From NCBI RefSeq assembly GCF_000378125.1, contig NZ_KB899241.1, forward strand, positions 2,145,652-2,209,651: DNA of 64,000 nucleotides, written 5' to 3'. Below are positions 1-64,000 of this stretch, one piece after another; within the stretch, counting starts at the first letter, position 1; every line of letters starts with the position of its first letter. This stretch comes from Rudaea cellulosilytica DSM 22992 (GTDB lineage: Bacteria; Pseudomonadota; Gammaproteobacteria; Xanthomonadales; Rhodanobacteraceae). The position numbers and the translations under genes are program-made. The notes under the pieces were generated by a model. The model was not told the origin of the DNA. It saw only the letters and a program-made list of their open reading frames with translations, and ran no database searches.

Positions 1-84
1 AAGAATCCAACCTTGACCATCATGGCCAATGCTTGGCGCGTCGCCGACCACATCCTCGACCGCATGCAGCGGAAGGAGCTTTGA
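1..84 (+). CDS. GMC-family oxidoreductase, C-terminal end only
   Basis: The window opens inside a gene; the last 27 codons read in frame 1 and end NPTLTIMANAWRVADHI...KEL before TGA. An N-P-T-x-T-I-M-A block followed by a helix with A-x-H is the usual C-terminus of GMC flavoprotein oxidoreductases (glucose-methanol-choline family), where the His/Asn pair near the end lies at the active site. The next gene starts at the base after the stop and encodes the small subunit that accompanies membrane or periplasmic GMC dehydrogenases, which supports the call. Substrate cannot be told from this fragment; the downstream genes suggest a sugar or glycoside. Confidence 0.75.
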   Translation, partial: KNPTLTIMANAWRVADHILDRMQRKEL

Positions 85-717
85 GTGGACAGGCGCACGA
101 GCATCCGATGGATGTTGACCGCGGTGACGTCGCTGCCGCTCGGTGGCATGTCGGGATTGTTTTCTACCGCCTACGGTGCCCCCGGCAAGGTTGCAGCCGT
201 TTCGTACGGCCCGGACCCGGATCTGCTCAAGATCTACCATCCGGGCGATCTATGGCCGCTGACGTTCACGCCCGCTCAGCGCCAACTGGCAACGGTGCTT
301 TGCGACGTGATCATCCCCGCCGATGCTTCGTCGCCGAGCGCGTCGTCGGTGGGTGTGGTCGATTTCGTTGACGAGTGGATTAGCGCGCCATACGAGCGTC
401 AGCAGGAAGATCGCAAGCTTGTGCTCGAAGGCTTCGCCTGGTTCGACGCGGAATCCTCGCGCCGCTTTTCGAAGTCGACGACAGCATTGAGTGCCGCGCA
501 ATTGCACGCCATCTGCGACGACATTTGTCATGTCCTTCGCGCGAAGGCGGATCTGCTCGAGGCGGCGCACTTCTTCGCGCGCTATCGCGATCTCACCGCC
601 GCTGGTTTCTACACCACGCCGCAGGGTCGCAAGGATCTGCAGTACGTCGGCAACATGCCGTTGCCGCGGTTCGACGGTCCGCCGCCGGAAGTTCTCAAGA
701 AGGTAGGTCTCGCGTGA
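85..717 (+). CDS. Gluconate 2-dehydrogenase subunit 3 family protein (Tat-type leader)
   Basis: A 210-residue protein starting at GTG 85, directly after the GMC stop codon. Residues 1-30 carry a twin-arginine type leader (RRTSIRWML followed by a hydrophobic stretch), so it is probably exported folded, together with the flavoprotein. The body (about 60-200) matches the Gluconate_2-dh3 family: LTFTPAQRQLATVLCDVIIPAD, a helical segment with YERQQED, then a C-terminal GFYTTPQGRKDLQYVGN block typical of the family. The family acts as the small subunit of membrane-associated FAD sugar dehydrogenases. It overlaps the next gene by 4 nt (GTGA), consistent with one transcript. Confidence 0.85.
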   Translation: MDRRTSIRWMLTAVTSLPLGGMSGLFSTAYGAPGKVAAVSYGPDPDLLKIYHPGDLWPLTFTPAQRQLATVLCDVIIPADASSPSASSVGVVDFVDEWISAPYERQQEDRKLVLEGFAWFDAESSRRFSKSTTALSAAQLHAICDDICHVLRAKADLLEAAHFFARYRDLTAAGFYTTPQGRKDLQYVGNMPLPRFDGPPPEVLKKVGLA

Positions 718-1712
718 ACGAACGATTTCGCCTGTCCCGTCGTCACTGGCTGACGACGATGGCCGGAGCAGCAGCCGCGGCGGCGGCGCACGCGCAGCCC
801 ACGTGGGCTGCCGCGACCAAAGGTGCAGCGCCCACGCATGCGCCGTTGAAATGGGTGCCCGGATTGCAATTGTATACATTGGGACTCAAGGACAGCGATG
901 ATCTCGGCGCCGTCTTCAACGCACTCGCGGCGATCGGTTATCGCGAGGTCGAGTTCCCCGGCAACTACGGCAAGTCAGCGGCCGACCTGCGCAAGATGCT
1001 CGATGACGCCCGCCTCGTGGCTCCCGCCGCGCACATTGCACCGCGCGCGACTAACGGCATGTGGAATTTCGACGACCTGCCGAAATTCGCCGCGGACCTG
1101 AAAATGCTCGGCGCGAAATATGCGGTCGTGCCGATCCCATACATGCCCGACAGCATCTACGACGTGTTGCAGCACCCGCCAGCCGGCTTCAACGAAGAGG
1201 CGGTGTCGAAATTGTTTTCGACGCTCGACGCCGACGACTGGAAACGCACCGCGGACTTCCTCAACGAGAAAGGCACCGCGCTCGGCAAGTTTGGCGTGAA
1301 ACTGGCTTACCACAATCACGGCATGGACTTCGCGCCGCTGCCGCGCGACACGAACGGCTACCGCATCCTCGTCGAACGCACTGATCCGAAGATACTCGAT
1401 TTCGAGCTTGACATCGGCTGGGCTGTTTCGGCGAAGCAGGACGTCGGCGCCTTGTTCGGGCTGCTCGGCGACCGGCTGAAGCTGTTGCACCTCAAGGACA
1501 CGAAGCGCCCGAGCAACGCGCTGATGGATCTGGCGTCGACCGACATCGGCACCGGCATCGTCAAATGGGGTGACATGGTCGAACTGATGCGGCAAAGCAA
1601 AGTCGAACACGCCTTCGTCGAGCAGGAAACGCCGTTCCCGACCACGCCGATGGATGCGGTGAAAAACGACTATCGCTTCCTCACTCATTTGTTCGCCGGA
1701 GAAAAATCGTGA
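714..1712 (+). CDS. Tat-exported sugar phosphate isomerase/epimerase-like TIM-barrel protein
   Basis: The start is taken as GTG 714, overlapping the previous stop, because it yields a leader with SRRHWLTTMAG followed by an alanine-rich hydrophobic run and a cut near AHAQPTWAA: a twin-arginine signal. The mature part (about 300 residues) is an AP-endonuclease-2 / xylose-isomerase-like barrel, with metal-site type segments YHNHGMDF, ELDIGWAV and LLHLKDTKR in the expected order, and a late Glu in AFVEQET. Exported barrels of this kind occur with GMC/subunit-3 dehydrogenases and DUF1080 proteins in 3-keto-sugar clusters, where they may act as lyases or epimerases on the keto product. Exact substrate unknown. 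Confidence 0.8.
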   Translation: MNERFRLSRRHWLTTMAGAAAAAAAHAQPTWAAATKGAAPTHAPLKWVPGLQLYTLGLKDSDDLGAVFNALAAIGYREVEFPGNYGKSAADLRKMLDDARLVAPAAHIAPRATNGMWNFDDLPKFAADLKMLGAKYAVVPIPYMPDSIYDVLQHPPAGFNEEAVSKLFSTLDADDWKRTADFLNEKGTALGKFGVKLAYHNHGMDFAPLPRDTNGYRILVERTDPKILDFELDIGWAVSAKQDVGALFGLLGDRLKLLHLKDTKRPSNALMDLASTDIGTGIVKWGDMVELMRQSKVEHAFVEQETPFPTTPMDAVKNDYRFLTHLFAGEKS

Positions 1713-2896
1713 TCCATTCCATTTTGAGGACGACGTGCACACTCACCCTCGCCATGCTCGCCGGCTGCGGTTCGCAAAACGATGCGGTGTCTCCGCCGGC
1801 GGCGCAAACCGCTGCGCCCACCGCTGCCGCGCCTGTCGCAGAGACGCCGGGCAGCATCGTCGAAGTGAAACCGTACGCCGATATCGATCAATCGATCCGC
1901 GATCTCGGCGCCGAAGCATTGCGCGTGCGCTATCGCTCCACCTCGAGTGACGGCCAGCACACCGTTGTCACGGGCGCGCTGTTCATCCCAGCCGGCACGC
2001 CGCCGGCGGACGGCTGGCCCGTGCTCTCGCATGCGCACGGCACGACCGGCGTGACCAACGATTGTGGTCCGTCGAGCTCGCCGAATCTGTATGGCATGGT
2101 GGTGATGGTGGCCGGCTATCTGAAGGCTGGTTATGCCGTCGCGTTCACCGATTACCAGGGGCTCGGCGGCGGCGGCAAGCATGTTTATCTCGACAACAAG
2201 AGCGAAGGCTACAATGTCATCGACGCGGTGCGGGCGCTGCGCAACGCGAAGCCCGGCGTGATCTCCGATCGTTGGGTCGCCGTTGGCGGATCGCAGGGCG
2301 GCGGAGCATCGTGGTCAGCGGCCGAACAGGCGCCGGTATATGCACCCGAATTGCACCTTCTCGGCGCGGTCAATGCCGTGCCGGCTGCCAACATTTCCGG
2401 CTATGCGCAGATGGCGGAAGACAAGGCCATGACGCCGGTGCAGAGCGCCGCGTACGTGGCGATGCTGATCACCCAGGCGTGGGCGCATCCGGACTTCGAC
2501 GTCGAGCAGTACCGCCGCGGTTCGGTGAAGACGAATTGGGACGTGCTCGGAAGCTGCAAGGACCTCGCCGCGCGCAGCGCTGCCGCGCTGCAGATGAAGC
2601 CGGATGAGCTGAAGCCGGCGACGCACGAGGCGACGCTGAAACTGCAGGCCAACCTGCAGGCCCTGGCCGTGCCACAGCGCAAGGCCGATGCGCCGATGCT
2701 CGTCATCTACGTTGGCAAGGACGAATACATCAACTCGGCCTGGACGAAGAAAGCAATCGAGGATGCCTGCAAGCTCGGCACGAAGATCGATGCCGATTTC
2801 CAGGAAGACAAAAGCCACGGCACTTTCGACGGATCGCACATCCTCGACTGGTTGCACGACCGGCTCGAAGGCAAGCCGCTGGCGAAGTCCTGCTGA
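1709..2896 (+). CDS. Alpha/beta-hydrolase lipoprotein, secretory-lipase-like
   Basis: A 395-residue protein from GTG 1709, overlapping the isomerase stop by 4 nt. The N-terminus ends in the lipobox LAGC, so Cys-22 or thereabouts is probably lipidated. A low-complexity Ala/Pro/Thr linker follows, then an alpha/beta hydrolase: oxyanion region SHAHGTTG, nucleophile elbow GGSQGGG (Ser of G-x-S-x-G), a late acid in YVGKDEYIN, and a His in KSHGTFDGSH. The order and the C-terminal catalytic His fit the fungal/bacterial secretory lipase (LIP) family. Its place in a sugar-oxidation operon suggests it removes acyl groups from a glycoside, but this is inference. Confidence 0.8.
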   Translation: MIHSILRTTCTLTLAMLAGCGSQNDAVSPPAAQTAAPTAAAPVAETPGSIVEVKPYADIDQSIRDLGAEALRVRYRSTSSDGQHTVVTGALFIPAGTPPADGWPVLSHAHGTTGVTNDCGPSSSPNLYGMVVMVAGYLKAGYAVAFTDYQGLGGGGKHVYLDNKSEGYNVIDAVRALRNAKPGVISDRWVAVGGSQGGGASWSAAEQAPVYAPELHLLGAVNAVPAANISGYAQMAEDKAMTPVQSAAYVAMLITQAWAHPDFDVEQYRRGSVKTNWDVLGSCKDLAARSAAALQMKPDELKPATHEATLKLQANLQALAVPQRKADAPMLVIYVGKDEYINSAWTKKAIEDACKLGTKIDADFQEDKSHGTFDGSHILDWLHDRLEGKPLAKSC

Positions 2897-2933
2897 GCCC
2901 GTGGCTCGAGAACGAGAGATCCGCGAGAGAACG

Positions 2934-3752
2934 ATGAATCCAAGAACACGCATGGTACGAAGCGCCGTCATCGGTGCACTGTTGGCCGCGATGGCAGCGG
3001 TCCACGCCGAAGAGGAGAATCCGCCGACCGGTTTCACCGACACGCCGCGCTTGCCGAACAGTCAATGGCGCGTGCACGACGACAATCGCCCGCGTCCGCG
3101 CATCGTCGCGCCGGGCACGTCTGCGATGAACGAGCATTCCGGGAATCCGCCGTCGGACGCGATAGTTCTGTTCGACGGCAGGAATCTCGATGCATGGCAA
3201 TCCGACAAAGGCGGACCGGCAGGCTGGAAGGTCGAGCACGGCTACATGGAGGTCGTCGGCGGGAGCGGGGAGATCGCCACCAAGCAGAAATTTGGCGACT
3301 ACCAACTGCACGTCGAGTTCGCCGAACCGTCGCCTGCCACCGGCAAGAGCCAGGAGCGCGGCAACAGCGGCGTGTTCCTCGCCGGGTTGTACGAAGTGCA
3401 GATCCTCGACAGCTACGACAACTACACCTATGCCGACGGCCAAGCTTCGGCGATCTACGGGCAATCGCCGCCGCTTGTAAACGCGTCGCGGCCACCCGGC
3501 GAGTGGCAGACTTACGACATCGTCTTCAACACGCCGCGGTTCGCCGATGGCAAGGTGAAGAGTAGCGGTTTCGTCACCGTGTTCCACAACGGCGTCGTCA
3601 CGCAGAACCACACGCCGCTGCTCGGGCCGTCTGCGCACCATGCCTTGCCTGTGTGGAAGCCGCACGACCTGCTGATGCCGCTGAAACTGCAGGACCATCA
3701 TATGCCGGTGCGCTTCCGCAACATCTGGATCCGCCCGATCGCTGATCAGTGA
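2934..3752 (+). CDS. DUF1080 (3-keto-disaccharide hydrolase domain) secreted protein
   Basis: The start is taken at ATG 2934, which gives a clean Sec signal (RMVRSAVIGALLAAMAAVHA cut before EEEN) and a 272-residue protein. The mature chain is a near-complete DUF1080 concanavalin-like fold: IVLFDGRNLDAWQ, WKVEHGYMEV, TKQKFGDYQLHVEF, GNSGVFLAGLYEVQILDSY, IYGQSPPLVNASRPPGEW and VFHNGVVTQNH. Members of this family hydrolyse 3-keto-glucosides or 3-keto-glucosinolates, the product of GMC/subunit-3 dehydrogenases, so the gene fits the cluster that starts at the window edge. It lies 37 nt after the hydrolase stop. Confidence 0.85.
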   Translation: MNPRTRMVRSAVIGALLAAMAAVHAEEENPPTGFTDTPRLPNSQWRVHDDNRPRPRIVAPGTSAMNEHSGNPPSDAIVLFDGRNLDAWQSDKGGPAGWKVEHGYMEVVGGSGEIATKQKFGDYQLHVEFAEPSPATGKSQERGNSGVFLAGLYEVQILDSYDNYTYADGQASAIYGQSPPLVNASRPPGEWQTYDIVFNTPRFADGKVKSSGFVTVFHNGVVTQNHTPLLGPSAHHALPVWKPHDLLMPLKLQDHHMPVRFRNIWIRPIADQ

Positions 3753-3962
3753 TGGGCGCAGCGTGACAACTTCCTTGGGGTGGTGCATGCGAAGATGCAC
3801 TAGAGGCATCATTCGCGTCACCGAATATGCTCCAACTATTTCTCGGGGCTACGTACCAGGTTCGGCAGACAAGTGTATGCAATCTCGCGGGGACGCGGGC
3901 ACGAAGTCGCTTGGTCGCTCACAGGAACCGCTGTCCGGTACCGGCGCCGGCAAGGAGACTAC

Positions 3963-5612
3963 ATGGCACTGCGTTATGCGCTTGCGGGAAACGAAACGTA
4001 TTGGTACTCGCTGCACATCGGCCAGTTGCTGCATACCGCACTGGACGGCCGGAGCCGCAACGAGATCGTTGGCAGCGATGGACGGCGGCATTCGTATGCT
4101 GAATTCGGGCGGCGCGTGCACAAGCTTGCGCATGTTCTGAAGTCACTCGGCGTCGACAGCGGCGACGTCGTTGCCGTCATGGACTGGGACAGCCATCGTT
4201 ATCAGGAATGCTATTTCGCGATCCCGATGCTCGGCGCGATCCTGCAGACCGTCAACGTGCGTCTGTCACCCGAGCAGATCGTCTACACGCTCGAGGACAC
4301 GCAGGCGAAGACGCTGCTCTTCCACGCCGACTTCGCTCCGCTCGTGGAGCAGCTCGCGCAGCGCATTCCGGGATTGCAGCGATTCGTGCTGCTGCACGAC
4401 GGTGTCGCGGCGGAGACGCGCCGGATTGTCGCCGGCGAATACGAGTCCCTGCTGGCCGCGGCGGACGACGAATTTCCGTTCGAGGACATCGACGAGAACG
4501 CGCTCGCGACGACGTTCCACACGACGGGCACGACCGGGCAGCCCAAGGCGGTCGCGTTCACGCATCGCCAACTTGTGCTGCACGCGTTATCGTTCGCGGC
4601 GGCGCTGGGTACGCAACCCGCGGGGCTCGGGCTCAGTCGCAGCGACGTCTACATGCCGATGACGCCGATGTTCCATGTGCATGCCTGGGGCGTTCCCTAC
4701 GTGGCGACCATGCTCGGGCTCAAACAAGTCTATCCAGGCAAGTACGAGCCCGCGCGCCTGCTCGCGCTGCGCCGCGCCGAACGCGTGACGTTTTCGCATT
4801 GCGTGCCGACGATCCTGCAAATGCTGCTCGATGCATTTCGCCCAGAAGACGAAGCAGCGGCGGATTGGCGCCTTATCGTCGGTGGTTCGATTGTGCCGCG
4901 TGCGCTGCTGCGCGCCGCTCGCGCGAAGGGCATCCGCGTCTTCACGGGCTACGGTATGTCGGAAACCTGTCCCGTACTGACGCTCGCGCGCTCGCTGTTG
5001 CCGGAGGGCGAATCACGCGACACCGAACTGTGCAGCGCGGGGCACGCGATACCGCTGGTGCAATTGCGCGTCGTCGACGAGGCGATGCAGCCTGTACCTG
5101 CCGACGGTGCCGCGCAGGGCGAATTGGTCGTGCGTGCGCCGTGGCTGACTGCATCGTATGCGAACGATGCGAATGCCACGCGTACATTGTGGCGTGGAGG
5201 CTGGCTGCACACACAAGACGTCGCGACTGTGTCGAGCGACGGTCGCCTGACGATTCGCGACCGTCTCAAGGACGTGATCAAAACTGGCGGCGAATGGATT
5301 TCCTCGTGCGAGATGGAGGATCTCGCGATGCGTCATCCCGATGTCGCGATGGCGTCGTTTATTGGCGTGGCCGACGCGCGCTGGGGCGAGCGCCCCGTTG
5401 CATTCATCGTGGCGAAGAAGGCTACAGTTGTTGATCTAGCTATGCTGCACGAGTACCTGCAGGTTTACGTCGACAACGGCGAAATCAGCCGTTATGCGCT
5501 GCCCGACGAGGTTATCTTGATCGACGAGTTGCCACGTACGAGCGTCGGCAAGATAGATAAGAAGCGTTTGCGAGAGATCATTGCCCAGCGTAAGAGTGCG
5601 GCTGGAAGCTGA
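3963..5612 (+). CDS. Fatty-acyl-CoA synthetase (AMP-forming, AlkK-like)
   Basis: The start at ATG 3963 is preceded by a good ribosome site (aaggag at 3952-3957); an upstream in-frame ATG at 3873 lacks one. The 549-residue product is an ANL-superfamily ligase: core motif HTTGTTGQPKAVAFTH (Ser/Thr/Gly-rich P-loop), A5-type GYGMSETCPV, hinge DRLKDVIKTGGEWISS, and the catalytic Lys near the end in TSVGKIDKKRLRE. Length and motif spacing match medium/long-chain acyl-CoA ligases such as AlkK. It activates a fatty acid to its CoA thioester in the cytoplasm. It stands alone, with 210 nt of gene-free sequence upstream and the truncated Ig-repeat gene convergent downstream. Confidence 0.9.
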   Translation: MALRYALAGNETYWYSLHIGQLLHTALDGRSRNEIVGSDGRRHSYAEFGRRVHKLAHVLKSLGVDSGDVVAVMDWDSHRYQECYFAIPMLGAILQTVNVRLSPEQIVYTLEDTQAKTLLFHADFAPLVEQLAQRIPGLQRFVLLHDGVAAETRRIVAGEYESLLAAADDEFPFEDIDENALATTFHTTGTTGQPKAVAFTHRQLVLHALSFAAALGTQPAGLGLSRSDVYMPMTPMFHVHAWGVPYVATMLGLKQVYPGKYEPARLLALRRAERVTFSHCVPTILQMLLDAFRPEDEAAADWRLIVGGSIVPRALLRAARAKGIRVFTGYGMSETCPVLTLARSLLPEGESRDTELCSAGHAIPLVQLRVVDEAMQPVPADGAAQGELVVRAPWLTASYANDANATRTLWRGGWLHTQDVATVSSDGRLTIRDRLKDVIKTGGEWISSCEMEDLAMRHPDVAMASFIGVADARWGERPVAFIVAKKATVVDLAMLHEYLQVYVDNGEISRYALPDEVILIDELPRTSVGKIDKKRLREIIAQRKSAAGS

Positions 5613-5721
5613 CGAACTTTACGGAGCTGCCCGATATTCATCAAGGATCCCGATTGGGGAGGCTTATCGCCAGTAGGGAAGGGCAGTTATCGACCCGGAG
5701 CTGCCGTAGGAAAGCGGCAGC

Positions 5722-7014
5722 CTATAGCCTGCGGAGTCGCACGAACGCTGTTGCGCCGAGTAGTCCGACCAGCATAAGCAGCGCCCAGCGATCGGGCGTT
5801 GGCGCAGGAGTGGCGTCTGCGCCAACAACTAGGGCTACGACCGATGAAGTTGCTCCCGCGAAGCTGCCGTCGCCGCTGTAGATTGCTGCGATGGAGTGCG
5901 TTCCCGTTCCGGAGGGTACGGTCGTGCAAACTGCCGTCGAACTGGTTGCGCCCGGGACCAGCGTGACCGGCGAACACGGCAGCACGTTTCCGTTGTCCGT
6001 GAAAGTCACCGTTCCGCTAGGTGGATCGCCCGCTACCGTTGCCGTGATCGTCACGGGTTGGCCGAGGGCAATGTGATCCGGCGCGACCACAAGAGAAACT
6101 GTCGTGGTCTTGACGTTCACGGTCTGTGTAAACGCAGGCGACTGAGACGCCGCGTTGTTGGCATCGCCCGAATAGGCCGCCGTAACCGAATCCGATCCGA
6201 CCGGCAACGCGGTCGTAGCGCAGGTTGCCACGTTGGCGGTCAATGCTACCGCTGTACACAGCGTCAGCGCACCCGACGTGAAGGTGACGATGCCGGTTGG
6301 GTTCTGTCCGGAAATCGTCGCCGTGAAAGTAACGCTCTGTCCGAACATCGAGGGATTGAGAGAGCTTTGCAGCATGGTGCTCGCTACCGTCAACGTCGCC
6401 GCCGTCGTGGTCGCACTACCAACGGTGTTGGTGAACACGGCGCGGTACTGATTACCGTTCTGCGATGCCAACGCCATGAACGACAACGTCGTCGATGTCG
6501 CTCCAGCAATGTTGGTGAACGTCGCGCCGCCATCGGTGGTCTGTTGCCACTGCACGGTCGGCGTCGGATTGCCGTTGGCCGCGGCGGTGAACGTCGCGGT
6601 ACTGCCGGCCGACGCCGACTGGCTGCTCGGGTTGGTCGTGACCGTCGGTGCGTCGTTCACCGTCATCGTTGCCGCGGTCGTCGTCGCGCTGCCCGAGGTG
6701 TTGGTGAATACGGCACGGAACTTCGTGCCGTTTTGACCCGCTGCCACATTCGGTACCGTCAACGTCGTCGCACCGGCAACGTTCTGGAATGTCGCGCCGC
6801 CGTCGGTGCTGAACTGCCACTGCACCGTCGGCGTCGGCGTGCCCGATGCCGCCGCCGTGAATGTCGCCGTCTGTCCGGCGTTGACCGCCTGGTTAGTCCC
6901 CATACGCCATGTGCCGGAACCGATGTCAGGCCCATTGGTCGTCGCAATGCGAGAACAGAGACGACACCGCAAAATCGGGCGAAAAATGCTCGTAGAGCCC
7001 GTCTCTGTGACCAA
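5722..7014 (-). pseudogene. 5'-truncated Ig-repeat surface protein with C-terminal sorting-like tail
   Basis: The open frame reads 430 codons. From about residue 38 (near 6900) it is two 85-residue Ig-like repeats (each with VQW and DGGATF, ending FTNT.GSATTTAAT), then two Ig-like type 3/5 repeats ending AAYSGD or AIYSGD. The C-terminus is PAPTPDRWALLMLVGLLGA plus an Arg-rich end, which resembles the IPTL-CTERM surface-sorting tail. The first ~37 residues have no signal peptide and do not look like the rest; they come from the scar sequence beyond 6900. An exported repeat protein needs a leader, so I read this as a gene that lost its 5' part when the neighbouring element arrived or left. Alternatively the original start was deleted together with further repeats. 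Confidence 0.65.
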
Positions 7015-7023
7015 TGAAAAAGA

Positions 7024-7048
7024 AAAACCCGCGACACGGCGGGCTTTT
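7024..7048. terminator. Possible bidirectional hairpin terminator in scar sequence
   Basis: The arms cccgc (7028-7032) and gcggg (7039-7043) are flanked by A-runs on the left and T-runs on the right, giving a short GC stem with U-tract character on both strands (stronger on the minus strand, where the stem is followed by gtttttcttttt). It lies just outside the truncated Ig-repeat frame. It may be the native terminator of a gene that was on the lost element. Confidence 0.4.
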
Positions 7049-7049
7049 C

Positions 7050-7371
7050 TGGCTTGAAGCGGCTAAATGCTCCGCATGTGCGACGTATGGTGGTGGGTGC
7101 AGTCCGCCGAGAACCAGTCTTTGGTCGAAATTCCCGTTAACAGGGAAATTAACAGGGAATTTTTCGCGAAAACGACGTCCCTTTCGCCAGTGCGTTGCCC
7201 TGTAGCTCACCTCTGACGCCATTTTCGGGCCGAAGAATTTTTCACGGCTCGCTGATAGCAGGGAAAATAATGGCAGATATCAGGGAATTTTCTTGCCGTA
7301 ACAGCGAAAGCACACGATCGTCTGATTCAACATCTCCACCCGTTTATTGGCTTCTCGCAGAAGATCGACTA
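7050..7371. repeat. Gene-free scar with four 'cagggaa' repeats
   Basis: No credible gene is present. Four copies of cagggaa occur: two in taacagggaaattaacaggg (from 7138), one at 7259 and one at 7280. The first lies in a near-palindrome, attcccgttaacagggaaat. The base composition is more AT-rich than the surroundings. Clusters of this 'acagggaatt' type are familiar beside integrative elements and their remnants in proteobacteria. Together with the decapitated gene at 5722-7014 this suggests the relic edge of a mobile element, though no integrase or transposase remains and I cannot name the family. Confidence 0.5.
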
Positions 7372-10300
7372 CTACTCCGCAAACCAACCCATCACGTCGA
7401 CCACGACATGGGTCGTGCCGGAGCTGCCGTTGTAGAAATCCACCCGTCCATTCGCGCCCACCTTCGCGATCACGAGATTCGGGATCGTTTGGTTGGCCAC
7501 GAAGTTCAGATTCGATGCCTGTGGCACAGAGGAGCCCGAGGGCCACGCCGTGAGATAGCCCCAAGACGTCGGCTGAGTCACCGTCACGTTGAGCACGACC
7601 GCACCCACACCGCTCGCCGGCACGCCTCCTCGATTGAGCACCGTCAGGCTTGCCGTGCCTCCACCTTGCAGTGCCCCCGCACCTTGAGCTTGGCCGTCGA
7701 TCGTGTTCATGCCCGCACGCGTGTCCATGAGGCGCGCCGGCACGAGCGAGGTCAGCTGCGAATTCGACGGGAACCACCCAGCGACGTCCGCAATGACATT
7801 CGTATCGCCCCCCGCGTTGTAGATTGACACCTCACCGGACGCACTGACCTTGCTGATCACCAGGTTCGGGATGATGTCGCCCGGCATGAAGTTGAGGTTC
7901 GAGGCCAAGGGTTGCGCAGCATCGCTCGGCCACAGCGTCAGATAGCCCAGTCCCGTCGGCTGGACGGCGGTGACGTTGAGAATCGCTGCGCCGACGCCAC
8001 TCGACGGAATGCCATCGCGTCCGCCGATCATGAGCTTCAGAGTGCCGCCTTCCGGCACCGCGCCTGTGCCTTGAAACTGACCATCGATCGTGGGGAAGCC
8101 TGCGCGCGTGTCGAGCAAGCGCGCCGGCGGCAAGGCATTGAGATCGGTGCCCGAACCAAAGTAACCCGCCACGTCTGCGATCAGATGAGTCGTGCCGGCA
8201 GAGTTGTACAGCGACACCTGTCCGTTTGCGCCGAGCTTGGCGATTACGAGGTTCGCGATCGTCTTGCCGGGAGTGAAGTTGAGGTTGGACGCGTTGGGTC
8301 GCGTCGTACCGGATGGCCACGCGGTGATATATCCCAATGCGGTCGGATTGGTCACGGTCACGTTCAGCACCACCGCAACGGCACCCGTTATTGGCACGCC
8401 GCCGCGACCGGCCACGGTCAGATCGACGACACCGCCCTGTGTCGCTGCGCCGATGCCGGCAAACTGCCCGTCGATCGTGCTGTAATTCGGCCGCGTATCG
8501 AGCAGGCGCGCCGGGTTGAGCGCCGCATACTTGCGCGGGATCAGGTAGTAGATGACCGGCGCGGTCTGGTTGCTGGCATAGCCGTTGGCCGCATCCGCAT
8601 AAACCTGGGCACGGAATTCGACGTCAGCGGATAGCGCACTCGGCGGTGTCCATTTCGCCGTGTACGTCGTCGACCCGGCAACCCATGGGATTTCCTGGAT
8701 CCACCCGTAGTTCTGCGCCCAGAACCGAATCGTGTGCGGGCCGGAAAAAAGACTCGATTGTGGGGTCACCTTCGTCGCGTCGATCTGGTTCAGCGTCAGC
8801 GTGAACTCGCCGCTGGCCGCATTGCGCGACACCGAGAGCTGGCCCCAGTCATGCGGCTGCAGGCTCACCGGCGCCGGCACCGCCACGATGGTATACGCAC
8901 CCGTGTCGGTACCCGGTTCGACGACGATGCCCAGGGTTCCGGTCGACGGCACAGTCTCCGTGTGCGTATTGCAGGTCCCCGGCGTAATGGTCGGGCCATC
9001 CCAATACGTGGCGTTGCCGTTGATGTGCTCAATCAGCGTCGTTCCGCTGTGCCCGCCGGTGGGCGCACAGATATAGAAGAGGATCTTTTGACCGGCGCTC
9101 CATTGGAACGTGAATCCCAGTTCGCTCGAGCTTCCGTTCGAGTTGACCGTACCGGGGAATCCCACGCTGTGCGGACTCCAGAACCCGCCACCCGGACCGG
9201 TGTAATTGTTCGGCGTCGCCGGCGGACCGAGTTCCGCCGCCATGTCGAGAATGGACGACTTGCCGCCCGGACCGTTGCTGCAGCCGGGATTCTGCGCGGT
9301 CGTGCCGATATTCGTATTCACCCAATTGCGCACGTTCTGCGAGATCGGCCAATTCAACTCGTCGAACACACAGTTGACGTTGCGATTCGCCGCCGCCGAA
9401 TACGCTTCGAAAAAGTGGTCGAGCTTGTCTTGGTCGGTCGATGACGTCTGGTTGTTCTTGATGAAGGCAATCCAGCGCGTGATGGATTGTTGCCCGTACA
9501 AGTGGGCAAGACGGAAGTACAAACCCACCGGAGCGTACCAGCCGGTGGAGCCGCTGCCGCACGCTGAATTGCTTTGGACGACGCAGTTCTGCCACGTGCC
9601 GCCCCCGTCGAGATACGACTGCAGCCAACCTTCGTACTGGTGGTCGTAGTAACTGTTCTGGTTGCCCGAATAGGTGTAGATAGCGCGCAACATCGTCGTC
9701 CAGTAATGCGACGAATCGGGCAAAGGGCCGTTGGCATTGTTGGTCAGCGTGCTGTTGCCGAACTTGTACGAGCCTCCGTACGAGTCGAAGTTGTGCGTGA
9801 TCTCGTGGATCTCGCCATACCCCTCCAAGCCATTTGCAGCACTATCGGCGCTCCAGCCCCAGTCGTACTCGGCTCCGAGCCCACCCACAGATCCGCAACC
9901 ATCGCCACAGCCCGCCGGGTTGACATAGGCAAGCGTGTCGAGAGCGGTCCCGGGCCTTCTGCCGACGATCTCGAAGAGATACTGATAGACCAGATCGAAA
10001 CCATTGATGAGGGTGTGGCGCGCGCTTTCCGTAAACGTCGCATCATCGAACCAGGATTGCGGCACCAGCACGCGCACATACAGGCCATCGAACTCCTGCA
10101 TGGTGGTGGTGTTGCCTTTCCAGCTCGTATAGCTGACCGTCGTGCCGCAGTAGACGGTGCAGTTCAGCGTGCTCGCGGCCTGTGCTGCCTGTGCGGCAGT
10201 CAGCGGCGTAACCCGACTGGTGCCTTCGGAGAATTCCAACGTGTCCTGTTGGTGCTCCAAGGCCGGCATCTTTGCCAGCCGATGCGCAAACGCTGGCGCG

Positions 10301-10404
10301 GGATGCTTGGCACCCTGTGCTTGCAGGCCAGCGACAAGTAAAAGCGCGGCTATGCCGCGGACTATCGTATTTCTGAGAGGACCACCGTACTTGATCGTTA
10401 GCAT
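7372..10404 (-). CDS. Large secreted zinc metalloprotease (HEITH) with three C-terminal repeats
   Basis: The 1010-residue protein starts at ATG 10404 with a Sec signal (about 1-31, hydrophobic IVRGIAALLLVAGLQAQ). The catalytic part (about 80-400) holds GYGEIHEITHNFDSYGG: the HExxH zinc motif with His-200, Glu-201 and His-204. A Cys-rich GCGDGCG stands before it and several paired cysteines follow, as expected for an exported enzyme. A beta-rich middle region (about 400-625) leads to three repeats of 129 residues beginning at 632, 761 and 890, each opening ARL(L/M)DTR and closing (I/V)(A/V)DV.G(W/Y)F. The repeats are a beta-type module common in secreted proteins of Actinobacteria and Myxococcota. 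I cannot assign a MEROPS family; a gluzincin such as a collagenase-like or M60-like enzyme is possible. Confidence 0.75.
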   Translation of the reverse strand: MLTIKYGGPLRNTIVRGIAALLLVAGLQAQGAKHPAPAFAHRLAKMPALEHQQDTLEFSEGTSRVTPLTAAQAAQAASTLNCTVYCGTTVSYTSWKGNTTTMQEFDGLYVRVLVPQSWFDDATFTESARHTLINGFDLVYQYLFEIVGRRPGTALDTLAYVNPAGCGDGCGSVGGLGAEYDWGWSADSAANGLEGYGEIHEITHNFDSYGGSYKFGNSTLTNNANGPLPDSSHYWTTMLRAIYTYSGNQNSYYDHQYEGWLQSYLDGGGTWQNCVVQSNSACGSGSTGWYAPVGLYFRLAHLYGQQSITRWIAFIKNNQTSSTDQDKLDHFFEAYSAAANRNVNCVFDELNWPISQNVRNWVNTNIGTTAQNPGCSNGPGGKSSILDMAAELGPPATPNNYTGPGGGFWSPHSVGFPGTVNSNGSSSELGFTFQWSAGQKILFYICAPTGGHSGTTLIEHINGNATYWDGPTITPGTCNTHTETVPSTGTLGIVVEPGTDTGAYTIVAVPAPVSLQPHDWGQLSVSRNAASGEFTLTLNQIDATKVTPQSSLFSGPHTIRFWAQNYGWIQEIPWVAGSTTYTAKWTPPSALSADVEFRAQVYADAANGYASNQTAPVIYYLIPRKYAALNPARLLDTRPNYSTIDGQFAGIGAATQGGVVDLTVAGRGGVPITGAVAVVLNVTVTNPTALGYITAWPSGTTRPNASNLNFTPGKTIANLVIAKLGANGQVSLYNSAGTTHLIADVAGYFGSGTDLNALPPARLLDTRAGFPTIDGQFQGTGAVPEGGTLKLMIGGRDGIPSSGVGAAILNVTAVQPTGLGYLTLWPSDAAQPLASNLNFMPGDIIPNLVISKVSASGEVSIYNAGGDTNVIADVAGWFPSNSQLTSLVPARLMDTRAGMNTIDGQAQGAGALQGGGTASLTVLNRGGVPASGVGAVVLNVTVTQPTSWGYLTAWPSGSSVPQASNLNFVANQTIPNLVIAKVGANGRVDFYNGSSGTTHVVVDVMGWFAE
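7375..8514 (-). repeat. Three tandem 129-aa (387-bp) domain repeats inside the metalloprotease gene
   Basis: Reading on the minus strand, units begin near 8514, 8127 and 7740 and have an exact 129-codon period. Conserved blocks in order are ARLLDTR, TIDGQ, GG(V/T)..LTV..RGGVP, AVVLNVTVT.PT..GY(I/L)TAWPSG, ASNLNF, IPNLVIAK.GANG and a final DV.G(W/Y)F. The nucleotide copies have diverged, so this is an old duplication maintained as protein. Confidence 0.85.
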
Positions 10405-11143
10405 TAGCTTTTCCGCTGTTGGGTGTATCGAGAAGTAAAAACCGCCGCCCCCAACGGCGCCGTAGTTTCGCTAAATGCCACGACAATAAAATCTTCAATT
10501 TGCAATGTAAAATATTAATTTCACTGCGTAATGTCAATTGCGCAATGTCGTAAAGACCAACAAGCGCAGAGCGGTCCTCCAGTGCCGTAGCCATCCAATT
10601 GGATCCAACTGGATTGACTTTTTTAAAGCGAACGCACGCGCGCTCTCGGGTCTAGCCCGCGTGGTCGTGCGGCCCAACCTTCGACACTAAACAGATTGCG
10701 ATAGCGTTTGTGTTCGTCGCCTTCCATCCGCGCTGATCGCTTTTGCGAATGCGATTGAAGGTCTGGCTCGGGTCGCTTCCGGACGGCTGACTTCGGCCAA
10801 TTCGGGGCATGCAAACATTGCAGGTTGAAGCGCGGAAACCGACGCGCCAACGCTGCATGTTTTTTCGCTGTCATCCAATCTGCAGATGCGCCAGTCGAAA
10901 ACGCAGTGACTTTTCGCACATGAATGAGAGCCGTCGATAGCCCAGTCTCAATCAGTGCAAGCGCAGCGTCATTCGATCGTCGAACCGGAGTCGGCAAATT
11001 CAAGCCCGCGCGATAGCTTGGGACGCGGAATATGAATTCGAAGAATCGGCGGCGGTGAGAGCGGCAGAATTATCGTGCTTGGCCGCGGAAGTGACCCACA
11101 TATCCAGTGTCAATCGAGTCCCCAGAATTGGAATCGCGCAGCG
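10405..11143. other. Intergenic region, no recognised gene
   Basis: Between the two divergent protease genes. The part next to the metalloprotease (10430-10620) is clearly AT-rich, has repeated caatgt/gtaatgt words (tgcaatgt, gcgtaatgtc, gcgcaatgtcg) and a partly palindromic ccaattggatccaactgg near 10594, and is probably its promoter and control region. Short open frames exist on the minus strand from 10623 to 11003, but none resembles a known protein or has a ribosome site. Confidence 0.5.
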
Positions 11144-12553
11144 ATGACGAAAGGCAGAATTCTCAAAACTGTATTGTGGGCCTTGGCGGTCGTTGTCTTG
11201 TTCGCCGGGATGGCCGGATGCTTCGCATTCTGCCTCCGTCATAAATTCAGTCCCGATCCGCCGCCGAGCAATTTTCCTGAGCCTGCCAATGCGCTCGAGG
11301 CGCAACAGCAGGACATTGAACAATTTTCGCGTCTTTTGGCTATGGACCGGTCGTTTTCGCCTGCAGCGCGTGCGGAGGCAGATCGCCGGATCGCAGAGCT
11401 GAAGTCCGAACACATGCTGCTCGACAAGGAAAGATTTCGTGTCGCGCTGATGCGCATCACAGCGCTTGCCGACAACGGTCACACCGGGCTCTACTTCGGC
11501 AAAGGCGGCCAGAACCTCATGCCCTTGCGCGTCGCGCAGTTTGCCGATGGGCTTTATGTCCTGCGGGCGAAATCGGCGTATGCGGATCTTCTGGGTGCGC
11601 GCGTCGAAGGTATCGAGGGCAAGCCGGTGCGCGACGTGATCGCCGTGCTCGAACAATTGCATGGCGGGGCCGAGGGTTGGCGCCGCAACAACGCCGCAAC
11701 CTACGTCCAGTCGCCCGAGATTCTTTACGGCTCCGCCATCGGTTCGCGCCCCGATCAGACCAATTGGACGTTCCGTTTGCCGGACGGCAGCGAGGTGACG
11801 CGCACGCTACCAGGTGAAAAGGCAGACGAGAGCGAACCGCGTGCGCAGATGACACGTTGGCTGTCGCCGCAAAAGATGAAAGGCGAATCTTCGGACTGGC
11901 GCGCATTGATTTCCGATGACGCCGGCTTGCCATTATCGCTGCGCGACTTCAATAGCAGGCTGCGCCGGGCGTGGGTCGATCACGGTTGCACGCTTTTCAT
12001 ACAGCTCAAGGCGATCGAGGATGCGGACGATCAGCCTATCGGCGACTTCCTCAGCGCCACAGTGAATGAGATGCGCACGCATCCACCCTGTAACATCATC
12101 CTCGATATGCGATTCAATGGCGGCGGCGACTATACGAAGATCGCTCACTTCGCATCACACTTGCCCGATTTCGTGCCGTCCGGTGGACGAATCTATCTGC
12201 TGACGGGCGCGCAAACCTTTTCCGCCGCGATTACGGCCACGGCCTTCGTGAAGCAGGCGGCGGGATCTCGCGCAATCATTCTCGGCGAACCCGTCGGCGA
12301 TCGGCTTACCTTTTACGGCGAAGGCAATTCGGGGTGTCTTCCGCATGACGATCTTTGCCTGCATTACGCAACCGGAATGCACGACTATGCGCATCGCTGC
12401 GACGACTGGGACAGATGCTTCTGGCTGAATTGGCTCTTTCCGGTGCAAGTCGAGTCGCTGGCTCCCGACGAGACGATCCAGATGACCTTCGCCGACTACA
12501 CGATGCAGCGCGATCCGGTGCTGGATCGGGCTATCGCGCTGGCAGCCGATTAG
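11144..12553 (+). CDS. Membrane-anchored S41-like peptidase
   Basis: ATG 11144 is chosen because it puts a basic n-region (MTKGR) before a hydrophobic anchor LWALAVVVLFAGMAGCFAFC; the AGC here could also be a lipobox. The 469-residue protein has the layout of tail-specific (S41) proteases: an N-terminal helical part, a middle region with the family-like LGARVEGIEGKPV (PDZ-type), then the core ILDMRFNGGGDYTKI, and LTGAQTFSAA, where the Ser is the likely nucleophile, followed by GEPVGDRLTFYGEG. Several cysteines near the C-terminus suggest an extracytoplasmic location. The substrate is unknown. Nothing links it functionally to the downstream stress genes, and an FNR-type box follows its stop. 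Confidence 0.7.
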   Translation: MTKGRILKTVLWALAVVVLFAGMAGCFAFCLRHKFSPDPPPSNFPEPANALEAQQQDIEQFSRLLAMDRSFSPAARAEADRRIAELKSEHMLLDKERFRVALMRITALADNGHTGLYFGKGGQNLMPLRVAQFADGLYVLRAKSAYADLLGARVEGIEGKPVRDVIAVLEQLHGGAEGWRRNNAATYVQSPEILYGSAIGSRPDQTNWTFRLPDGSEVTRTLPGEKADESEPRAQMTRWLSPQKMKGESSDWRALISDDAGLPLSLRDFNSRLRRAWVDHGCTLFIQLKAIEDADDQPIGDFLSATVNEMRTHPPCNIILDMRFNGGGDYTKIAHFASHLPDFVPSGGRIYLLTGAQTFSAAITATAFVKQAAGSRAIILGEPVGDRLTFYGEGNSGCLPHDDLCLHYATGMHDYAHRCDDWDRCFWLNWLFPVQVESLAPDETIQMTFADYTMQRDPVLDRAIALAAD

Positions 12554-12636
12554 TCCCTCGTGCGCCGATTCTGGAGCCGCCTTCAACCCGCCGGGAACCA
12601 ACTCGGCGAGTCGCGGCAGCGCACACGCAAACAGAA

Positions 12637-12650
12637 TTGACCTGGGTCAA
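12637..12650 (+). promoter_or_regulatory. FNR/ANR-type box upstream of usp-RNR-like operon
   Basis: TTGAC-CTGG-GTCAA, a perfect 5+4+5 palindrome differing from the FNR consensus only at the two central-flank positions. Its centre is 80 nt before the usp start; with class II spacing, transcription would begin near 12685, and tacgct at 12672-12677 could be the -10. Confidence 0.75.
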
Positions 12651-12723
12651 AGCCCCTTGATCGCCGGCGGCTACGCTTGGGCCCGTGCTATTTCATCCGC
12701 ACGAACGATTCAAGGCCTCAGCC

Positions 12724-13161
12724 ATGTTCAGACACATACTCGTACCCACCGACGGCTCGAAACTGTCGGAAAAAGCCGTCAAACAGGCCGTTCGCCTAGC
12801 TAAACAGCTTGGTGCGCGGATGACCGCGCTTCACGTTATGCCCAAGTTTCATCCTTCGACTTATCAGATGGAGCTGCTGCAGATGACCGTCGGCGACTAC
12901 GAAGAGAGCCGTCAGGACCACGCATCGCAATTTCTGCGCTATGCGGAACGCGCTGCCAGGGTGGCAGGCATCGATTGCGAGGGAAGGAATGTGGTCAGCG
13001 ACCACCCCTACAAAGAGATCGTGAAAGCCGCACAGAAGTACGGCTGCGACCTGATTCTCATGGCCTCGCACGGTCGGCGCGGCATCGAGGGTATTTTGCT
13101 CGGCAGCGAAACGCAGAAGGTGCTGACCCACAGCCACGTGCCTGTCCTGGTCTATCGCTGA
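12724..13161 (+). CDS. Universal stress protein, UspA family (single domain)
   Basis: ATG 12724 (FRHILVPTDGSKLSEKAV) is the typical Usp start; an in-frame ATG 39 nt upstream has no family match. The 145-residue protein ends with the nucleotide-site motif ASHGRRGIEGILLGSETQ, where the usual first Gly of G-2x-G-9x-G(S/T) is Ala; ATP binding is still likely. Usp proteins of this class are induced by low oxygen, starvation and stress. The upstream FNR-type box and the 22-nt gap to the RNR-like gene suggest a two-gene hypoxia-induced operon. It is one of three Usp genes within 11 kb. Confidence 0.93.
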   Translation: MFRHILVPTDGSKLSEKAVKQAVRLAKQLGARMTALHVMPKFHPSTYQMELLQMTVGDYEESRQDHASQFLRYAERAARVAGIDCEGRNVVSDHPYKEIVKAAQKYGCDLILMASHGRRGIEGILLGSETQKVLTHSHVPVLVYR

Positions 13162-13183
13162 ACAGCAGGTCGTCATCAGCATC

Positions 13184-14185
13184 ATGAACCTGATTGCGGA
13201 GAACCAAGGCAGTTCGCCGTTCATCTCGCCCGTCGCTGTCGAAGCCTGGGATACCTGGTTTCGCTGGCGCGAGAACGGAACGCTGCACGACGATACGGTC
13301 GACGCCACGTGGCGGCGCGTGGCGTCGGCGCTCGCCTCAGTCGAACCGGAAGCCGAACGTGCCGCGTTCGAAATCCGCCTGCTCGATGCTTTTGCCAGCT
13401 GGCGCCTCCTGCTCGATGAGCGCCTTCTCGCCACCGCCGGCACGAGCAAGGAATCCTGGCCCGACAACGACCTCGCCGCCGTGTTGAATATCGTCGGTTT
13501 CGTGCGCGGATACGGCACGCCCGCGGCGAAGGTCGATCTTGCCGCAGTGAAGGACTGCGCCGAACTCACGACGCAGGCGCTCGACAATGCGACCCTGCTC
13601 GGAACGCGCACGAAACGGCAACCTAAGAAACTGAGAATCGGCATCATCGGGTTTGCCGAAGCGCTGGCGTTGCTCGGCCTGGACTACAACAGCGTGGAAG
13701 CATGTCGCCAAGCGCAGTCGCTCGCGCAGTCGCTCGCCGAGGGCTGCTTGCGTGCAAGCATCGCACTCGCCGAAATACGTGGGGCGACCATGTGCTGCGA
13801 CGAAGCCTGGATCGAAAGGGCGCGTTTGCGCGGCCTGCCCGACGACTTGATCGAGCGCGCCGGACGACACGGCCTGCGCCATGCAAGTCTGACGTCGATA
13901 AACCCCCAGCCCAAGCTGGCCAGATTCGCCAACGACACGAGCGATGCAGTTCTGCCATTGACCGCCAGCGATGCACTGCTCGCCTATCGCGGATCGTGGC
14001 CTAGTGTGCCGGCGGTCGCCGCGGTTTCCGCGCAGTTGGCAATTCGCGGCGCGATGCAGCCATGGATCGACGAACCGATCTCCGGTCCCGTTCGCACGCT
14101 CTCGAAGCCGACGCCGGCCAGCCATTTGGAGTGGTACGCGCGTTCAATGACGTTGGGACTCGGCGCTCTTTCCTGGACTTTCTGA
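13184..14185 (+). CDS. Core-deleted ribonucleotide-reductase-like protein
   Basis: The 333-residue product resembles two separate parts of a class I/II ribonucleotide reductase large chain joined together. Residues 12-88 (PFISPVAVEAWDTWFRWRE, DATWRRVASALASVE, LLATAGT) match the N-terminal region up to the A-G-T at the start of the barrel. Residues 98-260 (AAVLNIVGFVRGYGTP, RIGIIGFAEALALLGLDYNS, ASIALAEIRGA, HGLRHASLTSINPQPKL) match the late barrel, in which the usual IAPTGT loop has become SINPQP. The roughly 250 residues between them, with the radical cysteine and first redox cysteine, are missing, so it cannot be an active reductase. Placement behind usp and an FNR box points to a role in anoxia, perhaps binding nucleotides or a reductase. 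Confidence 0.7.
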   Translation: MNLIAENQGSSPFISPVAVEAWDTWFRWRENGTLHDDTVDATWRRVASALASVEPEAERAAFEIRLLDAFASWRLLLDERLLATAGTSKESWPDNDLAAVLNIVGFVRGYGTPAAKVDLAAVKDCAELTTQALDNATLLGTRTKRQPKKLRIGIIGFAEALALLGLDYNSVEACRQAQSLAQSLAEGCLRASIALAEIRGATMCCDEAWIERARLRGLPDDLIERAGRHGLRHASLTSINPQPKLARFANDTSDAVLPLTASDALLAYRGSWPSVPAVAAVSAQLAIRGAMQPWIDEPISGPVRTLSKPTPASHLEWYARSMTLGLGALSWTF

Positions 14186-14356
14186 TTTCCCGCGATCCAA
14201 TGCCGCAGGTCATAGCCGGCGCGCAGGCAGCGCAGACGCCAACGCTCGACGCGCCGAGGCCGTTCTGCGAACGGCCCGAGCTACGACGGCATCACTGTGC
14301 AGTTGTGGGTGCGGACGGCGTGAATGCCACGCCGCGCTTTGAAGCGATTGCGGAAA

Positions 14357-14920
14357 CTACAGGGCCAGCGAATGGATCACTTGGGTTGTGTCATCCGGAT
14401 CGGCGCGACGTTCGAAGCCGAGGAACTCCGCCAACTCGCGCATGCTTTCGTTGGCGCGTGCATCGATTGAGTACATGCGCCGATAACCGCGCTGGCGCGC
14501 GATTTCGATCAGATGGCGCATCAACAGGGTAGCAAGTCCCTTGCCCTGCCACTCGTCGGCGACGGCGACGGCGCACTCGCAGCTTCGATCGTCCTGGTCC
14601 GCGCTGAAGCGGGCAACGCCGATCTCGCGCTTGTGTGCGCCATCGGCTACGAGGGCGACGAATGCTGCTTCATGTGCCGGATCCGGGTGGGTCAGACGAT
14701 CAAGCAGTGCCGACCCCGGTGCCGCGATCTCGCCGAGGAACCGGTAGCGACGCGACTGCGGTGACAGCCGCTCGATGAACTCGCGCTCGAGGCCGACATC
14801 TGCAGCCGAGATGGGACGGATCAGTACGGTCGTGCCGTCGCGCAGCCTTTCCTTCCACTCCGGCACGGACGAATCGTTGCTAGCGGTTGGAATCGACGAA
14901 TGTGATTGAGAAAAAACCAT
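14357..14920 (-). CDS. GNAT-family N-acetyltransferase
   Basis: A 187-residue protein with the GNAT fold: beta-strand RDGTTVLIRPISAADVGLE, central AAFVALV, then the acetyl-CoA motif EWQGKGLATLLMRHLIEIA (Q-x-x-G-x-A) and a C-terminal NESMRELAEFLGFE. The N-terminal 'RDGTTVLIRPI' start is shared with the acetyltransferase domain of Pat/PatZ-type protein acetylases, so it may acetylate proteins such as acetyl-CoA synthetase. Transcribed away from hsp20; one FNR-type box lies 123 nt upstream. The first ~20 residues are Ser/Thr-rich and may be extra; a later start is possible. Confidence 0.85.
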   Translation of the reverse strand: MVFSQSHSSIPTASNDSSVPEWKERLRDGTTVLIRPISAADVGLEREFIERLSPQSRRYRFLGEIAAPGSALLDRLTHPDPAHEAAFVALVADGAHKREIGVARFSADQDDRSCECAVAVADEWQGKGLATLLMRHLIEIARQRGYRRMYSIDARANESMRELAEFLGFERRADPDDTTQVIHSLAL

Positions 14921-15036
14921 GGCATGTCTCCGGTCGGTATATCGGCTTCGTCACAGGCAGTTGCGGCGTTGGCAGTAAACCTTTGCGTCTCAATCCTGCT
15001 CGATCATCAATTTGCTCCGGATGCATGCGGCACATG

Positions 15037-15050
15037 TTGACGCGGATCAA
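15037..15050 (-). promoter_or_regulatory. FNR/ANR-type box, GNAT side of divergent promoter
   Basis: Plus strand TTGAC-GCGG-ATCAA. It lies between the divergent GNAT and hsp20 genes, nearer to the GNAT start (centre 123 nt away). A second box is 55 nt further on, so each direction may have its own site. Confidence 0.6.
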
Positions 15051-15091
15051 ATCCCCGGCGAGGCAGCGCAAGCGATCTGCCCATCGAGTTC

Positions 15092-15105
15092 TTGACCGAG
15101 GTCAA
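15092..15105 (+). promoter_or_regulatory. FNR/ANR-type box upstream of hsp20
   Basis: TTGAC-CGAG-GTCAA, a perfect 5+4+5 palindrome centred about 126 nt before the hsp20 start. Class II spacing would place the -10 near taacct (15128-15133) and leave an untranslated leader of about 85 nt. Confidence 0.7.
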
Positions 15106-15223
15106 GGTCGGCCGTAGTTCCGGCGACTAACCTCGATTCCGATGGATGTAGCTTGTCGCATGTGTGTGAAGCGAGTGCCGCATCGATCGTGCAAACGCAA
15201 CCGTTAATTGCGAGAAATCCGCC

Positions 15224-15673
15224 ATGACATATCTGTCCCATTGGAACCCGATCAGAACCCTGCTGCATGCCCGGCCGAACTTGGACGTCGAAGCCTATTT
15301 GCGTGGTTTCGAACCGCGCGTCGTCTGGGCCGGCCACGATGGCGGGGCATTGGACATCCGCTTGGACTTGAGCGAAGACGAGGTCGCCTATCACGTCAAG
15401 GCCGACATCCCCGGAGTCGACAGGAATGACATCGACCTGCGCGTCGACGGCAACACGATCCATATCGCCGCCGAGGTCAAGCGAGGTCCTGCTGCCAAGC
15501 CCGGCGAAAAGGAGATCTACAGCGAACGTTTCTGCGGATTGGCCAGTCGCACGTTTTCGTTGCCAGGGCGCGTGGACGAGACGAAAGTGACGGCTCACTA
15601 CGAGAACGGCGTCCTGACGCTCACTCTGCCGAAGAAGTCGGAAGGGCAGACTCGCAAGATCGCGATCGACTGA
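15224..15673 (+). CDS. Small heat-shock protein, Hsp20/alpha-crystallin family
   Basis: A 149-residue chaperone with an alpha-crystallin domain at about 45-140: DEVAYHVKADIPGVDRNDID, the beta-strand GNTIHIAAEVK, SRTFSLPGRVDETKVTAHYENGVL (A-x-x-x-n-G-V-L motif) and LPKKSEG near the C-terminus. The classic terminal I-x-I/V is represented by KIAID. It holds unfolding proteins in the cytoplasm. First gene of a probable hsp20-phasin-small membrane protein transcript under an FNR-type box, as in low-oxygen regulons of other proteobacteria. Confidence 0.93.
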   Translation: MTYLSHWNPIRTLLHARPNLDVEAYLRGFEPRVVWAGHDGGALDIRLDLSEDEVAYHVKADIPGVDRNDIDLRVDGNTIHIAAEVKRGPAAKPGEKEIYSERFCGLASRTFSLPGRVDETKVTAHYENGVLTLTLPKKSEGQTRKIAID

Positions 15674-15735
15674 CACGGCGACGAATCCTCGTCGCTATCG
15701 CACGTGGCCCACCCAACATCCTGAGGAGAATCCCG

Positions 15736-16089
15736 ATGAACAAACCGAAATTCGACAACCGTTCCATCAACAACGGCTTTCCTTCGATGCCCGCTTGGAA
15801 CGCACTCGCTGCTGTTTCCGGCCCGCTCGCAGGATGGGCGGATTACGTCGGCCGCCTGCAAAACGAAGCGCTGACCTTCGCTCAGACACGATTCCGCCGC
15901 GAGGTCGACGCAATGGAACGCTTCGCCCGCTGCCGCAAGCCCGAGGAATACGTGGACGCCCAGGCCACATTCCTTGCCCAGACTTTCTCCGACTATGCGA
16001 AGGAAAACCTCAAGGTCGCGGGAATGCTCGGCGACGCCGCGCAATGGGCGCGGGAAAAAATCGCCGAAGCGGGTACCCGCTCGTCTTGA
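15736..16089 (+). CDS. Phasin family protein
   Basis: A 117-residue protein preceded by a strong ribosome site (tgaggag at 15722-15728). It is wholly helical and amphipathic, with the phasin-type run RLQNEALTFAQTRFRREVDAMERFARCRKPEEYVDAQATFLAQTFSDYA (phasin_2 pattern; quoted here in pieces at about residues 41-90). Phasins coat polyhydroxyalkanoate granules; related ones act as chaperones. No PHA synthase is in the window. It lies 62 nt after hsp20, which fits a joint stress-protection role. Confidence 0.8.
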   Translation: MNKPKFDNRSINNGFPSMPAWNALAAVSGPLAGWADYVGRLQNEALTFAQTRFRREVDAMERFARCRKPEEYVDAQATFLAQTFSDYAKENLKVAGMLGDAAQWAREKIAEAGTRSS

Positions 16090-16163
16090 TCACATCGTGA
16101 GGCAAATGTCTTTGAGCCGTGCCGTTCCGGCCCACGCCGGAACCGCGGCATCGGAAATGACCC

Positions 16164-16355
16164 ATGAATTTTTCTGATCAAACCTACCTGGCCCTCGGCA
16201 TCATGCTCGGCCTGCCGATGGTGATGCTGGGCCTGCTCAATTGGGTGTTGCGCAATCATGGCGGTTTCGCCCGCGGCTGGGCCGGGGCAATTTTCGTCGG
16301 CATTTGCTGGGCTGCGGGGCTGGCGATCATTGTCGTCAAGACATTCGGAGGCTGA
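16164..16355 (+). CDS. Small two-helix membrane protein
   Basis: A 63-residue frame with two clear membrane helices, YLALGIMLGLPMVMLGLLNW and AGAIFVGICWAAGLAIIVV, joined by a short loop RNHGGFARG. A modest ribosome site (ggaa, 16154-16157) precedes ATG 16164. I do not recognise a family. The spacing (74 nt) and direction suggest co-transcription with phasin and hsp20. Composition and third-base GC match the neighbours, supporting a real gene. Confidence 0.6.
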   Translation: MNFSDQTYLALGIMLGLPMVMLGLLNWVLRNHGGFARGWAGAIFVGICWAAGLAIIVVKTFGG

Positions 16356-16430
16356 CAAGCAGTGCCCGCATCGTGAGCGCCCATCGATTTTAGGGCGCCC
16401 GAGAGCGTATACAAATCAAAGTATCTGCGC

Positions 16431-17255
16431 TCAGTGGCGCATGAACAGCGGTATCGTCGCCTGCTCGAGCACATAGCGGGTCGCGCCGCCGAAGAACCAT
16501 TCGCTGAAGCGAGTCCTGCCGTAAGCGCCCATGACCAGCACGTCCGCATGAACTTCGCCGGCGATAGCGAGCAACGCTTCGCCTGCCTTGTCGTCGCTGA
16601 CATCGATCAGGCGTTTCTCGATCTTGACCCCGTGCTGCGCCAGATAAGCCTCGACATCGAACGGCGGAATCCGCGTGAAGGTGATAAACGGATCGACGGT
16701 TTCGCCGTGGATCAACACGACGCGCTCGGCGCGCCGCAAAAACGGCAGTGCCGCGTGCACAGCGCGCGCCGATTCCTGTCTGCCGTTCCACGCAATCGCA
16801 ATCGTCCGGAACTTGGCCACGGAGGAACGATCCTCGGGAACGACGATGCAGGGTGCACCGCAGGTCAGCAGGATCTCGCCAACTTGCGCCACTCCGCCCC
16901 ATTCAGTTTCGCCGCGCAGGCCGAGCACGAGCAGGTCGTGCCAGTTGCAGGTTTCTGCCACGGCCTGGCGCGTGCTGGCCTCGATAATCGTCCACTCGTT
17001 CGACTCGATCCCCAGACCGCTAGCCCATGCGCGGAATTTGTCGCGCTGCAAACTTGCAGCGGCGATCTGCTCATCGGTGAACTTGCGGATTTCGGCGAGG
17101 AGCTCCATCGCGGCATACGATGGGACGATCGTCACCGGCTCCTGCACATAAAGCGCATTCAGCGCAGCATCGAACTGCTTCGCCACCTCGGCCGCGTAGC
17201 GCATGCTCGGCGTGAAGGTGGAGTAGTTGCTCGCATAGACCAGAATGTCGCGCAT
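16431..17255 (-). CDS. Tandem-domain universal stress protein
   Basis: ATG 17255 is preceded by a ggag site; upstream codons in the same frame are not Usp-like. The 274-residue chain holds two Usp domains: about 1-140 (MRDILVYASNYSTFTPSMRY...) and about 145-274 (FRTIAIAWNGRQESARAVHAAL...). The second domain keeps a nucleotide-site relative, GAYGRTRFSEWFFGG, in which the final Ser/Thr is Gly; the first domain lacks the motif. Tandem Usps of this type are common in bacteria that cycle between oxic and anoxic states. An FNR-type box lies 65 nt upstream. It is followed by no other gene on its strand for 340 nt. Confidence 0.92.
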   Translation of the reverse strand: MRDILVYASNYSTFTPSMRYAAEVAKQFDAALNALYVQEPVTIVPSYAAMELLAEIRKFTDEQIAAASLQRDKFRAWASGLGIESNEWTIIEASTRQAVAETCNWHDLLVLGLRGETEWGGVAQVGEILLTCGAPCIVVPEDRSSVAKFRTIAIAWNGRQESARAVHAALPFLRRAERVVLIHGETVDPFITFTRIPPFDVEAYLAQHGVKIEKRLIDVSDDKAGEALLAIAGEVHADVLVMGAYGRTRFSEWFFGGATRYVLEQATIPLFMRH

Positions 17256-17313
17256 GACTTTCTCCGTTTCAGGTTTGCTAGCGTTATCTTGTGTTGACTG
17301 CTGGCAGTCGATA

Positions 17314-17327
17314 TTGACGCTCGTCAA
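17314..17327 (-). promoter_or_regulatory. FNR/ANR-type box upstream of tandem usp
   Basis: TTGAC-GCTC-GTCAA, symmetric, centred 65 nt before ATG 17255. On the minus strand the sequence aagataac near 17283-17290 sits at the right distance for a -10. Confidence 0.75.
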
Positions 17328-17338
17328 GAGTGGGCGAT

Positions 17339-19786
17339 TCAGATCGACGCAAATGTTTGCCCGACAATCTCCGCCGGATCGCCGATACCGTCCACGGCGT
17401 CGATTTCGGTGTCGCTGAGCAGATCGGCGAGATCGACATGCAACAGGCGGGACACTTCGCGCACCGCGTGTGCCCAACTGCATCCGTTCGCGAACAGCAT
17501 GCCCTGCATGTCGAGCGTGCCGCCGCGCCCGCGGTAGCCGAGTGCGGCCACGGCGCCGCCCGCGAGCATCGGCTGCAGCAGTCCCACCATGGTTTCGGGA
17601 CGCGTATGGCAGAGCAGTACATGCGTGCTGGTCGCGGCATACAGACCGCGTCCGCAATGGTCCAAACTCGAATGCATATCCTCGGCCGCCGTGCGTCCGC
17701 GGCGGAAGCGCGCCGGTTCCATCAAATAGACCAAGCGATGCGGCACGTCGTGCTGGCGCAGGCGTTTGCAGGCCTTGAGGGCCTCCTGCAACTGACAAGC
17801 ACCTATTGCCGTGATCGTCAGCTCCGCGTCGTCGGGGCGGTGGCCGGCGTGCGGCACGCGAATCCCCCCGTCGGCGACGAGTTCGCACGCGTCGTGCGCG
17901 TCGAACACGGACGGCATCTCGGACTTCGCTGCAACCACCGTGAAAATCTGTCCGTGCGTGCGGTAGACCTCGCGCATCACCGCTGCCGCGCTGTTGTAGT
18001 CGGGCGGGAACATCACCCTGGCGACGTCGGACGGCTCGCCGAGCATCGCCTCGGCCATGCTCGTATCCTGGTGCGACAGCTCGTTCTTGCCGTTCTCCCA
18101 AGTATGCGAGGTCAGCACGACGGGCACGGACAACCAGCGCGCGGGATGCCCCGCCGCCTTGGCATGTGCGGCAAAAATGATTTCCTGGCGCAGCGCGGAT
18201 TGCATTTTCACTGCGAACGCTTCGTAGGTCACGGCGATATTGATGCCGCCCTTGTTGCCGAGCGCGGCGCAGACGACGGCCTCCTCGTTGAGCGCAGTGA
18301 TGACGCCGCCATCGACTGCTTCTTGGTCAGCCAACTCGACGTCGGTTACGCGGTGTTTGAGCAATTCAAGCGTGCGCACCATGTGGTTCGAGCGGCTTTC
18401 GTCCGGATTGCCGAAACGCGCGCGCAGATGCGGTGCTGCCTTGACCGCCGCGACGAAGCCGTCGTCGACGGCCTGCATCGCGGATACGGCGGGCGTTGCA
18501 GGCCCCGCCTCGCGCCATGCGGGGACGACCTCGATCGGCGCCACGTCGCGATGCGCGATGGGGTTGTCGCGCTCGCGAACGCGAGCACGATGCGCCCCAA
18601 AACAGGCGATTGACGCCTGCAACTCGGTCGGAGCCACCCAGAGCCGTCGCGTCGACTCGTTGAAATGCGCCGCGGCCGTCGACGACGAATGTGGATTCTC
18701 CCCAAGCGGCGTGCCGTGCGCGGCGTTCGTGCCTTCGCCGTAGAACCCCGCGCCCTTCGGCGCGACGGCGATGCCGTACGGCAGCGGCGCGGGATAGCGC
18801 AGCCGGTCCGCGTGCGCACGATCGATACAGTGTTGCAATCGCTCTTCCATCGCCCAGATCGCCCAGACGAAAGCCGCCGGATCGCGGCCGTCGAACACGA
18901 CCGGGTCGTAGCCGTTGATCTTCAGATGCTGCGACAGCCAGGTCGGTCCGCCTTCCTGCGAGGCCATCGTGCGCTGGTCGATGCGGCGACCGTTGGAGAT
19001 CAGGATCGGAGTCACCATGCCGCAGTCCTGCGCGCGCCACCAGCGCGGCGCCCAGTCGCCGCCACGCTGCTCCTCGAACGCACCGTCGGACAGGAAGGCG
19101 GTCAGCCGCTCCCCAGGGAGTGGCATATGCGCATAGAGCAGTTCGGCGAAGCCGAGGAAACCGCCTTCGAGAATCGCACCCGCGGTGTGCGCATTGACGT
19201 GGCTGCCGAGCGGCGACTCCGGCGAGCCGTCCGCTGCCAGCCGGTAGCTGTAGAAATCCTGGGCCATGCGCGAGAGCTGCGCGTCTGACACGCCGTAGCG
19301 CTCGGCATGCGCCGGCGTCATGTTGCCGACCAGGACGTTGAGAGCGTCGACCGCCGACACACAATGTCCCTGTCCCATAAGCCAGCCGCGCGTGCAGCCG
19401 GTCAGAGCGTTTAGGGCGAGATAGCCCGCGTAGGCCGGCACCATGTTGAGCGAGCCGCCCATATGGCCTTGCGGATTGGATTTGAAATCCTCGGCTTGCA
19501 ACGGCCGGCCGTCGAGATGGACGTGCTTTGCATAGGTCATATGCGCGACGAGCCACATCGCCGCGCTGGTCACGCGATCGAGCGCCTTGAGCATTTTGAA
19601 AAACGGCACGCCATCGCCGGCGATATGGCGGGCGGTCAGCGCCTGATACATGTCATACACGCGCAGTTGCGTCTCCGCGCGATGGCGGATCGCGCCATAG
19701 CCCTCGGCCCAGGCGGCGAAATCGGGATTCTTGCCGCGCAGTACCTGCGCGTCGTCTTCGACGGAAAATAATTCTACGCTGCGCAT
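17339..19786 (-). CDS. Divergent phosphoketolase-family protein
   Basis: The start at ATG 19786 (RSVELFSVEDDAQVL) leaves the FNR-type box outside the gene; the frame stays open to 19888 without family similarity. The 815-residue protein follows the whole phosphoketolase layout (XFP_N, XFP, XFP_C): NMVPAYAGYLALNALTG, HTAGAILEGGFLGFAELLYA, SHTWENGKNELSHQDTSMAE and RVMFPPDYNSAAAVMREVY. Phosphoketolases split xylulose-5-P or fructose-6-P to acetyl phosphate with thiamine diphosphate. The canonical GPGHGGP is GQGHCVSAV here, and the GDGEAETG cofactor motif is SDGAFEEQ, so substrate or activity may differ; some databases name this branch 'xylulose 5-phosphate 3-epimerase'. The divergent acetyl-phosphate genes argue that it makes acetyl phosphate. 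Confidence 0.8.
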   Translation of the reverse strand: MRSVELFSVEDDAQVLRGKNPDFAAWAEGYGAIRHRAETQLRVYDMYQALTARHIAGDGVPFFKMLKALDRVTSAAMWLVAHMTYAKHVHLDGRPLQAEDFKSNPQGHMGGSLNMVPAYAGYLALNALTGCTRGWLMGQGHCVSAVDALNVLVGNMTPAHAERYGVSDAQLSRMAQDFYSYRLAADGSPESPLGSHVNAHTAGAILEGGFLGFAELLYAHMPLPGERLTAFLSDGAFEEQRGGDWAPRWWRAQDCGMVTPILISNGRRIDQRTMASQEGGPTWLSQHLKINGYDPVVFDGRDPAAFVWAIWAMEERLQHCIDRAHADRLRYPAPLPYGIAVAPKGAGFYGEGTNAAHGTPLGENPHSSSTAAAHFNESTRRLWVAPTELQASIACFGAHRARVRERDNPIAHRDVAPIEVVPAWREAGPATPAVSAMQAVDDGFVAAVKAAPHLRARFGNPDESRSNHMVRTLELLKHRVTDVELADQEAVDGGVITALNEEAVVCAALGNKGGINIAVTYEAFAVKMQSALRQEIIFAAHAKAAGHPARWLSVPVVLTSHTWENGKNELSHQDTSMAEAMLGEPSDVARVMFPPDYNSAAAVMREVYRTHGQIFTVVAAKSEMPSVFDAHDACELVADGGIRVPHAGHRPDDAELTITAIGACQLQEALKACKRLRQHDVPHRLVYLMEPARFRRGRTAAEDMHSSLDHCGRGLYAATSTHVLLCHTRPETMVGLLQPMLAGGAVAALGYRGRGGTLDMQGMLFANGCSWAHAVREVSRLLHVDLADLLSDTEIDAVDGIGDPAEIVGQTFASI

Positions 19787-19852
19787 GTCCGGTCTCCAGC
19801 GATCGCTTGTGAACGCCGAACTAGAGCCTACGGGGGTCGGCTGGGGGTATCT

Positions 19853-19866
19853 TTGATGCACATCAA
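19853..19866 (-). promoter_or_regulatory. Consensus FNR box for phosphoketolase
   Basis: TTGAT-GCAC-ATCAA, an exact match to the FNR consensus, centred 73 nt before ATG 19786. On the minus strand taggct (19825-19830) lies about 30 nt past the box centre, where a -10 is expected for a class II site. Confidence 0.85.
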
Positions 19867-19914
19867 AAAACGTGGTCCTCGTGCGCACGGCGCTCGCGCG
19901 CCGATCGGCGTGAT

Positions 19915-19928
19915 TTGATCTCGGTCAA
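19915..19928 (+). promoter_or_regulatory. FNR box for phosphotransacetylase-ackA operon
   Basis: TTGAT-CTCG-GTCAA, one step from consensus, centred about 75 nt before the chosen start at 19996. A good -10, tatgct, occupies 19950-19955. It is back-to-back with the phosphoketolase box (62 nt centre to centre), so one regulator would switch on both arms of the pathway. Confidence 0.82.
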
Positions 19929-19995
19929 GGCTCGGGCAACTCGGCACGCTATGCTCGCGTCTTGCGCGTACCTGCAAACAACGGCCCCAGCGCGG

Positions 19996-20985
19996 ATGAT
20001 GACTTTGGATATCGCAGCCATGAAGGACGCCATACCTTCGTCGTCGGAAGACGGCGCACAAATTCTGCGCATCGGGAACGATACGCTGATCGACTGCGCG
20101 CGCGCGCTCGGCCCGATCCGCGTCGGCGTCGTGCATCCGTGCGATAAGCCGAGCTTGGAGGCGATGCTCGATGCAAGGCGGGCAGGGCTCATCGAGCCCA
20201 TCATCGTCGCGCCGCGGGCGAAGATTGCAGCCGTCGCGCAGCGCGCCGGGCTCGTCGTGGACGACGTGCCGATCGAAGACGTGCCGCACAGTCATGCGGC
20301 TGCCGCAGCGGCAGCTCGGCTCGCCGCGTCGGGCCGCGTCGAGGCGCTGATGAAAGGCAGCCTGCACACTGACGAGCTGATGAGCGCGGTGCTCGATCAC
20401 GATGCCGGGTTGCGCACGGCCCGCCGCGTCTCGCACTGTTATCTGATGCAGACGCAGGCCTATCCGCGGCCGTTCATCATCACCGACGCGGCGATCAATA
20501 TCGCGCCGACGCTCGAAGAGAAAGCAGACATCGTGCGCAATGCGATCGAGCTTGCGCAAACGATCGATGTGACGACTCCGCGCGTGGCGATCTTGGCCGC
20601 GGTCGAAACGATCAATCCACGCATGCAGGCCACGCTCGACGCGGCCGCGTTATGCAAGATGGCCGAGCGCGGCCAGATCACTGGCGCGATCCTGGACGGC
20701 CCGCTCGGATTCGACAATGCGATCTCGATCGATGCTGCGCGCATCAAGGGCATCGACTCGCCGGTCGCAGGGCGCGCCGACGTGCTCGTCGTGCCCGACC
20801 TGGAAAGCGGCAATATGCTTGCCAAGCAACTGGAGTATTTCGGCCAAGCCGCAAGCGCGGGAATCGTCATGGGTGCGCGCGTGCCGGTGATCCTGACGAG
20901 CCGAGCCGATTCACCGCTCACGCGCATCGCCTCCTGCGCGCTGGCGGTGCTCGTCGCGCATCGCCGTCGCACGGCCAAGCCATGA
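19996..20985 (+). CDS. Phosphate acetyl/butyryltransferase (short Pta/Ptb type)
   Basis: The frame is open from 19915, but the FNR-type box and -10 lie there, so a later ATG is used: 19996 (MMTLDIAAMKD) or 20020. The ~329-residue protein matches the PTA_PTB domain: GPIRVGVVHPCDKPSLEAML, LMKGSLHTDELMSAVL, RRVSHCYLM, FIITDAAINIAPTLEEKADIV, TPRVAILAAVETINPRMQAT, GAILDGPLGFDNAIS and a late IVMGARVPVILTSRAD. It moves the acyl group between phosphate and CoA. Its stop overlaps ackA by 4 nt. In this setting it probably converts acetyl phosphate and acetyl-CoA. Confidence 0.88.
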   Translation: MMTLDIAAMKDAIPSSSEDGAQILRIGNDTLIDCARALGPIRVGVVHPCDKPSLEAMLDARRAGLIEPIIVAPRAKIAAVAQRAGLVVDDVPIEDVPHSHAAAAAAARLAASGRVEALMKGSLHTDELMSAVLDHDAGLRTARRVSHCYLMQTQAYPRPFIITDAAINIAPTLEEKADIVRNAIELAQTIDVTTPRVAILAAVETINPRMQATLDAAALCKMAERGQITGAILDGPLGFDNAISIDAARIKGIDSPVAGRADVLVVPDLESGNMLAKQLEYFGQAASAGIVMGARVPVILTSRADSPLTRIASCALAVLVAHRRRTAKP

Positions 20986-22178
20986 GCGGTTCGATCCTCG
21001 TCCTCAATTGCGGATCGTCGAGCATCAAGTTCGCCCTGTTCGACGCGATCGAGCCGCCACCGCGGCAGGCGTCGTGGAAGGGCAAGGTCGAAGGTATCGA
21101 CAGCGATGCGCCGACCTTCACTGCAAGCGACTGCGCCGCGCAGGCAATCAGGCTCGATCCAACGCAGCCCTATCATGCCGCGCTCGCACGAATCCGCGAA
21201 CGCGCTCAGCTACGGCTTGGCAACACCCGACTCGCTGCCGTGGCGCATCGCGTCGTCCATGGCGGCAGCAAATATTTTGCGCCGGTGCGTGTCGACGCGA
21301 ACGTGCTGGCCGATCTCAAAGGCTATATCCCGCTTGCGCCGTTGCATCAGCCGTTTGCGCTCGAGGCGATCGACGAGTTGCTGCGCTCGCATCCTGGTCT
21401 GCCGCAGATCGCCTGCTTCGACACAGCGTTTCATGCCACGCTGCCCGACGTCGAAAAGCTGCTGCCGCTGCCGTATGACGCGTGGCAACGCGGTTTGCGC
21501 CGCTACGGCTTTCACGGTCTGTCCTACGAATATCTCTCCATTGCGCTCGCCGAGCGTTACGGCGAACGCGCCCGCGGCCGCACGATCTGCGCCCACCTCG
21601 GCAGCGGCGCCAGCCTGTGCGGCATGCGCAATCTGCAGAGCGCCGCGACGACGATGGGTTTCTCCGCGCTCGACGGCCTGATGATGGGCACCCGCTGCGG
21701 TGCGCTCGACCCGGGTGCGTTGCTCTACCTGATGGAGATCGAAAAGCTCGGCGTCAGTGAGGTGGCGGACCTGCTATATCACCGTTCGGGATTGCTCGGC
21801 GTCTCCGGCATCTCCTCGGATCCGAGGGCGCTTCTGCCGGAGGAGAATGCCAACGAACGCGCACGTCTCGCACTTGCCCTCTACGTGCGCCGCATCGTCC
21901 GCGAAATCGGCGCCCTGATCGCCGTGCTCGGCGGTCTCGACATGCTCGTCTTCACCGCCGGCATCGGCGAACACAACGCGGTGCTGCGCGAACGCATCTG
22001 CGACGGACTCGAATGGTTCGGTGTCGAGCTGGACCGCGATCGCAACGCCATCAATGCAGCGACGGTCTCTGGTGCCGGCAGTCGTGTCCTCGTCGCGGTC
22101 GAGCCTACGAACGAGGAGTGGATCGCCGCGAAGCATTGCGTCGGAATGCTTGACCGTGACGAAGTGGCGATCAGCTGA
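20982..22178 (+). CDS. ackA: Acetate kinase
   Basis: ATG 20982 overlaps the previous stop (ATGA) and gives a 398-residue protein of standard length. Motifs run in order: VLNCGSSSIKFALFD (adenylate/phosphate 1), HRVVHGGSKYF, FDTAFHATLP, YGFHGLSYEYLS (catalytic region), HLGSGASLCGMRN, GFSALDGLMMGTRCGALDPG and FTAGIGEHNAVLRE. The enzyme makes ATP and acetate from acetyl phosphate. With the phosphoketolase and phosphotransacetylase it forms a complete substrate-level phosphorylation route under FNR-type control. Confidence 0.96.
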   Translation: MSGSILVLNCGSSSIKFALFDAIEPPPRQASWKGKVEGIDSDAPTFTASDCAAQAIRLDPTQPYHAALARIRERAQLRLGNTRLAAVAHRVVHGGSKYFAPVRVDANVLADLKGYIPLAPLHQPFALEAIDELLRSHPGLPQIACFDTAFHATLPDVEKLLPLPYDAWQRGLRRYGFHGLSYEYLSIALAERYGERARGRTICAHLGSGASLCGMRNLQSAATTMGFSALDGLMMGTRCGALDPGALLYLMEIEKLGVSEVADLLYHRSGLLGVSGISSDPRALLPEENANERARLALALYVRRIVREIGALIAVLGGLDMLVFTAGIGEHNAVLRERICDGLEWFGVELDRDRNAINAATVSGAGSRVLVAVEPTNEEWIAAKHCVGMLDRDEVAIS

Positions 22179-22196
22179 TCGATTCTGCCGCGACGT

Positions 22197-23096
22197 TCAT
22201 TTCTCGCAGCGTTTGTGCAGTTTGCGCAGCCGATGGTCCAGCGCGGAGAGGAGTTGCGCGCGTACGCTGTCGTCGAGTAGCGGAGTCTTGCGCACCATCT
22301 GGCGCATCAGGCGCGTATCGTGCTCGAGTCCCAGTGCGAGTGCCGTCGTGGCCAACCGCTTGTCTGTGGCAGTGTCCTGCAGACCCTTTCGAGACAAATG
22401 CTGAACGAGCTCGACGGCATCGCTACGATCGTTGCCTGACTCCAGTGCGAGTATCTCCGCGATCAACACGCGCTGGTCGTTGTAGCGGCGCAAGCGGCGA
22501 CGCCAGCGATGACGCAGGTGCCGCTCGTTCGAATGGCGCGCACGCTCGTCGATTTTCGCGATTCGACGGCGGGAATGTGCCAAGCCGCGGGTGATCGTAC
22601 GCGGGCTCGCGCGCGACCAAGCCAAGGCTTTCGCCGCCGCACCCGCTCTTTGAAGATGGTTACGTAATTTGGCGAAGTCAGGATCGCGCTGCCGAAAATC
22701 GGCGAGCACGGCATCGCAGCGGCGGGCCAGATCGTTGCGCAGAGGCGCCGCCGTTTTGATGCTGCCATGCAGCGCTTTGCGTTTCATGAGCCGATCGAAG
22801 GTCTCGACGGCGACCGCGGCATCGCGAAGTGGAGACAGGGAGTGGGTCGCCCGCCTGAGCTTCGCGTCGACCGTCGCAAACGTCGGATCGCTGCGTGCGA
22901 TCAATGCGAGCAAAGCGCGTACTCGACGCAATGCCTTGCGTGCCTGATGGACGCGACGATGTGGATTGCGCGTGGAAGCCGCCAACGCTGCATCGGCCGC
23001 GGCAATCTCCTGTGCGCAAGCATCCTGCAACGTCTGGTCGAGCATATTCGAAGGGCGATGCTCCGCTCGAATCCGGGAAGACCAGAAGTATGCCAC
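22197..23096 (-). CDS. CHAD-domain protein (polyphosphate-associated)
   Basis: A very basic, all-helical protein of 282-299 residues. CHAD pattern: VHQARKALRRVRALLALI near residues 49-66 (conserved H with Arg/Lys stripes), SLSPLRDAAVAVETF, and the second half HLRHRWRRRLRRYNDQRVLIAEI with LGLEHDTRLM. CHAD domains bind polyphosphate through their positive surface. Start is uncertain: ATG 23096 or ATG 23045, neither with a strong ribosome site. It sits convergent to ackA (19-nt gap), so it belongs to the opposite strand's usp-type genes. The link to acetate and energy metabolism is suggestive but not proven. Confidence 0.82.
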   Translation of the reverse strand: MAYFWSSRIRAEHRPSNMLDQTLQDACAQEIAAADAALAASTRNPHRRVHQARKALRRVRALLALIARSDPTFATVDAKLRRATHSLSPLRDAAVAVETFDRLMKRKALHGSIKTAAPLRNDLARRCDAVLADFRQRDPDFAKLRNHLQRAGAAAKALAWSRASPRTITRGLAHSRRRIAKIDERARHSNERHLRHRWRRRLRRYNDQRVLIAEILALESGNDRSDAVELVQHLSRKGLQDTATDKRLATTALALGLEHDTRLMRQMVRKTPLLDDSVRAQLLSALDHRLRKLHKRCEK

Positions 23097-23133
23097 CCCC
23101 GGGTGCGGCAGAAGCCTACCTCCGGCCGAACCC

Positions 23134-23556
23134 TCAGCGTACGATGATCACCGGCACCGTGCACTCGACCAGTACGCGTGTCGTCACCGATCCGAGAAAC
23201 AGATTGCCGGCGGCAGAGCGCCCGTGCGAGCCCATGACGATGAGGTCGAAACCGCCTTTTTCCGCGTGCTCGGCGATTTTCCTTGCGACCGGGCCGGTGG
23301 CCAATGTCTCGGTAAACGGCAGGTTTGCGCGTTTCAGCCGGGAGCGCAGGGCTTTGAGGACGAGGTCGGCATTTTCCTGATGCAGGCGTGCCACCGTCTC
23401 CTCACCGAGCGCCGCGACCACACGATCGAGCATCGGCATGTCGACATAAATCACGTCCAGATCCAGGGAGCGCGCTTGCTTGCGCAGCGTGGTCGTGACG
23501 AATTTCGCCGCACGCGCCGAGCACTCGCTGCCGTCGTAACTAAGCAATACCTTCAT
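23134..23556 (-). CDS. Universal stress protein, UspA family
   Basis: A 140-residue single-domain Usp: MKVLLSYDGSECSARAAKFV at the start and a full nucleotide motif GSHGRSAAGNLFLGS (G-2x-G-9x-G-S) near the end, so ATP binding is predicted. A consensus FNR box is centred about 64 nt before the start. The CHAD gene follows 38 nt downstream on the same strand and may share the transcript. Confidence 0.94.
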   Translation of the reverse strand: MKVLLSYDGSECSARAAKFVTTTLRKQARSLDLDVIYVDMPMLDRVVAALGEETVARLHQENADLVLKALRSRLKRANLPFTETLATGPVARKIAEHAEKGGFDLIVMGSHGRSAAGNLFLGSVTTRVLVECTVPVIIVR

Positions 23557-23612
23557 CGCCTTTCTCCTGATTCCACAGATTCGTCACTTTGATTCAGACA
23601 ATCTGGCGGTGC

Positions 23613-23626
23613 TTGATCTGGATCAA
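23613..23626 (-). promoter_or_regulatory. Consensus FNR box between usp and yeeE/yedE genes
   Basis: TTGAT-CTGG-ATCAA, an exact consensus palindrome. Centre 64 nt from the usp start on the minus strand (same spacing as other boxes here) and 137 nt from the sulfur-transport gene on the plus strand, so the usp is the more likely target. Confidence 0.85.
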
Positions 23627-23756
23627 AGGTTGGGCGGCACGCATGCCTATCCTGGCCAACAAGGGCGGTATTCATGACAAAGACAACGGCGATGGATTGT
23701 GTTCGGCAGGCTTTGTCTATATATTCGTTGTCGCGCATATACGCAATTGAGCATAT

Positions 23757-24182
23757 ATGAATCATTTTTATATCCCGGCACTCGGCGGAACATTGATTGG
23801 GCTAGCGGCCATTCTGCTGATGGCAACGCTGGGGCGCATTGCTGGCATCAGCGGCATCGCTGGTCGCCTGGTCGAAGGCTGCGCGCGCGGCGATCGCGCC
23901 TGGCGCGTCGCGTTTATCCTCGGGCTGATTCTAGCCCCGTTGCTCGTTCAGGCGATCGGCGGCAACAGCGGCATCGGCACGCCCGACTCAAGCTCGCTGC
24001 AGCTCGCACTGGCTGGCCTCTGCGTGGGCATCGGCACGCGCATCAGCGGCGGTTGCACGAGCGGGCATGGCGTGTGCGGAGTGGCCCGGTTGTCCGTCCG
24101 TTCGATCGTGGCGACGCTCGTCTTCATGGCCTGCGGTATCGCCACGGTATTCGCTATTCGACATCTCGGCTGGGGAGGCTGA
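23757..24182 (+). CDS. YeeE/YedE-family sulfur transporter, N-terminal half protein
   Basis: A 141-residue membrane protein with four hydrophobic helices and the family signature GGCTSGHGVCG near residues 98-108, whose cysteines are used by YeeE-type channels to pass thiosulfate or other sulfur species. It is one half of the split PmpA/PmpB arrangement; the other half follows after 2 nt. Such pairs accompany BigR/SqrR-type persulfide regulators, as here. The ATG 23757 start lies in an AT-rich leader with no strong ribosome site. Confidence 0.88.
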   Translation: MNHFYIPALGGTLIGLAAILLMATLGRIAGISGIAGRLVEGCARGDRAWRVAFILGLILAPLLVQAIGGNSGIGTPDSSSLQLALAGLCVGIGTRISGGCTSGHGVCGVARLSVRSIVATLVFMACGIATVFAIRHLGWGG

Positions 24183-24184
24183 CC

Positions 24185-24601
24185 ATGCGCAGCGCATTCG
24201 CTCTCATCGCCGGCCTGTTGTTTGGTCTCGGCTTGGTCTTCGGCGGCATGACTCAGCCCGCTGTCGTGCTCGGATTTCTCGACGTCGCCGGCGCATGGAA
24301 TCCACAACTCCTGTTCGTAATGGCAGGCGCGGTGGCGACGACGGCAATCGGCTATCGCCTGTTGCTGCGGCGCAAACGGCCGTTGCTGGAGAAGACCTTC
24401 CATATACCGCCGACGCGGCAGGTCGATATGCGTCTGATCGGTGGCGCGGCCGTGTTCGGCATCGGTTGGGGACTCGTCGGCTACTGCCCCGGTCCCGCGC
24501 TCGCGTCGCTCGCCGGCTTGTCGCCGTCGACCTTGCTGTTCGTTGCCGCGATGGCGCTCGGCTGGTGGCTCGGTGCGCGCCTGCCGGCATCGCGATCGTG
24601 A
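24185..24601 (+). CDS. YeeE/YedE-family sulfur transporter, C-terminal half protein
   Basis: ATG 24185 follows the partner's stop by 2 nt and gives a 138-residue protein with four hydrophobic stretches. It has the second-half pattern: GLLFGLGLVFGGMTQPAVVLGFLD and GIGWGLVGYCPGPALASLA, with the conserved G-Y-C-P-G-P-A. Together with the preceding gene it should form one YeeE-like unit in the inner membrane. Part of a sulfur-stress operon that continues into the hydrolase and the regulator. Confidence 0.88.
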   Translation: MRSAFALIAGLLFGLGLVFGGMTQPAVVLGFLDVAGAWNPQLLFVMAGAVATTAIGYRLLLRRKRPLLEKTFHIPPTRQVDMRLIGGAAVFGIGWGLVGYCPGPALASLAGLSPSTLLFVAAMALGWWLGARLPASRS

Positions 24602-24632
24602 CGAACAGCGTCATCCCAGCGAGGAGAAGATC

Positions 24633-25499
24633 TTGAAACGTCCCGAAGTGAAGTCCTTCTTCGATCCCGCCACCTACACGTTCAGCCACGTTGCCTGGGA
24701 TCCGGCGACGCGCGCCGCCGCCGTGATCGACAGCGTGCTCGACTACGATGCGGCATCCGGGCGCACGCGTCACGATTCGGCGAACGCGATCATCGCGTTC
24801 GTGCGCGAGGCGGGTCTGCAGGTGGACTGGGTGATCGACACGCACGTGCACGCTGACCATCTTTCCGCAGCGCCCTATCTAAAAAAGGAACTCGGCGGCC
24901 GGATCGGCATCGGCGAACACGTCCGCGTCGTCCAGGAGACCTTCGGCAAGTTGTTCAACGCTGCCGGCGAATTTGCGCGCGACGGCAGCCAGTTCGACCA
25001 CCTGTTCCGCGACGGCGAGCGCTATCGCATCGGCGATATCGAAGCGACGGCGCTACATACCCCGGGGCACACGCCCGCGTGCATGACACACGTGATCGGC
25101 GATGCTACATTCGTCGGCGACACGTTGTTCATGCCGGACTACGGCACCGCCCGCTGCGACTTTCCGGGCGGCGATGCGCGCACGCTGTATCGCTCGATCC
25201 GGCGCATCTTCGAGTTGCCCGGCACCACGCGCCTGTTTCTCTGCCATGACTACAAGGCGCCGGGGCGCGATATTTACACTTGCGAAACCACGGTCGACGC
25301 GGAGCGCCGCGACAATGTTCACGTGCACGACGGCGTAGATGAAGAGTCTTTTGTGCGCATGCGCACGGCTCGAGACGCGAAGCTGGCGATGCCCGCCTTG
25401 ATCCTGCCGTCCGTGCAGGTCAATATGCGCGCCGGCCATTTGCCGCCTGCGGAAGACAACGGCATCAGTTATTTGAAGATCCCGCTCGACGCGTTGTGA
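24633..25499 (+). CDS. Metallo-beta-lactamase-fold hydrolase, persulfide-dioxygenase/Blh-like
   Basis: The start is TTG 24633, chosen because gaggagaaga lies 3-12 nt upstream and it begins the conserved region (KRPEVKSFFDPATYTFSHV). The 288-residue protein has the metal motif THVHADH at about 70-76, GHTPACMTHVIGD and GDTLFMPDYGTARCDFPGG, followed by FLCHDY. This subgroup (Blh/ETHE1-like, one iron) oxidises glutathione persulfide to sulfite. It occurs with BigR-type repressors and YeeE/YedE, as in the Xylella and Agrobacterium bigR operons. Rare TTG use may lower expression. Confidence 0.85.
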   Translation: MKRPEVKSFFDPATYTFSHVAWDPATRAAAVIDSVLDYDAASGRTRHDSANAIIAFVREAGLQVDWVIDTHVHADHLSAAPYLKKELGGRIGIGEHVRVVQETFGKLFNAAGEFARDGSQFDHLFRDGERYRIGDIEATALHTPGHTPACMTHVIGDATFVGDTLFMPDYGTARCDFPGGDARTLYRSIRRIFELPGTTRLFLCHDYKAPGRDIYTCETTVDAERRDNVHVHDGVDEESFVRMRTARDAKLAMPALILPSVQVNMRAGHLPPAEDNGISYLKIPLDAL

Positions 25500-25522
25500 A
25501 CATATCCTTCCGTGCCTGACCG

Positions 25523-25864
25523 ATGAAACGCGCGAACCCGAAAACGAGAAAGCCGCCCGCCGCCGCGGACGCACTCCTCGCCATGCAGCAGAATGCGGAC
25601 GAAGCGGTCGCCGTACTCAAGGGTTTGGCAAGCCGCAATCGCCTGCTGCTGCTCTGCCAGCTCGTCGATGGCGAGCGGTCGGTCGGCGACCTTGCCAAAG
25701 CGCTCGGCCTTGCCCAAAGCGCGGTTTCTCAACATCTTTCCTTGTTGCGCCGCGAGGGCGTCGTCGCTGGGCGCCGCGACGCGCAATCGATTCTCTACCG
25801 CATCTGCGATCCACGCGTGAACACGCTCATGGCGACGATGTTCGCTTTGTTCTGTCGGGACTGA
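25523..25864 (+). CDS. bigR: BigR/SqrR-type ArsR-family persulfide-responsive repressor
   Basis: A 113-residue winged-helix ArsR protein: [21 protein letters not shown], then the recognition helix [17 protein letters not shown] and the wing [14 protein letters not shown]. It has two cysteines, Cys-45 in LLLLC and Cys-111 in LFCRD, 66 residues apart. The sensing pair of BigR (42/108) and SqrR (41/107) has the same spacing and forms a sulfur bridge with persulfide, releasing DNA. It lies 23 nt after the hydrolase, so it is probably the last gene of the operon it represses. Confidence 0.82.
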
Positions 25865-25920
25865 CGAGCCCCTCGCTCTTGGTTCCGTCCGTAGTGGCGG
25901 TTGCAGGGCGGTCCGACATT

Positions 25921-25934
25921 TTGATCTCGATCAA
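25921..25934 (+). promoter_or_regulatory. Consensus FNR box upstream of ccoN
   Basis: TTGAT-CTCG-ATCAA, exact consensus, centred about 65 nt before ATG 25992. cbb3 oxidase operons are classic FNR/ANR/FixK targets, which makes this the anchor for reading the other boxes in the region. Confidence 0.9.
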
Positions 25935-25991
25935 GAGCAGCCATCCAAGCTCGCCGCACACTGCCGTCCGCAGAAACTTGGCGGAGCGGGC

Positions 25992-27416
25992 ATGGAAACT
26001 TTGCAGACGTACAACGACAAGGTCGTGCGGCAGTTCACTGTCGCGACGATTCTTTGGGGCATCGTCGGTATGGCAGTCGGGGCGTTCATCGCCGCGCAAC
26101 TCGCCTGGCCGGCATTGAACTTCGACATTCCGTATCTCACCTACAGCCGGCTGCGGCCGCTGCACACGAACGCGGTGATCTTCGCCTTCGGCGGTTGTGC
26201 GCTGATGGCAACCGCGTTCTACGTCGTGCAGCGTACCTGCCAGGTACGGCTGTTCTCGGACAAGCTCGCAGCGTTCGTGTTCTGGGGCTGGCAGCTCGTC
26301 ATCGTCTCGGCGGCGATCACACTGCCGCTCGGCATCACTCAGGGCAAGGAATACGCCGAGCTCGAGTGGCCGATCGACCTGCTCATCGCGGTCGTCTGGG
26401 TGGCGTTCGGCATCGTCTTCTTCGGCACGATCGTCAAACGACGGGTGAAACACATCTACGTCGCCAACTGGTTCTACGGCGCCTTCATCATCACCGTGGC
26501 GGTGCTGCACATCGTCAACAACCTCGCGATCCCGGTGTCGCTGTGGAAGTCGTACCCGATCTACTCGGGCGCGGTCGATGCGATGGTGCAGTGGTGGTAC
26601 GGGCACAACGCGGTCGGCTTTTTCCTCACCGCCGGCTTCCTCGGCATGATGTACTACTACGTGCCGAAGCAGGCGCAGCGGCCGGTCTATTCGTATCGCC
26701 TGTCGGTCGTGCATTTCTGGGCGTTGATCTCGGTCTACATGTGGGCTGGGCCGCACCACCTGCAGTACACCGCACTGCCCGACTGGGCGCAATCGCTCGG
26801 CATGGTGTTCTCGCTGATCCTGCTCGCGCCGTCGTGGGGCGGCATGATCAACGGCATGATGACGCTGTCCGGCGCGTGGCACAAACTACGCACCGACCCG
26901 ATCCTGAAATTCATGATCGTGGCCTTGTCGTTCTACGGCATGTCGACCTTCGAGGGGCCGATGATGTCGATCAAGACGGTCAACTCGCTCTCGCACTACA
27001 CCGACTGGACGATCGGACATGTGCACGCCGGCGCGCTCGGCTGGGTCGCCTTCATCAGCATCGGCTCGCTCTACTGCATGATCCCGCGCCTGCTGAATCT
27101 GCCGGCCATGTATTCGACGCGCGCGATCGATCTGCATTTCTGGATCGCCACGATCGGCGTGGTCGTCTACATCGCCTCGATGTGGATCGCCGGCGTTATG
27201 CAGGGCCTGATGTGGCGCGCGACGAACACCGACGGCACGCTGACCTACACCTTCGTCGAATCGCTCGCACAGACCTATCCGTACTACGTCACTCGCCTGG
27301 TCGGCGGCCTGCTCGTGCTCAGCGGCATGTTCATCATGGCCTGGAACGTCGCCAAGACCTGGGCGATGGCGCGGCAGCCCGCAGCCGTGCCGATTCCCAT
27401 CGCCGTCGCCGCCTGA
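25992..27416 (+). CDS. ccoN: Cytochrome cbb3 oxidase subunit I
   Basis: A 474-residue, 12-helix haem-copper oxidase core. Visible ligands are His-58 (RLRPLHTN, low-spin haem), His-205 (WWYGHNAVG, CuB), the pair His-255/His-256 (GPHHLQYT, CuB), and His-343/His-345 (GHVHAGALG, haem). Tyr-249 lies 44 residues after His-205, the spacing of the cross-linked Tyr-His pair in cbb3 enzymes. It reduces oxygen with high affinity and pumps protons. First gene of a run in which nearly every following gene overlaps by 4 nt. Confidence 0.97.
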
Positions 27417-27428
27417 GGACCTATTCCG

Positions 27429-28043
27429 ATGAATCACGCAATCCTTGAAAAGAATATCGGCCTGATGGCGGTGCTGGTCGCGGTCGTCATCGCGGTCGGC
27501 GGCCTGGTCGAGATCGTGCCACTGATGTTCCAGGCACAGGTGATCGAGCCAGCACCGGGCCTCAAGCCCTATCCACCGCTGGAGCTTGCCGGCCGCGACG
27601 TCTACGTACGCGAAGGCTGCTACAACTGCCATTCGCAGATGATCCGCACGCTCGCCTCCGAAGTGCAGCGCTACGGCCATTATTCCGTCGCCGGCGAATC
27701 GGTGTACGACCGCCCGTTCCAGTGGGGCAGCAAGCGCACCGGGCCCGACCTCGCCCGCGTCGGCGGACGCTACAGCGACGACTGGCATCGCGTGCATCTG
27801 GTCAATCCGCGCAACGTCGTCCCCGAATCGAACATGCCGGGCTTTCCATGGCTCGCGCAGAACAAGCTCTCGGCGGATGACATCAGCGCCCACATGCGCG
27901 GACTAGCCCGCCTCGGTGATCCGTACACGCAGGCCGACTTCGACGGCGCCGCCGCCGCAGTCAGCGGCAAGACGGAAATGGACGCCCTGGTCGCCTATCT
28001 GCAGGGGCTCGGCAAGTTCGGACCGAAGGAGACACAGCCATGA
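27429..28043 (+). CDS. ccoO: Cytochrome cbb3 oxidase subunit II (mono-haem c)
   Basis: A 204-residue protein with an N-terminal membrane anchor (about 10-35) and one haem c site CYNCH at 64-68 in [17 protein letters not shown] Met ligand is likely in [10 protein letters not shown]. Motifs [22 protein letters not shown] and [10 protein letters not shown] are typical of CcoO/FixO. It passes electrons from CcoP to CcoN on the periplasmic side. The stop overlaps the ccoQ start. Confidence 0.97.
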
Positions 28044-28195
28044 TGATCGGCATCCTCACCGCCATCCTCCTCGCGATGTATCTCGGCATCGTCATCTGGG
28101 CCTACAGCGGCCGGCGCCGCTCCGACTTCGCCGCCGCGGCGCAGCTGCCGCTCACCGAAGGCGCCATCGACAACTCATCGGAGCCGCAGGCATGA
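28040..28195 (+). CDS. ccoQ: Cytochrome cbb3 oxidase small subunit CcoQ/FixQ
   Basis: A 51-residue protein from ATG 28040 (or 28043, since the start is ATGATG). It has one membrane helix, [20 protein letters not shown], followed by the basic stop GRRR and an acidic soluble tail, as in CcoQ. It overlaps ccoO by 4 nt and ccoP by 4 nt (ATGA at 28192). CcoQ stabilises the oxidase and helps CcoP assembly. Short enough to be missed by automated calling. Confidence 0.88.
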
Positions 28196-29148
28196 GCGCC
28201 TTCTGGAACTGGTACATCGTCCTCTTCGTCGCCGCCAACGTCGTCGGTATCGTCTGGCTGCTGCTCGCGACCGCGCGGCGCAAGCGCGGCGACATCGAGC
28301 AGGCCACGACCGGCCACGTCTGGGACGAGGATCTGCAGGAACTCAACAACCCGCTGCCGCTATGGTGGCTCGGCCTGTTCCTTATCTCCGTCGTGTTCAG
28401 CGGCTGCTATCTGGCGTTCTATCCCGGCCTGGGGGCGAACGCGGGCGTGCTCGGCTGGACGTCGGACAAAGAAGTGGCCGCCGATCTCGCCGACAACAAC
28501 CGCAAGCTGGAGGCCGTGTTCGCGCGCTTCCGCGACCAGCCGATCGAACATCTGGAGCATGATCAGCAAGCGCTGACTCTGGGTCACAACGTCTTCGTCA
28601 ACAACTGCGCCGCCTGCCATGGCTCGGACGCGCGCGGTGCGAAGGGCTATCCGAACCTCACCGACAACGACTGGCTGTATGGCGGCGCGCCGGACACGGT
28701 CGTCGCGACGATCGCCAAGGGCCGCAACGGCGTGATGCCGCCGTGGGGACCGGTGCTCGGCGACCAGGGTGTCGAGGAAGTGGCGAACTACGTGCTGATG
28801 CTGTCGGGACAAAAAGCCGACGCGACGCTCGCGGCCGCCGGCAAGGCGCGTTTCGCGACGACCTGCGTCGCCTGTCACGGTCCCGAAGGCAAGGGCAATC
28901 CCGCGCTCGGCGCACCGAACCTCACCGACAACATCTGGCTCTACGGCAACACGCTCGAGGAAATCAAGGCGACGATCAAGAACGGGCGCAACGGCCGCAT
29001 GCCGGCCTGGGAAAACGTGCTGGGCGCGGATCGCGTGCGTCTCGCTGCGGTATGGGTGCTCGCGCAGGCGCCGCACGTCGAGACAAGTTCCGCTCCGGTG
29101 GCTGCTGCCGCGCCCGCCGCGCCCGCTGGCGAAGCGAAACAGCCGTGA
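28192..29148 (+). CDS. ccoP: Cytochrome cbb3 oxidase subunit III (di-haem c)
   Basis: ATG 28192 ([11 protein letters not shown]) overlaps the ccoQ stop and gives 318 residues. Two N-terminal membrane helices (about 5-26 and 57-78), WDEDLQELNNPLPLWW between them as in all CcoP, then two cytochrome c domains: CAACH (139-143) with later VMPPWGP, and CVACH (225-229) with RMPAWEN supplying Met ligands. It accepts electrons from the bc1 complex or cytochrome c. The C-terminal Ala/Pro tail is unstructured. Confidence 0.96.
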   Translation: MSAFWNWYIVLFVAANVVGIVWLLLATARRKRGDIEQATTGHVWDEDLQELNNPLPLWWLGLFLISVVFSGCYLAFYPGLGANAGVLGWTSDKEVAADLADNNRKLEAVFARFRDQPIEHLEHDQQALTLGHNVFVNNCAACHGSDARGAKGYPNLTDNDWLYGGAPDTVVATIAKGRNGVMPPWGPVLGDQGVEEVANYVLMLSGQKADATLAAAGKARFATTCVACHGPEGKGNPALGAPNLTDNIWLYGNTLEEIKATIKNGRNGRMPAWENVLGADRVRLAAVWVLAQAPHVETSSAPVAAAAPAAPAGEAKQP

Positions 29149-29426
29149 ACCGGATCGTGCCGGCCCCTGTCGACCGCGAGACGAACGATCGCCTCGCGCT
29201 CGCCGGCGCGATCGCGTGGCCATCGTTCTTCGCTGCCGGCGTCGCGACGATGGTGTTCTTCGCCCTCATCGATCCCGATGAACTGTTCAACGCTGCGTGG
29301 CCGCATATTTTGTTGCCGCGCGAATTCGCCTACACGCTGGGCTTCTTCGTGTTCTGGACGGCGACGCTCGGCGCGAGCAGTTTCACCGCGCTGCTGCTGC
29401 GCCGGCCGAAGGATGCGCAGCCGTGA
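29145..29426 (+). CDS. Small two-helix membrane protein in the cco operon
   Basis: GTG 29145 overlaps the ccoP stop and its own stop overlaps the ccoG start, so it is translationally coupled on both sides. The 93-residue protein has two membrane helices (AIAWPSFFAAGVATMVFFALI and FAYTLGFFVFWTATLGASSF) joined by an acidic loop DPDELFNAAWP, and a basic end. No known cbb3 gene has this pattern to my knowledge, though similar frames occur at this position in gamma- and betaproteobacterial cco operons. An oxidase assembly or accessory role is inferred. Confidence 0.75.
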   Translation: MNRIVPAPVDRETNDRLALAGAIAWPSFFAAGVATMVFFALIDPDELFNAAWPHILLPREFAYTLGFFVFWTATLGASSFTALLLRRPKDAQP

Positions 29427-30808
29427 AACCGCTGCCCAAGCTCGTGCTCGTCGACGATTCGCTCTATGCCGCGCAGGCAAAAATATACCCGCGCGAAATC
29501 GAAGGCCGTTTCGCGCGCCTGCGCACGATCGCCGTGTTCGCCCTGCTCGGCGTGTTCTACCTGTTCCCGTGGCTGCGCTGGGACGGTCGCCAGGCCGTAC
29601 TGTTCGATCTGCCGGCGCGCAAGTTCTATATCTTCGGCCTGACCTTCTGGCCGCAGGACTTCTTCTGGCTCGCCTGGCTCCTGATCATCGCCGGCGTCAG
29701 CCTGTTCTTCGTCACGGCGTTGGCCGGACGCCTGTGGTGCGGCTATGCCTGCCCGCAAACCGTGTGGACTGAGGTGTTCCTGTGGATCGAGCGGGCCTGC
29801 GAAGGCCGGCGCAACCAGCGCATCAAGCTCGATGCCGCGCCCTGGAACACGGAGAAGCTGCTGCGCAAAGGGGCCAAGCAACTGCTCTGGATCGGCTTCG
29901 CCGCATGGACCGGCTTCACTTTCGTCGGTTTTTTCACGCCGATTACTGATCTCGCGCGCGAGACTGTCCACTTTACGTTGAGCGGGTGGGAAACGTTCTG
30001 GATCGTCTTCTACGGCTTCGCCACCTATGGCAACGCCGGTTTCCTGCGCGAACAGGTGTGCAAGTACATGTGCCCCTACGCGCGCTTCCAGAGCGCGATG
30101 TTCGACAAAGATACGTTGATCGTTTCCTACGACGTGGCGCGTGGTGAACTGCGCGGCGCGCGCAAGCGCAACGCCGATCCGAAAGCGCTCGGTCTCGGCG
30201 ACTGCGTGGACTGCGACGCCTGCGTGCAGGTGTGCCCGACCGGCATCGACATCCGCGACGGATTGCAGATCGAATGCATCGCCTGCGCCTCGTGCATCGA
30301 CGCCTGCGATGCGGTGATGGACAAGATGGGCTACGCCCGCGGCCTCGTCGGCTATACGACCGAGAACCTCCGCGCCGGCAAGCCGCTGCGCCTGCTGCGC
30401 TTGCGTACTTTGCTCTACGGTGGCCTGCTCGCCTTTCTGCTCGGCACCTTCGTCTGGGGTGTCGCGCATCGCGCGCCGCTGATCGTCGAGGTGCTGCGCG
30501 ACCGCAACGCGCTCTATCGGCGCAGCGCCGACGGCGCGATCGAGAACAGCTACACCGTCAAACTGGTCAACAAGACACAGGCAGCGCAGCGCGTGCGCCT
30601 CACCGTAGTCGACGATCCACGCGTCACGATCGCCGATCGCAGCGATGTCGCGCTGCCGCCCGGCGAAGTGACGAGCGTGCCGCTGACCCTGCGCGCCGTA
30701 AGCCCTGATTTCAGCGGCATGGTCCGCATCAAGCTTGCCGCGCGCGACGACGCCAGTGGGGTCGCGGCCACACAGACTGCGCAGTTCTTCGTTCCGGAGA
30801 AGCCATGA
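29423..30808 (+). CDS. ccoG: cbb3 oxidase accessory iron-sulfur protein CcoG (RdxA/FixG)
   Basis: GTG 29423 overlaps the previous stop. The 461-residue protein has five hydrophobic segments, the WCGYACPQTVWTE motif, KYMCPYARFQ, and two ferredoxin-like clusters CVDCDACVQVCP and CIACASCIDACD at roughly 255-295, then a periplasmic Ig-like C-terminal domain. CcoG acts as a copper(II) reductase or electron donor in cbb3 copper supply. Fully conserved order with the copper ATPase two genes on. Confidence 0.96.
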   Translation: MKPLPKLVLVDDSLYAAQAKIYPREIEGRFARLRTIAVFALLGVFYLFPWLRWDGRQAVLFDLPARKFYIFGLTFWPQDFFWLAWLLIIAGVSLFFVTALAGRLWCGYACPQTVWTEVFLWIERACEGRRNQRIKLDAAPWNTEKLLRKGAKQLLWIGFAAWTGFTFVGFFTPITDLARETVHFTLSGWETFWIVFYGFATYGNAGFLREQVCKYMCPYARFQSAMFDKDTLIVSYDVARGELRGARKRNADPKALGLGDCVDCDACVQVCPTGIDIRDGLQIECIACASCIDACDAVMDKMGYARGLVGYTTENLRAGKPLRLLRLRTLLYGGLLAFLLGTFVWGVAHRAPLIVEVLRDRNALYRRSADGAIENSYTVKLVNKTQAAQRVRLTVVDDPRVTIADRSDVALPPGEVTSVPLTLRAVSPDFSGMVRIKLAARDDASGVAATQTAQFFVPEKP

Positions 30809-31056
30809 ACACCGAAGCATACGAAAGCAAAGGCAACCGCAGTCTCCATTTGCGCGGCGCCGATCCGAATCGGTGGTACCGCGTGCCCGAAGTCTGGCTG
30901 ATCCTTACGCTCATCGGCAGCGCGATGGCCGGCTCGCTCGCCCTCGTCGCGACCGCGCTGCATCATCGCGACGAGCTCGTCGTCGCGCACCGTCCGATCG
31001 CCAGTCCGCTGCCGCCCTCGCATGCGCAGCGGCCGGCAGACGACGCGACGCCCTGA
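30805..31056 (+). CDS. Short FixH/CcoH-position membrane protein
   Basis: An 83-residue protein overlapping ccoG by 4 nt. It has one membrane helix (VWLILTLIGSAMAGSLALVATAL) and a periplasmic-side tail with HHRDELVV, followed by a Pro-rich end. FixH/CcoH sits at this place between ccoG and ccoI, and starts with a similar RWYRVPEVWLI segment, but usual FixH is about twice as long with a C-terminal beta domain. This looks like a shortened version that keeps only the membrane anchor. Confidence 0.7.
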   Translation: MNTEAYESKGNRSLHLRGADPNRWYRVPEVWLILTLIGSAMAGSLALVATALHHRDELVVAHRPIASPLPPSHAQRPADDATP

Positions 31057-31068
31057 TCCGGCGGCGAC

Positions 31069-33513
31069 GTGTCGCGCACTTGCTTCCATTGCGGTGAGGC
31101 CATTCCGCGCGGCGTTGAGCTCGGCGCGCGCGTGAACGGCACCACTCAGCCGGTCTGCTGCATCGGCTGCCAGGCTGCGGCCGAATGGATCGCTACGCTC
31201 GGCCTCGGCGACTACTACCGGCTGCGCAACATGCCCGCCGAACGCGCGGTCGAAGCCGCCGATTATTCCGCGTGGGATCGGCCGCAGCTGCAACGCCTGT
31301 ACGTCCACAATAGCGCCGATGGCAGCGCGGAGGTATGTGTGCTCGTCGAAGGCCTGCGCTGCGCCGCATGCTCGTGGCTCATCGACCGGGCGTTGCGTGA
31401 CTTGAGCGGCGTTCGCGCGGTCGAGGTGAATCCGGGCGCGCGCCGCGTGCGCATCGTCTGGACGCGCGACGACATCACCTTGAGCGCGATCCTGCATCGC
31501 CTCGCGCAACTGGGTTACGTCCCGCATCCGTGCAACGCGCAAGCACTCGATGCGTTGGATCAGCGCGAAGCGCGCACCGCGCTGAAGCGCCTCGTCGTCG
31601 CCGGGCTCGGCATGATGCAGGCGATGATGTACGCGGTGACGCTGTACGCCGGCGCCTTCGAAGGTATCGATCCGTCGACGCGCGATTTCTTCCGTTGGAT
31701 CGGCCTGCTCGTCACTACGCCGGTCGTGGTCTACGCAGCGCAGCCGTTCTTCGCCGGCGCCTGGCGCGAGCTGCGCGCCCGCTCGCTCGGCATGGACACG
31801 ACGATTGCACTCGCCATCGCGCTGATCTATCTCGCCAGCCTCTACGAAACCGTGACCGGTGGCGCCGAGGTCTACTTCGATTCGGCGAGCATGTTCGTCT
31901 TTCTCCTGCTCGGTGGCCGCTATCTGGAAATGCGCGCACGCCGGCGTGCGGCCGACGTGGTCGACGCCCTCGCGCGCCTGCAGCCTGCGCTGGCACTGCG
32001 TCGCCGCACGGACGGCGCGCTGGAAACCGTCGGTGTGCACGAACTCGAAGCGGGCGATGTCGTCGTCGTCGCCGAGGGTGCGGCGATGCCGGCCGACGGC
32101 ACGCTGCTCGGCAAGGCCTGCGAGGTCGACGAATCCCTGCTCACCGGCGAGTCCACACCACGCACGCGTCGGCGCGGCGAAGCGCTGATCGCCGGCAGCG
32201 TGGTCCGCTCCGGGCCGGTCGAAATGCGCGTCGCCCATGTCGGCGCGGACACGGTGCTGTCTTCGATCGTGCGGCTGATCGAACGTGCGCAGAGCGAACG
32301 CCCGCATGCCGCAGTGCTCGGCGATCGCATCGCCGCGCGCTTCGTCGGCGGCGTGCTTGCGTTGACCGCGCTCACCGCGGCAGCATGGTTTTACGTCGAT
32401 CCGTCGCGCACCTTTGCCGCTTCGCTTGCGGTGCTCGTCGTCGCCTGCCCATGCGCGTTTGCGCTGTCCGTGCCGGTCACCTACCTGCGCGCGGCTTCGG
32501 CACTGGCCCGCATCGGCGTGCTGATGCCTAAGTCCGACGCGCTCGAAAAGCTCGCCCGCGTCGATCGCGTCGTCTTCGACAAGACCGGCACGCTCACGCG
32601 CGATCGCCTCGAACTCGTCGGCGTCGAAGTCGCCGCGGGGCGTTCGATCAACGAATGCCTGCGCATCGCCGCCGCGCTCGAGTTTGGCAGCACCCATCCG
32701 TTCGCGGCGGCGATTCGCGAAGCCGTGTCGACGGAGCGATCGATCCCGGAAGCCGAATCGCTGCGAACGGTCGCCGGTGCCGGCATCGAAGGCCGCATCG
32801 CCGGGCAGCGCTATCGCATCGGCCGCGCCGACTTCGCCCTGGCGCTGTCGGCAGGGACGACCGACGACGATAACGTCGTCGTGCTCGCCGACGAGCGCGG
32901 CTCGCTCGCGCACCTGCGCGTGCGCGAAACCTTGCGCGAGGAGGCCGCGGCCGCGATCGCCGCGCTGCGTGAGCAAGGGCTCGAAGTAGCCATGCTGAGC
33001 GGCGACAGCGACGCGCGCGCCCGCGGCATCGCGGTGCGCCTCGACATCACCGACTTCCGCGCACGCGCAACGCCCGAGGCCAAGCTGCACGCACTGGAAC
33101 GCTGGCGCCAAGGCGGCAGTGTCGTGGCGATGGTTGGTGACGGCATCAACGATGCGCCCGTGTTGGCCGGCGCGGATATCGCGATCGCGCTCGGCGGCGG
33201 CACGCAGCTCGCGCAGTCGAGCGCCGATCTCGTGCTCGCCTCCGATCGTCTCGATGCCATACCCGCAGCCCGTTTGCTCGCGCTGACGACGCTGCGCGTG
33301 CTCAGGCAGAACCTCTACTGGGCGGTCGCCTACAACTTCGCCGGCATTCCGCTCGCCGCGTTCGGGCTCGTGCCGCCGTGGCTCGCCGCGATCGGCATGT
33401 CGGCCAGTTCGCTGTTCGTCGTGCTCAATTCGCTGCGCATCGCGCCGCCAAGTTGTTCCGCGGAACGCGTCCAAGCGAGTGCGCCGCCTCTCGCCGGAGC
33501 GGTCCCCGCATGA
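31069..33513 (+). CDS. ccoI: Copper-exporting P-type ATPase CcoI/FixI
   Basis: An 814-residue P1B ATPase from GTG 31069. Order of parts: N-terminal cysteine-rich CFHCGEAIP and CCIGCQAAAEW, heavy-metal domain LRCAACSWLID, eight membrane helices, TGES dephosphorylation motif (DESLLTGESTP), the copper CPC in VVACPCAFALS at about 458-463, DKTGTLT phosphorylation site, HP in STHPFAA, and GDGINDAP. It delivers copper to the periplasmic side for CcoN maturation. CcoI-type N-termini with CxxC are typical. Confidence 0.96.
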   Translation: MSRTCFHCGEAIPRGVELGARVNGTTQPVCCIGCQAAAEWIATLGLGDYYRLRNMPAERAVEAADYSAWDRPQLQRLYVHNSADGSAEVCVLVEGLRCAACSWLIDRALRDLSGVRAVEVNPGARRVRIVWTRDDITLSAILHRLAQLGYVPHPCNAQALDALDQREARTALKRLVVAGLGMMQAMMYAVTLYAGAFEGIDPSTRDFFRWIGLLVTTPVVVYAAQPFFAGAWRELRARSLGMDTTIALAIALIYLASLYETVTGGAEVYFDSASMFVFLLLGGRYLEMRARRRAADVVDALARLQPALALRRRTDGALETVGVHELEAGDVVVVAEGAAMPADGTLLGKACEVDESLLTGESTPRTRRRGEALIAGSVVRSGPVEMRVAHVGADTVLSSIVRLIERAQSERPHAAVLGDRIAARFVGGVLALTALTAAAWFYVDPSRTFAASLAVLVVACPCAFALSVPVTYLRAASALARIGVLMPKSDALEKLARVDRVVFDKTGTLTRDRLELVGVEVAAGRSINECLRIAAALEFGSTHPFAAAIREAVSTERSIPEAESLRTVAGAGIEGRIAGQRYRIGRADFALALSAGTTDDDNVVVLADERGSLAHLRVRETLREEAAAAIAALREQGLEVAMLSGDSDARARGIAVRLDITDFRARATPEAKLHALERWRQGGSVVAMVGDGINDAPVLAGADIAIALGGGTQLAQSSADLVLASDRLDAIPAARLLALTTLRVLRQNLYWAVAYNFAGIPLAAFGLVPPWLAAIGMSASSLFVVLNSLRIAPPSCSAERVQASAPPLAGAVPA

Positions 33514-33689
33514 ACATCATCCTCGTGCTGATTCCGCTGAGTCTGATCCTGCTAGCCGCGGGCATCTGGGCATTCTTCTGGGGCGTCAACCACGCCCAGT
33601 TCGATGATCTCGACACGCCGGCGCTCATCCCGCTTGCGGATGATCCGCCCGCAGTCGCCGCACGACGCGAAGGCGACGTCCCGCCGTGA
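33510..33689 (+). CDS. ccoS: cbb3 oxidase assembly protein CcoS
   Basis: A 59-residue protein from ATG 33510, overlapping the ccoI stop. One membrane helix (IILVLIPLSLILLAAGIWAFFW) followed by the hallmark GVNHAQFDDLDTPA, which in CcoS reads G-x-x-x-Q-F-D-D-L. It is needed for cofactor insertion into CcoN. The acidic tail is slightly longer than usual. Confidence 0.92.
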   Translation: MNIILVLIPLSLILLAAGIWAFFWGVNHAQFDDLDTPALIPLADDPPAVAARREGDVPP

Positions 33690-34414
33690 CTTCGCCGTTC
33701 ACCATCGTCGGTGCGTTCGCCTTCGGCCTGATCGCGAGCGGCCATTGCCTGCTCATGTGCGGCGGCATCGCTGGCGCGCTCGGCGCGGTGACGACACGGC
33801 GCACCGACGCAGGCACACCGTGGCTCCTCCTCTCGGGTTATCAACTCGGCCGCATCACGAGCTATGCCGTCGCCGGCGTCCTCATCGGCAGCATCGGCGC
33901 CGGCATCGTCCAATTCGTCGATCAGGAATCGGTGCGCATCGCGCTGCGCTGGCTCACCGCACTCGTCTTCGCCGCATTGGCGCTCAACCTGTTGCGCAGC
34001 GGCCGCGGCTTCGACTTCGCGCTGGGCCACTCGATCTGGGCGCGGCTCGCGCCGTTCGCGCGGCGCTTCGTACCGGTGCGCACGCTACCGCGCGCATTCG
34101 CCCTCGGCGCGCTGTGGGGCTGGATGCCGTGCGGCCTCGTCTATTCGGTGCTGATCGTCGCCGCGCTCGGTGCCAATCCGCTGCAGAGCGGGGCAATCAT
34201 GCTCGCGTTCGGCCTCGGCACGGTGCCCGCCGTGCTCGCGGGCGCATTCGGCGCGCAGCGCGCGATGCGCTGGCTCGGGCAGCCGCGGCTGCGCACCGGT
34301 GTCGCCGGGCTGTTCTTCGCCTTCGCCGTCCTCACCGCGAGCGGGCCGTGGATTGCCGCGCACGGCATGGCGGCAGCGGCGCGTTGGCTGCCGTTCGACT
34401 GCACGATGCGCTGA
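33686..34414 (+). CDS. SafE/TauE-type membrane protein linked to cbb3 biogenesis
   Basis: GTG 33686 overlaps the ccoS stop. The 242-residue protein has six membrane helices and the COG2836 signature: GHCLLMCGGIAGAL near residue 20, SGYQLGRITSYAVAG, and WGWMPCGLVYS, with paired Met/Cys that may bind copper. The family is fused or linked to copper and cbb3 assembly genes in many proteobacteria. A direct substrate is not known. Last gene of the overlapping cco run that begins at ccoN. Confidence 0.88.
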   Translation: MTSPFTIVGAFAFGLIASGHCLLMCGGIAGALGAVTTRRTDAGTPWLLLSGYQLGRITSYAVAGVLIGSIGAGIVQFVDQESVRIALRWLTALVFAALALNLLRSGRGFDFALGHSIWARLAPFARRFVPVRTLPRAFALGALWGWMPCGLVYSVLIVAALGANPLQSGAIMLAFGLGTVPAVLAGAFGAQRAMRWLGQPRLRTGVAGLFFAFAVLTASGPWIAAHGMAAAARWLPFDCTMR

Positions 34415-34433
34415 GCACGCAGCGCGCGGAAAT

Positions 34434-34447
34434 TTGATCTGGATCAG
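34434..34447 (+). promoter_or_regulatory. FNR-type box directly before hemN
   Basis: TTGAT-CTGG-ATCAG (last base departs from consensus). The centre lies only about 42 nt before ATG 34482, which is the exact class II distance to a transcription start, so transcription would start at or next to the start codon. Confidence 0.78.
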
Positions 34448-34481
34448 TGCCTGGTGGACGGACTTTGCGCACGATCCACGC

Positions 34482-35891
34482 ATGACCACGCCCATGTCAT
34501 CCGCCATTCCGCAGTTCGACGCCGAACTGATCGCCCGTCACGATGTCGCCGGACCGCGCTACACCTCGTATCCGACCGCGCCGCAATTCCATGTCGGCTT
34601 CGACGAATTGGCGTTCCGTGCCGTTGCATGCGCATCGAACGAAGATCCGATTCCGCGCCGCCTCTCGCTCTACGTGCACGTACCGTTCTGCGCGAGTCCG
34701 TGCTTCTACTGCGGCTGCACGCGCGTGATCACGCGTGATCACGGCAAGGCCGAGATCTACCTCGACCATCTGTATCGCGAGATCGAACTCGTCGCGCCAC
34801 TGTTCGACCGCGATCGCCCGCTGGTGCAGCTGCACTTCGGCGGCGGCACGCCGAATTTCCTAGATGACATGCAGATGAGCGAGCTGCTCGAATCGCTGGC
34901 GCGGCAGTTCTCCTTCAGCCGCGACGCCGATCGCGAATTCGGCATAGAACTCGACCCGCGCTGGTGCGGACCGGACTACGTGCGCATGCTCGCCACCCAT
35001 GGCTTCAACCGCATTTCCGTCGGCATCCAGGATTTCGACCGTACGGTGCAGGCCGCGATCAATCGCATCCAGTCCGTGGAAGAAACCCGTGCAGTGCTCG
35101 ACGCGGCGCGCGCGAGCGGCTTTCGTTCGACCAGCGTCGATCTGATCTACGGCCTGCCAAAGCAGACCGTCGCAAATTTCCGCCGCACGCTCGAACAAGT
35201 GATCGAGCTGGCGCCCGACCGGGTCGCGACCTATGCCTACGCACACCTGCCCGATCGCTTCAAGGCGCAGCGCCGAATTAATGCCGCCGACCTGCCGAGC
35301 GCCGCGCAGCGCCTCGAACTGCTCGGACTCACGGTCGAAATGCTGACCGCCGCAGGCTATCGCTACATCGGCATGGACCACTTCGCCCGCCCCAATGACG
35401 ACCTCGCGCGCGCGCAGGAAGCCGGCACGCTGCAGCGCAATTTCCAGGGCTATTCCACGCACGGCGACTGCGACCTGATCGGCCTCGGCGTCAGCGCGAT
35501 CTCGCACGTCGGCGCCACGTTCAGTCAGAACGAGCGCGAACTGCGCGACTACTACGCCGCGCTCGAAGAGGGGCGCCTGCCAATCGTGCGCGGCATAGAA
35601 CTCGATGATGACGACGCGCTGCGCGCCGACGTGATCCAACAGCTGATGTGTCAAGGTCGTCTCGACATTGCTTCGGTCGAAGCGCGCCATCGCATCGACT
35701 TCACCAACTATTTCGGTGTCGAACTCGAACGTCTGCGCATCGCGGCCAACGACGGTTTGGTCGAAATCACGCCGGAGAACCTTGCCGTCACGCCGCGCGG
35801 TCGTTTCCTGCTGCGCAATATCGCCATGTGCTTCGACGCTTACCTGCATGCGCCCGCTGCCGTGGCGGCGAGGTATTCACGCGCGCTGTAG
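34482..35891 (+). CDS. hemN: Oxygen-independent coproporphyrinogen III dehydrogenase
   Basis: ATG 34482 gives 469 residues; ATG 34494 is an alternative. Radical-SAM cluster CASPCFYCGC (C-x3-C-x2-C plus the extra Cys of HemN), GPRYTSYPTAPQF near the start, FGGGTPNFL, RISVGIQDFD, DLIYGLPKQT and DHFARPNDDL. It converts coproporphyrinogen III to protoporphyrinogen IX without oxygen, supplying haem for cbb3 at low oxygen. hemN is a standard FNR/ANR target. Standing alone, 67 nt after the cco run. Confidence 0.96.
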   Translation: MTTPMSSAIPQFDAELIARHDVAGPRYTSYPTAPQFHVGFDELAFRAVACASNEDPIPRRLSLYVHVPFCASPCFYCGCTRVITRDHGKAEIYLDHLYREIELVAPLFDRDRPLVQLHFGGGTPNFLDDMQMSELLESLARQFSFSRDADREFGIELDPRWCGPDYVRMLATHGFNRISVGIQDFDRTVQAAINRIQSVEETRAVLDAARASGFRSTSVDLIYGLPKQTVANFRRTLEQVIELAPDRVATYAYAHLPDRFKAQRRINAADLPSAAQRLELLGLTVEMLTAAGYRYIGMDHFARPNDDLARAQEAGTLQRNFQGYSTHGDCDLIGLGVSAISHVGATFSQNERELRDYYAALEEGRLPIVRGIELDDDDALRADVIQQLMCQGRLDIASVEARHRIDFTNYFGVELERLRIAANDGLVEITPENLAVTPRGRFLLRNIAMCFDAYLHAPAAVAARYSRAL

Positions 35892-35933
35892 CGCTGCGGC
35901 CGCTGCGGCGGGATGTCGCAGGTCGATGCGTTT

Positions 35934-35947
35934 TTGATCTGCCGCAA
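35934..35947 (+). promoter_or_regulatory. Degenerate FNR-type half-site before ompW
   Basis: TTGAT-CTGC-CGCAA: the left half is perfect, the right half keeps only the CAA-type end. Its centre is about 64 nt from ATG 36004, the same spacing as the usp and ccoN boxes, which is the main reason to list it. Confidence 0.4.
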
Positions 35948-36003
35948 AAAGCGTCCGGCGTGCGCGAATCACACTGGGCCATCCCAACCAGAAAGGAAAC
36001 GCC

Positions 36004-36615
36004 ATGAAGCTTCTCGTCTCTGCGATCGCCCTCGCTCTCGTCGTGTCTGCTCCGCTCGTCCATGCGCAGGATCCGGATTGGATCGTCAAGGTCGGCGTGC
36101 ATACGGTCGATCCGAAATCGGACAACGGCACGCTGGCCGGTGGCACGCTGAAGAGCGACGTCGGTTCCGACGTCAAGCCGACGATCACGGCCGAATACCT
36201 GCTGGCGCCCGAATGGGGCGTCGAAATACTCGCCTCGCTGCCGTGGAAACACGACGTCAAGCTCAACGGCGTCCTCGCGGCGACGACCAAGCAATTGCCG
36301 CCGACGGTTAGCGTGCAATACCACTTCAATCCGACCGGCAAGGTTTCGCCGTTCGTCGGCCTCGGTCTCAACTACACGATATTCTTCAGCGAACACACGA
36401 CGGGGCCCTTGGCGGGCACCAAGCTGAGCCTCGACAACTCTCTCGGTATCGCCGCGCACGGCGGCATCGATTTCCGCATCGACGAGCGCTGGCTCGTCAC
36501 GCTCGACGCGCGCTGGATCAAGATCGGCACCGACGCCAAGGTCAACGGTACCAAGGTCGGCACGGTAAACATCGATCCGTTCGCCTACGGCATCGCCGTC
36601 GGCTACCGGTTCTAA
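36004..36615 (+). CDS. ompW: OmpW-family outer-membrane protein
   Basis: A 203-residue precursor with Sec signal (MKLLVSAIALALVVSAPLVHA) and an eight-strand barrel. OmpW features are DWIVKVGVHTVDPKSDNG near the mature start, PTITAEYLLAPEWGVEILASLPW, KQLPPTVSVQYHF, SPFVGLGLNYT and a terminal FAYGIAVGYRF with C-terminal Phe. It forms a narrow hydrophobic channel; in E. coli it is FNR-regulated. It shares a 14-nt gap with the next gene, so they may be co-transcribed. Confidence 0.93.
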   Translation: MKLLVSAIALALVVSAPLVHAQDPDWIVKVGVHTVDPKSDNGTLAGGTLKSDVGSDVKPTITAEYLLAPEWGVEILASLPWKHDVKLNGVLAATTKQLPPTVSVQYHFNPTGKVSPFVGLGLNYTIFFSEHTTGPLAGTKLSLDNSLGIAAHGGIDFRIDERWLVTLDARWIKIGTDAKVNGTKVGTVNIDPFAYGIAVGYRF

Positions 36616-36629
36616 GCGGAGAGACGACG

Positions 36630-37697
36630 ATGGACGCATACGAGCAGGCGAACGAGCATCCGATCATCAGCACGGATGTGGTCATCGTCGGCGCAGGCCC
36701 GGTGGGGCTGTTTCAGGTGTTCGAACTCGGCCTGCTCGGCCTGCAGGCGCACGTCGTCGACAGCATGGCGCAGCTCGGCGGCCAATGCATCGAGTTGTAT
36801 CCCGACAAGCCCATCTACGACATTCCGGCGATTCCGGTATGCACCTCGAAGGAACTGGTCGACCGGCTGGTCGAACAGATCAAGCCGTTCGCGCCGCAAT
36901 TCCATCTCGGCGAAGAAGTTACCGAGATGGAGCGCACGCCGTCGGGTCGCTTCCACGTGCGTACGAGCGCCGGTACGCGATTCGATGCCGGCGCCGTGAT
37001 CATCGCCGCCGGCGTCGGCGCATTCCGCCCGCGCCGGCTGCGCGTGCCCGGTGCGGAGCGGCTCGAAGGCGAAACCCTGCACTACAAGGTGACCGATCCG
37101 AGCCTGTTTGCCGACAAGGACATCGTCATTGCCGGCGCCGGTGATTCGGCACTGGACTGGGCGCTCGAACTGCACGACAAGGTGCGCAGCCTCGTGCTCG
37201 TGCACCGCTCGCAGTCGTTCCGTGCCGCGCCGAGCAAAGTGCGGCAGATGGAGCGCCTGTGCGAGGAAATGAAGATGCAGTTCCTCGAAGGCGACATCAC
37301 CGGGCTCGAAGCCGACGGCAAAGCCCTGTCCTCGATCCTCGTGCGCTCGGCCAGCGGCCTGACCAACCGCGTCGATGCGCAGCACCTGCTCGTGTTCTGG
37401 GGGCTGCATCCCAACCTCGGCCCGATCGCCACGTGGGGGCTGAACCTGGACAAGAACCAGATCGAGACGGATACCGCGACGTTCGCCACGAACGTGCCCG
37501 GCGTGTTCGCGGTCGGCGACATCAACACCTATCCGGGCAAGAAAAAGCTCATCCTGAGCGGCTTCCACGAGGCCGCGCTCGCCGCGTTCGGCGTGCGCGA
37601 ATACCTGTCGCCCGGCGAGAAGGTCCACCTGCAATACACGACGACGAGCCCGATCATGCACAAGCGGCTCGGCGTCGCCGCCACATTGGCCGCATAG
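36630..37697 (+). CDS. Ferredoxin/flavodoxin-NADP+ reductase (thioredoxin-reductase-like)
   Basis: A 355-residue flavoprotein: FAD site VVIVGAGPVGLFQVFELGLLG, GGQCIELYPDKPIYDIPA, NADP site IVIAGAGDSALDWALEL, and late FAVGDINTYPGKKKLILSG. It lacks the CxxC disulfide of thioredoxin reductases, as in the YumC-type ferredoxin reductases, and matches their length. It moves electrons between NADPH and ferredoxin or flavodoxin, which could feed HemN and other radical-SAM or iron-sulfur enzymes. Strong ribosome site (ggagag) before ATG 36630. Confidence 0.9.
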   Translation: MDAYEQANEHPIISTDVVIVGAGPVGLFQVFELGLLGLQAHVVDSMAQLGGQCIELYPDKPIYDIPAIPVCTSKELVDRLVEQIKPFAPQFHLGEEVTEMERTPSGRFHVRTSAGTRFDAGAVIIAAGVGAFRPRRLRVPGAERLEGETLHYKVTDPSLFADKDIVIAGAGDSALDWALELHDKVRSLVLVHRSQSFRAAPSKVRQMERLCEEMKMQFLEGDITGLEADGKALSSILVRSASGLTNRVDAQHLLVFWGLHPNLGPIATWGLNLDKNQIETDTATFATNVPGVFAVGDINTYPGKKKLILSGFHEAALAAFGVREYLSPGEKVHLQYTTTSPIMHKRLGVAATLAA

Positions 37698-37788
37698 TTC
37701 ACGGCATCGCGGCAGGCCGGCGCCGCACCGCGTCGGTACACACGAGCTTTGCTAGAATCGCGCCGTTACCACACGGCGCGCATATTTC

Positions 37789-38526
37789 ATGGTTTCGACG
37801 GTGCCCGCTTCGCCTGAGTCTTTGCCGCATCTGCTTGTCGTGGACGACGAAGGCGAGATCGCCGATTCGATCGTGCGCTATTTCGGCAGATACGGCTTCC
37901 GCGTCAGCACTGCCGGCGATGGCGCGGCGATGCGCGAGGTCGTGCAAAGCGACACGGTCGACGTGATCCTGCTCGACCTCGGCTTGCCGCGCGAAGACGG
38001 CTTCGCGCTGACCCGCTGGCTGCGCGAACGCTGGCGCGGCGCGATCATCATCGTCACCGGGCGCGGCGAGTCGGTGGACCGGGTCGTCGGCCTCGAGCTC
38101 GGCGCCGACGACTATGTGACCAAGCCTTTCGATCTGCGCGAACTGCTGGCTCGCGTGCGCAGCGTATTGCGGCGAACCACGGCCGCCCCTGCGCCATCGA
38201 CCATGTCCTCCGGCTACGCGTTCCCCGGTTTTCGGCTCGATCTCGACCGGCGTAGGCTCACCGGAGCCAACGGAACCGAGGTGCCGCTGACTTCGGGCGA
38301 ATTCGACCTGCTTTGCGTGCTTGTCCGCCATCCGAACCGTGTGCTTTCGCGCGACGCGATCATGGACGAGATGCACGGCCGCACGAGCGGACCGTTCGAT
38401 CGTGCGATCGACGTGCAAATCGGCCGCCTGCGGCGCAAAATCGAGGCCGACTCGTCCAACCCGCAGCTGATCAAATCGGTGCGCAACGCGGGTTACTTGT
38501 TCGCGGCACGAGTGGACCGCGCTTAG
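37789..38526 (+). CDS. OmpR-family response regulator
   Basis: A 245-residue regulator with a receiver domain (LLVVDDEGEIADSIV; phosphorylation site Asp-63 in ILLDLGLPREDG; Lys in VTKPFDLREL) and an OmpR/PhoB winged helix from about 135 (FRLDLDRRRLTGANG, VLSRDAIMDEMHG, VQIGRLRRKIEAD). It is followed 18 nt later by a hybrid kinase that should phosphorylate it. Its place beside an FNR-like regulator suggests a role in respiratory control, unproven. Confidence 0.94.
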   Translation: MVSTVPASPESLPHLLVVDDEGEIADSIVRYFGRYGFRVSTAGDGAAMREVVQSDTVDVILLDLGLPREDGFALTRWLRERWRGAIIIVTGRGESVDRVVGLELGADDYVTKPFDLRELLARVRSVLRRTTAAPAPSTMSSGYAFPGFRLDLDRRRLTGANGTEVPLTSGEFDLLCVLVRHPNRVLSRDAIMDEMHGRTSGPFDRAIDVQIGRLRRKIEADSSNPQLIKSVRNAGYLFAARVDRA

Positions 38527-38544
38527 TCACTCCAGGGGACCGTC

Positions 38545-40503
38545 ATGTATCGGGAATTGTTCGAGATATCTCCCGACGCGATGATCGCGGTGGACGCGAA
38601 CAGCTGCATCGTGCGCGCGAACGCGCAGGCCGAGCGCCTGTTCGGCTACAGCGAAACGCAGCTGCTCGGCAGTGGCATCGAAATGCTGATTCCCGCACGG
38701 GCGCGCAACAAACACCAGGCGCATGTTGCGGGCTACACAGCGAACCCTCGCGTGCGCTCAATGGGCACCGGGCAAGAACTCGTTGGACTGCGCCGCGACG
38801 GCAGCGAATTTCCGGTCGAGATCGCGCTCAGCCCGATGACCACGCCGGAGGGACGCATCGTCGTCGCCGCGATTCGCGATATCTCCGAAACGCAGCGCGC
38901 GCGGCAGGCGTTGGCACGCGCGCGCTACGACAAGGTCATGGCCCAGGTCGGCCAGCTCTTTCTCACCTCGCCCAATCTCGACGATGCCATCGCGCGTATT
39001 CCTGCGCTGGTGGTCGAGGCGCTCGGCGTCGAGGCTGCCGCGATCGTGTTCAAACTGCCGCTACGCGAACGCCTGCAGGTGCGCGCCTCGTTTGGCCTCG
39101 ACACGCATACGCTGTCTTCGGTGATCGATCTGTTGAATCCCGGACTGCTCGACAGCCTCGCCGCCACCGATCAAACGATTTCACCCGCCCACGGCGAAGT
39201 GCTGCGCGAGGCGGGATTTGTCTCGAGCGTTGTGATTCCGTTGCCGGACCCGCGCGCGCCGGCCTCGGCGCTACTGGCGATGGCGCGCGAGCCGCGTCAT
39301 TTCGATCACGATGCGCTGCATTTCCTGCACACGATCGCGACCACCCTTGCGGCTACCTTGCAGCGTATCCGCACCGAGGAACAGCTCTCGCACGCGCAAC
39401 GGCTCGAAGCGGTCGGCCAGCTCACCGGCGGCATCGCGCACGATTTCAACAATCTGCTCACCGTGGTCTCGGCGAACCTGCAGATTCTCGAAGACGATCT
39501 CGCCGGCCGGCCCGAGCAGCTCGAGACGATCGCCATCGCTCTGCGTGCGGTCGGTCGCGGCGCCGAGCTGACGCGTAAGCTGCTCGCGTTCGCCCGACGC
39601 CAGCAACTCTCTCCGCGCGCCTGCGACTCGAAGGAACTGCTCGAAGACGTCGGCGGTCTGCTCCGGCGCGCGTTGGGCGAAGCGATCGATTTACATATCG
39701 TCTGTCCGGCGGACATGCCGCACGTGTTCGTCGATCCAGGCCAACTCGACGCGGCGCTAGTCAACCTTGCGATCAACGCGCGCGACGCCATGCCGCGCGG
39801 CGGCCGTCTGCACATCAGCGCGCGCGTCGGTGCGATCGAGTCTGGCGATGCGACCGGCGACGCCAAGCCGGGCCAATATATCGTCGTTGCCGTGCGCGAT
39901 ACCGGCTTCGGCATGACTCCCGACGTGCTCGCGCGCGCGCTCGAGCCGTTCTTCACTACCAAAGGGCAAGGCAAGGGTTCAGGTCTGGGCCTGTCGATGG
40001 TGTACGGCTTCGTCACCCAGTCGGGCGGCCATTTGAATATCGAAAGCCGGCTCGGCTACGGCACCAATGTGGAGCTCTACCTTCCGGTGATCGCCGCGGA
40101 AGCCGAAGCGCTGGACAAGCGCGCCGTGGCGCCCGCGAACGCGCACGGCCACGAAACCATTCTCGTCGTCGAAGACGATGCCGACGTGCGCCGTGCCGCG
40201 CTCGCCATCCTGCGTTCGCTCGGCTATACGACGCTGCCGTGTGTCGACGCCGATGAGGCATTGCGGACGATTCCGCTGCATTCGGAGATCGCGCTGGTGT
40301 TTTCCGACATCATGCTCGGCAGCGGCATGAGCGGTGTCGAACTGGCCGAAGAGATCCGTGTGCGCTGGCCGAGGTTGCCGATTCTGCTTACCTCGGGCGA
40401 CGAGCGCTCCTTGCAGAGCAGCGAAGCCTTCGACCTGTTGCGCAAGCCCTATCGTCGCGAAGAGTTGTCGGTCGCAATCCGCCGCCAACTCGATCCGAAC
40501 TGA
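38545..40503 (+). CDS. Hybrid sensor histidine kinase (PAS-GAF-HisKA-HATPase-REC)
   Basis: A soluble 652-residue kinase with ribosome site aggggacc. Parts: PAS domain (about 1-115, FEISPDAMIAVDANSCIVRANAQAE), GAF-type region (130-275), HisKA with phospho-His-299 in GGIAHDFNNLL, ATPase (about 395-515, N-box NLAINARDAMPRGG, G-boxes DTGFGM and GSGLGLSMVYG), and a C-terminal receiver (540-650, Asp-588 in FSDIMLG). Lacking membrane helices, it senses something inside the cell. No haem-PAS His is obvious, so FixL-like oxygen sensing is not supported by sequence alone. Confidence 0.93.
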   Translation: MYRELFEISPDAMIAVDANSCIVRANAQAERLFGYSETQLLGSGIEMLIPARARNKHQAHVAGYTANPRVRSMGTGQELVGLRRDGSEFPVEIALSPMTTPEGRIVVAAIRDISETQRARQALARARYDKVMAQVGQLFLTSPNLDDAIARIPALVVEALGVEAAAIVFKLPLRERLQVRASFGLDTHTLSSVIDLLNPGLLDSLAATDQTISPAHGEVLREAGFVSSVVIPLPDPRAPASALLAMAREPRHFDHDALHFLHTIATTLAATLQRIRTEEQLSHAQRLEAVGQLTGGIAHDFNNLLTVVSANLQILEDDLAGRPEQLETIAIALRAVGRGAELTRKLLAFARRQQLSPRACDSKELLEDVGGLLRRALGEAIDLHIVCPADMPHVFVDPGQLDAALVNLAINARDAMPRGGRLHISARVGAIESGDATGDAKPGQYIVVAVRDTGFGMTPDVLARALEPFFTTKGQGKGSGLGLSMVYGFVTQSGGHLNIESRLGYGTNVELYLPVIAAEAEALDKRAVAPANAHGHETILVVEDDADVRRAALAILRSLGYTTLPCVDADEALRTIPLHSEIALVFSDIMLGSGMSGVELAEEIRVRWPRLPILLTSGDERSLQSSEAFDLLRKPYRREELSVAIRRQLDPN

Positions 40504-40515
40504 CGGCGTCGAACT

Positions 40516-41247
40516 TTACGCTGCTTTGTCCTCGCAATGGATGACGCCGTCCAGCGCCGCCATATCGAGGATACGGATCTCGCGCCATTGCACGTCGATG
40601 CAGCCTTGGCCAGCCAGTCGCGTCAACGCACGTGTGACCGTCTCGTGCTTGAGCGCGAGGAAGCTGCCGATATCGGCGCGGCCCATGCGCAGCACGAAAT
40701 GGCGCGGACTGAAGCCGAGCGCTTCGTGGCGCGAGGCCAAGTCGAGAAGAAACGCGGCAACGCGTTGTTCCGCGCTGAGCGAGTTCAGCGCGAGCTTCCA
40801 CGACCGGTCGCTGCGGATCTCCGCGGCCAGGGCCCAGGTGAGGCGCTCCTGCAGTTCGGGCATCTGCGCGCAGGCGCGAAGTATCGCCGGGTAGGGCAGC
40901 TCCCACACGCCGCTCGTTTCGAGCGCGACGACGTCGCATTCGTGGGTCGCCGCGCCGATCGATTCGATGCCGACAAGGTCGCCGCGCATGCGAAATCCGG
41001 TGACCTGCTCGCGGCCGTCTTCGGCGACCAGGCAGGTCTTGAGAAAACCGACATTGACCAGATAGAGCGCGTTGAACGGCTGCCCGGCGCGATACAGATA
41101 CTGCCCCGCCGTGAGCTTGCGCTGGACAACGTTCACGTACTTGCTTAGCACCTCGATATCGATCGGCGCCGCAACCGCTTGCGCCGCCGTCAATGTCGCA
41201 CGCCGCGCTTTCGTGGGGAGTATCGAGATTTCTGCGACAGGGCTCAT
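40516..41247 (-). CDS. CRP/FNR-family regulator without iron-sulfur cysteines
   Basis: ATG 41247 (SPVAEISILPTKARR) gives 243 residues. A cyclic-nucleotide-type beta barrel (about 45-125: GQYLYRAGQPFNALYLVNVGFLKT, GDLVGIESIG) leads to the dimer helix and a winged helix with recognition motif HETVTRALTRLAGQG: Glu-202, Thr-205 and Arg-206 fit the E-x-x-(S/T)-R that reads TTGAT. The N-terminal 40 residues have no cysteine (cysteines are at 72, 104, 126, 216 and 238), so an FNR-type [4Fe-4S] site is absent. This is the DNR/FixK type of layout. A good candidate reader of the boxes at 12.6-35 kb, or a partner of a separate oxygen-sensing FNR. Confidence 0.9.
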   Translation of the reverse strand: MSPVAEISILPTKARRATLTAAQAVAAPIDIEVLSKYVNVVQRKLTAGQYLYRAGQPFNALYLVNVGFLKTCLVAEDGREQVTGFRMRGDLVGIESIGAATHECDVVALETSGVWELPYPAILRACAQMPELQERLTWALAAEIRSDRSWKLALNSLSAEQRVAAFLLDLASRHEALGFSPRHFVLRMGRADIGSFLALKHETVTRALTRLAGQGCIDVQWREIRILDMAALDGVIHCEDKAA

Positions 41248-41451
41248 GACTGACTCCGGTATGGGGCAACGCAAAAAGGCTGTTGCAGGGAAAAGTATTG
41301 CCAACCGGAAACTGGCCAATGTCTTAAGTACGACAACATGTAACAGTGTGTAACAGCCGAGCCCACCAATCGGGCTTTGCAGTCCCTGCGCACGCCTTGC
41401 CCTTTGCCGCTTAAACTCACGTTTCGGACCAACCTAGTCAAGCCGGCCACT

Positions 41452-42597
41452 ATGCAGCCCAGCGATTGCCACAACTTCCACGACTTTCGCCGCATGGCGC
41501 GCCGCAAACTGCCCGGCCCGATCTTCAACTACATCGACGGTGCGGCTGACGACGAGGTGACTTACCGGCGCAATACGGCCAGTTTCGAGCGCTGCGATCT
41601 GGTGCCGAATGTTCTGCGTGGCGTGGAGAACGTCGATCTGTCGGTCACGGTGATGGGGCAGAAACTCGCGTTGCCCGTGTACTGTTCGCCGACCGCATTG
41701 CAACGTCTGTTCCACCATCAAGGCGAGCGCGCCGTCGCTGCCGCATCGGACAAATACGCCACGATGTTCGGCGTCTCCTCGCTCGGCACGGTGAGCCTGG
41801 AAGAGGTGCGCAAGCTGAGCAGCGCGCCGCAGATCTACCAATTCTATTTCCACAAGGATCGCAGCCTCAATCGCGCGATGATGGAGCGCGCCAAGACCGC
41901 GGGCGTTGAGGTGATGATGCTGACCGTCGACAGCATCACCGGCGGCAACCGCGAACGCGACAAGCGCACCGGTTTCTCGATTCCATTCAAGCTGACTCTC
42001 GCCGGCATGCTGCAGTTTGCGATGAAGCCGGCGTGGGGACTCAACTATCTCACTCACGAGCCCTTCAGGCTGCCGCAACTCGATGAGCATGTCGACATGG
42101 GCGGCGGCACCATGTCGATCAGCAAGTATTTCAGCGAGATGCTCGATCCCTCGATGAACTGGGATGACGTGGCACAAATGGTCGAACAATGGTCCGGCCA
42201 GTTCTGCCTCAAGGGCATCATGTCGGTGGCCGATGCCAAGCGCGCGGCCGATATCGGTTGTACCGGCATCGTGCTGTCGAATCACGGCGGCCGTCAGCTC
42301 GACGGCTCGCGCACGGCGTTCGATCAGCTGGCCGAAATCGTCGATGCGGTCGGTGATCGCATCGACGTGCTCATGGATGGCGGCGTGCAGCGTGGCACGC
42401 ATGTGCTCAAAGCGCTCTCGCTCGGAGCCAAGGCCGTGGGCCTCGGACGTTATTACCTATTTCCCCTCGCCGCTGCGGGCCAAGCCGGAGTCGAACGCGC
42501 GCTCGAGCTGATGCGCATCGAAATCGAACGCGACATGCGATTGATGGGATGCTCGTCGGTGCAGCAACTGTCGCGCGCGAACCTGCGTTTTCGATGA
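41452..42597 (+). CDS. lldD: FMN-dependent 2-hydroxy-acid dehydrogenase, L-lactate dehydrogenase-like
   Basis: ATG 41452 (QPSDCHNFHDFRRMARRKLPG) gives 381 residues, the family length. Active-site and FMN motifs: YIDGAADDEVTYRRN, SPTALQRLFHHQGE, YQFYFHKDR, LTVDSITGGNRERD, LKGIMSVADA (FMN Lys), LSNHGGRQLDGS (catalytic His and Arg) and MDGGVQRGTHVLKAL. It oxidises L-lactate or a similar hydroxy acid and hands electrons to the quinone pool. The region 180-220 is longer than in glycolate oxidase and fits membrane-associated LldD. Lactate specificity is likely but not certain. Confidence 0.85.
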   Translation: MQPSDCHNFHDFRRMARRKLPGPIFNYIDGAADDEVTYRRNTASFERCDLVPNVLRGVENVDLSVTVMGQKLALPVYCSPTALQRLFHHQGERAVAAASDKYATMFGVSSLGTVSLEEVRKLSSAPQIYQFYFHKDRSLNRAMMERAKTAGVEVMMLTVDSITGGNRERDKRTGFSIPFKLTLAGMLQFAMKPAWGLNYLTHEPFRLPQLDEHVDMGGGTMSISKYFSEMLDPSMNWDDVAQMVEQWSGQFCLKGIMSVADAKRAADIGCTGIVLSNHGGRQLDGSRTAFDQLAEIVDAVGDRIDVLMDGGVQRGTHVLKALSLGAKAVGLGRYYLFPLAAAGQAGVERALELMRIEIERDMRLMGCSSVQQLSRANLRFR

Positions 42598-42688
42598 GCC
42601 CGTTGGATTTCCTTCGGCGCAGGACGCTTCGTCGCTTCAATTCCCGGAAAGTGACACTTCGCCACGCCGGTCGAAGGCGTGGCATCGT

Positions 42689-43789
42689 TCACGCGAACGT
42701 CAACGCATGGATCGGCGGCAGATGCGCCGGCAGGGCCTGCCAGTTGTCGCCCTGGTCCGCGCTGGTCCACAGATTGCCCGTGGTCGAACCGAAGGCGAGA
42801 TGTTCGCCGTTCGCGTCGATGGCGAGGCCGTGGCGATAGACGAGATCGTAGGCGTCCTGCTGCGGCAGACCGTTGCGGCAGACTTCGAAGCTCGCGCCGC
42901 CGTCGCGCGTGCGCGCAACGACGAGGCGGCCGTCGACCGGCACGCGGCGCTCGTCCTTGATTGCGGGCACGAACCACGCGGTCGCCGGATCTTTCGGATG
43001 CACGGCGACGGCGAAACCGAACACTGACGGCTGCACATTGGCGACCTCGCTCCAGCTGCGTGCGCCGTCGACGCTGCGGAATACGCCGTTATGGTGTTGC
43101 ACCCAAAGATGATCCGGGGCGGCCGCGCATTGCACCATCTGATGCACGTCCTGGATCAGCGGATCCTCGCGCCGCTCGGGCGGCATGTAGGTGGCGAACA
43201 TGCCTGTCGCCGTCACGTTCCAGCTCGCGCCGGAATCGCGGCTCTCCCAGACGCCGCCGCTCGAGATGGCGATGCGCAGCGTGCGCGCGTCGCGCGGGTC
43301 GACGCAGATCGAGTGGATGCCGGGCGCGTCGTAGCCGCCGCCGAACCACTGCATGCGCTCGGGGCGATCCCAGAGCCCGCGCTGCAGTTCCCAGTGTTCG
43401 CCGCGATCGTTCGAGCGGAACAGGCCGCCCGGAATCGTGCCGGCCCAGATCCTGCCGGGTTCGTTCGCGCCGCCGCTGGCGAATGACCACAATTGCATCA
43501 GCGTCGCCGGTTTCGGCGGCTTGCCGTCAGCGGACGCGATCACGTCGTCGGACGCATAGGCCGGGACGGCGACTTCGGTCCAGGTCTTGCCCGCATCGTC
43601 CGAGCGCTGCAGCTTCGCGCCGAAATGGCCGAGATTTAGCGCGGCATACCAGCTGCCGTCGCGCGCATCGACATGGGCGAGGGTAACGTTGTCGCCGAGG
43701 AACGCATGGCGTTCGATGCGCCAATCATGTCCGTTGCGCGTGAGCGTGAACAGGCCCTTGCGCGTGGATGCGAGCAGTTGTTGGCTCAT
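42689..43789 (-). CDS. BNR/Asp-box repeat beta-propeller protein (sialidase-like fold)
   Basis: ATG 43789 is preceded by gggagg; the protein has 366 residues and no signal peptide. Several Asp-box turns (S-x-D-x-G-x-x-W) are visible: RSDDAGKTW, RSNDRGEHW, ESRDSGASW, RSVDGARSW and TSADQGDNW. This repeat gives a propeller as in sialidases and photosystem II assembly factors. The catalytic Arg triad of sialidases is not evident, so the enzymatic name is not adopted. It is translationally coupled to the upstream ThiS/MoaD-like gene (1 nt between them), a pair seen in other bacteria. Confidence 0.85.
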   Translation of the reverse strand: MSQQLLASTRKGLFTLTRNGHDWRIERHAFLGDNVTLAHVDARDGSWYAALNLGHFGAKLQRSDDAGKTWTEVAVPAYASDDVIASADGKPPKPATLMQLWSFASGGANEPGRIWAGTIPGGLFRSNDRGEHWELQRGLWDRPERMQWFGGGYDAPGIHSICVDPRDARTLRIAISSGGVWESRDSGASWNVTATGMFATYMPPERREDPLIQDVHQMVQCAAAPDHLWVQHHNGVFRSVDGARSWSEVANVQPSVFGFAVAVHPKDPATAWFVPAIKDERRVPVDGRLVVARTRDGGASFEVCRNGLPQQDAYDLVYRHGLAIDANGEHLAFGSTTGNLWTSADQGDNWQALPAHLPPIHALTFA

Positions 43790-43790
43790 G

Positions 43791-44081
43791 TCAGCCTCCC
43801 GAAAGTGCCTGCAAGATGTATATTTCTGTACTTTTTGCAACGGGGATGTCGAGCCGATGCTTGTCGGCGATCGCCGTGCCGTCGATGAAGATCGCGACAT
43901 GGTGGCGCACGCCGCCGTGTTCGTCGAGCACGTAGCCGCGCAGTTTCGGATGGTGAGAAAACACCGCATCGAGCGCCGCGGCGAGCGTGTCGCCGGCTGC
44001 GTCGAGAGCGATCTCGCCGGGTCCCGCGGCCGCGGGATCGAGCCAGCGCGTCAGTGCCGAGGCGAGCACCACCCTGGGCAT
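43791..44081 (-). CDS. ThiS/MoaD-like ubiquitin-fold protein
   Basis: A 96-residue protein: PRVVLASALTRWL at the start, LDEHGGVRHHVAIFIDGTAI in the middle, and a C-terminal LQALSGG. The Gly-Gly end is the activated tail of sulfur carriers MoaD and ThiS (thiocarboxylate on the last Gly). The middle strand resembles MoaD-type 'NEGEVRRHVNIFVNGRD'. No moaE, thiG or activating enzyme is nearby; the only partner is the coupled Asp-box protein downstream, so its role is probably not thiamine or molybdopterin synthesis. Confidence 0.8.
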   Translation of the reverse strand: MPRVVLASALTRWLDPAAAGPGEIALDAAGDTLAAALDAVFSHHPKLRGYVLDEHGGVRHHVAIFIDGTAIADKHRLDIPVAKSTEIYILQALSGG

Positions 44082-44425
44082 GGCATCTCCGGTCTGCGGC
44101 CGTCGTGAGCCGCGTGCGGGCGCAAGCCTAACGCAGCGCGCGGCTGAGCGCGAATCTCGAAGTTGCTGGAATTGCGCGTCGGTCGGATCAGGTTCCAGAG
44201 TGGATCCGCGTCTTCACGAGCCCAAGAGCGTGTGACTTCAGGGTTGCCTGTTCTTTGCACAAGAACCAGACCGGCTCTACCGACTGGCGTTGGATGTGCC
44301 ACAAACCTTTCTGGAGGCGGCGTTCCCGCGCACAGCGTGGTACGTACGCGAAAACCCCCTCAGTGAAGATTCGCCCCGCGCGCATGCGGGGCGAGCTCAG
44401 GGCGGACGGGGAGCGGGTGAGCCCG
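44082..44425. other. Intergenic region with short GC hairpin, no gene
   Basis: Nothing gene-like. A GC hairpin (gccccgc at 44374-44380 with gcggggc at 44387-44393) lies about 30 nt past the stop of the small secreted protein on the minus strand and may terminate it, though a clear U-tract is lacking. Confidence 0.35.
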
Positions 44426-44779
44426 TCATTTCGACGCGAATGCGGTCAGGTGCTGCTCGTCGTAGGTGCGTGCGAAGTCGTCGTAGCGGCGCGTGACGTT
44501 ATCGTACGAAATGCTGTTGTACAGAAGGGAGGTCGTCGCGGCGCCGAAGAGCATGCGGATTTCGCCCATCGTGAAATTTCGGCGGATTTCCCTGTGGAAG
44601 GCCGCGCACTCGATGGCGGAATTCGGCGGGGTGCAGTCGAGCGTGTAGCCATTGCGCGGAGCCCCGGCGGACGAACGTTCCGAATGCACTGCGACCGACG
44701 GAAGGGATGATTGCGGATCGGCTTGGGCGAAGCCGGCTGCAGTGGAAAGGGCGATTGCGATGAGTAGATGGGTTTTCAT
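44426..44779 (-). CDS. Small secreted protein of unknown function
   Basis: A 117-residue precursor with a Sec signal (KTHLLIAIALSTAAGFAQA, cut before DPQS). The mature part is about 97 residues, with two cysteines (YTLDCTPPNSAIECAAF) that may form a disulfide, and a helical C-terminal half (REIRRNFTMGEIRMLFGAAT and RRYDDFARTYDEQ). I do not recognise a family. Stand-alone gene. Confidence 0.65.
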   Translation of the reverse strand: MKTHLLIAIALSTAAGFAQADPQSSLPSVAVHSERSSAGAPRNGYTLDCTPPNSAIECAAFHREIRRNFTMGEIRMLFGAATTSLLYNSISYDNVTRRYDDFARTYDEQHLTAFASK

Positions 44780-44992
44780 GACATGGCCTCGAAGGGATGG
44801 GTGGGCAGAAACCTGCTCAAGCGCGGATGCGACTTCCTCACGCCCGCATCGGCTCGCTTGAGCCGTGGCGTTTGCACTGAAACTGCCGAAGTCTTCCGTT
44901 TTCGACCTGTCAGTGCGGGATTCGGCGCGTGATTACAGCCTTGTTGCCGAATGGAAAAATGCGCGCGCAGCCATACGAGACGCCGCGGGTGC

Positions 44993-46042
44993 TCAGCTTC
45001 CCGAGCGCACGGCCACGCTCTGGCCGGCGCTCAGGCGCTCGGCGCCGCGCACGACGAGACGATCGCCGACGTTGAGCGCGCCGCGCACCTCGACCAGCTC
45101 GCCGCTGCTCGTGCCCAGGGTGACGACGACCTGCTCGGCCTTGTTGTCGCCCGATACGCGCATGACGTAGGTGCGGTCCGTGCGCCGCACGAGCGCGTCG
45201 CGCGGCACGGTCAGCGCTGCGTTCGCGGCTTCGGCGGTCTCCGGCAGGGCGACTTCGACCGCACTGCCGACAAGGGCGAACGCGGGATCGACACCGACGC
45301 GCAGTTCGAACTGGCGCGCGCGCTCGTCGCCGACCGGCACGACCGCACGCACGATCGCGTCCTGCTCGGCGGGACCTTTGCGCATGCCGACCTGCATGCC
45401 GGGGCGGATCTTGTCGGCGAGCGCGAGCGGCGCCTGCACGCGCGCCTCGATGTGTTCGGTGTCGACGAAGTGGACGATGTTCGCGCCGATCTGCAGGTAT
45501 TCGCCGCGCTGGGCGAAACGCTCGGTGACGATGCCCGAGAACGGCGCGCGCACGTCGGCCTGGGCGATGTCGTACTCGACTTGGCGCAGTTGGGCGCGTG
45601 CACGTGCGGCGGTCTGGCCGTCGGTTTCCAAGTTCGCGCGCGCCTCGTCGAGCTGCGAGCGCGCGATCGCGCTGCTCGCCTCGAGCTTGCTCAGGCGATC
45701 GAGCTGGGTCTTCGACAGCGCCTGCTTGGCCTCGGTGCGGCGCAGCTCGGCGAGTAGTTCCTCGCGGCGCAGGCGCAGCGCCTGGTCGTCGAGCTTGGCC
45801 AGGCGCTCGCCGGCCTTGACCCGCGTGCCGACTTCGGCGACGAAATCAAGTCGCCCGGCCTCGGCGCTCGCGATCTTGGCGTCGTCGCGGCTGACCACGC
45901 TGCCGGGCACCCAGCGCAGCGGCGCGAGCTTCGACGCAGTGGCCTGGCCGACTTCGACGATCGCGGGCGGCGTGCTTGCGGTTTGCGCTTGCGCGATGCC
46001 GCAAAGTATAGAAAGTGCAAAAGTTTCGAATTTCCGGTTCAT
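44993..46042 (-). CDS. RND efflux periplasmic adaptor (membrane fusion protein)
   Basis: A 349-residue adaptor with a signal-like N-terminus (FETFALSILCGIAQAQT). Layout: lipoyl half (ASAEAGRLDFVAEVGTRVKAGE), alpha-helical hairpin (about 85-145, coiled RREELLAELRRTEAKQALSK...), second lipoyl half ADVRAPFSGIVTERFAQRGEYLQ, then a beta-barrel and membrane-proximal domain (ALTVPRDALVRRTDRTYVM). It links the inner-membrane pump to an outer-membrane channel. Downstream of the pump gene, separated by a 146-nt spacer with a large palindromic repeat. No outer-membrane channel gene is in the window. Confidence 0.93.
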   Translation of the reverse strand: MNRKFETFALSILCGIAQAQTASTPPAIVEVGQATASKLAPLRWVPGSVVSRDDAKIASAEAGRLDFVAEVGTRVKAGERLAKLDDQALRLRREELLAELRRTEAKQALSKTQLDRLSKLEASSAIARSQLDEARANLETDGQTAARARAQLRQVEYDIAQADVRAPFSGIVTERFAQRGEYLQIGANIVHFVDTEHIEARVQAPLALADKIRPGMQVGMRKGPAEQDAIVRAVVPVGDERARQFELRVGVDPAFALVGSAVEVALPETAEAANAALTVPRDALVRRTDRTYVMRVSGDNKAEQVVVTLGTSSGELVEVRGALNVGDRLVVRGAERLSAGQSVAVRSGS

Positions 46043-46069
46043 GGGTTCACCTGAGACGAAAGTCTCTTT

Positions 46070-46177
46070 TTAACGCGGATAAGAGCGGATAAAGGCGGAT
46101 TGACGCAGATAAGATGAAAGCATTTTTTTCGTCTTCATCCGCTTTTGTCGGATTTGATCCGCTCTTATCCGCGTTAA
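46070..46177. repeat. 21-bp inverted repeat with nested palindromes between pump and adaptor genes
   Basis: The arm ttaacgcggataagagcggat (46070-46090) is repeated exactly inverted at 46157-46177. Between them is a second, weaker stem (gatgaa ... ttcatc around an a/t-rich loop) and extra gcggat/atccgc words. The motif 'gcggataa' recurs in each arm. This looks like a REP-type palindromic element; transcription passes through it, from the pump gene to the adaptor gene. Confidence 0.8.
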
Positions 46178-46187
46178 GAAACATTTT

Positions 46188-49100
46188 TCAAGCAGCCTCC
46201 GCATCGACTAACCGTGGCCGTTTGCCGCGCGGCGGCGCGAGCGCGACGCGCTTGCGTTCGCCGGCGAAGAACAGCTGCATCAGGCTCGGCAGCAGTAGCA
46301 GCGAGAAGATCAAACTGACCACGACGCCGCCGACGTTGACCGCGGCGAGGCCGCGGTAGATCACGCTGCCGGGGCCAGGATTGACCGCCATCGGCAGCGC
46401 GCCGAGCGCGCCGGTCAGGGTCGAGGCGAGGATCGCGCGCAGGCGCTGGTTAAGCGACATGCGGATCGCGTCGGACAGGTTCGCGCCGTTGGCCTGCGCG
46501 TGGCGAGTCAGGTCGACGAGCAGGATGGCATGGTTGACGACGACGCCGACCATCATGATGAAGCCGATCATCGACAGCAGGTCGAGCGGCTGGAACGCGA
46601 ACAGGCCGAGCACGCGCAGGCCGAGCATGCCGCCGATCAGCGCGAGCGGTACGGTGAGCACGACGATGACCGCATGACGCAGCGACTTGAACATCGCCGC
46701 CATGAGCAGGCCGAGCACAAACAGCGCAAGCAGGAAGTTCTTGCCGATCGTGCCGACGATGCGCTCGAGGCGGTCGGCGCTGCCGGCGAGGCGGATCGTG
46801 CCGTCCGGCAGTTGCTTGCGCAGCGTCGGCAGCACCTCTTTGTCGATCGTCGCGAGCGCATCTTCGAGCGCGAGCGTCGCCGGCGGGTCCATCGTCAGCG
46901 TCACCGTGCGCCGATGGTCGAGGCGGCGGATCTGCGAGGGGCCGAGCGCGGTGTCGAGATGCACCATCTCGCCGACTGTCATCACTTTGCCGTTCGGCGC
47001 GACGACGGGCGTCTGCGCGAGCTCTTCGGGCGTCTGCCCGGCGCTCGCCCGCAGGATCACCGGCACGCGCTGCTCGCCGTCGAAGTATTCGCCGAGCCAG
47101 GCGCCGTCGCCGAGCGTGCGCACGATGTCGCCGAGCGTGGCGCGGTCCCAGCCGGCCTCGGCGATGCGGCGGTCGTCGGGCGCCGCGCGCAGTTCGAGTT
47201 GCGCTGCATCGGTCGGCGGGAACGCCTGCACGTTGGCACCCTTGAATTTCGCTTCGAGCAGCTGGCGGCCGGTCTCGGCGACCTTGTACAGCTTGGCCGG
47301 ATCGTCGCCCTGCAGATGGATCGACACTGCGCGTGCCGACCCGCCGAAGCCGCCGAACAGATCGCCTTCCTGGGTGAACGCGCGTGTGTCGGGGAAGCCG
47401 ACCGTGATCTCGTCGCGCACGATGCGCTCGAGGTCGCCGATCCGGTTCTCGTCGACCACGCGCGCGCCGATCGTGCCGCCGCCGGGGAAGAGCAGCACGT
47501 ACCAGTTTTTCAGTTGCGGCTGTTTCGTGCCGTCCATGTACGGCTTCATGCGCGCGAGGATGGTCGGCACGATCTCGCGGTCGATCACCTCGGGCGGCAT
47601 GCCGGGCGGGAAATTGAAGAACGTGTCGATCGCCGCGCGCTTGACCGGCGGCAGATAGTCGAGGCGCGGCATGAACGCGAACGTCGCCGCGAGCGGCAGC
47701 ACGAGCAGAGCGAACACCCAGCCGATCTGCTTGGGCCGCGTGTCGGTCCAGGCCATGATCTTGTCGGTCAGCCACGGCCAGCCGTCGCCGTAGCCGGATT
47801 TGAGCTTCTTCGCCTTGAGCCAACCCGCCGCCGCGGGCAGCGCGGTGATCGCCACGATGACCGAGATCGCAACGGCAATGGAGATCGTCAGCGCGAGGTC
47901 GGAGAAGATCTGACCCTCGACGTCGCGCAGGAACACGACCGGCAGGAACACCGCGACCGTCGTGATCGTCGAGGCGATGAGTGCGCCGACCACCTGGCGT
48001 GTGCCGGTGAGCGCGGCTTCGTGCGGCGTGATGCCGGCCTCCTTCAGACGCAGGATGTTGCCGGAGACGACGATTGCGCCTTCGACCACCATGCCGACCG
48101 CGAACGCGAGCCCGGCGAGCGAGATCACGTTGAGGCTGTGCCCGCTCAGATGCAGTGCGGTGAACGTCGCGAGCAGGCAGATCGGGATCGTCGCCGCGAT
48201 CAAGACGGTTGCGCGGATGTCGCGCATGAACCACCACACGCAGAACAGCGAAAGCAGCGCGCCGACGATGAGGTTCTCGCTGAGCAGGTGCACCGCGCGG
48301 TTGATGAACAGTGAGGAGTCGAACGACTGCTCGATGCCGAGGCCCTTGTCCTTGAGCGCGCCTTCGCGCAGCTCGGCGACGACCTTCTTCACTTCGGTCA
48401 GCGTCTGCAGCACGTTGGCGCCGCTGACCTTGTCGACCTGCAGTCCGATCGCCGGATTGCCGTTCTGGTAGGCGTAGAACTGGCGCCGCGGCGGGCGCAC
48501 CTCGATCGTGGCGACGTCGCTCAGATGCACGGTCTTGTCCGCGCGCGTCGACAGCACGAGCGCGCCGAGCTGCTCCGGCTTGTAGCGCCCGGTATAGCGC
48601 AACTGGTACTGCTGGCGGCCGACGTCGACCTGGCCGCCGGAGACGTCCGCCGCGGCGGCTGCGCGCGCGGCGATGTCGGGTATCGACACGCCGAGGCTCG
48701 CCGCCTTGGCCATGTCCACGGTGATGCGCACCTCGTCCGGCGGTCCCGCGTTGACGATCACCTGGGCGACGCCGGGCACCGCCTCGATACGCGGCTTGAC
48801 CGTGTTCTCGATGAAGTGGCGGTACTGTTCCATCGGTCCCAGCGTGCCCGGCAGCAACTGCACGAAGAACCAGCTCAATGTATTGTTCGCGCCGCCGTTG
48901 TTGCCGCCCATCTGCACGACCGGGCGGTCGGCATCTTTCGGAATCGAGCGCACGCGGTTGATCCGCCCGATCACCTCGACCAGCGCGTTCTTCATGTCCG
49001 TGCCGATAGCGAAGGTCAGGTTGATGTTGCTGCCGCCCGCGGCGGCGTTGCCGTCGAGTTCCTCGAGGCCAGGCAGGCCCTGCAGCACCTGTTCCTGCGG

Positions 49101-49295
49101 CTCGAGCAGTTCGGCCTCGACTTCCTCGGGCGACGCCGCGCGCCAGTTCGTCTGGATCGAAATCTGCGGCCGGTCGATGTCGGGGAATAGCTGTAGCGGC
49201 AGTTCGCGCAGGCTCAGCAGGCCAAGCAGGGCAATCAACAGCACCGCCATGCCGACCGCAATCGGATTCTTCAGCGAGGCTTCGATGATCTTCAT
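46188..49295 (-). CDS. RND-family efflux pump, inner-membrane transporter
   Basis: ATG 49295 (KIIEASLKNPIAVGMAVLL) is preceded by gaaagggag; the frame is open further but without membrane sequence. The 1035-residue transporter has the classic duplicate of a helix, a large periplasmic loop (about 32-335) and five more helices. QLFPDIDRPQISIQTNWRAASPEEVE is family-typical. The fourth helix reads VGMVVEGAIVV: AcrB's D407-D408 proton-relay pair is Glu-405/Gly-406 here. Closest in general appearance to the heavy-metal/multidrug 'efflux RND' group; substrate unknown. Partner adaptor follows after the palindromic repeat. Confidence 0.93.
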   Translation of the reverse strand: MKIIEASLKNPIAVGMAVLLIALLGLLSLRELPLQLFPDIDRPQISIQTNWRAASPEEVEAELLEPQEQVLQGLPGLEELDGNAAAGGSNINLTFAIGTDMKNALVEVIGRINRVRSIPKDADRPVVQMGGNNGGANNTLSWFFVQLLPGTLGPMEQYRHFIENTVKPRIEAVPGVAQVIVNAGPPDEVRITVDMAKAASLGVSIPDIAARAAAAADVSGGQVDVGRQQYQLRYTGRYKPEQLGALVLSTRADKTVHLSDVATIEVRPPRRQFYAYQNGNPAIGLQVDKVSGANVLQTLTEVKKVVAELREGALKDKGLGIEQSFDSSLFINRAVHLLSENLIVGALLSLFCVWWFMRDIRATVLIAATIPICLLATFTALHLSGHSLNVISLAGLAFAVGMVVEGAIVVSGNILRLKEAGITPHEAALTGTRQVVGALIASTITTVAVFLPVVFLRDVEGQIFSDLALTISIAVAISVIVAITALPAAAGWLKAKKLKSGYGDGWPWLTDKIMAWTDTRPKQIGWVFALLVLPLAATFAFMPRLDYLPPVKRAAIDTFFNFPPGMPPEVIDREIVPTILARMKPYMDGTKQPQLKNWYVLLFPGGGTIGARVVDENRIGDLERIVRDEITVGFPDTRAFTQEGDLFGGFGGSARAVSIHLQGDDPAKLYKVAETGRQLLEAKFKGANVQAFPPTDAAQLELRAAPDDRRIAEAGWDRATLGDIVRTLGDGAWLGEYFDGEQRVPVILRASAGQTPEELAQTPVVAPNGKVMTVGEMVHLDTALGPSQIRRLDHRRTVTLTMDPPATLALEDALATIDKEVLPTLRKQLPDGTIRLAGSADRLERIVGTIGKNFLLALFVLGLLMAAMFKSLRHAVIVVLTVPLALIGGMLGLRVLGLFAFQPLDLLSMIGFIMMVGVVVNHAILLVDLTRHAQANGANLSDAIRMSLNQRLRAILASTLTGALGALPMAVNPGPGSVIYRGLAAVNVGGVVVSLIFSLLLLPSLMQLFFAGERKRVALAPPRGKRPRLVDAEAA

Positions 49296-49522
49296 GGGCC
49301 GCTCCCTTTCGTGCCTGGCGAGCATGGCGCGCGCCTCGGGGAATGAGATGTGGCAATCGTCATGAAGGTTGCATCGTCTGCGACGAAGCGTTGCTCGCTT
49401 GCGGTGAGGCGTTGTCTGCTTGTGCTCGCCGACTCGTCGCACTGGCTCTGCTCTTAGTCGTTATTCCTGAGCAGGCGGGAATCCAGTTCTTGTTTGTTTG
49501 GTTTCAGGGGCAAAGGCTTCCA

Positions 49523-50041
49523 CTCGCCCTGCGGGCGAGCGTCTTACTTTCTCTGCTCGTGCAGAGAAAGTAAGCAAAGAGACACGCCCCAGAGCATTGC
49601 GCCCGACGCGCATCCTGCGCGCCGGGTTCGCGTCAGCGGCCGGGTTCCGTTGACTGCACATCCCTGTCCAGACAACGGAAGCGGCGCGATCCATCGCGCC
49701 GCCCCTGCGGGCGTTTCCACCCGCTGCCGCCGCAATGCAATGGGGCCCGGAGAAGCCAGAGCAGCGCGCTCCTGCGCGCAGAAGCGATAGCGGAGAAGCT
49801 CGCACTCTGTTGCTCGATCTTGGGTCCCCGTTTGCCGCGGCGAGGGCAGATCGGAAATGCCTGTAAAGGTCGCGCGCACGATGCGCGCGAGTTCGTTGCA
49901 CGCACAGGGAGGTGCGTTCAACGAACCCCGGCCTGACCCTCGCGCACCGCCGCAGGCGGCGCGGCATCCGGGGTGTGTTCTCTTTGGTTACTTTCTCTTG
50001 CACAAGCAAGAGAAAGTGACCCGCTCGTGGGAAGCGAGCGG
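49523..50041. repeat. 519-bp hairpin-ended intergenic repeat element
   Basis: Both ends carry two nested hairpins in mirrored order. Left: ctcgccc/gggcgag (49523-49539), then ttactttctctgc/gcagagaaagtaa (49544-49573, perfect, 4-nt loop). Right: actttctcttgc/gcaagagaaagt (49990-50017), then ccgctcg/cgagcgg (50021-50041). The inner flanks are also inverted copies (gaaagtaagcaaagagacacgcccc against gaaagtaaccaaagagaacacacccc). The middle is GC-rich with no credible gene; the long open frame across it on the minus strand is not protein-like. The layout resembles a non-autonomous element, MITE-like, of a kind common in Xanthomonadales intergenic DNA. Confidence 0.7.
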
Positions 50042-50146
50042 AAAGCCGAATGGATGCGCCATCAGATGTTGAAAGAGCGGGCCGCATGGCATCCATGCAG
50101 TCTGGCTTCGGCAATCCCTGCCGGAAAGACGAGCAACAAGCCCACC

Positions 50147-50947
50147 TCAGGTAAGCAATTTCACTTTGTCGCGATAACTGCGCGACAGCTTCAACTCATG
50201 CCCCGAATCGAGCACGAGGAAATACTCGCCATTGAGGTGCGGGCGCATCTCCCTGACCCGGGCGAGGTTGACGATGCTCGAGCGGTGCACACGCGCGAAG
50301 CGGCGCGGGTCAAGGCGACGCTCGAGTTGCTGCATCGTGCCGCGCAGCACGTGAGTGTCGTCGCCGGCGTGGATGCACATGTAGTCGCCGGCAGCGTCGA
50401 TCCAGCGGATCGTTTCGATGTCGATGCGCAGCAGGCGGTGGCCGTCCTTGACCGTGAGTTTGCTGGTTGCGGGCAGCTCCGCATCGTCGGCGAGATGCGC
50501 GTCGAGCTTCGACTTCGCGCCTTCCGGCAGGGTTGCGATCAGCTTGAGCAGGCGCTCGTAGTGGTCTTCGGTCTTGCGCGCGCCGAGGCGCGCGCGTGCG
50601 CGCTCGATCGACTCGTCGAGGCGCGCGTCGTCGACCGGCTTGAGCAGGTAGTCGAGCGCGCTCGCGGCGAACGCGGCGAGCGCGTATTGGTCATAGGCGG
50701 TGACGAACACAGTCAGTGGGATCTGCGTCGCCGGCAGCGCACGCAGCAGTTCGAAGCCGTCGATGCCGGGCATCTGCACGTCGAGGAACATGAGCTGCGG
50801 GCGCAGCGTGGAAATGGCGTGGAAGGCCTGGCGGCCGTTGCCGGCCTCGGCGACGATCTCGATGTCGGCGTGGCGACGCAGGCGCAATTCCAGCCCTCTG
50901 CGCGCCAGCGGTTCGTCGTCAACGATCAGAGTGCGGATCGGTGTCAT
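50147..50947 (-). CDS. LytTR-family response regulator
   Basis: ATG 50947 (TPIRTLIVDDEPLARRGLEL) gives 266 residues. Receiver domain at 1-120 (phosphorylation Asp in LMFLDVQMPGIDGFELL, Lys in LDYLLKPVDDARL) and a LytTR DNA-binding domain at about 160-266 (RLLRIDIETIRWIDAAGDY, RRFARVHRSSIVNLARVREM, YFLVLDSGHELKLSRSYR). It lies 1 nt after the sensor stop, so pair and operon are clear. AlgR/LytT-type regulators control surface and twitching functions; targets here are unknown. Confidence 0.93.
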   Translation of the reverse strand: MTPIRTLIVDDEPLARRGLELRLRRHADIEIVAEAGNGRQAFHAISTLRPQLMFLDVQMPGIDGFELLRALPATQIPLTVFVTAYDQYALAAFAASALDYLLKPVDDARLDESIERARARLGARKTEDHYERLLKLIATLPEGAKSKLDAHLADDAELPATSKLTVKDGHRLLRIDIETIRWIDAAGDYMCIHAGDDTHVLRGTMQQLERRLDPRRFARVHRSSIVNLARVREMRPHLNGEYFLVLDSGHELKLSRSYRDKVKLLT

Positions 50948-50948
50948 C

Positions 50949-52070
50949 TCAGACGGTTCCCTGCGCGATTTCGAACGGCAGGCGGATATGCGCGTCGACG
51001 CCGTGCGGCTCGCGGTTGCCGATTTCGAAATGCTGGCGTTCACCGTAAAGCACACGCAGGCGCTCGCGCGAGTTGGCGAGGCCGACACGCGCATGTCCGT
51101 TCGGCACGAGCTCGACCTCGGCGAAGCCCGGGCCGTCATCGCGCAGATGCAGGTCGAGCATGTCGTTGTCGCGGCGTGCCACGAGTTCGATGCGGCCGCC
51201 TTCTTCGCGTTTGGACACGGCATACTTGATCGCATTTTCGATCAGCGGTTGCAGGATCAGGCTCGGCACCAGTGCCGTGCGCGTTGCCGGCTCGATGTCC
51301 ATCGCGACGGCGAGGCGCTCGCCGAAGCGCAGTTGCTCGATGCCGAGGTAGAGGTTGAGCGCGTCGATTTCCTGCGCGAGCGGCACGCGCTGCTCGGGGT
51401 CGGAATCGAGCGAATGACGCAGGAACGACGACAGGCTGCCGACCATGCGATAGGCGGTGTCGCGCTTGTCGTCGAGCACGAGCGTCGAAATCGCGTTAAG
51501 CGTGTTGAACAGGAAATGTGGATTGAGCTGGTAGCGCAGCATCTTCAGTTGCGCCGTGTGCGCGGCATTCTGTGCGCGTAGCGCGGCTTCCTTCTGCTCG
51601 GTCAGCTGACGCGCGAACTTGATGCCGAAGTACAGCCCGCTCCAGGACAGGAACACGTAGAACATCGACAGGAAATACCACATGTAGCTGAGCGGATTGT
51701 GCGACATGCAGTCGTCGCAGAAATGCAGGGCGAATTTGACGCAGACGTAGATGAGTGCCTGCACCAGCGTCGCGGCAACCAGCAGCGCTGCGGCGAGGCC
51801 GGCCATGCGCGGCGGCGGCAGCGACCACACGCGGCGGTAGCCGAGCCGCAGCAGGCTGGTGACCACAAAACCGGCGATCGCGACGCTCAGCGAGACCCAG
51901 ACGTAGCGCGGTTCGGTGCCTTCGCCGATCACCGCGGTGGCATTGAGGATGAAATAGGCCGTCCAGCCCGCGATTTGCAGTGGCCAGAAGGACGGCTTGC
52001 CCGGTGTCGGAAAGGGTTTGGCGATGATCGTTGCGTTCACTCGGCGCACGCTCGCGTCTGCAGGGCGCAC
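50949..52070 (-). CDS. LytS/AlgZ-type sensor histidine kinase
   Basis: A 373-residue membrane kinase with four predicted helices (residues about 28-165) and a His_kinase domain: QLNPHFLFNTLNAISTLVL (phospho-His), LILQPLIENAIKYAVSKREEGG (N box) and LRDDGPGFAEVELVPNGHARVGLANSRERL. There is no periplasmic sensor loop of any size, so it may sense the membrane or act with another protein. Start uncertain: 52070 or GTG 52040. It precedes the LytTR regulator with an overlapping stop/start. Confidence 0.92.
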   Translation of the reverse strand: MRPADASVRRVNATIIAKPFPTPGKPSFWPLQIAGWTAYFILNATAVIGEGTEPRYVWVSLSVAIAGFVVTSLLRLGYRRVWSLPPPRMAGLAAALLVAATLVQALIYVCVKFALHFCDDCMSHNPLSYMWYFLSMFYVFLSWSGLYFGIKFARQLTEQKEAALRAQNAAHTAQLKMLRYQLNPHFLFNTLNAISTLVLDDKRDTAYRMVGSLSSFLRHSLDSDPEQRVPLAQEIDALNLYLGIEQLRFGERLAVAMDIEPATRTALVPSLILQPLIENAIKYAVSKREEGGRIELVARRDNDMLDLHLRDDGPGFAEVELVPNGHARVGLANSRERLRVLYGERQHFEIGNREPHGVDAHIRLPFEIAQGTV

Positions 52071-52154
52071 ACTATGAACCGATCTGCATCCGGTTTGAAG
52101 TGACGCGCGAAGAAACGGCGGGGCGGGCCGAGGTAATTTTGCGCCGAAGCGAGG

Positions 52155-52901
52155 TTATTCCGCGCCGAATCGTTGGCCGACGAAAACGTAGTAGGGCACG
52201 CGCACCAACGGCAGATACGGCACCGCGGCGCGATGCTCCGAGAGTTGGTGTTGCGCCAGGAGTTCACACAGCAAGGTGAGATGTGCGGGATCGAGGCGCA
52301 CGCCATCGTGGCCGAACCAGCGCGGCCAGAATCGGCGCGTGAACGCGTTGTGGCGCACGAGGCCCGCGGCCGGACGCGCCGCGGAAGTATAAAAATCCAC
52401 CACGCCGAGCAGGCCGCCGGGCTTGAGCATCGCGAGCGCGTTGGCGAGCGCGGCGCGCCAGTCGGGGATCATCGTCAGCGAATAGGAGAAGTAGACACAG
52501 TCCACCGGAGTGTCGGGTTGCCAGGTCGTTGCGTCGGCTTCGATCATGCGCACCTGCGGATGGCGCGCGATGCGCGCGCGTGCGCGATCGAGCAGGGCGG
52601 GGCAGAGGTCGACGAGGTCGAAGCTCGCGACGTCGTGCAGCCGCTCGCCGAAGAAGTCGAGATTGCGTCCGGTGCCGCCGCCGAGCTCGACGATGCGCGC
52701 CTGCGGCGGCAGTTGCGCGACGAGGCGCGCGATCAGCTGCTCGCGACCGCGCAACAGGCGTTCGCGGAAGCGGTCGTAGTCATCCGCCTGCGCGCTATAG
52801 AAACCCTGCAGATTTTCCGCATGCGAACCGCCCTGCGGTATGCCGCGCAGCATCGCGCGCAGTACGCCAAAATCGGAACGCAGCGCCTCAAGCCTTGGCA
52901 T
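52155..52901 (-). CDS. btaB: Diacylglyceryl-homoserine N-methyltransferase (BtaB-like)
   Basis: A 248-residue class I SAM methyltransferase: GFYSAQADDYDRFRERLLRGRE, SAM motif IVELGGGTGRNLDFF (70-85), VDLCPALLDRARARI, DCVYFSYSLTMIPDW and PGGLLGVVDFYTSA. It overlaps the btaA frame by 14 nt, and in Rhodobacter sphaeroides BtaB of about this size adds three methyl groups to diacylglyceryl-homoserine to make the betaine lipid DGTS. The N-terminal 35 residues are extra relative to that protein. High confidence as methyltransferase, good for BtaB by context. Confidence 0.85.
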   Translation of the reverse strand: MPRLEALRSDFGVLRAMLRGIPQGGSHAENLQGFYSAQADDYDRFRERLLRGREQLIARLVAQLPPQARIVELGGGTGRNLDFFGERLHDVASFDLVDLCPALLDRARARIARHPQVRMIEADATTWQPDTPVDCVYFSYSLTMIPDWRAALANALAMLKPGGLLGVVDFYTSAARPAAGLVRHNAFTRRFWPRWFGHDGVRLDPAHLTLLCELLAQHQLSEHRAAVPYLPLVRVPYYVFVGQRFGAE

Positions 52902-54081
52902 CGGCGATCACGAAGCCCGCGTAGGTGTGCACTCGATCGCCGCTTTGCAGCGAATCGGCGAGGTCGTCGGCGAAATGGAAAATTTCCCGCAGGCGATTCT
53001 GCCCGGGCCCTACGCGAATGCTTTCGAGGAAGGCGGGCTTCGATTGCGCGCTGCGCAGCAGGATGCGCGCGCCGGGCGTGGCGCGATTGAGGATCGCGTT
53101 CCATTCCTCGACCAGAGCGTCGGGATAGTACGAACTCATCCAGTCCATGTGGTCGAGCAGGACGAAGCGCGAGATCGGCGTTTCGTTCTGCGAGAGCAGC
53201 TCCGTCACCGTCGTCGTGTGCAGCTCGATGCGGTCGACGAGGCCGGCCTTGAGCGCGTTGAAGCCGGCTTCCTTCAGATACTCGGGGCAGCAGTCGCGGC
53301 GGTAGCGGCCGGTGAGGTAGACGCGGTAGAAATAGTTGTCCGACAGCGGCAGTTGGCGGAACACGTACTCGACCGCGCCGCGGATGAAGCCGTGGATGCC
53401 GAATTCGTGCTGCGCCTCGACCAGTTTGCGCTGCGGATACGGCACGCCGAGCAGGCTCATCACGAACTGACGCGAGATGATCCAGTTGACCGTCTTGTTC
53501 CACAGCAGCGGCGACACGCGCTCGTCGTAGATCTTCTGCTGCTCGGGCAGCGACTTTGCGTCGAGCAATGCGTTGATCGCCGAGGCGAGCCCGGGACGCA
53601 ACTTGAAATACGCACGCACGCCGCGCGCGACCATGCCGGACAAGCCGTGGAAGTAGAAGCTGCCGTGCTTGCCCGCGAACCAGTCCCAGTGCTTGTCCCA
53701 CCACTGCTGCGCGAACGGTGAAAGCTGCGCGCGCAGCTTCTGCTCGTAGAGGTTCTTGAAATCGCGGTGGCAGCCTTCGCCGAAGATCGCGAAGTAGTCG
53801 GCGTAATCGAGCGAGCGGATCGCGGCGATCTTCAATTCGAGCAGCGCGATCTGGCGCGGATTCGCGTCGACCGCATGGATGCGCTTCGGTCCGAGCAGGG
53901 CGTAGTCGAGCACGTTGCAGCCCGCGCTGGAGATGACCAGCATCGTGTCGTCGGGCCCGAGCGCGAGCGCCTGACGGTCGATCGCCGGATCTTCCCAGCA
54001 GGTGTTGTAGACCAGGTTGCGCGAATAGATCGCGTTGAACAACGCGTGGTCCAGTTTGTCGATGAGGCTGGGCTTGGACAT
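52888..54081 (-). CDS. btaA: S-adenosylmethionine:diacylglycerol 3-amino-3-carboxypropyl transferase (BtaA)
   Basis: ATG 54081 (SKPSLIDKLDHALFNAIYS) gives 397 residues; the frame is open to a TTG at 54108. Features of the DUF3419/BtaA family are RNLVYNTCWEDPAIDRQAL, SSAGCNVLDYALLGPKRIHA (SAM binding, about 51-70), DANPRQIALLELKI, RVYLTGRYRRDCCPEYLK and FVLLDHMDWM. The enzyme transfers the aminocarboxypropyl group of SAM to diacylglycerol, forming the precursor of DGTS. First gene of a two-gene operon with BtaB; divergent from a phosphodiesterase-like gene. Confidence 0.92.
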   Translation of the reverse strand: MSKPSLIDKLDHALFNAIYSRNLVYNTCWEDPAIDRQALALGPDDTMLVISSAGCNVLDYALLGPKRIHAVDANPRQIALLELKIAAIRSLDYADYFAIFGEGCHRDFKNLYEQKLRAQLSPFAQQWWDKHWDWFAGKHGSFYFHGLSGMVARGVRAYFKLRPGLASAINALLDAKSLPEQQKIYDERVSPLLWNKTVNWIISRQFVMSLLGVPYPQRKLVEAQHEFGIHGFIRGAVEYVFRQLPLSDNYFYRVYLTGRYRRDCCPEYLKEAGFNALKAGLVDRIELHTTTVTELLSQNETPISRFVLLDHMDWMSSYYPDALVEEWNAILNRATPGARILLRSAQSKPAFLESIRVGPGQNRLREIFHFADDLADSLQSGDRVHTYAGFVIADAKA

Positions 54082-54196
54082 CGGCGTGCGGCTCGGCGTG
54101 GAGACCAAGCCGTCACGCTAATGGGCGAAGATGACGTCGCGGTTACGGGTGTCGAAATCGGCTAAGCTGCGGCGGCCGCCATCGGGGAGGAAATGC

Positions 54197-55300
54197 ATGT
54201 CGCTGCGTCTGCTGCTGCTGTCTTGTCTGCTGTCGTGCTGCGCGTGGAGTCACGCGGCCGGGTCCGCGGCGAAGCCGCGCAACGTGGTCCTCGTCACGCT
54301 TGACGGCGTGCGCGTGCAGGAGATGTTCGGCGGTGCCGACATCGCCGTGATGAAGCACCTGGCGCGCGGCGCGCCGCTCGATGGCAATGCGTCCTACCAG
54401 CGCTATTGGGCGCCGTCGGCGGAGGAGCGGCGCGCGCGGATCATGCCGTTCCTCTGGGGCACGTTGCTGCGACAGCACGCCTGGATCGCCGGCGATCCGG
54501 CGAAACGCAGCCATGTCGAGGTGACCAATCGCTTCCATACCTCGTATCCGGGGTATGCGGAGATACTTACCGGCCGCGCGCACGACGAGGTGATCGTCGA
54601 CAACAAGGAGCAACGCATTCCGGTGCCGACCGTGCTCGAATTCGCGCGCCGCGAACTGCAACTGCCGCGATCCGCGGTCGCCGCGTTTTCGAGTTGGGAC
54701 CTGACCAATTCTTTCGCCGAGCAGGAACCCGGCACGATCACGCTCAACGCCGGTTTCGCGGCGTATGCGAGCGGCGATCCGGCGCTGCGCGCGCTCAGCG
54801 CGGCACAGGATGAAATGGTCGCCTGGGACGGTTCGCGCTTCGACTACATCACCGAGCGTTTCGCCCTCGACTATCTCAAGCGCGAACGGCCACGCCTGCT
54901 CTACGTGCTGCTGGGCGACACCGACGAAGTTGCGCATGACGGCCGCTACGAACTGCTGCTGCAGTCGCTGCGACACGCCGATCATTTCCTCGAAGAGCTG
55001 TGGACCCAGTTGCAGGCCATGCCGCAGTATCGCGACAACACGGTGCTGATCGTCACTGCCGACCACGGCCGCGGCAAGACGCCCGACTTCTGGGGTTCGC
55101 ACGACGAGGAAATCGAAGCGGCAAAGAACATCTGGCTCGTCGTGGCCGCGCCGGACGATGCGCGACGCGGCGAGCTCGAAGGCGGTCCTACGCTTTACCA
55201 GAACCAGATCGCCGCAACGATCGCCAAGGCGCTCGGCCTGGATTTCGATCGTGCGTATCCCGAAGCGGGCAAGCCGATCGACCTGCATAGTACGCCTTGA
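54197..55300 (+). CDS. Secreted alkaline-phosphatase-superfamily phosphodiesterase-like protein
   Basis: ATG 54197 with ggggagg upstream gives 367 residues and a Sec signal (LRLLLLSCLLSCCAWSHA). Alkaline-phosphatase-fold metal motifs are present: VLVTLDGVR (first Asp), RFHTSYPGYAEILTGR (Thr/Ser nucleophile region), LLGDTDEVAHDG (Asp and His) and VTADHGRG (Asp-His). This is the pattern of nucleotide pyrophosphatase/phosphodiesterases. It would act in the periplasm on phosphate esters. Divergent from btaAB with a 115-nt promoter region; no Pho box was recognised. Confidence 0.85.
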   Translation: MSLRLLLLSCLLSCCAWSHAAGSAAKPRNVVLVTLDGVRVQEMFGGADIAVMKHLARGAPLDGNASYQRYWAPSAEERRARIMPFLWGTLLRQHAWIAGDPAKRSHVEVTNRFHTSYPGYAEILTGRAHDEVIVDNKEQRIPVPTVLEFARRELQLPRSAVAAFSSWDLTNSFAEQEPGTITLNAGFAAYASGDPALRALSAAQDEMVAWDGSRFDYITERFALDYLKRERPRLLYVLLGDTDEVAHDGRYELLLQSLRHADHFLEELWTQLQAMPQYRDNTVLIVTADHGRGKTPDFWGSHDEEIEAAKNIWLVVAAPDDARRGELEGGPTLYQNQIAATIAKALGLDFDRAYPEAGKPIDLHSTP

Positions 55301-55324
55301 GCAAACGCGGCGAGGGCGACGGCC

Positions 55325-56410
55325 TTACTTCGCCGCCACGCCGTCGGCGCGCGTATAGCGATCGGTTGCGTTCACTTCCCAGGTCTTGCCGCCGTCGGCG
55401 GAGAACGCCTGCTCGGACTGGACCGCATCGGCGCCGGTGCTCCAGATCGACAGTCGCGCCAGCGTGGCCTTGCCGTTGACGCGCCGCTGATCATAGAAAT
55501 CGATGCGCCCGTCGTGGGCTTCGCCGATGCCGGGCACGTCGCCGAGCATGCCGCCCTTGAACGTGGCGAAGTTGATGCTCCACTGCTTCGTCGTCGGATT
55601 GTAGACGCGCAACGCGAGCGCCTCGTCGGGACCCTCCGGGCTTACGATCTTGAACTCGACGAGGCTGGCCTTGCCGCTCCAGACCGGGGTTACCCGGGTG
55701 AGTCCGTCCGCTTCGAGCCAGTCCTTGGTACCGCTCAGCGGGTGCTGGAGGCGCGAGGAATGGGTCTTCCAGCTGCCGAAATCGAAGTCGAAATCGTGGC
55801 TGCCGTCGTGATCGGCTTTGACCACCGGCGCGGGCGCGGCATCGGCCAGGCGGGTCTTGTCCGCGGTGAACTGCACTTCCCAGGTCTTGCCGCCATCGGC
55901 CGAATACGATTCTTCGTAACGATGCGATTTCGGCGTGATGTCGGACCAGGCGCCGCGCACGAGGATCGCGCGGCCGTCGAACGTGTCCGGCGCAAACAGC
56001 TCGCCGCGGCCGTTCCTGAAGGAACCGATTGTGCCGCCGGCGAACGCGCCGCCCTTGCTGCCGATGAAGGTCTGGCTCCACTGGTGCGCGCTCGGGTTGT
56101 ACAGGAACAGCGACATGCCCTGCCAATGGCCCAGCGGGCCGTCCGTTTCGATTTCCTCGAGTTGGGCGCGACCGCCCCAGACCTTGCGTATGGTGACCGT
56201 GCCATTCAGCTCGATCCACTCGGTCGAACCGCTGAGCGGATGCAGCCTGCGCACGATATGCGTTTTCCACACACCGACATCGAAATCGAAGTCGTGGCTG
56301 CCGTCGCGCTCGACGGAAGGTCTCGTGGACGGATTGCTGTGTACAGTTGGCGCAACGAGCGCGCCGGCTGCGGCGAGTGCGCCAGCGCACAGTAGAGAGA
56401 AGAGTTTCAT
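55325..56410 (-). CDS. Secreted protein with internal two-fold repeat (DUF1579-like)
   Basis: A 361-residue precursor with a Sec signal (KLFSLLCAGALAAAGALVAP). The mature protein is two copies of a 150-residue beta-rich domain. Matching blocks are DGSHDFDFDVGVWKTH against DGSHDFDFDFGSWKTH; HPLSGSTEWIELNG against HPLSGTKDWLEADG; and SYSADGGKTWEVQFTADKTR against AFSADGGKTWEVNATDRYTR. The first-half WGGRAQLEE and second-half WSGKASLVE also align. Similar single-domain proteins fall in DUF1579. Function unknown; a lipocalin-like binding role is possible. Confidence 0.85.
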   Translation of the reverse strand: MKLFSLLCAGALAAAGALVAPTVHSNPSTRPSVERDGSHDFDFDVGVWKTHIVRRLHPLSGSTEWIELNGTVTIRKVWGGRAQLEEIETDGPLGHWQGMSLFLYNPSAHQWSQTFIGSKGGAFAGGTIGSFRNGRGELFAPDTFDGRAILVRGAWSDITPKSHRYEESYSADGGKTWEVQFTADKTRLADAAPAPVVKADHDGSHDFDFDFGSWKTHSSRLQHPLSGTKDWLEADGLTRVTPVWSGKASLVEFKIVSPEGPDEALALRVYNPTTKQWSINFATFKGGMLGDVPGIGEAHDGRIDFYDQRRVNGKATLARLSIWSTGADAVQSEQAFSADGGKTWEVNATDRYTRADGVAAK

Positions 56411-56453
56411 GTTTGCTCCGCGGGAAAAGATCGGGAAACGCTGCTGCCGGCGC

Positions 56454-57221
56454 TTAGCCCGGCTTGCGGAATTTCAGGATGAACTGATCGGTGTGGCCCT
56501 GGATCGACGCATCGAACGGACCCTTCGTGTGCGGGTCGCCCGGATTGGCAAGCAGCTTGCTCTCGCTGTCGAACTTGAATCCGGCCGCTTCGACCTCGCG
56601 CCGCACGGTGGCGGGTTCGATGCGATGCAACGTGTCGGTGACGTTGGCCGGCGAGCCTTTCGCGGCGACATGGTCGAGCACGATGTAGACGCCGCCCGGT
56701 TTCAGCGCGGCGTAAACGGCGCGGTTGAACGCGGCCATGTCGACCGGACCCATGAAGTCGTCGGGCAGGTCGTGGTAGTTCTGCGAGATCCAGAACAGAT
56801 CGAGCGGCTCCGCATAGCGCGCAGCGTCGATCGGCGCGGCGTAGGTCACGCTCACGTTCGCATGCGTGAACGCGAACTGCTGCACCTCGGCGATGCCTTT
56901 GACGATGTTCGGATACTGCAGCAGTCCGCTCGGCACGCTTGCATAGACATGGCCGTTCGCACCGACGATGGCGGAGAACAGCCGGGTGAAATAGCCGGCG
57001 CCGGTGCCGTAGTCGGCAACTTTGTCGCCGGGTTTGACGCCGGCGAACGCGAGCACGGGTGCCGGCTTGCGATTGGCGTCGCGCACCGTGTCGGTCGCGG
57101 GACGTGAAGCATCGGCGACCGCTTTGGCGATTGCGCCATTGCTGTCCTCGGCCGCATGAGCCAAAGTGACGCCCGTGCCGAGGACGGCGCAGAGCGCCAC
57201 GACAAGAATGGATTGGTACAT
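56454..57221 (-). CDS. Exported SAM-dependent methyltransferase-like protein
   Basis: A 255-residue protein with a Sec signal (YQSILVVALCAVLGTGVTLAHA). The rest is a class I methyltransferase fold: VLAFAGVKPGDKVADYGTGAGYFTRLF (SAM site), DLFWISQNYHDLP, ALKPGGVYIVLDHVAAKGSP and IEPATVRREVEAAGF. Exported proteins of this kind (COG4798) are widespread, and their need for SAM outside the cytoplasm is unexplained. It is transcribed away from the MocR regulator with a 105-nt shared region, so that regulator may control it. Confidence 0.85.
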   Translation of the reverse strand: MYQSILVVALCAVLGTGVTLAHAAEDSNGAIAKAVADASRPATDTVRDANRKPAPVLAFAGVKPGDKVADYGTGAGYFTRLFSAIVGANGHVYASVPSGLLQYPNIVKGIAEVQQFAFTHANVSVTYAAPIDAARYAEPLDLFWISQNYHDLPDDFMGPVDMAAFNRAVYAALKPGGVYIVLDHVAAKGSPANVTDTLHRIEPATVRREVEAAGFKFDSESKLLANPGDPHTKGPFDASIQGHTDQFILKFRKPG

Positions 57222-57326
57222 GACAACTCCTCAAATTTCGATGACGCAATGATTCGGCCGCAGAGCACTTGCCTGAAGGGCCACATGACGAAAAAATTGC
57301 CGGGTCACTTGTCGGACAGCTGAGCG

Positions 57327-58817
57327 TTGAAGCCCTTCTTCGAAATCGAACTCGTCCCGACCGAGCCGGGATCGCGCAATGTCGCGCGCAACCTGCAGGG
57401 CCAACTCAAGGCGGCGATCGTCGACGGCCGGCTGCCGCTCGGCGCGCAACTGCCGGCGACGCGGCAGGCGCGGGCTTTCTTCGGCGTCTCGCGCAACACG
57501 CTGGCCGAGGTCTACGACGCGCTGCTCAACGAAGGCTATGTCGTCGCACGGCGCGGTGCCGGCACGTTCGTCGCCGAAACGCTGCCGAAGGCGCCGTTGC
57601 GGGCGAAGCGCTCGGGCGCGCGCGCGAGCACGCATCGTCTCAACACGTTCTGGCTGCGGCCCGAGGTGACGGCGGCGATGGGATTCTGGCGTGATCCGCC
57701 GATGCAGCCGACCTCGCGCAAGGCGCCGGCGATCGACCTGCGGCCTGCGTTGGTCGATTCGCGCCTGTTTCCGCACGAGATATTCCGCCGCGCCACAGCG
57801 AAGCAGCTGCGCACGCTGGAGCGAAAGCCGGCGAGCTATCGCAGCCCGCAGGGCAACCAGGGCAACTATCAGCTGCGCAATGCGATCACGCGGCATATCG
57901 CGCTGACGCGTGCGGTCGCTTGCCATACGGATGACGTGCTCGTCACTTCGGGCGCACAGCAGGCGTTCGATCTGCTCGCGCGCGTGCTCGTCATCCCCGG
58001 CGAAACCGTCGTCGCGATCGAGGATCCGGGCTATCCGCCGATGCGCGTGGCGTTCGCCGCGGCCGGGGCGAAGCTCGTGCCGGTCGGTGTCGACGACGAG
58101 GGGCTCATGGTCGACCGCTTGCCGGCCGACGTCGGCGTGATCTGCCTGTGTCCTTCGCATCAATTCCCGCTCGGGGTGACGATGTCGGCGCGGCGGCGGC
58201 GTGCGCTGGTCGAGTTCGCGCGCAGACATCATGCGGTGATCGTCGAGGACGACTACGACGGCGAATTTCGCCACGACAGCAGCCCGCTTTCGGCGTTGCG
58301 CACGCCCGAAGCCGCCGACGTCGTGTTCTACGTCGGCACGTTCTCCAAATGCATGTTGCCGACGCTGCGCCTCGGTTTCCTCGTCGCACCGGAATGGGCG
58401 ATGCCGACGCTGATTGCGGCGAAGAACTGCCTAGATTGGCATTGCCCGACGCCGTTGCAGCGCGGCGTCGCCGCGTTCATCGACGAGGGCTATCTGACCC
58501 GGCACGTGCGCAAGATGCGCCAGCTGTACCAGCGTCGTCGCGAACATCTGACGCAGCGGTTGACCACCGACTTCGGCGAATGGCTGGCGCCGATTCCGTC
58601 GCTGTATGGCATGCATCTCAGCGCGCAGGCGCATTCTTCCGACGATTGGGAGCAGGTGACCAAGGCGCTGCTGCAGGCCAACGTGAAGCTGCACAGCTTC
58701 AGCCGCTATTTTCTCGGGCGCGAAACACGCACCGGCCTGATCTTCGGTTTCGGCTGCGTCGATTTCGCGATGATCGACCGCGGCCTGTCCACGCTGCGCA
58801 AGTTGCTGTCGAAATAG
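57327..58817 (+). CDS. MocR-type (GntR/aminotransferase) transcriptional regulator
   Basis: A 496-residue protein from TTG 57327 (no better start in frame). An N-terminal GntR winged helix (about 1-80: LQGQLKAAIVDGRLPLGAQLPATRQARAFFGVSRNTLAEVYD) is joined by a linker to a class I aminotransferase fold: TSGAQQAFDLLARVLVIPGE, EDPGYPPMRVAF, CLCPSHQFPLGV, DDYDGEFRHD and the PLP lysine in GTFSKCMLPTLRLGF. MocR proteins sense PLP or amino acids. Target unknown; divergent from the methyltransferase gene. Confidence 0.93.
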   Translation: MKPFFEIELVPTEPGSRNVARNLQGQLKAAIVDGRLPLGAQLPATRQARAFFGVSRNTLAEVYDALLNEGYVVARRGAGTFVAETLPKAPLRAKRSGARASTHRLNTFWLRPEVTAAMGFWRDPPMQPTSRKAPAIDLRPALVDSRLFPHEIFRRATAKQLRTLERKPASYRSPQGNQGNYQLRNAITRHIALTRAVACHTDDVLVTSGAQQAFDLLARVLVIPGETVVAIEDPGYPPMRVAFAAAGAKLVPVGVDDEGLMVDRLPADVGVICLCPSHQFPLGVTMSARRRRALVEFARRHHAVIVEDDYDGEFRHDSSPLSALRTPEAADVVFYVGTFSKCMLPTLRLGFLVAPEWAMPTLIAAKNCLDWHCPTPLQRGVAAFIDEGYLTRHVRKMRQLYQRRREHLTQRLTTDFGEWLAPIPSLYGMHLSAQAHSSDDWEQVTKALLQANVKLHSFSRYFLGRETRTGLIFGFGCVDFAMIDRGLSTLRKLLSK

Positions 58818-58832
58818 CGGTTGCGCGGATTT

Positions 58833-60764
58833 CTACGCGTGCAGACCGAGTACGCCGCGTGCGCGCAGCTCGGCCACGATGCTGTCGGCAGCGGCTTCGG
58901 CGTTGAGCTTCTCCGTTTCGAGATGCAGCTCGGGCGCATCGGGTGCTTCGTATGGCGAATCGATGCCGGTGAAGTTTTTCAATTCGCCGCGCCGCGCCTT
59001 TTTGTACAAGCCCTTCGGGTCCCGCGCTTCGACGACGGCGAGCGAGGTGTCGACGAAGATCTCGACGAATTCGCCGGCGCCGACCATGTCGCGCGCGAGC
59101 TTGCGCTCGGAGCGGAACGGCGAGATGAACGCGGTGAGCACGATCAGGCCGGCGTCGACCATGAGCTTGGCCACCTCGCCGATGCGGCGGATGTTCTCGA
59201 TGCGGTCGGGGGCGGTAAAGCCGAGGTCCTTGTTCAGGCCGTGGCGCACGTTGTCGCCGTCGAGCAGGTAGGTGCGCACGCCGAGCGCGTGCAGCTTGCG
59301 TTCGACGAGGTTCGCGATCGTCGACTTGCCGCTGCCCGAGAGGCCGGTGAACCAGAGCACGCAGGGTTTGTGCCCATTGAGCCGCGCGCGCGCTGCCTTG
59401 TCGACTTCGAGCGCCTGCCAGTGGATGTTCTGCGAACGACGCAGGGCGAAATGAATCGTGCCCGCGGCGATGGTGTGGTTGCTCAGGCGATCGATGACGA
59501 TGAAGCTGCCCATGTCGCGGTTGTCCGCGTAGGGATCGAACGCGATCGCGCGGTCGAGCGTCAGCGTGCACACGCCGACCTCGTTGACGTTGAGCGTCTT
59601 GGCGACGAGACGGTCGAGCGTGTTCACTTCGACCACGTATTTCGGTTTCGAGATCGAGCCGCCGACCGTGCTCGCGCCGGTCTTCACCAGATAGGCGCGG
59701 CCCGGCAGCATCGGCGTCTCGTCGAGCCAGGCGATCGTCGCTTCGAACTGATCGGCGAGTCCGGCCGGATCGTGTGCCGAAGAGATCACGTCGCCGCGGC
59801 TGATGTCGATTTCGTCGGCGAGCGTCAGTGTGACCGATTCGCCGCTCACGCCTTGAGCCTTGTCGCCGTCGAGGCTGACGATGCGCGCGACGGTCGAGGT
59901 CTTGCCCGAGGGCAGTACGCGGATTGCGTCGCCGGGTTTGACCGAGCCGCCGAGGATGCGGCCCGAGAAGCCGCGGAAGTCGAGGTTCGGGCGGTTGACC
60001 CATTGCACCGGCATGCGCAGCGGTGCATTTGTGGAAGATGCGGCAATTTCCACATTTTCCAGGAATTCAAGCAGGTTTGGCCCGGTGTACCACGGCGTAT
60101 TCGTGCTCGCCTCGGCGATGTTGTCGCCGCGCAGCGCCGCCATCGGGATGCTGGTGACACGCTCGATGCTGCCGTCGAGGCGTTCGATGAAGGCGCGGTA
60201 CTCGCGGTCGATCTCGTTGAAAACCTGTTCAGAATAGCCGACGAGGTCGAGCTTGTTGACCGCGAGCACGACGTGCTTGATGCCGACCAGCGAAACCAGA
60301 TAGCTGTGCCGCCGCGTCTGCGTGAGCACGCCCTTGCGTGCGTCGATCAGGATCACGGCGAGGTCGGCGGTCGAGGCGCCGGTGACCATGTTGCGCGTGT
60401 ACTGTTCGTGCCCCGGCGTGTCGGCGACGATGAATTTGCGCTTGTCGGTCGAGAAGAAGCGGTAGGCGACGTCGATCGTGATGCCCTGTTCGCGCTCGGC
60501 GGAAAGACCGTCGACGAGCAGGGCGAAGTCGAGTTCGTCGCCCTGCGTGCCGTGCTTCTTCGAATCGGCGTCGAGCGTGGACATCTGGTCGTCGAGCAGC
60601 GCCTTGGCCTCGTACAGCATGCGCCCGATCAGGGTGCTCTTGCCGTCGTCGACGCTGCCGCAGGTGATGAAGCGCAGCAGCGACTTGTTCTCGTGCGTGC
60701 GCAGGTACTGCTCGATGTCGGTTTCGATCAGGGCACGATCGGTAGATTGGAAAGCGGTATTCAT
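58833..60764 (-). CDS. cysNC: Bifunctional sulfate adenylyltransferase subunit 1 / APS kinase
   Basis: ATG 60764 ([20 protein letters not shown]) overlaps the cysD stop by 1-4 nt (ATGA). The 643-residue protein has a GTPase part (G1 [15 protein letters not shown] at about 35-49, [18 protein letters not shown]), a beta-barrel domain, and a C-terminal APS kinase with P-loop GLSGSGKST at about 472, [15 protein letters not shown] and [14 protein letters not shown]. CysN activates sulfate with CysD, and CysC phosphorylates APS to PAPS. The fused form is typical of Xanthomonadales and NodQ. Confidence 0.97.
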
Positions 60765-61666
60765 CAGAAATATCCCTCCGCCTTCTTCTTCTCCATCGAC
60801 GCACTCGAGTCGTGATCGATCAGGCGACCCTGGCGTTCGGTGGTCGTCGCGAGCAGCATCTCCTGGATGATTGCGGGCAGCGTCGCCGCCGTCGACTCGA
60901 TCGCACCCGACAGCGGGTAACAGCCGAGCGTGCGGAAACGAACGGATTTGTTTTTCGGCGTCTCGCCGCTGCGCAGCGGAAAGCGTTCGTCGTCGACCAT
61001 GATCAGCATGCCGTCGCGCTCGACCACGGGCCGCTCGGCGGCGAGGTAGAGCGGCACGATCGGGATGTCTTCGAGGTGGATGTACTGCCAGATGTCGAGC
61101 TCGGTCCAGTTCGACAGCGGGAACACGCGGATCGACTCGCCGGGATTCTTGCGCGTGTTGTACAGGCGCCAGAGTTCGGGGCGTTGGTTCTTCGGGTCCC
61201 ACTGATGCTGGGCCGAACGGAACGAAAACACGCGTTCCTTCGCGCGCGACTTCTCCTCGTCGCGACGCGCGCCGCCGAAGGCGAGGTCGAAACGATGCAG
61301 GTCGAGCGCCTGCTTGAGCCCCTGCGTTTTCCACATGTCCGTATGCTTGGCCGAGCCGTGCGTGAACGGATTGATGCCGAGCGCTTCGGCTTCCGGATTC
61401 TTGTGCACGATCAGCTCCATGCCCGACTCGCGCGCGGCGCGTTCGCGCATCGCGTACATGTCGCGGAACTTCCAGGTCGTATCGACGTGGAGCAGCGGAA
61501 ACGGCGGGCGGCTCGGGTAAAACGCCTTGCGCGCGAGGTGCAGCATCACCGACGAATCCTTGCCGATCGAATACAGCATCACCGGCCGCTGGGACTCGGC
61601 GACGGCTTCGCGCAGGATGTCGATGCTTTCGGCTTCGAGGCGTTGCAGGTGGGTCAGGCTGGGCAT
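60764..61666 (-). CDS. cysD: Sulfate adenylyltransferase subunit 2
   Basis: A 300-residue PP-loop ATPase: [17 protein letters not shown] (SGGxDS-type), [65 protein letters not shown] and a C-terminal [11 protein letters not shown]. It forms ATP sulfurylase with CysN. First gene of the operon; the upstream 135-nt gap to dps holds a long imperfect hairpin. Confidence 0.97.
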
Positions 61667-61727
61667 CTACCTATTATGCGGCAAACGCATATCGCCGGAA
61701 GCAATAAAGCGGGCAGGAAAGGGCGCG

Positions 61728-61785
61728 CGGGTCCCGAAGAAAAAGCATAAGCAAAGAACGATTTCTCCGCTTTCTTCGGGCCCCG
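61728..61785. repeat. Imperfect long hairpin between dps and cysD
   Basis: The arm cgggtcccgaagaaaaagc (61728-61746) pairs with gctttcttcgggccccg (61769-61785), with one mismatch and a two-base bulge. It lies immediately downstream of dps on the minus strand and upstream of cysD, so it could end dps transcripts or belong to the cysD leader. Confidence 0.5.
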
Positions 61786-61801
61786 TCTTCCGCGATACGG
61801 G

Positions 61802-62290
61802 CTACTGCAGATGCGCCTCGAGGAACCACAACGACTTGTCGAGGCCGCGCGAGATGCCGGTGAACAGGTCGGCCGTGTCGGCGTCGCCAGCGTTGTTGCT
61901 GGCATCGATCGCGGCACGGGTCGACTTGGCCAGCTGGGCGTAGCGGTCGGCGAGCAGGGCCACCATCTGCATGCCGTCGTAGCTGTCGTGCGGCAGTTCG
62001 GCGATGCGCGAAGCCTTGGCCGCAATGCGCGCCGTGCCCATCGCCACGCCGCCGAGCGCGGTCACGCGTTCGGCCACGTCATCCACCGGTCCCTCGAGTT
62101 GCTCGGCGAGCTCGTCGAACAGTTCGTGCAGGGCGATGAAATAGGGACCCTTCACGTTCCAGTGCGCCTGCTTGACCTGGGTGTACAGATCGAGCGTGTC
62201 GGCGAGTTGCGCGTTGAGCAGCGCGATCATCTTCTCGCGCAGCTTCGGCGCGATGTCGATGCGGGTTGGATTCTGCTTGTGCTTGGCCAT
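61802..62290 (-). CDS. dps: Dps-type ferritin-like DNA-protection protein
   Basis: ATG 62290 with aaaaggag upstream gives 162 residues; the open frame extends back to 62380 without support. Ferroxidase-site signature: TLDLYTQVKQAHWNVKGPYFIALHELFDEL (His, His and Asp/Glu in the usual Dps pattern; quoted in part at about residues 35-65) and EGPVDDVAERVTALGG. Dps dodecamers bind DNA and oxidise iron with peroxide. A basic N-terminus (AKHKQNPTRI) can contact DNA. Confidence 0.95.
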   Translation of the reverse strand: MAKHKQNPTRIDIAPKLREKMIALLNAQLADTLDLYTQVKQAHWNVKGPYFIALHELFDELAEQLEGPVDDVAERVTALGGVAMGTARIAAKASRIAELPHDSYDGMQMVALLADRYAQLAKSTRAAIDASNNAGDADTADLFTGISRGLDKSLWFLEAHLQ

Positions 62291-62409
62291 GGATCGCTCC
62301 TTTTGCGGGGACAGCGTCACTATAATGTCGCCCGATTCCACATTGAAGTCGATTGTTGCGATCCCCGCGATAGACCACATCTATCACGGACCTCGCCACC
62401 TGCCGCTGC

Positions 62410-64000
62410 GTGAAACCTCGTATTTCTCCCGACTCCCCGCTTTCCGCCCTGCGCGCCGAGATTGCCGAAACGATGCTGCGCGATCGCCGCGCGCTGTCGC
62501 GCGAGATCGACCGGCTTGCGTCGCGCGCAGCCGACGAGACTGCACTCGCGCGCCTGCGCCTGCGCATCGCCGCCGCGCGGGCGCGCTACGCGACGCGTTC
62601 GGCGAGCGTTCCCGAGATCCGCGTCGACGAGTCGTTGCCGATCGCGGCGCGCACGGACGAGATCGTCGAACTGATTCGCAAGCACCAGGTCATCGTCCTC
62701 GCCGGCGAAACCGGTTCGGGCAAGAGCACGCAGTTGCCGAAGCTCTGCCTCGCCGCCGGTCGCGGCCGCGCCGGCTTGATCGGCTGCACGCAGCCGCGCC
62801 GCGTCGCCGCGCGCAGCGTGGCGCGGCGTGTGGCGGACGAGTTGGGGACCGAACTCGGCAGCCTAGTCGGCTATCAGGTGCGCTTTGCCGACCAGGCCAG
62901 CGAACGCACCCTGGTCAAGTTCATGACCGACGGCATCCTGCTCGCGGAAACGCAGGGCGATCCGTGGCTCAACGCCTACGACACGATCATCATCGACGAG
63001 GCGCACGAGCGCAGCCTCAACATCGATTTCCTGCTCGGTTATCTCAAGCGCCTGCTCGCGCGCCGCAAGGATCTCAAGCTCATCGTCACTTCGGCGACGA
63101 TCGACACGGCGCGTTTCGCCGCGCATTTCGGCAACGCGCCCGTGGTCGAGGTCGAGGGCCGCAGTTATCCGGTCGAAGTGCGCTGGCGGCCTGCACCGGA
63201 AAAGGAAAACCTGACCCAGGTCGAGCAGATCGTCGCCGCAGTCGACGAAATCACGCGCGAGGACCCGCGCGGCGATGCGCTGATCTTCCTTTCGGGCGAA
63301 CGCGAGATCCGCGAAACGCATTTGTCGCTCGCGCGGCGCAACTACCGCGCGACCGAAGTGCTTGCGCTGTACGCGCGCCTGTCCGCGGCCGAGCAGGATC
63401 GCGTGTTCAAGCCCGGTGCCGCGCGGCGCATCGTGCTCGCGACCAACGTCGCGGAAACCTCGCTGACCGTGCCGCGCATCCGCTACGTGATCGACACGGG
63501 CACGGCGCGGGTCAAGCGCTACCTGCCGCGCAGCCAGCTTGAGCGCCTGCACGTCGAGCCGATCTCGCAGGCCGCGGCCGAGCAGCGCAAAGGCCGCTGC
63601 GGTCGAATCGGACCGGGCGTGTGCCTGCGCCTGTACGCCGAGGACGATTTCAACGCGCGGCCGAAATACTCCGATCCGGAAATCCTGCGTTCCTCGCTGG
63701 CCGGCGTGATCCTGCGCATGCTCAGCCTGAAGCTGGGCGAGGTGGAAAATTTCCCGTTCGTCGAAGCGCCGAATCCGCGTGCGATCGGCGATGGCTGGCG
63801 GCGGTTGCAGGAGCTCGGCGCCGTATCTATGCGTTCATCCTTGAACGCGGAAGATCAAAAAGCGGGCATCCATGACCGCACTTCTCAATATGTGCTGACC
63901 GATATCGGTCGTGGCATGGCAGCGATGCCGATCGACGTCGCGCTGGCGCGCATGCTGGTCGAGGCGCAGCGGCTGGGCGTATCGCGCGAACTGCTGATCC
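62410..64000 (+). CDS. hrpA: ATP-dependent RNA helicase HrpA (5' part, cut by window end)
   Basis: The frame from GTG 62410 is open to the last base (about 530 codons). Motifs: AGETGSGKSTQLPKL (Walker A, residues about 97-111), TQPRRVAARSVARRVADEL, FMTDGILLAE, DEAHERSLNIDFLLGYL (DEAH at 196-199), VTSATID, FLSGEREI, ATNVAETSLTVP and QRKGRCGRIGPGVCLRLY. The order and length so far fit the ~1300-residue HrpA family of DEAH helicases. A longer open frame in another phase (to 63542) is a shadow. Start uncertain because no ribosome site stands out. Confidence 0.93.
   Translation, partial: MKPRISPDSPLSALRAEIAETMLRDRRALSREIDRLASRAADETALARLRLRIAAARARYATRSASVPEIRVDESLPIAARTDEIVELIRKHQVIVLAGETGSGKSTQLPKLCLAAGRGRAGLIGCTQPRRVAARSVARRVADELGTELGSLVGYQVRFADQASERTLVKFMTDGILLAETQGDPWLNAYDTIIIDEAHERSLNIDFLLGYLKRLLARRKDLKLIVTSATIDTARFAAHFGNAPVVEVEGRSYPVEVRWRPAPEKENLTQVEQIVAAVDEITREDPRGDALIFLSGEREIRETHLSLARRNYRATEVLALYARLSAAEQDRVFKPGAARRIVLATNVAETSLTVPRIRYVIDTGTARVKRYLPRSQLERLHVEPISQAAAEQRKGRCGRIGPGVCLRLYAEDDFNARPKYSDPEILRSSLAGVILRMLSLKLGEVENFPFVEAPNPRAIGDGWRRLQELGAVSMRSSLNAEDQKAGIHDRTSQYVLTDIGRGMAAMPIDVALARMLVEAQRLGVSRELLI

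Follow-up and report, generated by a model that had tools for sequence, protein, structure and literature searches.

The 64,000-nucleotide stretch of the Rudaea cellulosilytica DSM 22992 genome that was analysed here (contig NZ_KB899241.1; hereafter the window) carries a block of genes preceded by repeated FNR-type palindromes, and raises the question of which regulator reads these boxes and what signal it conveys. We consider it likely that the block is a hypoxia island under a relay of the hFixL-FxkR type, here outside the rhizobia, with an effector that is derived from FNR and is not a rhizobial FixK. An earlier note on this DNA had listed nine TTGAY-N4-RTCAR boxes and reported none in other intergenic parts; all nine were present at the coordinates it gave, and no further one was found anywhere in the 64 kb. 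Eight of the nine are perfect TTGAY-N4-RTCAA palindromes and the box at 34434 ends in CAG. Counted strand-wise, the window holds 17 matches, against a mean of 0.55 and a largest value of 4 in shuffles of the window.

The genes following the boxes were mostly those named previously. The first FNR/FixK-type box, or anaerobox (12637..12650, +), kept in genomes G010 and G002, precedes usp1, a universal stress protein gene (12724..13161, +; Pfam Usp 6e-36). The RNR alpha-like gene (13184..14185, +), to which a box had also been attributed, lacks a separate one; it comes after usp1 (13161 to 13184), downstream of box 12637. A GNAT acetyltransferase gene (14357..14920, -) has its box at 15037..15050 (-), and the box at 15092..15105 (+) precedes genes for an Hsp20 small heat-shock protein (15224..15673, +; Pfam HSP20 2.7e-19) and a phasin (15736..16089, +; Pfam Phasin_2 8.7e-6, barely above the cut-off). 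Motif, spacing and conservation together assign boxes to usp2, a tandem universal stress protein gene with two Usp stretches (16431..17255, -; box 17314..17327, -), and to the gene of a divergent phosphoketolase-like protein (17339..19786, -; Pfam XFP 5.6e-38, far under the NCBIfam cut-offs; box 19853..19866, -); motif and spacing assign the GNAT and hsp20-phasin boxes and the four that follow. The box at 19915..19928 (+) belongs to pta-ackA, encoding a phosphate acetyl/butyryltransferase (19996..20985, +) and an acetate/propionate kinase (20982..22178, +; TIGR00016 over cut-off). Box 23613..23626 faces two ways, towards usp3, the third universal stress protein gene (23134..23556, -; Pfam Usp 3.4e-24), and towards a sulphur-handling operon of Sulf_transp, DUF6691, a Blh-like MBL dioxygenase and an ArsR-type regulator (23757..25864, +). 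The box for ccoNOQP (25921..25934, +) opens a cbb3 block (25992..34414, +) of ccoN, ccoO, ccoQ, ccoP, CcoG, a P-type ATPase, CcoS, a DsbD_2 protein and two family-less small ORFs. Two assignments had to be shifted: box 34434..34447 (+; TTGATCTGGATCAG) precedes hemN, encoding an oxygen-independent coproporphyrinogen oxidase (34494..35891, +; TIGR00538 over cut-off), and the degenerate copy at 35934..35947 (+; TTGATCTGCCGCAA), in which one half-site is broken, precedes the gene of an OmpW family protein (36004..36615, +), itself followed by a pyridine nucleotide-disulphide oxidoreductase gene (36630..37697, +). The cbb3 genes, hemN, ompW, the acetate kinase gene, hsp20 and the three usp genes do form one box-marked set, as had been proposed, and this programme would probably respond to low oxygen.

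A conserved RNR-like protein without catalytic core belongs to this island. Searches with Pfam lgN/lgC left positions 1-230 of lgC absent and gave an lgN match under the cut-off, and alignment with RNR relatives of about 600 aa revealed that the catalytic core is missing. The active-site cysteine region is likewise absent from the window protein and six relatives when aligned with full-length ones. The predicted fold matches RNR; a PDB sequence search with the protein as query returned no match. A class-level search matched 46 of 274 genomes at 1e-20, the frames being mostly some 600 aa or more in length and similar in appearance to full-length RNRs (29 loci read).

Most box centres had been placed 64-80 nt from the start codon. 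With the start codons called in the present analysis, 7 of 11 box-gene pairs lay at 63.5-80.5 nt, but the others at 53.5, 123.5, 125.5 and 137.5 nt. A -10-like hexamer stood at class II spacing in all 11 pairs (YANNNT at offset 21 or 22, a motif picked after inspection). Among 192 promoter segments, in which some boxes are counted in two orientations and from which repeats with identical first 60 nt were dropped, TANNNT occurred at offsets 21-23 in 38, other offset triplets giving 0-5. The predicted sites and their spacing fit canonical FNR usage, with TTGAT-N4-ATCAA at -41.5.

The block ends with a regulator gene (40516..41247, -) whose product, clFNR, is of the FNR family, lacks Fe-S cluster ligands and may be FixK-like in role. 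Beside it lie genes for a putative FxkR-like OmpR-type response regulator (37822..38526, +) and a putative hFixL-like hybrid histidine kinase (38545..40503, +) with a FixL-type haem PAS, a weak GAF (below cut-off), HisKA, HATPase and receiver domains. Among 22 named loci, a lower bound on their number, the kinase gene adjoins clFNR in 20 and the regulator gene does so too in 19. The kinase gene is next to clFNR in all 20 genomes carrying clFNR, the present one included; it was beside none of 10 FNR paralogues and none of 29 class-level FNR-type matches (loci of about 3-3.7 kb). Upstream of clFNR, a GTTACA-N4-GTTACA repeat (41339..41354, -) equals the K-box consensus of the rhizobial hFixL-FxkR-FixK system, as given in the available portions of PMC7888657 and PMC4999443. 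The exact repeat occurs once in the genome, with two further places at one mismatch. At least 10 of the 12 positions were matched in 40 of 41 upstream regions, 5 of which duplicate others; the search range left out L121, in which TGTTAC sits farther upstream. A K-box also precedes the FixK-type gene in all three rhizobial loci compared, and was not recognised in a Variovorax module (best 8/12). The window regulator shares 49-58% identity with the regulators of these three loci and one Variovorax locus. It is the best match in its own genome (49%, with a close second at 46%) of an FxkR-type protein from an R. leguminosarum plasmid, just as the window kinase is that of the hFixL-type protein, these labels being derived from K-box, FixK-type neighbour and domains since the record itself names neither.

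These data suggest a relay in which the kinase would sense falling oxygen, or the redox state of its haem, and phosphorylate the FxkR-like regulator. The latter would then bind the K-box and switch on clFNR, which in turn would bind the TTGAY-N4-RTCAR boxes centred near -41.5 and turn on this island and a second one described below. The output would combine a high-affinity oxidase, haem synthesis, ATP from acetyl-phosphate, chaperones, stress proteins and the core-less RNR-like protein.

Sequence and predicted fold both support the assignment as a hybrid kinase that carries a receiver domain and a haem PAS of the FixL type: the first 32 matches of a fold search with the PAS model were haem PAS chains of FixL, FG214 or DosP. 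The residue that aligns with the haem histidine of FixL, taken here to be the haem ligand, is conserved in all 18 kinases covering the position; haem binding seems probable. Glutamine replaces the distal arginine of FixL, a position whose role we presume from that protein, and among the fold matches the PAS of highest identity is FG214, a redox-responsive protein whose haem is mainly bis-histidine; the signal could therefore be redox. It is conceivable, if unlikely, that what the relay detects in place of oxygen is the redox state, nitric oxide or some other ligand of the haem, with the weak GAF domain adding a second signal, and that the island serves as a programme for energy stress in general. 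However, the gene set (cbb3, hemN, ackA, hsp20, usp) is that of micro-oxic regulons.

A reading close to that of the earlier note is that an oxygen-sensing 4Fe-4S FNR/ANR drives the boxes directly. The boxes do fit the FNR/ANR consensus and, among solved structures, FNR is the closest to clFNR. However, clFNR has no N-terminal CxxC...C motif and carries a tryptophan at the fourth cysteine position, and the motif is missing in 20 of 20 genomes carrying clFNR, its own included (the N-termini of L048 and L065, outside the pattern-scan window, were read directly). Searches of the genome, 99.99% complete, found no canonical FNR gene: four Crp/Fnr genes exceeded the Pfam cut-off, with a single FNR-like match. 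The three others, two in tandem and one CRP/Clp-like, were rejected as box readers on their recognition helices, judged by eye. Across the class, clFNR found matches in 124 of 274 genomes at 1e-45, and all 29 other loci read have the cysteine motif (28 by pattern, L205 besides). Direct control by an FNR/ANR is thus very improbable and already largely refuted; without Fe-S ligands, clFNR itself probably does not sense oxygen, and the neighbouring haem-PAS kinase is more probably the sensor. In the tree clFNR groups with FNRs (support 0.906), outside the FixK clade, and its identity to rhizobial FixK is 27-31%. Judging from part of its text, a 2021 study encountered an FNR homologue without the cysteines in a MAG of the Xanthomonadales and set it aside (PMC8510549).

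Under the relay reading, clFNR would control two islands. Box density, which the earlier note had proposed to compare across the genome, is unequal: 33 perfect palindromes occur in 4.34 Mb, 8 in the window island, 8 in a second cluster that had been missed (contig C2, 70409-82586) and 17 elsewhere. Chance clustering was ruled out by 2000 random placements, the largest count in any 15 kb being 8 boxes against at most 4. Of the 16 boxes in the two islands, 15 are outside called genes, against 4 of the 17 elsewhere; one more of the latter (C4:186391) is located where the called starts of two divergent genes overlap. In G014, which is of the same genus and gave no FNR-like match at 1e-10, there are 20 boxes, never more than 2 of them within 15 kb. 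On the other side, boxes also occur in many genomes of the same family without clFNR (median 4.12 per Mb, against 5.84 with it). That the boxes are relics or background, clustered by duplication of one island segment, is hardly credible: 13 of the 17 boxes elsewhere are within called genes and background-like, but those of usp1, usp2 and the phosphoketolase-like gene hold their position between diverged flanks in three species (usp3 in both species compared), and spacer letters vary among the eight boxes.

The closest described parallel of the proposed relay is the rhizobial hFixL-FxkR-FixK system, not named in the earlier note. As far as the consulted parts of PMC7888657 and PMC4999443 describe it, this system of Rhizobiaceae shares a hybrid FixL-type kinase, the K-box, anaeroboxes and cbb3 among the targets. 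The R. leguminosarum plasmid locus further has phosphoketolase, acetate kinase, MBL, BON, Hsp20, ADH, usp and P-type ATPase neighbours, and the Sinorhizobium and Ensifer loci BON, usp and MBL. In contrast, the present host is a gammaproteobacterium, its kinase has one PAS and a weak GAF, its effector is FNR-derived and an FnrN/FNR partner was not found in this genome. Bradyrhizobium FixLJ-FixK2 is similar in output, the accessible sections of PMC9104804 listing FixK2-dependent acetate kinase, phosphoketolase, MBL hydrolase, Hsp20 and usp, several of the dependent genes with a TTGA-type motif; however, the regulator here is OmpR-type, not FixJ, and FixK2 has its own cysteine switch. The parallel drawn earlier with the lxa locus of B. 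cenocepacia holds for the gene kinds named in the portions seen of PMC6127331, PMC9104464 and PMC3759415 (a cluster of six usp, an alpha-crystallin and a BON protein, with higher levels under low oxygen). The 2013 paper among them, in the part available, reports that a classical cbb3 oxidase was not found in Burkholderia, and one FNR-like B. cenocepacia protein, unlike clFNR, carries the cysteine motif; about 107 kb from a single B. cenocepacia record without annotation did not show the locus. Canonical FNR/ANR shares fold family, box type and class II spacing with clFNR, but not the absence of cluster ligands.

More tentatively, and with slightly less than even confidence, we suggest that a hypoxia island with an hFixL-FxkR front end spread across Alpha-, Beta- and Gammaproteobacteria while its output was replaced, by FixK in rhizobia and by an independently decayed FNR in Xanthomonadales and Variovorax. 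The core-less RNR-like protein may be a regulatory pseudo-enzyme tying DNA precursor supply to oxygen. The K-box, the two islands and the single effector offer direct predictions. If the main reading is right, the root-nodule relay would extend to free-living soil gammaproteobacteria, and this locus would be a natural case of FNR boxes outliving an oxygen-sensing FNR.

The nine TTGAY-N4-RTCAR boxes listed in the earlier note, palindromes of FNR/FixK type, were all recovered at their exact coordinates on re-scanning, and its statement that no further box of this form occurs within the 64 kb held. The whole-genome scan that it had called for showed an uneven density. The 33 perfect palindromes of this genome were distributed as eight in the window island (12637-41247), eight on contig C2 (70409-82586) and 17 elsewhere, and the densest 15-kb stretch contained eight boxes, against never more than four in 2000 random placements. 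According to our own gene calls, 15 of the 16 island boxes were located outside genes versus four of the 17 others, among which a fifth box sits at overlapping gene starts; the sole intragenic island box falls within a cytochrome b561 gene. The second island (locus L017) carries usp genes, BON, ADH, PolX, CarS-like, cytochrome b561, MgtC/DUF4010 and a cation P-type ATPase.

Counting the degenerate copy at 35934, the window has 11 box-gene pairs, and each of them shows a YANNNT hexamer 21 or 22 nt past the box, versus 0 or 1 for offset pairs touching neither value; this motif was picked after viewing the sequences, and the stricter TANNNT was present in 5/11. In a set of 192 box-gene segments drawn from relatives, from the named loci and from the two islands, the counts of TANNNT were 17 at offset 21, 15 at offset 22 and 6 at offset 23 (38/192 segments), and 0 to 4 at every other offset from 5 to 49. 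This spacing corresponds to that of class II FNR promoters, in which the box is centred at -41.5. Box and -10-like stretch of usp1 and of the phosphoketolase-like gene were fixed across three species while their flanks had diverged; the usp2 box was kept in three species and the usp3 box in both species compared, and the GNAT/hsp20 region could be aligned with G010, not with G002. The phosphoketolase-like protein (17339-19786) scored far under every NCBIfam phosphoketolase cut-off, so that the reaction it would catalyse is uncertain. The profile match of the Blh-like dioxygenase of the sulphur operon (23757-25864) was confined to positions 135-423, and its sulphur-transferase part therefore seems absent.

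The Crp/Fnr protein encoded at 40516-41247 on the minus strand (clFNR) lacks both the cysteine motif and the fourth cysteine. Members with at least 48% identity were present in 20 of 119 genomes, this one included, all 20 devoid of the motif and all with the hybrid kinase adjoining; the ten paralogues read at about 37-42% identity all had the motif and lacked that kinase. In the Rudaea genome, four Crp/Fnr genes passed the Pfam cut-off, and a single match was FNR-like at 1e-10. In G060, 16 of 24 boxes lie at 1.99-2.14 Mb, surrounding its one FNR-like match. The same-genus G014 has no such match and 20 scattered boxes; its contigs C8, C11 and C12 carry four copies of the palindrome TTGACACGGATCAA, counted together with its complement, perhaps as a repeat component. 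Within the family, median box density, computed on rounded genome sizes, was 5.84 per Mb with clFNR (n=18) versus 4.12 without (n=53; p 0.0016, uncorrected for kinship), and 0.73 versus 0.67 for the reversed box (p 0.49). Of the 119 genomes, 99 had some FNR-like match, 30 of the matching loci being read for cysteines.

In an RNR-like protein (13184-14185), the helical N-terminal region and the distal barrel of an RNR are retained, the active-site cysteine stretch is missing, and the predicted fold still resembles RNRs (pLDDT 78.8). Matches were found in 14/119 genomes including this one, that of G097 (a 604-aa frame) being possibly a full-length RNR, and by coordinates the gene adjoins clFNR divergently in 10 of the 14. 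A conserved family that has lost its catalytic core comprises the window protein and those of L085, L087, L089, L090, L095, L098, L100, L102 and L103.

Upstream in window coordinates, beside clFNR, lie an OmpR-type regulator (37822-38526, plus strand) and a hybrid kinase (38545-40503, plus strand). The kinase PAS domain resembles the haem PAS of FG214 and FixL by sequence, and the top 32 matches of its fold search were all chains of haem PAS proteins. The haem-ligand histidine was conserved in 18/18 kinases, and the FixL distal arginine position is occupied by glutamine in the window kinase. Since FG214 is described as redox-responsive with its haem mainly held by two histidines (PMC13060918), oxygen is only a putative ligand of the kinase. 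A GAF domain follows the PAS under the Pfam cut-off; it is clear in the Variovorax homologue, which aligns full-length. Among the 22 named clFNR loci listed, of which L104, L105, L116 and L123 apparently duplicate relatives' loci, the kinase adjoins in 20 and the regulator as well in 19, the exceptions being L110 (a 4-kb contig), L120 and L114 (contig end inside the kinase). The genera given in the record titles of these loci, Rhodanobacter, Dyella, Frateuria, Dokdonella, Tahibacter, Luteibacter, Luteimonas, Lysobacter, Pseudoxanthomonas and Rudaea, belong to the Xanthomonadales.

At least 10 of the 12 positions of TGTTAC-N4-TGTTAC were matched 5' of clFNR in 40/41 regions (35/36 distinct ones), against about 0.1% of shuffles. 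The exact repeat has one copy in the Rudaea genome, in the clFNR promoter (K-box, 41339-41354, minus strand), with one-mismatch copies at two other places. The FxkR site given in PMC4999443 and PMC7888657 is GTTACA-N4-GTTACA. A loose box, TTGA-N6-TCAA, begins 23-43 nt 5' of the K-box in 18/36 distinct regions (e.g. L119) and is absent there in the Rudaea genome; it perhaps serves the divergent gene or feedback.

With the regulator of a Rhizobium leguminosarum plasmid as query, the window regulator was the top match of its genome (49%, runner-up 46%), and the window kinase was the top match of the plasmid hybrid kinase (47%), the source record naming neither query FxkR or hFixL. In all three rhizobial plasmid loci the FixK-type gene and the regulator gene are separated by an interval containing a K-box, and boxes lie nearby. 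The R. leguminosarum locus contains phosphoketolase, acetate kinase, MBL, BON, Hsp20, ADH, usp and P-type ATPase genes, and the other two have BON, usp and MBL in common. In one Variovorax record, genes for regulator, kinase and Crp/Fnr protein follow each other in the same order, surrounded by usp, BON and phosphoketolase genes, with no recognisable K-box in the module. The 25 matches listed from a plasmid search with the regulator, which covered 5000 records, were from Sinorhizobium and Ensifer. Judged by title and the opening lines of the abstract, the ten papers listed as containing hFixL all deal with rhizobia, legume symbiosis or plant microbiomes, and none of them announces there the cascade outside rhizobia.

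A FastTree analysis of 65 proteins, rooted on a CRP-like protein of the Rudaea genome, grouped the 20 clFNR together (0.979), with Variovorax adjoining (0.788) and then all 40 FNRs (0.906). Three rhizobial FixK fell outside this grouping, and thus the front end fits the rhizobial cascade whereas the effector does not. clFNR is no member of the rhizobial FixK clade, yet appears FixK-like in its working.
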